A stretch of DNA of 14,885 nt. It comes from Ruminococcaceae bacterium UBA5579. Its GTDB lineage: Bacteria; Bacillota; Clostridia; Oscillospirales; Ruminococcaceae. The position numbers and the translations under genes were made by a program. Within the stretch, counting starts at the first letter, position 1, and each line of letters opens with the position of its first letter. The notes under the pieces were generated by a model that saw only the letters and a list, made by a program, of their open reading frames with translations, had not been told where the DNA came from and made no database searches. Of the stretch, positions 1 to 14,885 are shown piece by piece. The stretch is from positions 1 to 14,885 of the forward strand of contig DILZ01000064.1 of NCBI GenBank assembly GCA_002425305.1. Direction: 5' to 3'.

Positions 1-1
1 G

Positions 2-139
2 ATAGTTGGTGCAAGCATTATCCGTGCTATTCAAATGATAATGAGTGTCACCAGTGACACATTTGTAGGATTAACCAAAACAAATAAGCTAAAATTGGTT
101 ATTCCTACGAAAGCAAAGAAATTAAGCAAAAAGGCTTGA
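2..139 (+). CDS. C-terminal end of an unidentified protein (partial, enters from the left edge)
   Basis: An open frame runs from the window edge to the TGA at 137-139 and gives 45 residues. It starts with a hydrophobic stretch (IVGASIIRAIQMIM) and ends in a very basic tail (TKAKKLSKKA). I do not recognise the family. The stop codon overlaps the -35 box of the next promoter, which is a natural end for an upstream gene. The first copy of the dispersed GTGTCAC-NN-GTGACAC palindrome (45-60) lies inside this frame and would encode SVTSDT. The stretch is AT-rich and short, so an open frame by chance cannot be excluded. No start codon can be assigned. Confidence 0.45.
   Translation: MVGASIIRAIQMIMSVTSDTFVGLTKTNKLKLVIPTKAKKLSKKA
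45..60. repeat. Dispersed 16-bp palindrome, copy 1
   Basis: GTGTCACCAGTGACAC has 7-bp perfect arms around a 2-bp centre (CA). It is one of five copies in the window (others at 4644, 5468, 10427 and 14676). Unlike the others it appears to lie inside a reading frame, and it is followed by ATTTG rather than AATTT. This argues for a protein-binding site rather than a terminator. Confidence 0.75.
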
Positions 140-164
140 CTTTATCACTTTAAAGTGATATAAT
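136..164 (+). promoter_or_regulatory. Sigma-A promoter with a palindromic operator in the spacer
   Basis: TTGACT (136-141) and TATAAT (159-164) are separated by exactly 17 bp, which is near-perfect sigma-A consensus. The spacer is almost filled by a perfect 16-bp palindrome, ATCACTTTAAAGTGAT (144-159), whose last base is the first base of the -10 box. A bound repressor would block RNA polymerase. The likely binder is one of the XRE-type proteins of this element, but the sequence does not say which. The promoter would drive the genes at 260, 738 and 1097, with an untranslated leader of about 90 nt. Confidence 0.85.
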
Positions 165-259
165 ACAATTGGAAACAGTTAGCATATAAAACTAATTGAA
201 GAAACACAGATTACAGAAAACGAAAAGTTTTCCGCAGCGAACAGAAAGAAGGTATTAAT

Positions 260-733
260 ATGACAAATTATATGGGAAAACGCCGTTTGCGGAGTATTCT
301 TCTGCAAATGCTGTCCGACCGTCCGGAATTGCAAGCGCAGTTCAAGGATGAGCACAGTTTTATGAAATACAAGTTCTACAACGGCTCGGAATGGCTTGAG
401 GTTCAGTTGGGAAGTTATCGCTTTGAGATATACGCGACAGGTGCGACCTGCAAGGCAGTTTCTTTCGAAGAATACCGTACCGACGAATACGGTGACATTA
501 TTTCGCAGCACAACCGCATTGTGACAAAATATAATGAAAATTTTGAGCCATTTCCTTTGGCTACTTGGTTTTCCGGCGGCTGTGATCTTCGGAAACAGGG
601 ATATTACCCGTTTCATATACCCGAACCGAACGATCCTTTTTTCAACTTTGACGAAGCTGCCGACTTAAATCCGGACTCATTTATCTGCCGTAACATAGCC
701 AAAAAGCAACAAAACGTTTTACAAGGAGGATAA
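260..733 (+). CDS. Hypothetical protein, 157 residues, first gene of the left operon
   Basis: I do not recognise this protein. The ATG at 260 has an AGAAGG ribosome binding site 7 nt upstream, so this start is well supported. The N-terminus is basic (MGKRRLRSILLQML). The middle is rich in aromatic residues and short beta-like stretches (KYKFYNGSEWLEVQLGSYRFEIYATG), and a proline/aromatic segment follows (PFPLATWFSGG, YYPFHIPEPNDPFFNF). No signal peptide, membrane span or catalytic motif is visible, which suggests a soluble alpha/beta protein. Its last codons contain the AAGGAGG that serves the next gene, so the two are translationally linked. It is the first gene behind the operator-containing promoter, so it probably belongs to the regulated early or maintenance genes. 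Confidence 0.8.
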   Translation: MTNYMGKRRLRSILLQMLSDRPELQAQFKDEHSFMKYKFYNGSEWLEVQLGSYRFEIYATGATCKAVSFEEYRTDEYGDIISQHNRIVTKYNENFEPFPLATWFSGGCDLRKQGYYPFHIPEPNDPFFNFDEAADLNPDSFICRNIAKKQQNVLQGG

Positions 734-737
734 CATT

Positions 738-1070
738 ATGGTTTCACTAAAAAAAGAACCGCAGATCCGCGAGATCACGCCGGTACATCTGATAGACGAG
801 GACGAGGCAATTCAGATATACTGTCCGCCGAGAGAAAGCACCGAAAACGACATAAAAATATCCGTCAAGCAAGCGGATAACGATCTTCTTCCTGCCGTCA
901 AGGATAAGGACGAACCACAGGAGCGTACTTTTGGCGGTCTGAACAAGTGGGAATGGGCGGAAATAATAATCAAATCGTTGCTGGTAATGGGCGGAATTGC
1001 GGTTATTGTGTTTCTGATAGCCGGATTTTTGGGCGAGGGGCTTACCCTTGCCAAAGACATAGCGATTTGA
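738..1070 (+). CDS. Small C-terminally anchored membrane protein, 110 residues
   Basis: The ATG at 738 follows AAGGAGG (723-729), located in the final codons of the preceding gene. Residues 1-70 are polar and charged and look cytoplasmic. Residues about 78-98 (SLLVMGGIAVIVFLIAGFLG) form one strong hydrophobic span, followed by a short tail (EGLTLAKDIAI). The segment before the span (GLNKWEWAEIIIK) looks like an amphipathic interfacial helix. No signal peptide is present, so the N-terminus is expected to stay inside. The function is unknown. A small tail-anchored protein in this position could be a membrane docking or regulatory partner of its neighbours. The reading frame and start are secure. 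Confidence 0.8.
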   Translation: MVSLKKEPQIREITPVHLIDEDEAIQIYCPPRESTENDIKISVKQADNDLLPAVKDKDEPQERTFGGLNKWEWAEIIIKSLLVMGGIAVIVFLIAGFLGEGLTLAKDIAI

Positions 1071-1096
1071 ATAAAAAGGAGGAAATCCGTTGAATT

Positions 1097-1741
1097 ATGG
1101 AAAACTCAACCGAAACTAAAACACCGCGGCGGATCAACGGCAGTGATTACCCTATTAACCTGCTTGATGCAATTGATGGCGACTGTTGGCAGCACGACAT
1201 TCCCTTTGATATAAACGGAACGATCGAGTATGTCAATCACACTTTTCTTTCAGCCCGTGAAGCGGACGTACTGCACCAACGTTTCTTTCACGGTAAAACC
1301 TGTTCCGAGATCGGGAAAATGAACGGAGTTACAGCGGAACGCGTCAGACAGATCGAGGCAAGAGCTTTGCGGAGACTAAGAGAACCTAAACATATCAATT
1401 ATTTAAGGCTCGGTATTGCCGGTGTTATAAGGTCATCTGTTAATGCTGCTGTTGAAAAAGCGTATTCCGGCGAGCTTGCGAAGACAATTGAAATGCTTGA
1501 AGGAGTTTGTGAAAATGTAAATCCGCTTGCCAAAGCCCGTAAGATAAATATTGTGGAACTTGGACTATCTACTCGAAGTTTTAATTGCTTGGGTCGGGCA
1601 GGAATGAAAACTCTTGGCGATGTTGAGAAGCTTACCACCAAGCAGCTTAAGCATATCCGCAACCTTGGCACACGGTGTTACAATGAAATCATTGAGGTAC
1701 TGAAAAAGCACGGCATTGAGCTGCGTGAAGATAATATATAG
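1097..1741 (+). CDS. Sigma-70 region 4 / RNA polymerase alpha-CTD fusion, probable transcription regulator
   Basis: The 214-residue protein joins two RNA-polymerase-type DNA-binding modules. Residues about 50-98 match sigma-70 region 4: LSAREADVLHQRFF, then a helix-turn-helix (TCSEIGKMNGVTAERVRQIE) and ARALRRLR. Residues about 150-211 match the alpha C-terminal domain: VELGLSTRSFNCLGRAGMKT and IRNLGTRCYNEIIEVLKKHG. Compared with E. coli alpha, R160, N163 and C164 fall at R265, N268 and C269, while G191, R193 and E197 fall at G296, K298 and E302. The UP-element-binding surface is therefore largely kept. Sigma region 2, needed for promoter melting, is absent, so this is not a full sigma factor. 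An activator or promoter-selective regulator is the inference. The AGGAGG (1077-1082) lies unusually far, 14 nt, from the ATG. Confidence 0.85.
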   Translation: MENSTETKTPRRINGSDYPINLLDAIDGDCWQHDIPFDINGTIEYVNHTFLSAREADVLHQRFFHGKTCSEIGKMNGVTAERVRQIEARALRRLREPKHINYLRLGIAGVIRSSVNAAVEKAYSGELAKTIEMLEGVCENVNPLAKARKINIVELGLSTRSFNCLGRAGMKTLGDVEKLTTKQLKHIRNLGTRCYNEIIEVLKKHGIELREDNI

Positions 1742-1960
1742 AGGGTCTGATGCAGCGTGACTATAATGGGCGTATCGCGTTTTTATCCGACGCGCCCCTA
1801 CATACGCGGCTTGACGGGTCACTCCCTGAATGCCGAGCCAACGGCAGCAATGCCGTAACGCGGAAAGGTCGCTCCTTTGGGCGGGATTAAGCCTTCTTCC
1901 CCGCCCTCCCCGCGTTTTACACTATATAAGAAGGCTGAATTTAAGGAAGAAGGTATTTTT
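1742..1960 (+). promoter_or_regulatory. Structured 5' leader of parA with possible anti-Shine-Dalgarno switch
   Basis: This 219-nt gap has no convincing gene but is full of potential stems. GGGCG 1768-1772 pairs with CGCCC 1793-1797, CGGC 1807-1810 with GCCG 1832-1835, ACGGC 1841-1845 with GCCGT 1852-1856, AAAGG 1864-1868 with CCTTT 1874-1878, and GGGCGGG 1879-1885 with CCCGCCC 1900-1906. The pyrimidine tract CCTTCTTCC (1892-1900) is a perfect complement of GGAAGAAGG (1945-1953), the parA ribosome binding site. It can alternatively pair, as GCCTTCTT (1891-1898), with AAGAAGGC (1928-1935), leaving the binding site free. That is the layout of a translational switch. The 1768-1835 part resembles the elements at 4734 and 5392. 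I found no clear promoter. Confidence 0.5.
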
Positions 1961-2704
1961 ATGAAATCAATAGCGTTTTACAACAACAAGGGCGGAGTGG
2001 GCAAGACTACAAGCGTAATAAACGTCGCGTATCAGCTCGCCGCCGACAAAAAAGTGCTTGTGATCGATATGGACGGTCAGAGCAACAGCTCGCGTTTCTT
2101 CGCGGACGAGCCTAAAGCGGGATTGGAGCAGGCGCTTACAAGGTCAATAGTAAATCCGGACGTTGCGCTGTGTCCTACCCGATACCCCAACATCGACGTG
2201 CTTACGGCAACTCCCGCGCTGAACGATATTGTATCGCTGTTCTACGCGCTGCCGGAGGATGCGCAGCGTGAAAACGTCGAGAAGCTGCTTTCGTTCAGCG
2301 ACAAGTATTATTACATATTGGTAGACCTTCCCCCCGCGCTCAACAAGATCACGGAACGCGTCATCAGCTCGTGCGATTATGTTTTCGTTCCGATAGAGTT
2401 AAGCTCGTTCGCGATACAAGGAATATCCACGGTAACGGACATAATTGCGGGTTGCGGCGCGAGGTTCGGCGGCTGTTTCGTTAATAAATTCGACCGCGAA
2501 AATCCGTCTGATATTCAGCTTATGGAAATGCTGAAAGCGTCGCTCGGTACAAAGGCGCTTAACAGCACTCTTCCTTTCAGCCGTGTGATCAAGAACTCCG
2601 TTTCTTATAAAGTTACCGCGCCCGAATATATGGGGTGGACGTTTGCGGCTGAATGTGTCGCGAACCTTGCGAAAGAGATCGCGGAGATCTGCGGAGGTGC
2701 ATAA
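1961..2704 (+). CDS. parA: ParA-family partition ATPase
   Basis: ParA-type deviant-Walker ATPase of 247 residues that would segregate the element together with the ParB-like protein downstream. Walker A is KGGVGKTT (residues 10-17) with the signature lysine K10. The A' motif is VIDMDGQSN (34-42), where the usual DxDPQ proline is replaced by glycine. Walker B is YILVDLPPAL (118-127). The C-terminal part has the usual CFVNKFDRE strand. There is no N-terminal helix-turn-helix, so this is a short (type Ib-like or Soj-like) ParA. I chose the ATG at 1961 because the protein then begins at the first strand (MKSIAFYNNKGG) and GGAAGAAGG lies 7 nt upstream; the open frame extends upstream without a usable start. 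Its stop overlaps the next ATG. Confidence 0.93.
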   Translation: MKSIAFYNNKGGVGKTTSVINVAYQLAADKKVLVIDMDGQSNSSRFFADEPKAGLEQALTRSIVNPDVALCPTRYPNIDVLTATPALNDIVSLFYALPEDAQRENVEKLLSFSDKYYYILVDLPPALNKITERVISSCDYVFVPIELSSFAIQGISTVTDIIAGCGARFGGCFVNKFDRENPSDIQLMEMLKASLGTKALNSTLPFSRVIKNSVSYKVTAPEYMGWTFAAECVANLAKEIAEICGGA

Positions 2705-3018
2705 TGAAATTCGGTAAACGTATTCGCGCGGTTCGCAAAAACGCGGGATACAGTCAGAAAGAGTTCGGCTCTCTGCTCGGAATACCGCAAGCTACGCTGT
2801 CCGCATACGAAACGGACAGAATGCAGCCTACCGTTTCCTCGCTGATCAGAATTGCGAAAAAATTCCACGTGTCGTTGGATTGGCTCTGCGGGATTAAAAA
2901 TCCCAAAAAGCCCGACGATACGAGCGCCGAGCTGAACGCCGTGTTGACCGAAGCCGAGCAATTCTTGAATGAATTTCTTCGGAAATTAGCAGAGGTAAGG
3001 GAGAGTGATGACAAGTGA
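2704..3018 (+). CDS. XRE-family helix-turn-helix regulator
   Basis: This 104-residue protein has an N-terminal Cro/CI-type helix-turn-helix (residues about 5-60: IRAVRKNAGYSQKEFGSLLG, then IPQATLSAYETDRMQPTVSS) and a helical C-terminal tail that may dimerise (ELNAVLTEAEQFLNEFLRKLAEV). Its ATG overlaps the parA stop (TAATG) and GGAGGTG sits just before it. Its own TGA overlaps the GTG start of the next gene. It is therefore locked into the par operon. A likely role is repression of the par operon or of the element's own promoters; the target site is not determined by the sequence. Confidence 0.9.
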   Translation: MKFGKRIRAVRKNAGYSQKEFGSLLGIPQATLSAYETDRMQPTVSSLIRIAKKFHVSLDWLCGIKNPKKPDDTSAELNAVLTEAEQFLNEFLRKLAEVRESDDK

Positions 3019-4631
3019 AATGGGACGGAAATCTTCTCGCAAATGTTGTAAAGGACGCACTTTATTCTCTGTTTGAGTTTGAAATTAAAAACGCTCACCA
3101 AATGGATAACAAGCAATATGCAGATCTGCTGAAGAATAAATACACCTATTCGGGAAAGTCCTTTAAAAACTGCTATGTCAGCACATTACTCTGCACAATA
3201 CCAAACGGAATAACAATAGATTTTTTGAAGCCTTTTCCAAAAGAGCTTGACGACGATCATACGATAGAAATATCGTGGAGTATGGCAGCGCGGCACATCA
3301 GAGCTTGGGAGCTTGAGAAGCGGCTGGAGGAAACAAATAAAAAAACAGTTCAGCAACAATGGGATGAAACTCACCTTTGCGGCGATTATTACGGCGAGCA
3401 TTGCGAGTATCTGGTGCAAGCAAAGGGCGATACCGTTCTGAACGGCAAACAGCTTGACAGTTGGTGTCCGTATTGCACGTCGGAAAATAAAGTACGCAAA
3501 ATCGGCAATGCGGGAATGTGGACGGGAATTTCCCCGAAATTCTGTCCAAAACGTAAGGCATTGGAAAATAAGGAGGCAAATATGGCGCGAAAATTACAGC
3601 TTGATGCTGCGATCACAAAGGATATGAAGTCCGCCGCGTCGGACAGCTTTGTGGACAGCATCAGAATGATAGATGTTTCGGAAATAATGCCGAACAAGGA
3701 AAACTTTTACGAGATAAGCTCTCTGGAGCTACTCGCCGACGATATAGAACGCGAGGGACTGAAGCACAATCTGGTCGTTTCAAAGGACAAGGACAGCGCG
3801 AAATACTGGCTTAAAAGCGGTCACAGACGTTTTGAGGCGGTAAAGCTACTGATCAAGGAAAAGCGGCTTGCAAGCACGAAAGTACCGTGCTTGGTGGACG
3901 GCGAGAAAACAAAAGCCGAAGCCAAATTAGATCTGATAATGCTTAACGCAACGCAGCGAAAATATACGGACGCGGAGGTTATGAGCGAGTACGAACAATT
4001 ATCCCAAACGCTAAAAGAGCTTGACAGCGAGGGTAAGGGTTTCAGTGGACGCGCAAGGGAAAATATCGCGAAAATACTTAACATCTCAAACGGACAAGTC
4101 GGCAAACTCGACAATATCAAGCACAATGCCGCCCCCGAAGTACAAAAGGCTGTCAAGACCGGCGAGATGAGCATTTCCACCGCGAACGAGGTCGCAAAAT
4201 TAGCTCCCGAAAAGCAAAAAGAGGTCATCGAGAAAAAGCCGGATATCTCGAGCGCGGAGGTAAAGAAAATGCAAGACAAGAAGCCCGCTGCGCCGCCAAA
4301 AACCAAGCCGGACGAAGCCCCGAAAAAGCTCCCCGAGCCGGAGGATGATGCCGAGAACTTTGACGAGGTGGACGATACCGACGATGATATATCCGAACGT
4401 TTCGAGTCTCTCAACGAAAAATTCCGCGATGATCTTGCCAAAGAAAAAGTCAAAGAAAATGAAGCGGAAAAGCACGTCACCTTTTCGCTCACGCTTTCGG
4501 ATAAAGAAGCAAAGGCACTGCTTGAAATCATCAACGAGCTTATTGATGATAACATAGCGTATGTGGACGAGGAAAAAACTGATGAACTTATTCCGATCCG
4601 AAGCGAGCTTCAGAGTTTTGTCGGAGAGTAA
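3015..4631 (+). CDS. parB: ParB-like partition protein with an extra Cys-rich N-terminal domain
   Basis: The 538-residue protein starts at GTG 3015, overlapping the previous stop. Residues 1-189 are not ParB: an unknown region followed by a probable zinc-binding part with C122, C130, CPYC 151-154 and FCPKR (C177). From M190 (MARKLQLDAAI) the sequence is ParB-like: a ParB/Srx N-domain with SGHRRFEA (268-275) matching the nucleotide-binding GxRRxxA box, a helix-turn-helix at about 344-370 (SGRARENIAKILNISNGQVG), a Pro/Lys/acidic linker (420-460) and a C-terminal part (485-538) that probably dimerises. It would bind centromere sites and stimulate ParA. AGGAGG lies 5 nt before the in-frame ATG for M190, so a 349-residue ParB alone may also be made. 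Confidence 0.88.
   Translation: MKWDGNLLANVVKDALYSLFEFEIKNAHQMDNKQYADLLKNKYTYSGKSFKNCYVSTLLCTIPNGITIDFLKPFPKELDDDHTIEISWSMAARHIRAWELEKRLEETNKKTVQQQWDETHLCGDYYGEHCEYLVQAKGDTVLNGKQLDSWCPYCTSENKVRKIGNAGMWTGISPKFCPKRKALENKEANMARKLQLDAAITKDMKSAASDSFVDSIRMIDVSEIMPNKENFYEISSLELLADDIEREGLKHNLVVSKDKDSAKYWLKSGHRRFEAVKLLIKEKRLASTKVPCLVDGEKTKAEAKLDLIMLNATQRKYTDAEVMSEYEQLSQTLKELDSEGKGFSGRARENIAKILNISNGQVGKLDNIKHNAAPEVQKAVKTGEMSISTANEVAKLAPEKQKEVIEKKPDISSAEVKKMQDKKPAAPPKTKPDEAPKKLPEPEDDAENFDEVDDTDDDISERFESLNEKFRDDLAKEKVKENEAEKHVTFSLTLSDKEAKALLEIINELIDDNIAYVDEEKTDELIPIRSELQSFVGE
3571..3584 (+). promoter_or_regulatory. Internal Shine-Dalgarno and in-frame ATG inside the parB-like gene
   Basis: AGGAGG (3571-3576) is followed after 5 nt by ATG (3582-3584), in frame with the GTG at 3015 (189 codons apart). 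This is the strongest ribosome binding site in the gene and stands exactly where the ParB homology begins. Initiation here would yield a conventional 349-residue ParB. Confidence 0.75.
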
Positions 4632-4642
4632 TAACAGTTTGA

Positions 4643-4660
4643 TGTGTCACCAGTGACACA
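4643..4660. repeat. Dispersed palindrome, copy 2
   Basis: The core GTGTCACCAGTGACAC (4644-4659) has arms extended to 8 bp by the flanking T and A, and is followed by ATTTTT. It lies 12 nt after the parB-like stop codon and before a separate terminator-like hairpin. Its position next to parB fits a centromere-type site, although the following T-run also gives it a terminator-like look. Confidence 0.8.
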
Positions 4661-4677
4661 ATTTTTAAATGCGTAAA

Positions 4678-4717
4678 ACGTCCGGCTTTGCTTTGGCAGA
4701 GCCGGGCGTGTTTATAT
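4678..4717 (+). terminator. Probable intrinsic terminator of the par operon
   Basis: CCGGCT (4682-4687) pairs with AGCCGG (4700-4705), extended by ACG/CGT outside one mismatch. The hairpin spans 4678-4709 and is followed by a T/A-rich run (GTTTATATATA). The T-run is interrupted, so efficiency is uncertain. Confidence 0.55.
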
Positions 4718-4733
4718 ATACTCCTTCTGTTAA

Positions 4734-4839
4734 GCGCGGCGGGTTAGTGGCATTTCCCGCCGCGCCAATATGCGGCAAACGGGGCAACTCCCCGTGAGCT
4801 GCTCCAAATCACGTTAAAACGCGATCGGCTTTTCTTTTT
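4734..4839 (+). ncRNA. Structured repeat element, copy B (candidate RNA)
   Basis: A perfect 10-bp stem, GCGCGGCGGG (4734-4743) with CCCGCCGCGC (4756-4765), closes a 12-nt loop TTAGTGGCATTT. It is followed by a second hairpin, ACGGGG (4779-4784) with CCCCGT (4790-4795), which is enclosed by a further stem GCGGC (4772-4776) with GCTGC (4798-4802). A weaker hairpin (4808-4825) and TTTTCTTTTT (4830-4839) could end a discrete transcript. The copy at 5392 keeps the loop exactly and keeps the stems by wobble and compensatory changes. I cannot assign it to a named RNA family. It lies in the 342-nt space between the parB-like gene and the zinc-knuckle gene. Confidence 0.5.
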
Positions 4840-4859
4840 CGGATTTGAAAACTGATTAT

Positions 4860-4885
4860 GAAAAGCAAAAACAGCGACAAATTGA
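4860..4885. repeat. 26-bp direct repeat, left copy
   Basis: This 26-bp segment beginning GAAAAGCAA and ending GCGACAAATTGA recurs at 5315-5340 with two mismatches, in the same orientation. The two copies flank the zinc-knuckle gene at 4974-5309. Confidence 0.8.
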
Positions 4886-4973
4886 GGAAAAAACTCAACA
4901 TTGTGGCGTTCTTGAGGAGAAAAAGGCAGAGAACACATCTGAAAACAAAACATAGTAATGAAAGGAAAAACCG

Positions 4974-5309
4974 ATGGGAATAAATTATAAATGCTGTTTT
5001 TGCAGAAAAGATTATGAATGGTATGAAGGATTGTATGAAAATCCGAATTACAACGCAGATGAAGCGAGAAAGGCACGGCGGCAAGGAGAAGAATACAAGG
5101 AAGAAACCGGTACGTATGTTAGAGCAAACGGTTTAACATTATGCCTTATTGAGCCGATAAACGACAGCATTGACGCAAAAGAACCTATTTCCGTAACAAA
5201 TTTAGATAGTAATCTTGCCGTGTATCTGAACGTTTGTCAAGATTGTATGAGAAAAATTCTTGATAATCTTTACCCCGATGGCAATAAAGCCAATGCTTGG
5301 AATTATTGA
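4974..5309 (+). CDS. Small zinc-knuckle protein of unknown function, 111 residues
   Basis: The ATG at 4974 has AAAGGAAA upstream (4961-4968). The protein opens with KCCFC (C7, C8, C10) and has a second pair, CQDC (C88 and C91), near the end. Two CxxC pairs separated by about 80 residues can form one zinc ribbon. The middle is charged (ARKARRQGEEYKEE) and then has beta-like segments (TYVRANGLTLCLIEP). No catalytic motif or membrane span is visible. The gene stands alone between two copies of a structured repeat and between two 26-bp direct repeats, so it may have been acquired or duplicated as a module. A DNA/RNA- or protein-binding role is only an inference from the zinc pairs. Confidence 0.75.
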   Translation: MGINYKCCFCRKDYEWYEGLYENPNYNADEARKARRQGEEYKEETGTYVRANGLTLCLIEPINDSIDAKEPISVTNLDSNLAVYLNVCQDCMRKILDNLYPDGNKANAWNY

Positions 5310-5314
5310 CGCAA

Positions 5315-5340
5315 GAAAAGCAACGACAGCGACAAATTGA
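5315..5340. repeat. 26-bp direct repeat, right copy
   Basis: This copy matches 4860-4885 at 24 of 26 positions. It begins 5 nt after the stop of the zinc-knuckle gene. Confidence 0.8.
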
Positions 5341-5391
5341 AAGCATTGAGTAACTACGCTGAAAGGCGTGACTATAAATGCTCCTGTCAAT

Positions 5392-5461
5392 GCGCGGCGG
5401 GTTAGTGGCATTTCCTGTCGCGCCGAAATGCGGAATTCGGGGTAAACGTCCCGAAGAACGC
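5392..5461 (+). ncRNA. Structured repeat element, copy C (candidate RNA)
   Basis: GCGCGGCGGG (5392-5401) pairs with CCTGTCGCGC (5414-5423) around the identical 12-nt loop TTAGTGGCATTT. The two differences from copy B (C to T) turn G-C pairs into G-U pairs, so the stem is kept in RNA. The second hairpin is TTCGGG (5436-5441) with CCCGAA (5450-5455). Its base differs from copy B (ACGGGG/CCCCGT) on both strands, which is a compensatory change. A short enclosing stem GCG (5430-5432) with CGC (5459-5461) is also possible. The element ends just before palindrome copy 3 and the XRE gene at 5526. The 216-nt space 5310-5525 otherwise holds only the 26-bp repeat and the palindrome. Confidence 0.5.
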
Positions 5462-5467
5462 GCCAAA

Positions 5468-5483
5468 GTGTCACCCGTGACAC
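5468..5483. repeat. Dispersed palindrome, copy 3
   Basis: GTGTCACCCGTGACAC has perfect 7-bp arms with centre CC and is followed by AATTC. It lies between structured element copy C and the XRE gene, about 40 nt before that gene's start. Confidence 0.8.
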
Positions 5484-5525
5484 AATTCAAAACGCAAAAT
5501 GAACACCGAAGAAAGGCGGAGAAAA

Positions 5526-5957
5526 ATGGCGATAGGTGAAAGAATACGATTTATCCGCAATTTGCGCGGAATAACGCAAAAAAGACTCGGTATTGCGGTT
5601 GGTTTTCCCGAAAAGACTGCGGATATCCGCATAGCGCAATACGAACACGGCTCTCGTGCTCCAAAGGAGGATTTGACGAAGAAGATAGCCGACGTGCTGA
5701 ACGTATCTCCGGCGGCTATGAACGTTCCCGACATTGAAAGTCACACGGGCATTATGCACACATTTTTTGCTCTGGAGGACTTGTACGGGCTTAAAATTGA
5801 TGTAATTAACGGCGAGGTCGTGCTGCGTTTAAGAGAGCGTCCCGAAAATACGGAGTTGCGGGAGGATTTTGTTGAATGGTTGAACGAGGCTCTGCGGCTG
5901 CGCGACGGAGAGATTTCTCGGGACGCATACGACGAGTGGCGGTATAATTTTGTTTAG
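5526..5957 (+). CDS. XRE-family helix-turn-helix regulator, 143 residues
   Basis: The N-terminal Cro/CI-type helix-turn-helix covers residues about 3-62 (IGERIRFIRNLRGITQKRLG, a variant loop GFPEKTADIRIAQYEHGSRA, then KKIADVLNVSPAAM). The C-terminal half (HTFFALEDLYGLKIDVINGE, VVLRLRERP, then LREDFVEWLNEALRLRDGEI) looks like a small ligand- or partner-binding domain. I chose the ATG at 5526 because GGCGGAG (5515-5521) lies just upstream and the domain starts there. An in-frame ATG at 5499 has no ribosome binding site but would add nine polar residues. It is followed closely by a promoter with an operator-like repeat (5978-6015), which it may regulate. Confidence 0.88.
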   Translation: MAIGERIRFIRNLRGITQKRLGIAVGFPEKTADIRIAQYEHGSRAPKEDLTKKIADVLNVSPAAMNVPDIESHTGIMHTFFALEDLYGLKIDVINGEVVLRLRERPENTELREDFVEWLNEALRLRDGEISRDAYDEWRYNFV

Positions 5958-5977
5958 CGAAAAAGTTTAATTTTTCC

Positions 5978-6015
5978 TTGACATTTCCTACAATATGTTG
6001 TATAATATAAGTAGG
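5978..6015 (+). promoter_or_regulatory. Consensus sigma-A promoter with nested inverted repeats
   Basis: TTGACA (5978-5983) and TATAAT (6001-6006) are separated by 17 bp, a perfect sigma-A promoter. An inverted repeat TACAA-4-TTGTA (5989-5993 and 5998-6002) spans the spacer and enters the -10 box. A second pair, CCTAC (5987-5991) and GTAGG (6011-6015), brackets the -10 region. It would drive the small gene at 6045 and, by readthrough, the zeta kinase. The design parallels the promoter at 136-164, but the operator sequence differs. Confidence 0.88.
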
Positions 6016-6044
6016 CAAAGTCAAGAGATTGAAAGGAGCTTGTT

Positions 6045-6296
6045 ATGGACGAACAGAAACGCGTTTTCACCGCATTGGGTTATGAGGATTACGACCGGAC
6101 GGAAACAACCTCGGCGTGGTTTGTCAGTAATATGAATGAACTTAAAACCAGAAAGTACGGTACAAGGTTTAATCCTAAGATGAATAAAGTATACGATTGG
6201 GTATACGAACACAGGGATATAATCTGGGATACCCCGTTCGAGGAACAAGAGCGTATGATGATAGCGGACGGAGTGCTTACTCCCGAGGATATCTGA
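6045..6296 (+). CDS. Small acidic protein upstream of a zeta-type kinase, possible antitoxin
   Basis: This 83-residue protein has AAAGGAG (6032-6038) before the ATG at 6045. It is acidic, rich in aromatic residues (LGYEDYDRT, MNKVYDWVYEHRDIIWDTPF), and ends in PFEEQERMMIADGVLTPEDI. I do not recognise a family and it does not visibly match the epsilon antitoxin. It sits between a strong promoter with an operator-like repeat and a zeta-family kinase, which is where an antitoxin would be expected. However, an intrinsic terminator separates the two genes, so they need not be equally expressed. Antitoxin function is a context inference only. Confidence 0.75.
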   Translation: MDEQKRVFTALGYEDYDRTETTSAWFVSNMNELKTRKYGTRFNPKMNKVYDWVYEHRDIIWDTPFEEQERMMIADGVLTPEDI

Positions 6297-6325
6297 ATAA
6301 CAATTGAATATAGAAAAAGCTATGG

Positions 6326-6359
6326 GCGGAGAATGTAAAAATTCTCCGCTTTTCTTTTT
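6326..6359 (+). terminator. Strong intrinsic terminator between the small gene and the zeta kinase
   Basis: GCGGAGAAT (6326-6334) and ATTCTCCGC (6341-6349) form a perfect 9-bp stem with loop GTAAAA, followed by TTTTCTTTTT (6350-6359). It lies in the 78-nt gap before the kinase gene, so kinase expression depends on readthrough or on a promoter I cannot see. Confidence 0.88.
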
Positions 6360-6374
6360 CGGAAAGGAAATTAT

Positions 6375-7523
6375 ATGGACGGTTTTGAAAAAGAAAACAG
6401 ACCGATACACAAGCTCACTCAAGAGCCCGTTTCGGAAGAATTTTTGAACGTTCTGGCGCGTCTGCGAACGGGCGAGGAAGTTCCGGAGGCTGAAATTAAA
6501 GCGCTCCCCGAGATTAATTTCGCGAACGCTTGTATTTCAAAGGTTGTTCCGACCATTGAAATAGAGGGGCGCAAAATAATACAAGAAAACGTGTATAACC
6601 GACTTCAGAAAATGGGCAGCGCTGTCACAAAGAGCGACGGAACGGTGGAACTTAGCGGAGAGGTGCGCTGCGACAAGCGTCTGGATATAGTCATAGGCTT
6701 GCCCGCTGCAGGAAAATCCTCGGCGGTTGCCGAGCCCATTTCGGAGTTGTTCAAATCGAGGATAATCGATTGTGATGAAGCAAAGAAAATGCTCCCCGGC
6801 TTTGACGGCGGTTGGGGTGCACAAGCGGTACATTTGGAAAGTCAATCAATTTCTGATCGACAACTGGAAGCTGCACTTGAAAAAGGTGAAAATATCACAT
6901 ATCCACGCGTTGGAGCAGGCTATGAAGCGATGGCAAGAGTTGTTAAAATGGCTAAGCAAAAGGGCTACAAGGTGTACGTCCATTACAATGAGCTTGACAG
7001 AAACAAAGCGCTCGGGCGAATGCTCGAGCGTTTTCTGACGACAGGACGCTATCTCAAGCCCGAGCTTATCACTGGGGTCGGCGACAACATTGGCGAGACC
7101 TACAAGCAGTTGAAGAAAAGCGGTCTTATAGACGGCTTTACGAAGTGGAACAACGACGTACCGTTCGGTGAGCGTCCCAAAGCGATTGAACACAGCGCGT
7201 CCTGTACTGACGTGTACGAGGCACTGCGCGAAAAAAAACCGGAGACGATAAAGGAAAAAGCCGAGCTGCACGACGCTGTTATTGATAAGCTCACCGAGAG
7301 GATAGACAAGCTTGAGGCGGAGCTTGCAAAGGTCACGGCGGATCGGGATATTTATCTGGCAAAGCTCAAGGAGGTGGATCGAGTGTTCAAACAACTTCCA
7401 CCCGAATTGGGGAATAGGTACGTCCGGAAGCGCACCGAACTGCGAGAGGCGGATAAACGTTCGCATCCCACGATTGGCAAAGCGGATCTCAAACCGCCCA
7501 AGCCGAAAAATCCTAAGCATTGA
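6375..7523 (+). CDS. Zeta-toxin family kinase (P-loop)
   Basis: The 382-residue protein has an N-terminal helical region of about 100 residues, then a zeta/P-loop kinase core. Strand and Walker A are LDIVIGLPAAGKSS (103-116), followed by IIDCDEAKKMLPGF (130-143, with the acidic residues expected at the catalytic base), a helix-strand unit ending YKVYVHYN (198-205), and an Arg-bearing lid region LERFLTTGRY (217-226). Zeta kinases phosphorylate UDP-N-acetylglucosamine and poison cell-wall synthesis, and the fold also occurs in non-toxic kinases. Residues about 292-340 form a coiled coil and the tail is basic and Pro/Lys-rich (PPKPKNPKH), so it is longer than the compact plasmid zeta toxin. GGAAAGGAAA precedes the ATG. 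A role in element stabilisation is inferred. Confidence 0.85.
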   Translation: MDGFEKENRPIHKLTQEPVSEEFLNVLARLRTGEEVPEAEIKALPEINFANACISKVVPTIEIEGRKIIQENVYNRLQKMGSAVTKSDGTVELSGEVRCDKRLDIVIGLPAAGKSSAVAEPISELFKSRIIDCDEAKKMLPGFDGGWGAQAVHLESQSISDRQLEAALEKGENITYPRVGAGYEAMARVVKMAKQKGYKVYVHYNELDRNKALGRMLERFLTTGRYLKPELITGVGDNIGETYKQLKKSGLIDGFTKWNNDVPFGERPKAIEHSASCTDVYEALREKKPETIKEKAELHDAVIDKLTERIDKLEAELAKVTADRDIYLAKLKEVDRVFKQLPPELGNRYVRKRTELREADKRSHPTIGKADLKPPKPKNPKH

Positions 7524-7536
7524 AAGGAGGTTCATT

Positions 7537-7767
7537 ATGCAACGGGAAACTATTGAAAAGCTGCCGATGCTGCTTTCGTATGGCGATCTTCTCAATATGG
7601 GTTTTTCCAAGGGAATGATACAAAACATCATTTACAAGACGAGCGAAACGGGCGTTGTAATGATTGGAAAAAAGCGAATGGTTCAGCGCGACGAGCTGCT
7701 GAAATGGCTTGACAAGCAGAAAATCAGCGCTGAGGATCGCGGTACGCTGCAGTCGAAGGCGAGGTAG
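7537..7767 (+). CDS. Small excisionase-like DNA-binding protein, 76 residues
   Basis: AAAGGAGG (7523-7530) precedes the ATG at 7537, so this is preferred over any upstream in-frame start. The sequence LPMLLSYGDLLNMGFSKGMI, then QNIIYKTSETG and VVMIGKKRMVQRDELLKWLD, has the layout of a small winged helix-turn-helix of the excisionase/MerR-like kind: a helix-turn-helix, a short wing (VVMIGKKRMV), then a closing helix. Such proteins bend DNA for recombination or regulate promoters. It follows the zeta kinase by 13 nt and precedes the initiator gene by 33 nt, so it may belong with replication control rather than excision; no integrase is visible in the window. Confidence 0.8.
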   Translation: MQRETIEKLPMLLSYGDLLNMGFSKGMIQNIIYKTSETGVVMIGKKRMVQRDELLKWLDKQKISAEDRGTLQSKAR

Positions 7768-7800
7768 GGTATTCTAAAATAAAGGAAAAGGGGTAAGAAA

Positions 7801-8814
7801 ATGTCAACGGTATTCAGAGTTCAGAAAAACGCGAATTACACGACGATGTCGAATTATCATCTGAAGGACAGGCGGCTGTCGTACAAGGCAAAAGGACTGC
7901 TTTCGGTGATACTGTCGCTGCCGGAGGAGTGGGATTACTCGCTGAAAGGACTGTCATACATATCCGACGACGGTGTGGACAGCGTCAGAAGTACGGTAAG
8001 GGAGCTTGAAAAATTCGGGTATATTTCGCGGGGAGCGCAGACGCGCAACGAGCGCGGACAAATGTCGGCGAACACATACTATGTTTACGAAAATCCGGAA
8101 CAAAATCCGCACTTCAAGTCCGAAGAAGAAAACGGCTTAACAGAGCCAAATCCTACCGCGTTGGAAAATCCAACGCGGTCAGATCACGAAGAAATCACCG
8201 CATTGGAAAATCCAACGCGGTCGGAAAATTCCGCGCCCACCGCGTTGGATTTTCCGATAACGGAAAACCCGACAACGGATAATCCGACGACGGAAAGTCC
8301 AACGACGGTATCTTATTATAATAATAAAATACTTACTAATCAAGTACTTAATGATCAATCTATCCATCAATCAAAATCGACGGATAGGATAGATGAGAAC
8401 AACGTTCGCGAAAATTTTTCTTTTTCAGTTTTGAAAGAGAAAAGTCCCGACGGCTGTGCAGAACGTGAAAAATATCGGGAGATCATCCGCCGGAACATTG
8501 AGTATGAGTATTATCCCGAGTCGGAGAAAAAGCGAGTGGACGAGTTCGTTGAAATAATGCTCGACGTTATTTGCTCTAGGAACGCAACCGTCCGGGCAAA
8601 CGGCGCGGAAATGCCTGCGGATGCGGTCAGGAGCAGATTTCTGAATATACGGAGCGATCACATCGATTACGTTCTGGATGCCCTGCACCGCGCCGCGCCG
8701 GATATCCGAAATATCCGCGCGTATCTCATAACCACGCTGTACAACGCGCCCGTGACGGAGGATAATTATTATTCCGCGCAGGCTCGGCACGATATGTACA
8801 TCGGGAAAATTTAG
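7801..8814 (+). CDS. Replication-initiator-like protein (winged helix N-terminus, DUF6017-like C-terminus)
   Basis: The 337-residue protein has an N-terminal winged-helix domain at about 20-97 (LKDRRLSYKAKGLLSVILSL, KGLSYISDDGVDSVRSTVRE, LEKFGYISRG) of the type seen in replisome organisers and initiators. A low-complexity linker follows (98-200), with repeats of TALENPTRS and NPTT. The C-terminal helical domain (about 220-335: REIIRRNIEYEY, VDEFVEIMLDVICSR, IDYVLDALHRAAPDIRNIRA, YLITTLYNAP) resembles DUF6017 of clostridial mobile elements. AAAAGGGG precedes the ATG. The linker DNA carries inverted and direct repeats next to an AT-rich block, suggesting the origin lies inside the gene, as is established for RepA_N plasmids. 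The initiator role is inferred from domains and context. Confidence 0.85.
   Translation: MSTVFRVQKNANYTTMSNYHLKDRRLSYKAKGLLSVILSLPEEWDYSLKGLSYISDDGVDSVRSTVRELEKFGYISRGAQTRNERGQMSANTYYVYENPEQNPHFKSEEENGLTEPNPTALENPTRSDHEEITALENPTRSENSAPTALDFPITENPTTDNPTTESPTTVSYYNNKILTNQVLNDQSIHQSKSTDRIDENNVRENFSFSVLKEKSPDGCAEREKYREIIRRNIEYEYYPESEKKRVDEFVEIMLDVICSRNATVRANGAEMPADAVRSRFLNIRSDHIDYVLDALHRAAPDIRNIRAYLITTLYNAPVTEDNYYSAQARHDMYIGKI
8155..8310. repeat. Iteron-like repeats inside the initiator gene (candidate origin)
   Basis: ACCGCGTTGGA (8155-8165) and TCCAACGCGGT (8169-8179) form a perfect 11-bp inverted repeat around AAA. A second copy (8197-8221) has one mismatch, and a third half-site lies at 8239-8249. 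TTTTCCG (8250-8256) and CGGAAAA (8261-8267) form another inverted repeat. Three 15-bp tandem units follow: AACCCGACAACGGAT (8266-8280), AATCCGACGACGGAA (8281-8295) and AGTCCAACGACGGTA (8296-8310). All are in frame and encode the variable linker. Confidence 0.75.
8311..8380. other. AT-rich stretch beside the iteron-like repeats (candidate unwinding region)
   Basis: Directly after the tandem repeats the sequence becomes strongly AT-rich (TCTTATTATAATAATAAAAT and onward to about 8380), with short AGTACTTAATGATCAATC-type motifs. An AT-rich block next to initiator-binding repeats is the usual layout of a DNA unwinding element. It encodes the Asn/Ser-rich end of the linker. Confidence 0.5.
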
Positions 8815-8822
8815 GAGGAAAA

Positions 8823-9167
8823 ATGAAAATTTCATTTTATGAACGTTTTATCGAGCTTTGCAAGCTTAACGGGATAAAGCCTACACCCGCGCTGAAGGAT
8901 ATAGGATTAAGCGCGGGAAATTTGCCCAAATGGCAAAGGGCGGAGGCTACGATCACGATAGACACGCTTGAAAAAATTGCCGGATATTTTGGAGTTTCGC
9001 CTACATATTTTTTCGATGAGGATACCCGCGACACGGAAAAAGCCAAAGCCGAGTTGGAGGATTTGATACTGAGCGAAATCTCGGACATTCAGACTCTTGC
9101 AGCACAATGTGAAAAAAATCTTAATCGGCTTGAAAAACTTTATAGCGATTTGCGGAAAGCGAGGTGA
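8823..9167 (+). CDS. XRE-family helix-turn-helix protein, 114 residues
   Basis: AGGAGGAAAA directly precedes the ATG at 8823, eight bases after the initiator stop. Residues about 5-65 are a Cro/CI-type domain (YERFIELCKLNGIKPTPALK, DIGLSAGNLPKWQRAEATIT, DTLEKIAGYFGVSPTYFF). Residues 70-114 form a long amphipathic helix (KAKAELEDLILSEISDIQTL, then EKNLNRLEKLYSDLRKAR), probably a dimerising coiled coil. The gene is coupled to the initiator, so it may control copy number or the following genes. It is the third XRE protein in the window and is not closely similar to the other two outside the fold. Confidence 0.88.
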   Translation: MKISFYERFIELCKLNGIKPTPALKDIGLSAGNLPKWQRAEATITIDTLEKIAGYFGVSPTYFFDEDTRDTEKAKAELEDLILSEISDIQTLAAQCEKNLNRLEKLYSDLRKAR

Positions 9168-9173
9168 ACGCCG

Positions 9174-9458
9174 ATGAACGCAACAGTCGACAATTTCAGA
9201 TTGCGGGCAAAGGTCGCGGAACTTGAGCGCAAGCTGAAAAAAGCAAGTAACGTGATAGAAAAACAAAACCAAATGCTCGAATTTTCCCGGAGAGAAGCGG
9301 ACAACTGCAAGAAAACCATCGATTACGGCAAAAAGCAGCGGGAATTATCCGAGCTGCAGGCGCGGCTCGACGAGAAAACAGCGGCTTTGGCGGCGGAATA
9401 CAAGCTGCTGCTTGAGGATTGGTCAAAAGAGAACGAGGAAAAGGAGGAATTGGAATGA
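9174..9458 (+). CDS. Coiled-coil protein, 94 residues
   Basis: The ATG at 9174 follows GAGGTG (9161-9166) and is 6 nt after the previous stop. The protein is almost entirely heptad-like and charged (RLRAKVAELERKLKKASNVI, then QRELSELQARLDEKTAALAA), with no hydrophobic span or catalytic motif. It ends in an acidic tail (SKENEEKEELE). Its stop overlaps the next ATG (ATGA), and the AAGGAGG for the next gene lies in its last codons. The function is unknown; a structural or adaptor role for a neighbouring protein is possible. Confidence 0.75.
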   Translation: MNATVDNFRLRAKVAELERKLKKASNVIEKQNQMLEFSRREADNCKKTIDYGKKQRELSELQARLDEKTAALAAEYKLLLEDWSKENEEKEELE

Positions 9459-9664
9459 ACCTGGATCTCGAGCGAAGACCTCTCTCGCCGCCCTGCGAAA
9501 ACAGCGCGTGCTTCGGATGTCTGGACGGCAAATGCGCCGTTCTTACAGACAATCGTTTCAAAAAACGCTGTCCGTTTTTTAAAACTCGCGAGCAGAAGCA
9601 TCAAAAGGAGCAGGCTTGCAAAATACGCATAAGGTTATTGGAACAGGGGTGGAAAAATGGATAG
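9455..9664 (+). CDS. Small Cys-rich protein, 69 residues (first of a pair)
   Basis: The ATG at 9455 overlaps the previous stop and AAGGAGG (9441-9447) lies 7 nt upstream, so I chose this start over an in-frame ATG at 9419. Six cysteines (C14, C19, C22, C27, C39, C55), in the pattern PCENSACFGCLDGKC then RCPFFKTREQ, suggest one zinc-binding module. A basic helix (KTREQKHQKEQACKIRIRLL) follows. The function is unknown. The next gene starts 8 nt before this one ends, also encodes 69 residues and is also Cys-rich. Confidence 0.75.
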   Translation: MNLDLERRPLSPPCENSACFGCLDGKCAVLTDNRFKKRCPFFKTREQKHQKEQACKIRIRLLEQGWKNG

Positions 9665-9866
9665 GATAGAACGCAAGGCACGGGAGCTTATGCGTGTACG
9701 GGAGAACCGAGTCTGTGACACTTGCAAAAATAACTCCGCTGTGGGCTGTGAGGTAACTCCCGACAGGTACTCCTGCGTTTATAACGATTACGAGCTTTGG
9801 AAACCAAGCCCGGACGCATTTTGCGAGCTTGCTGAGCGCGTTCTTGCGGAGGGTCGGTATGCTTAG
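9657..9866 (+). CDS. Small Cys-rich protein, 69 residues (second of a pair)
   Basis: The ATG at 9657 overlaps the end of the preceding gene by 8 nt; GGAACAGGGG (9640-9649) can serve as the ribosome binding site. Cysteines C20, C23, C31 and C40 (VCDTCKNNSAVGCEVTPDRY, then SC) form a likely zinc site, with C56 further on. A basic N-terminal helix (RIERKARELMRVRE) precedes them. The end overlaps the start of the nuclease gene by 8 nt, so the chain 9455-10425 is tightly coupled. The function is unknown. Confidence 0.75.
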   Translation: MDRIERKARELMRVRENRVCDTCKNNSAVGCEVTPDRYSCVYNDYELWKPSPDAFCELAERVLAEGRYA

Positions 9867-10425
9867 AAAACTGACGGTTATAATTGCAACAGCGCTGCTT
9901 TTTTCAGCGTGTTCGACGCGGTATCATTCGGACGTTCCGGACAACTCGTCCTTGCTGATCTCCGAGAATAATTCCGAAAATTCGGATTTTCTTTCAACGT
10001 TGACAAAGTGTGAGTTGATCCGCGTTAAAGACGGCGATACCTACGTTCTGAACGTCGACGGCGTGGAAACGACGGTGCGGCTGATCGGCGTGGATACGCC
10101 GGAAAGCGTCGCGCCGTCCGAATACTCGAAAGAAAATACCGACGAGGGCAGATCGGTTTCCGAGATCGTCAAGCAAAAAATAAAATCCGGTGATACTCTT
10201 TACATCGAATATGACGTTTCAAGAACGGATAAATACGGCAGAACGCTTGCGTATTTGTATTTTGAGGACGGAGAAATGGTGCAGGAATGGCTGCTCGAGA
10301 ACGGATACGCGCAGATAATGACTATTCAGCCTGACAGCAAATACGCGGATATATTCGCGGAAGTGCAGCACGGGGCGGCTGAAAACAAAGTCGGTCTTTG
10401 GGACGGCTTTTTTAACGTCGAATAA
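9859..10425 (+). CDS. Staphylococcal-nuclease-like lipoprotein
   Basis: This 188-residue protein begins with a lipoprotein signal: MLRKLTVIIATALLFSAC, with lipobox F15-S16-A17-C18, so it should be anchored outside the cytoplasmic membrane. The Ser/Asn-rich linker 19-48 is followed by a thermonuclease domain (50-186). Residues corresponding to the S. aureus nuclease active site are present: D60 (KDGDT), R74, D79 and E82 (VRLIGVDTPE), and R128 (DKYGR). The enzyme is therefore expected to be an active calcium-dependent DNA/RNA endonuclease. GGAGGG precedes the ATG at 9859; an in-frame ATG at 9829 would spoil the signal peptide. Surface nucleases recur in Gram-positive conjugative elements. Its role there is not settled. 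Confidence 0.9.
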   Translation: MLRKLTVIIATALLFSACSTRYHSDVPDNSSLLISENNSENSDFLSTLTKCELIRVKDGDTYVLNVDGVETTVRLIGVDTPESVAPSEYSKENTDEGRSVSEIVKQKIKSGDTLYIEYDVSRTDKYGRTLAYLYFEDGEMVQEWLLENGYAQIMTIQPDSKYADIFAEVQHGAAENKVGLWDGFFNVE

Positions 10426-10443
10426 TGTGTCACCGGTGACACA
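10426..10443. repeat. Dispersed palindrome, copy 4 (perfect)
   Basis: The 16-bp core GTGTCACCGGTGACAC (10427-10442) is a perfect palindrome, extended to 18 bp by the flanking T and A and followed by ATTTC. It begins on the base right after the nuclease stop codon and is followed by a separate, stronger terminator hairpin. Confidence 0.85.
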
Positions 10444-10453
10444 ATTTCAATTT

Positions 10454-10492
10454 GCGGCAAGTTAGAATTTTAATTCACTTGCCGCTTTTTTT
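10454..10492 (+). terminator. Intrinsic terminator after the nuclease gene
   Basis: GCGGCAAGT (10454-10462) pairs with ACTTGCCGC (10477-10485), with inner pairing GAATT/AATTC, and is followed by TTTTTTT (10486-10492). It separates the replication/nuclease genes from the transfer genes. I could not identify a promoter for the transfer genes downstream. Confidence 0.85.
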
Positions 10493-10511
10493 GTTTCAGA
10501 AAGGAGTTTTT

Positions 10512-12392
10512 ATGGAAGAAGCGGTACAAATGGTGGGAACTGCGGCGCGGACGGGCGTAGAAGTAACGGCGGAGCTGCTGAAAATTCTCGCGCCTGCGCT
10601 CGCGAAGGGCGGAATAAAGCTTCTGGGAGCGGGAGGCAAGCTGTTGGGTTTCGGCATCGACAAGGCGGCGGACGCGATAGCCTTCTCCAACGCGGAGGGA
10701 ACGGTTTCCCGAAAGCATTTATTCGCGGAAGCCGCAAGGGCGGAAACCTCCGTTCTTTCCACCGACAGCTTTCCCACGGAGGCTGTGGAAAGAATGACGG
10801 AAATGGCGAAGGAATACAAGATCCCTATATCCGTGAACGGCGAGGGCGCTAGTCGTTCCATCAGCTATCTGGAGCGGGATAAGGACGTACTGGCGCAGAT
10901 AATGCAGGACTGGCAGGCAGAACGTTTAGCGCCGAGAGCGGATCGGCAGGGCGTGACCGCGTTTGTTGTGAACGATCAAAGAAATCTCGGCGCTATAAAA
11001 TCGCAGTTCGAGCAGAGCGGCGTGGAATGTTGGTTTACGCAAAATCAAAACGGGGAGATCCGTTGCAATTTCAAGTCCGAGGACTTGGAAAAAGCGAAGA
11101 TCGTTTCGGAAAATTTCAAGAAAACGCAGGGCGAGATTGCGGAGCATTGTAATATTGCGGCTAATATCCCCGAGAACGCCCGACAAGCAGATTTGCGTAT
11201 GCAGATAGAGCAGCTTGAAAACGCCGTACCAAGCGCTGAAACCTACAACAATATTCTTGCGGATATGGAAAAAAGCGGCGTGGAATTTCCCAAATATAGC
11301 GAAAATAATATGCGGATCATCAAGCGTGAAATGCCGGACGCGAAACAAATCGCAGGAAAAGCCTTTTGGGAACAGCAAGGCTATAAGCTGAACGAGAACG
11401 CAAAGGGCGTTGAAATAGTCGCGCCGCAAATGGACGATAACGGAAATCCCGTTCTTGACGAAAACGGCAAGCAGACCTTTACCACAACGACCGTTTACGA
11501 TATTTCCGAAACAAACGCATACGAAAAAACCGTGCAGCCGAAAATTGACGAACTGAGAGCGGAATATGACGCGGAAAAAGCAAAAGCTTTCGCGGCGGCG
11601 GAAAACAAGACCGTTACCGTATCAAATGAAACAAACGGCAAAAGCGTTGAAATAAACGTTGACAGCAAACTTCGCAGATCGGACGTTGAGGATATTCTGC
11701 GCGAGGAGCTGGGTTATTCTTCCGTTCAGGCGGAGCTTGCCGCTAACAAATTTGGCGCGGAGCTTGGACTTTCGGATAAATTTTACACCGATCATACACA
11801 GGCGGAAAATCTTGACAAAATACAAGTCAATATACGCTACAGTTCGGATGACATAACCATTCGGGATATTTCTTTTTCGGCGGTGAAGCTTTCAGACGGT
11901 GAGAACGTCCGTTTGAACATTGCAAACGGCGATAACAGCGTTCTGATCGTTCCTGCCGATATGTCCGACGAGGAACTGAAAACGGTGTTTAAGGAGCAGC
12001 TCGGAATGTCGGAGATCCAAGCGGAAAAGGCAGTTGAAAAATCCCGCAGGATAGATACGCAGATACAGAGTAAGCTGCGCGAAACGGTCTACGACCGCGA
12101 CGAAACGCAGCGCACGGTGAATATTGAGCGCACGTCTCAGACTTCGTTCGTGGTAACGACGGGAGAAAAAAATAAGGTGTACGATTTTAGCCAGATCGAT
12201 CTTGAAAAAAAGATCGCGGAGGATTTCGGAATTCCCGCGCAAAACGCGCACAACATCGTTCAAAAAGCTAAAAACCAAAGCGTCGTTCAAAATAAAATAC
12301 GCGCCAACGCCGAAAAGAAACGTAAGTCCGACAAGCTTAAAAACGATCCGCTCAAAGCGCGGGATACAGGCGCAAGGAAGGTGAAACGATGA
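10512..12392 (+). CDS. DUF3801 (PcfB-like) protein fused to an ArdC-N-like domain and a repeat tail
   Basis: I start this at ATG 10512, with AAAGGAG (10500-10506) before it; upstream in-frame codons run through the terminator. Of 626 residues, 1-137 resemble PcfB/DUF3801: a Gly/Ala-rich helical start (LLKILAPALAKGGIKLLGAG), then TDSFPTEAVERMTEMAKEYK and IPISV. Residues 275-338 resemble the ssDNA-binding N-domain of ArdC: AKQIAGKAFWEQQGYKLNEN, AKGVEIVAP, then TTTTVYDISETNAY. Residues 366-588 hold three copies of a strand-strand-helix unit ending DILREELGYSSVQAELAANK, TVFKEQLGMSEIQAEKAVEK and KIAEDFGIPAQNAHNIVQKA. The tail is very basic. PcfB-type proteins link relaxosome and coupling protein; the stop overlaps the virD4 start, which fits that role. 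Confidence 0.8.
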   Translation: MEEAVQMVGTAARTGVEVTAELLKILAPALAKGGIKLLGAGGKLLGFGIDKAADAIAFSNAEGTVSRKHLFAEAARAETSVLSTDSFPTEAVERMTEMAKEYKIPISVNGEGASRSISYLERDKDVLAQIMQDWQAERLAPRADRQGVTAFVVNDQRNLGAIKSQFEQSGVECWFTQNQNGEIRCNFKSEDLEKAKIVSENFKKTQGEIAEHCNIAANIPENARQADLRMQIEQLENAVPSAETYNNILADMEKSGVEFPKYSENNMRIIKREMPDAKQIAGKAFWEQQGYKLNENAKGVEIVAPQMDDNGNPVLDENGKQTFTTTTVYDISETNAYEKTVQPKIDELRAEYDAEKAKAFAAAENKTVTVSNETNGKSVEINVDSKLRRSDVEDILREELGYSSVQAELAANKFGAELGLSDKFYTDHTQAENLDKIQVNIRYSSDDITIRDISFSAVKLSDGENVRLNIANGDNSVLIVPADMSDEELKTVFKEQLGMSEIQAEKAVEKSRRIDTQIQSKLRETVYDRDETQRTVNIERTSQTSFVVTTGEKNKVYDFSQIDLEKKIAEDFGIPAQNAHNIVQKAKNQSVVQNKIRANAEKKRKSDKLKNDPLKARDTGARKVKR

Positions 12393-14674
12393 ACAGAAAG
12401 AAAAAGCCCGACGCGCTTACGATCGCGATATACGCGGTGATCGTGATCGCGATCTTGTACGTCGCGGCTGGGCTTGGCGCGGCGCTTGATCTGTCGAAGG
12501 ACGAAGACGGAAAAATTGAGTTTTCGGATCTGGGGAGCAAGCTTGAGGGTACGCTCACGGATACGGGAACGGTGTTCTCGATGCTCACCGACACAAAGAG
12601 TACAGCGTTTCAGCTTACATTTTTCGCGGCGGGTGGAATAGGAATTTACGCGCTGATGAAATACACAAGCCGAAAGCGCTTACACCGTAAAGGCGTGGAA
12701 CACGGCTCGGCAAGATGGGCGACGGAAAAGGAAGAAAAGAAGCTTGCCGACGCGGATAAAAAGGGAAAGCTCGTAAAACCGACGATGATAAAGAGCGCGG
12801 ACAAAAAGCACGAGTTTATGACGGATAATAATATCCTGTTAACTCAAGAGGTGCATATGTCGCTTAATACGCGGCAGCACCGAGAAAACCTCAACGTGCT
12901 TGTAATCGGCGGCTCGGGCTCCGGTAAATCCCGCTTCTATGTTAAGCCGAATTTAATGCAGATTAATACGTCATACGTCGTGACCGACCCTAAAGGCGAG
13001 CTGCTGCGCTCCTGCGGTTGGCTGCTCAAAAACGCCGGATACGAGATACGCGTTTTCAATCTCATAGATATGAGCCATTCAAACAATTATAATCCGTTTA
13101 ATTACGTTTATGATCGCGACGGAAACGTCAATAAATCCTACGTTCTTAAAATGGTGAATTGCTTGATGAAAAACACAAAACAGGAGGGCGCAAGCGGCGG
13201 AGATCAGTTCTGGGACGACAGCACGAAAGCGCTTACGCTCGCTATTTCGTTCTACTTATTGGAGTGCGCGGAGGACGAAATTTCTGAAGCGAAAAGCGAA
13301 TATGAAAGGCAACAGAAGATCCTTGAGGAAAAGCAAAAAAAGAATTACGCGTCCGAGGATATTGAAATGCAAAAGGAGATCACGGATGACGCGAAAATCA
13401 CGCTTGAAAGCGTAACGGAGAAAGCGCGTTCCGACTGTAATTTCTGCCGCGTAATGGAGGTTATGAAAATGGCGGAAATATCCGAGCAGGACGATACTCT
13501 TGAGTCTCCGCTTGACGAGCTGATGAACGAACACAGACAGCAGCATCCCAACAGTATGGCGTGGATATATTACGCGGATTTCAAGAAAGCTCCCGCCGAA
13601 ACGGCGAAATCAATACTCATTTCGGCGGCGGTAAGATTTGCGGCGTTCGAGCTGCCCGAGGTCGCCGATCTGACGCACTGCGACAACATACATCTGGACA
13701 CGATGGGCGATAAGAAAACGGCTTTGTTCGTTATAATACCGTCCTCGGACGCGACTTTTAATTTCTTGGCGGCAATGATGTACACGCAGCTTTTCGATAC
13801 GCTCTACGATGCGGCGAATTTCAAATACGGCGGTCGCTTGCCTGTTCACGTTCGCTGTCTGCTCGATGAATTTGCTAACATTGGAACAATACCCGATTTT
13901 GACAAGCTCCTTGCAACTATGCGAAGTATGGAGATCAGCGCGAACATCATTATTCAGAACTTGGCGCAATTAAAGAAAATGTACGATAAGTCTTGGGAGA
14001 TTGTCACGGGTAACTGCGACAGTCTCCTTTTTTTAGGCGGTCAAGAGGCAAGCACATTGGAGGCTATCTCCAAATCGTTGGGTAAGGAAACGATAGACGT
14101 TGTTTCGCAAAACCGAACGCGAAGCCATAAATCTCCTTCAACGTCCGAAAACAACAGTATTATGGGACGCGAGCTGATGACACCGGACGAGCTTAAGGTT
14201 ATGAAGCCGAACGAGTGCGTCTTGATAGTCCGCGCATTATATCCGTTTTTCTGTCACAAATTCGATATCGAAAAGCACTTGAATTACAAATTTCTTGAGG
14301 ACAGCAACAAGAAACTGGCGTATCTTATCGACGATCTTCACACGCTGAAAGCTCCCGAGAAAAAGGAGGATGATGAGGATTACACGGAGACAATAGGCGC
14401 TTCCGCCGATGATGAAGAACCGATGACCGATCTGGATTTTCCGGACGATCCGGATGAAGAAACCGAGGTGACAAATTTGAATAAGGAATTTTCGACTCCC
14501 TCGAAAAACGAAGAGAGCTATGCGGCGCAGGTGTACAAAAAGGAGACGTTTGAATTTGGAGACGCGTCGCCGGACGACAAGCCGTATTTTGACGAGAAAT
14601 CGGATGCGCTGACCGATGCGGATATTCAAGCGTTCCAAGCCTCGCAGGATGAAGGCGATTTATACGATTACTGA
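12389..14674 (+). CDS. virD4: VirD4/TraG-family type IV coupling protein
   Basis: The 761-residue ATPase starts with ATG overlapping the previous stop (ATGA). Two hydrophobic spans (about 9-31 and 72-90) anchor it in the membrane. Walker A is GGSGSGKS (174-181), followed by YVVTDPKGELLRSCG (196-210). Walker B is VRCLLDEFANIGTIPDF (488-504), and GNCDSLLFLGGQEASTLEAI (541-560) is the conserved VirD4 motif. A charged helical insertion (about 296-350) lies in the region of the all-alpha domain that contacts substrates. The C-terminal 100 residues form a long acidic tail (DDEEPMTDLDFPDDPDEE), a common place for substrate docking. It pumps the relaxase-DNA complex into the secretion channel. Confidence 0.95.
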   Translation: MNRKKKPDALTIAIYAVIVIAILYVAAGLGAALDLSKDEDGKIEFSDLGSKLEGTLTDTGTVFSMLTDTKSTAFQLTFFAAGGIGIYALMKYTSRKRLHRKGVEHGSARWATEKEEKKLADADKKGKLVKPTMIKSADKKHEFMTDNNILLTQEVHMSLNTRQHRENLNVLVIGGSGSGKSRFYVKPNLMQINTSYVVTDPKGELLRSCGWLLKNAGYEIRVFNLIDMSHSNNYNPFNYVYDRDGNVNKSYVLKMVNCLMKNTKQEGASGGDQFWDDSTKALTLAISFYLLECAEDEISEAKSEYERQQKILEEKQKKNYASEDIEMQKEITDDAKITLESVTEKARSDCNFCRVMEVMKMAEISEQDDTLESPLDELMNEHRQQHPNSMAWIYYADFKKAPAETAKSILISAAVRFAAFELPEVADLTHCDNIHLDTMGDKKTALFVIIPSSDATFNFLAAMMYTQLFDTLYDAANFKYGGRLPVHVRCLLDEFANIGTIPDFDKLLATMRSMEISANIIIQNLAQLKKMYDKSWEIVTGNCDSLLFLGGQEASTLEAISKSLGKETIDVVSQNRTRSHKSPSTSENNSIMGRELMTPDELKVMKPNECVLIVRALYPFFCHKFDIEKHLNYKFLEDSNKKLAYLIDDLHTLKAPEKKEDDEDYTETIGASADDEEPMTDLDFPDDPDEETEVTNLNKEFSTPSKNEESYAAQVYKKETFEFGDASPDDKPYFDEKSDALTDADIQAFQASQDEGDLYDY

Positions 14675-14675
14675 C

Positions 14676-14691
14676 GTGTCACCCGTGGCAC
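14676..14691. repeat. Dispersed palindrome, copy 5 (degenerate)
   Basis: GTGTCACCCGTGGCAC differs from the others by one base in the right arm (GTGGCAC) and is followed by AATTTTT. It begins two bases after the virD4 stop codon. Confidence 0.75.
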
Positions 14692-14708
14692 AATTTTTCA
14701 GTCAATAG

Positions 14709-14723
14709 CCGCGATCCGCGCGG
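14709..14723 (+). other. Short GC hairpin before the last gene
   Basis: CCGCG (14709-14713) pairs with CGCGG (14719-14723), followed by the AT-rich TTATAAATAAATATTCT. It may be a weak attenuator or processing site; the T-run expected of a terminator is absent. Confidence 0.35.
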
Positions 14724-14760
14724 TTATAAATAAATATTCTACATAAGGAGGATTTTCATT

Positions 14761-14885
14761 ATGGAAATCAAAAACACACCCGTGTCCGCTGCGGGAAACA
14801 AGCGGAAAAAGTCTTTCCTTTCGGTTCTGAAGGAAAAATTCGGCAGTATCATTGCCGCCGTCTCTGCGGCAATGACGATGCAGAC
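14761..14885 (+). CDS. Start of a small, probably exported or membrane protein (partial, runs off the right edge)
   Basis: AAGGAGG (14746-14752) precedes ATG 14761. The visible 41 residues have a basic N-terminal stretch (NKRKKSFLSVLKEKFG) followed by the beginning of a hydrophobic segment (SIIAAVSAAMTMQT). This is the pattern of a long signal peptide or first membrane span, as in VirB2-type pilins. Clostridial conjugation operons usually place a small membrane or pilin-like protein directly after virD4, which supports that reading, but too little is visible to assign a family. Confidence 0.7.
   Translation, partial: MEIKNTPVSAAGNKRKKSFLSVLKEKFGSIIAAVSAAMTMQ

What the first reader, a model, noticed from the sequence alone, without database searches (positions are those of the whole stretch)
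45..14691. Five dispersed GTGTCAC-NN-GTGACAC palindromes, possibly a new centromere-like site
Seen: copies at 45-60, 4644-4659, 5468-5483, 10427-10442 (perfect) and 14676-14691 (one mismatch). The 2-bp centre varies (CA, CA, CC, CG, CC), while the arms are fixed in four copies and nearly so in the fifth. Four are followed by AATT, and copies 4 and 5 begin 1-2 nt after a stop codon. Known: chromosomal parS is a 16-bp palindrome, TGTTTCACGTGAAACA, which shares abutting TCAC/GTGA half-sites. Here the halves are 2 bp apart. Inference: the sites bind the ParB-like protein of this element. Copy 1 lies in a probable coding frame and copies 2 and 4 are followed by separate terminator hairpins, so termination alone does not explain them. 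An alternative is an operator for one of the XRE proteins.
Basis: partly seen in the sequence, partly recalled or inferred. Interest (0 to 1): 0.75.

Follow-up and report, generated by a model that had tools for sequence, protein, structure and literature searches.

The report
ParB sites scattered across a conjugative element
A gut-bacterial mobile element carries many copies of a short mirror-image DNA site whose letters change in step with the element's own ParB protein, which suggests that ParB docks all along the element to control its genes, its inheritance or both.

Summary
In detail: four exact GTGTCACNNGTGACAC copies and one with a mismatch; shuffles give 0.21. The held genome (2.34 Mb, 76% complete) has 12 exact copies, all on four contigs (45.9 kb) of conjugative-element genes. 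The ParB inference is well supported by comparison, not by binding data. Relatives of this ParB sit in elements with their own palindromes of the same layout but other letters: GTGCTA-N4-TAGCAC, GTTGCCA-N4-TGGCAAC, GTTGATA-N4-TATCAAC. The letters follow ParB. In one assembly two elements share ParA (99%) and XRE1 (91%), but their ParBs differ and most of their sites differ with them. The ParB residue most associated with site class, of 228, is by hand alignment a known ParB/Noc specificity position. XRE and sigma-like window proteins lack a match in many site-bearing loci. Sites often abut parA or parB. Three (window, C83, L042) lie 75-86 bp upstream of strong promoters with a second palindrome, a layout like KorA/KorB. 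Partition and silencing are untested. A new variant of ParB-site systems.

The parts
45..60 (.). site 1, GTGTCACCAGTGACAC, 75 bp upstream of the -35 of a strong promoter
   Evidence: exact match; promoter at 136-164
136..164 (+). sigma-70-type promoter TTGACT-17-TATAAT, with 18-bp palindrome TATCACTTTAAAGTGATA (143-160) over spacer and -10: candidate second operator
   Evidence: same layout at G000:C83:1578 and, imperfectly, L042:5854
1097..1741 (+). protein with sigma-70 region 4 plus RNA polymerase alpha C-terminal domain; considered and set aside as the binder
   Evidence: PF04545 1.7e-16, PF03118 3.5e-19; match in 5 of 18 site-bearing loci
1961..2704 (+). parA, Walker ATPase
   Evidence: PF13614 1.2e-32
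2704..3018 (+). XRE1, small helix-turn-helix protein between parA and parB; candidate KorA-like partner, not the likely binder of the repeated sites
   Evidence: PF01381 2.9e-16; recognition helix nearly unchanged across two site classes
3582..4631 (+). parB (349 aa; open in frame with a 189-codon 5' extension from 3015); inferred binder of the sites
   Evidence: 648 homologues; ParB/Noc/KorB fold of the AlphaFold2 model; residue 170 tracks site class
4644..4659 (.). site 2, GTGTCACCAGTGACAC, 12 bases after the parB stop
5468..5483 (.). site 3, GTGTCACCCGTGACAC, just upstream of the XRE2 gene (5499) and 494 bp upstream of the 12/12 promoter at 5978
5978..6006 (+). perfect TTGACA-17-TATAAT promoter with spacer palindrome TACAATATGTTGTA (seen by eye)
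10427..10442 (.). site 4, GTGTCACCGGTGACAC, one base after a stop codon, upstream of the gene at 10512
14676..14691 (.). site 5, GTGTCACCCGTGGCAC (one mismatch), one base after the VirD4 stop
12389..14674 (+). VirD4-like coupling protein, CD1115 family: marks the element as conjugative
   Evidence: NF045973 1.1e-145, 486 bits against a cut-off of 250

Best explanation
The palindromes are the DNA sites of the element's own ParB. A ParB dimer reads the two half-sites (GTGTCA, centres one helical turn apart) with its helix-turn-helix, with residue 170 at the start of the recognition helix helping to set specificity (inferred from covariation). As in other ParB-fold clamps it probably loads there with CTP and slides or stays on the flanking DNA (inferred from fold and conserved motifs). 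Because sites lie next to parAB and at gene junctions along about 46 kb of element contigs, I think ParB does two jobs: with ParA it keeps the excised or replicating element in the cell, and as a KorB-like factor it sets transcription of the transfer genes. Steps shown by comparison: restriction to the element's contigs, site-ParB covariation, placement. Steps inferred: binding, CTP clamp, partition, regulation.
Against: No binding data. The loci were found through ParB, so ParB's presence in 18 of 18 is selection. VirD4 also fits the site classes on its tree (4 changes, 15 rows), so linkage to the downstream block is not fully broken. L052 keeps one GTGCTA site 5' of parA, and L054 has a one-mismatch GTGTCA site beside two GTGCTA sites. 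L052 and L055 come from a metagenome bin, which may be mixed. 5 of the 24 loci have no accepted site (L043, L044, L056, L062, L063; three of them only 3-7 kb) and L058 only one-mismatch sites within its 20.7 kb. 10 of 13 ParB-positive genomes of the family sample have neither motif, although G019 and G295 have sites of further classes. In 8 of 19 loci no site (up to one mismatch) lies within 40 bp of either the parB stop or the ParA start. ParB is below the Pfam cut-off for PF02195 (16.9 against 26.3 bits). Half-sites are 2 bp further apart than in chromosomal parS. Copies 2, 4 and 5 pass a loose terminator scan.
Confidence: 0.82

Rival explanations
1. The sites are operators of one of the XRE proteins of the element, a scattered phage-repressor-like regulon; 10 bp between half-site centres suits such dimers.
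For: Spacing of half-site centres (general knowledge). Loci with a close XRE1 have more sites per kb (7 against 11 loci, P 0.006; L064 left out because its piece starts inside parB).
Against: XRE1's recognition helix (IPQ[SA]TLSAYE) is the same in loci with GTGTCA and GTGCTA sites. L052 and L055 share XRE1 but not most of their sites. Of 18 site-bearing loci at tblastn 1e-10, 7 have an XRE1 match (6 strong), 1 XRE2 and 1 XRE3; five of the 18 are under 11 kb, so some absences may be for lack of sequence. Both promoters of 11/12 or better in the window carry other palindromes, which could be XRE operators (inference).
Confidence: 0.07
2. The sites work as RNA: short hairpins that end transcription or act just before ribosome-binding sites.
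For: Copies 2, 4 and 5 pass a loose terminator scan. Many GTGCTA sites end a few bases before a Shine-Dalgarno-like stretch (by eye). Predicted hairpins of -5.5 to -5.6 kcal/mol for the 16-mers, -7.9 for copy 2 with its flanks.
Against: Weak hairpins; in the window's class the stem letters are fixed while the loop varies. The uneven centre of the GTGCTA site occurs both ways round in loci (L049 8 CATA and 1 TATG; L050 6 and 2; L051 4 and 2; L055 3 and 0). Copy 1 and 14 of 61 exact sites lie in open frames. Copies 2 and 4 are followed by separate, stronger hairpins. Covariation with ParB is not expected.
Confidence: 0.06
3. The sites are read by another protein linked to ParB in the downstream block (for example a relaxosome accessory protein), and ParB only travels with it.
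For: The VirD4 tree fits the classes as well as the ParB tree (4 changes in 15 rows against 6 in 21).
Against: L065 has five sites, four inside its parB 3' part, and of nine window genes tested, six of them DNA-binding candidates, only parA and parB match there. Sites sit next to parA or parB in many loci. The top covarying ParB column is a known specificity position.
Confidence: 0.05

Closest known systems
KorB operators (OB) and KorA of plasmid RK2 (PMC11790492: abstract, introduction and passages seen)
   Same: ParB-family protein of a conjugative element; 16-bp operator; distal operators 45 bp to >1,000 bp upstream of promoters; a small DNA-binding partner; a second operator next to the core promoter.
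   Different: Here the sites have other letters and sit in an integrative element of Clostridia; no KorB-domain hit; partner (XRE1) and second operator (CACTTTAAAGTG) are only candidates; resemblance of XRE1 to KorA not tested.
Chromosomal ParB-parS and Noc-NBS (PMC7383237, passages)
   Same: Fold; palindromic site; covarying residue at a known specificity position (hand alignment); half-sites share TCAC/GTGA.
   Different: Half-sites 2 bp further apart; no canonical parS within 3 mismatches in the window; sites scattered over the element.
BisD of ICEclc (named in passages and in the reference list of PMC12704722; the primary paper PMC12409273 is not held)
   Same: ParB-like clamp of an integrative conjugative element reported to control gene expression.
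   Different: An element of Pseudomonas, reported to activate; its sites were not compared here.
parS-like sites of SGI1 used by the IncC plasmid ParB (PMC10954446, abstract)
   Same: Integrating element with ParB sites.
   Different: SGI1 uses the helper's ParB; here each element carries its own.

Membership tests
ParABS partition system | ParA-type Walker ATPase encoded next to the binder | tested here: met
   PF13614 1.2e-32 at 1961-2701; ParA match in 15 of 18 site-bearing loci
ParABS partition system | ParB fold with CTPase domain and helix-turn-helix | tested here: met
ParABS partition system | Pfam ParB_N (PF02195) above the curated cut-off | tested here: inconclusive
   16.9 bits against 26.3; the database lists PF02195 for P0001, the window's own longer reading
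ParABS partition system | conserved nucleotide-binding boxes (GxRR and N..QR) | tested here: met
   G80, R82, R83, N122, Q125 and R126 invariant in 33 aligned rows; that these are the boxes is from recall
ParABS partition system | palindromic site near parAB, specific to its ParB | tested here: met
   by comparison only; close to parAB in 11 of 19 loci (9 by exact sites, 2 by one-mismatch sites)
ParABS partition system | canonical parS TGTTTCACGTGAAACA | tested here: not met
   0 matches at up to 3 mismatches in the window; plasmid ParB sites vary, so this bars only the chromosomal type
ParABS partition system | ParB binds the site and the site stabilises the replicon | not testable with these tools
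   needs bench work
KorB-type regulator | KorB domain PF08535 | tested here: not met
   not listed for window ParB at E<=1; weak (0.01) in the ParBs of G229 and G393
KorB-type regulator | operators scattered over the element, some upstream of promoters | tested here: met
   12 exact sites over four contigs; sites 75, 76 and 86 bp upstream of -35 boxes in the window, L042 and C83; not seen as such in L049-L052
KorB-type regulator | partner protein with its own operator at the core promoter | tested here: inconclusive
   CACTTTAAAGTG core at two G000 promoters and an imperfect one in L042; not found in the GTGCTA loci scanned; link to XRE1 not tested
XRE repressor operator | site letters change with the repressor's recognition helix | tested here: not met
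   XRE1 helix unchanged across two site classes

The most novel reading that the evidence does not exclude
Clostridia conjugative elements of the CD1110 type run a Gram-positive counterpart of KorA/KorB: ParB clamps load at a dozen or more scattered sites, slide, and are stalled by XRE1 at promoters that carry a second palindrome, so that transfer genes over the whole element are silenced together. ParB-site pairs have split into mutually blind specificity classes, as incompatibility groups do, which would let two such elements share one cell.
Probability: 0.35. Interest if true: 0.8.

Novelty: new variant of a known kind. Interest (0 to 1): 0.62.

Why it matters
Elements with this kind of conjugation machinery are common in gut Clostridia, and I take them from recall to be kin of Tn1549, a vancomycin-resistance transposon (so called in PMC5512222, passage). 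What holds their transfer genes in check, and how the excised form is kept, is poorly known (my judgement). A set of scattered ParB sites with readable specificity classes would give a direct handle on both, a natural series for studying how ParB specificity evolves, and a way to predict which elements can share a cell.

Tried and rejected
XRE1, XRE2, XRE3, the sigma4-alphaCTD protein and the HTH_36 protein as binders: set aside on absence or mismatch. Sites used in trans by a second element: contigs G180:C11 and G333:C42, with sites but no ParB hit, carry relaxase, primase and SNF2-like genes, so I read them as further pieces of the same kind of element; G333:C26, G371:C6 and G337 were not resolved. 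The L063 palindrome GTGACA has a longer stem and six T after it, like an intrinsic terminator, and was not counted (by eye). Long palindromes near parB in G899, G954 and G1016 and repeated ones in G953 look site-like but were not pursued. MAFFT misaligned the distant ParBs, which then failed; the residue test was redone on the close rows. Paper searches for the motif letters, for Tn1549 or conjugative transposons with ParB and parS, and for parS in integrative elements showed no title or abstract that describes such sites; apart from passages of five papers and one abstract only listings were seen, one search listed 15 of 1,485, and only open-licence papers are held. Plasmid and phage collections gave only distant ParB relatives in the rows listed (28-39% identity).
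Full report
OBSERVATION. The window is most of contig C50 (15,185 bases) of a 2.34-Mb, 144-contig, 76%-complete assembly. That assembly has 12 exact copies: C18 five, C31 one, C50 four, C83 two, none on the other 140 contigs. Two more copies with one mismatch bring the four contigs to 14 in 45.9 kb. By gene content these contigs are pieces of a conjugative element: VirB4 of the CD1110 family (NF045971, 6.5e-267), VirD4 of the CD1115 family (NF045973, 1.1e-145), topoisomerase III and a weak, below-cut-off MobV relaxase match, with a single-strand-binding protein, a large helicase-like protein and, on C83, a serine-recombinase-like protein (by eye). That they form one element is an inference; the assembly does not join them.

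WHERE ELSE. In a sample of 396 genomes of the family, 5 have at least one exact GTGTCACNNGTGACAC (G000 12, G393 9, G229 5, G096 1, G311 1); the reversed-pattern control gave one match each in 4 genomes. In 295 genomes of the order, 2 have a match, G000 and G509. G229 and G393 have no relative of the window's ParB at 1e-5 but carry another parAB. In G229 a site lies just after the parB stop; in G393 one site lies 16 bp and another about 125 bp before the probable ATG of parA. The G393 ParB passes Pfam's cut-offs for ParB_N and HTH_ParB; the G229 one passes for HTH_ParB and misses ParB_N by 0.2 bits. So both further multi-site elements, found without any use of ParB, have sites at a parAB operon.

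SITES CHANGE WITH ParB. Twenty-four loci with a relative of this ParB were fetched (23 from genomes, 1 from viral contigs), and palindromes were sought without a template. L042 and L052 have the window's motif. L049, L050, L051, L055 and L064 have 9, 8, 6, 3 and 3 exact copies of GTGCTA-N4-TAGCAC. L065 has five copies of GTTGCCA-N4-TGGCAAC, four of them in 39-bp repeats inside the 3' part of parB. L045 and L048 have GTTGCCA, L059 GTTGATA; of the elements from the whole-genome search, G019 has GTTGATA and G295 one GTTGACA. These share a 16-18-bp layout with a 4-bp centre. GTGCTA-N4, derived from L049/50/51/64, was counted in the other 19 genome loci (252 kb): exact in 9 of 19, first of 4096 possible arms, the runner-up in 3 loci. 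Some of these hits had been seen before that test, so the ranking is the control. Genome level: G000 has 12 GTGTCAC and no GTGCTA; G180 and G333, of the same genus, have 15 and 17 GTGCTA and no GTGTCAC. GTGCTAYNNRTAGCAC occurs in 4 of 396 genomes (G333 17, G180 15, G371 2, G337 1). ParB at E<=1e-30 occurs in 13 of the 396 and 7 of 391 genomes of the class. Only 3 of the 13 have either of the two main motifs, so further classes exist or some elements lack sites. Of the 24 loci, L043, L044, L056, L062 and L063 gave no accepted site, and L058 only one-mismatch sites.

WHICH PROTEIN. In 18 site-bearing loci, tblastn at 1e-10 finds ParB in 18 (by selection), ParA in 15, HTH36 in 9, XRE1 in 7 (6 strong), sigma4-alphaCTD in 5, g7537 in 2, g260, XRE2 and XRE3 in 1 each; several loci are short, so some absences may be for lack of sequence. 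XRE1's recognition helix is unchanged between GTGTCA and GTGCTA loci. L052 and L055, two contigs of one metagenome assembly, share ParA 98.8% and XRE1 91%; their ParBs are 64% identical, L052's ParB joins the window's clade (SH-aLRT 99, quick tree), and 3 of L052's 4 sites (one with a mismatch) are of the window's class; the fourth, 16 bp before the shared parA, is of L055's class. The site classes need 6 changes on the ParB tree (21 rows, fragment L064 left out; as low in 0 of 200 shuffles), 7 on ParA (19 rows; 8 of 200) and 4 on VirD4 (15 rows; 0 of 200); the least possible is 4 each. So ParA and XRE1 are set aside, while VirD4's block is not separated from ParB. Labels rest on exact class matches; L046, L048, L053, L057, L060, L061 and G295 were labelled from one exact site each, and L058 from one exact site in a wider stretch plus three one-mismatch sites.

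A KNOWN SPECIFICITY POSITION. Of 228 ParB columns in 18 rows of three classes (L064 and the small classes d and e left out), residue 170 is most associated with site class: N in 3 of 3 GTGTCA, P/S/A in 12 of 12 GTGCTA, K/T in 3 of 3 TTGCCA. By ungapped hand alignment of NISNGQV with GVSRKTI of the G393 ParB, itself aligned to a Myxococcus ParB, residue 170 corresponds to R173 of Caulobacter ParB, which contacts parS and is one of four residues that together switch preference to Noc's site (PMC7383237, passages). An automatic alignment of these distant rows failed. The rows are related, so the rank is not a probability.

PLACEMENT AND MECHANISM. Of 61 exact sites in 14 stretches, 47 lie outside ORFs of 100 aa or more, against 13% of positions (crude gene calls). 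Of 19 loci, exact sites start 4-14 bp after the parB stop in the window, L042, L057, L060 and L061 and lie 16-23 bp before the ParA match in L049, L050, L051 and L055; one-mismatch sites do so in L046 (over the stop) and L058; the other 8 have none so close. Many GTGCTA sites sit just before a Shine-Dalgarno-like stretch. In the window, site 1 ends 75 bp before the -35 of an 11/12 promoter whose spacer and -10 carry an 18-bp palindrome, TATCACTTTAAAGTGATA. G000:C83 has the same design (one-mismatch site 1476, 86 bp, promoter 1578, TAGCACTTTAAAGTGCTA) and L042 an imperfect one (site 5762, 76 bp, promoter 5854). In G000 the unbroken core CACTTTAAAGTG is seen only at these two promoters among the 11 places within 2 mismatches of GCACTTTAAAGTGC (reversed control 13). 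The strong promoters of L049-L052 and L055 do not show this palindrome. The layout resembles RK2, where distal OB lies 45 bp to >1,000 bp upstream of promoters and OA next to the core promoter (PMC11790492, introduction and passages). Loci of 10 kb or more with a close XRE1 have more sites per kb (P 0.006, 7 against 11 loci; L064 left out; related loci, so indicative only). I therefore favour ParB loading at many sites, with a regulatory role beside or above partition, and XRE1 as a possible partner. Which role dominates cannot be told from sequence.

VERDICT. The sites are very probably the ParB sites of this element, and one class of a family of ParB-site pairs in CD1110-type elements of Clostridia. 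ParB-site systems, KorB and BisD are known kinds; scattered ParB sites with class switching in these elements were not seen in the paper searches made (listings mainly). Hence a new variant of a known kind.

Noticed in passing
window 1097-1741: One protein joins sigma-70 region 4 and an RNA polymerase alpha C-terminal domain, an unusual pairing (my judgement); matches occur in L049-L052 and partly in L060.
   Followed up: partly
window 3015-3581: A 189-codon cysteine-bearing stretch is in frame with parB, with an apparent ribosome-binding site at 3571-3576; homologue P0020 joins a different N-terminal part, like that of G229, to the window-type ParB.
   Followed up: partly
L065 5736-5870: Four palindromes in 39-bp tandem repeats lie inside the 3' part of parB and are translated as repeats of the protein.
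   Followed up: no
L051 53-2870 (= G333:C2): Several near-identical perfect sigma-70 promoters in tandem, about 110-330 bp apart, on both strands.
   Followed up: no
L088 1306 (G899) and G954 19852: 17-bp palindromes GTGTCCGAATCGGACAC and GTGTACGATTCGTACAC lie just upstream of parB in more distant elements; possible further ParB site classes.
   Followed up: no
L098 8182-11109, L100 867-2641: GTGCTA sites in these pieces share a longer neighbourhood (a T-rich run, then CAGTCTTGA or similar), as if repeated as a unit between genes.
   Followed up: no
window 6375-7523: Zeta-toxin-like kinase domain (PF06414, 1e-11), also in L042, L052 and L058.
   Followed up: no
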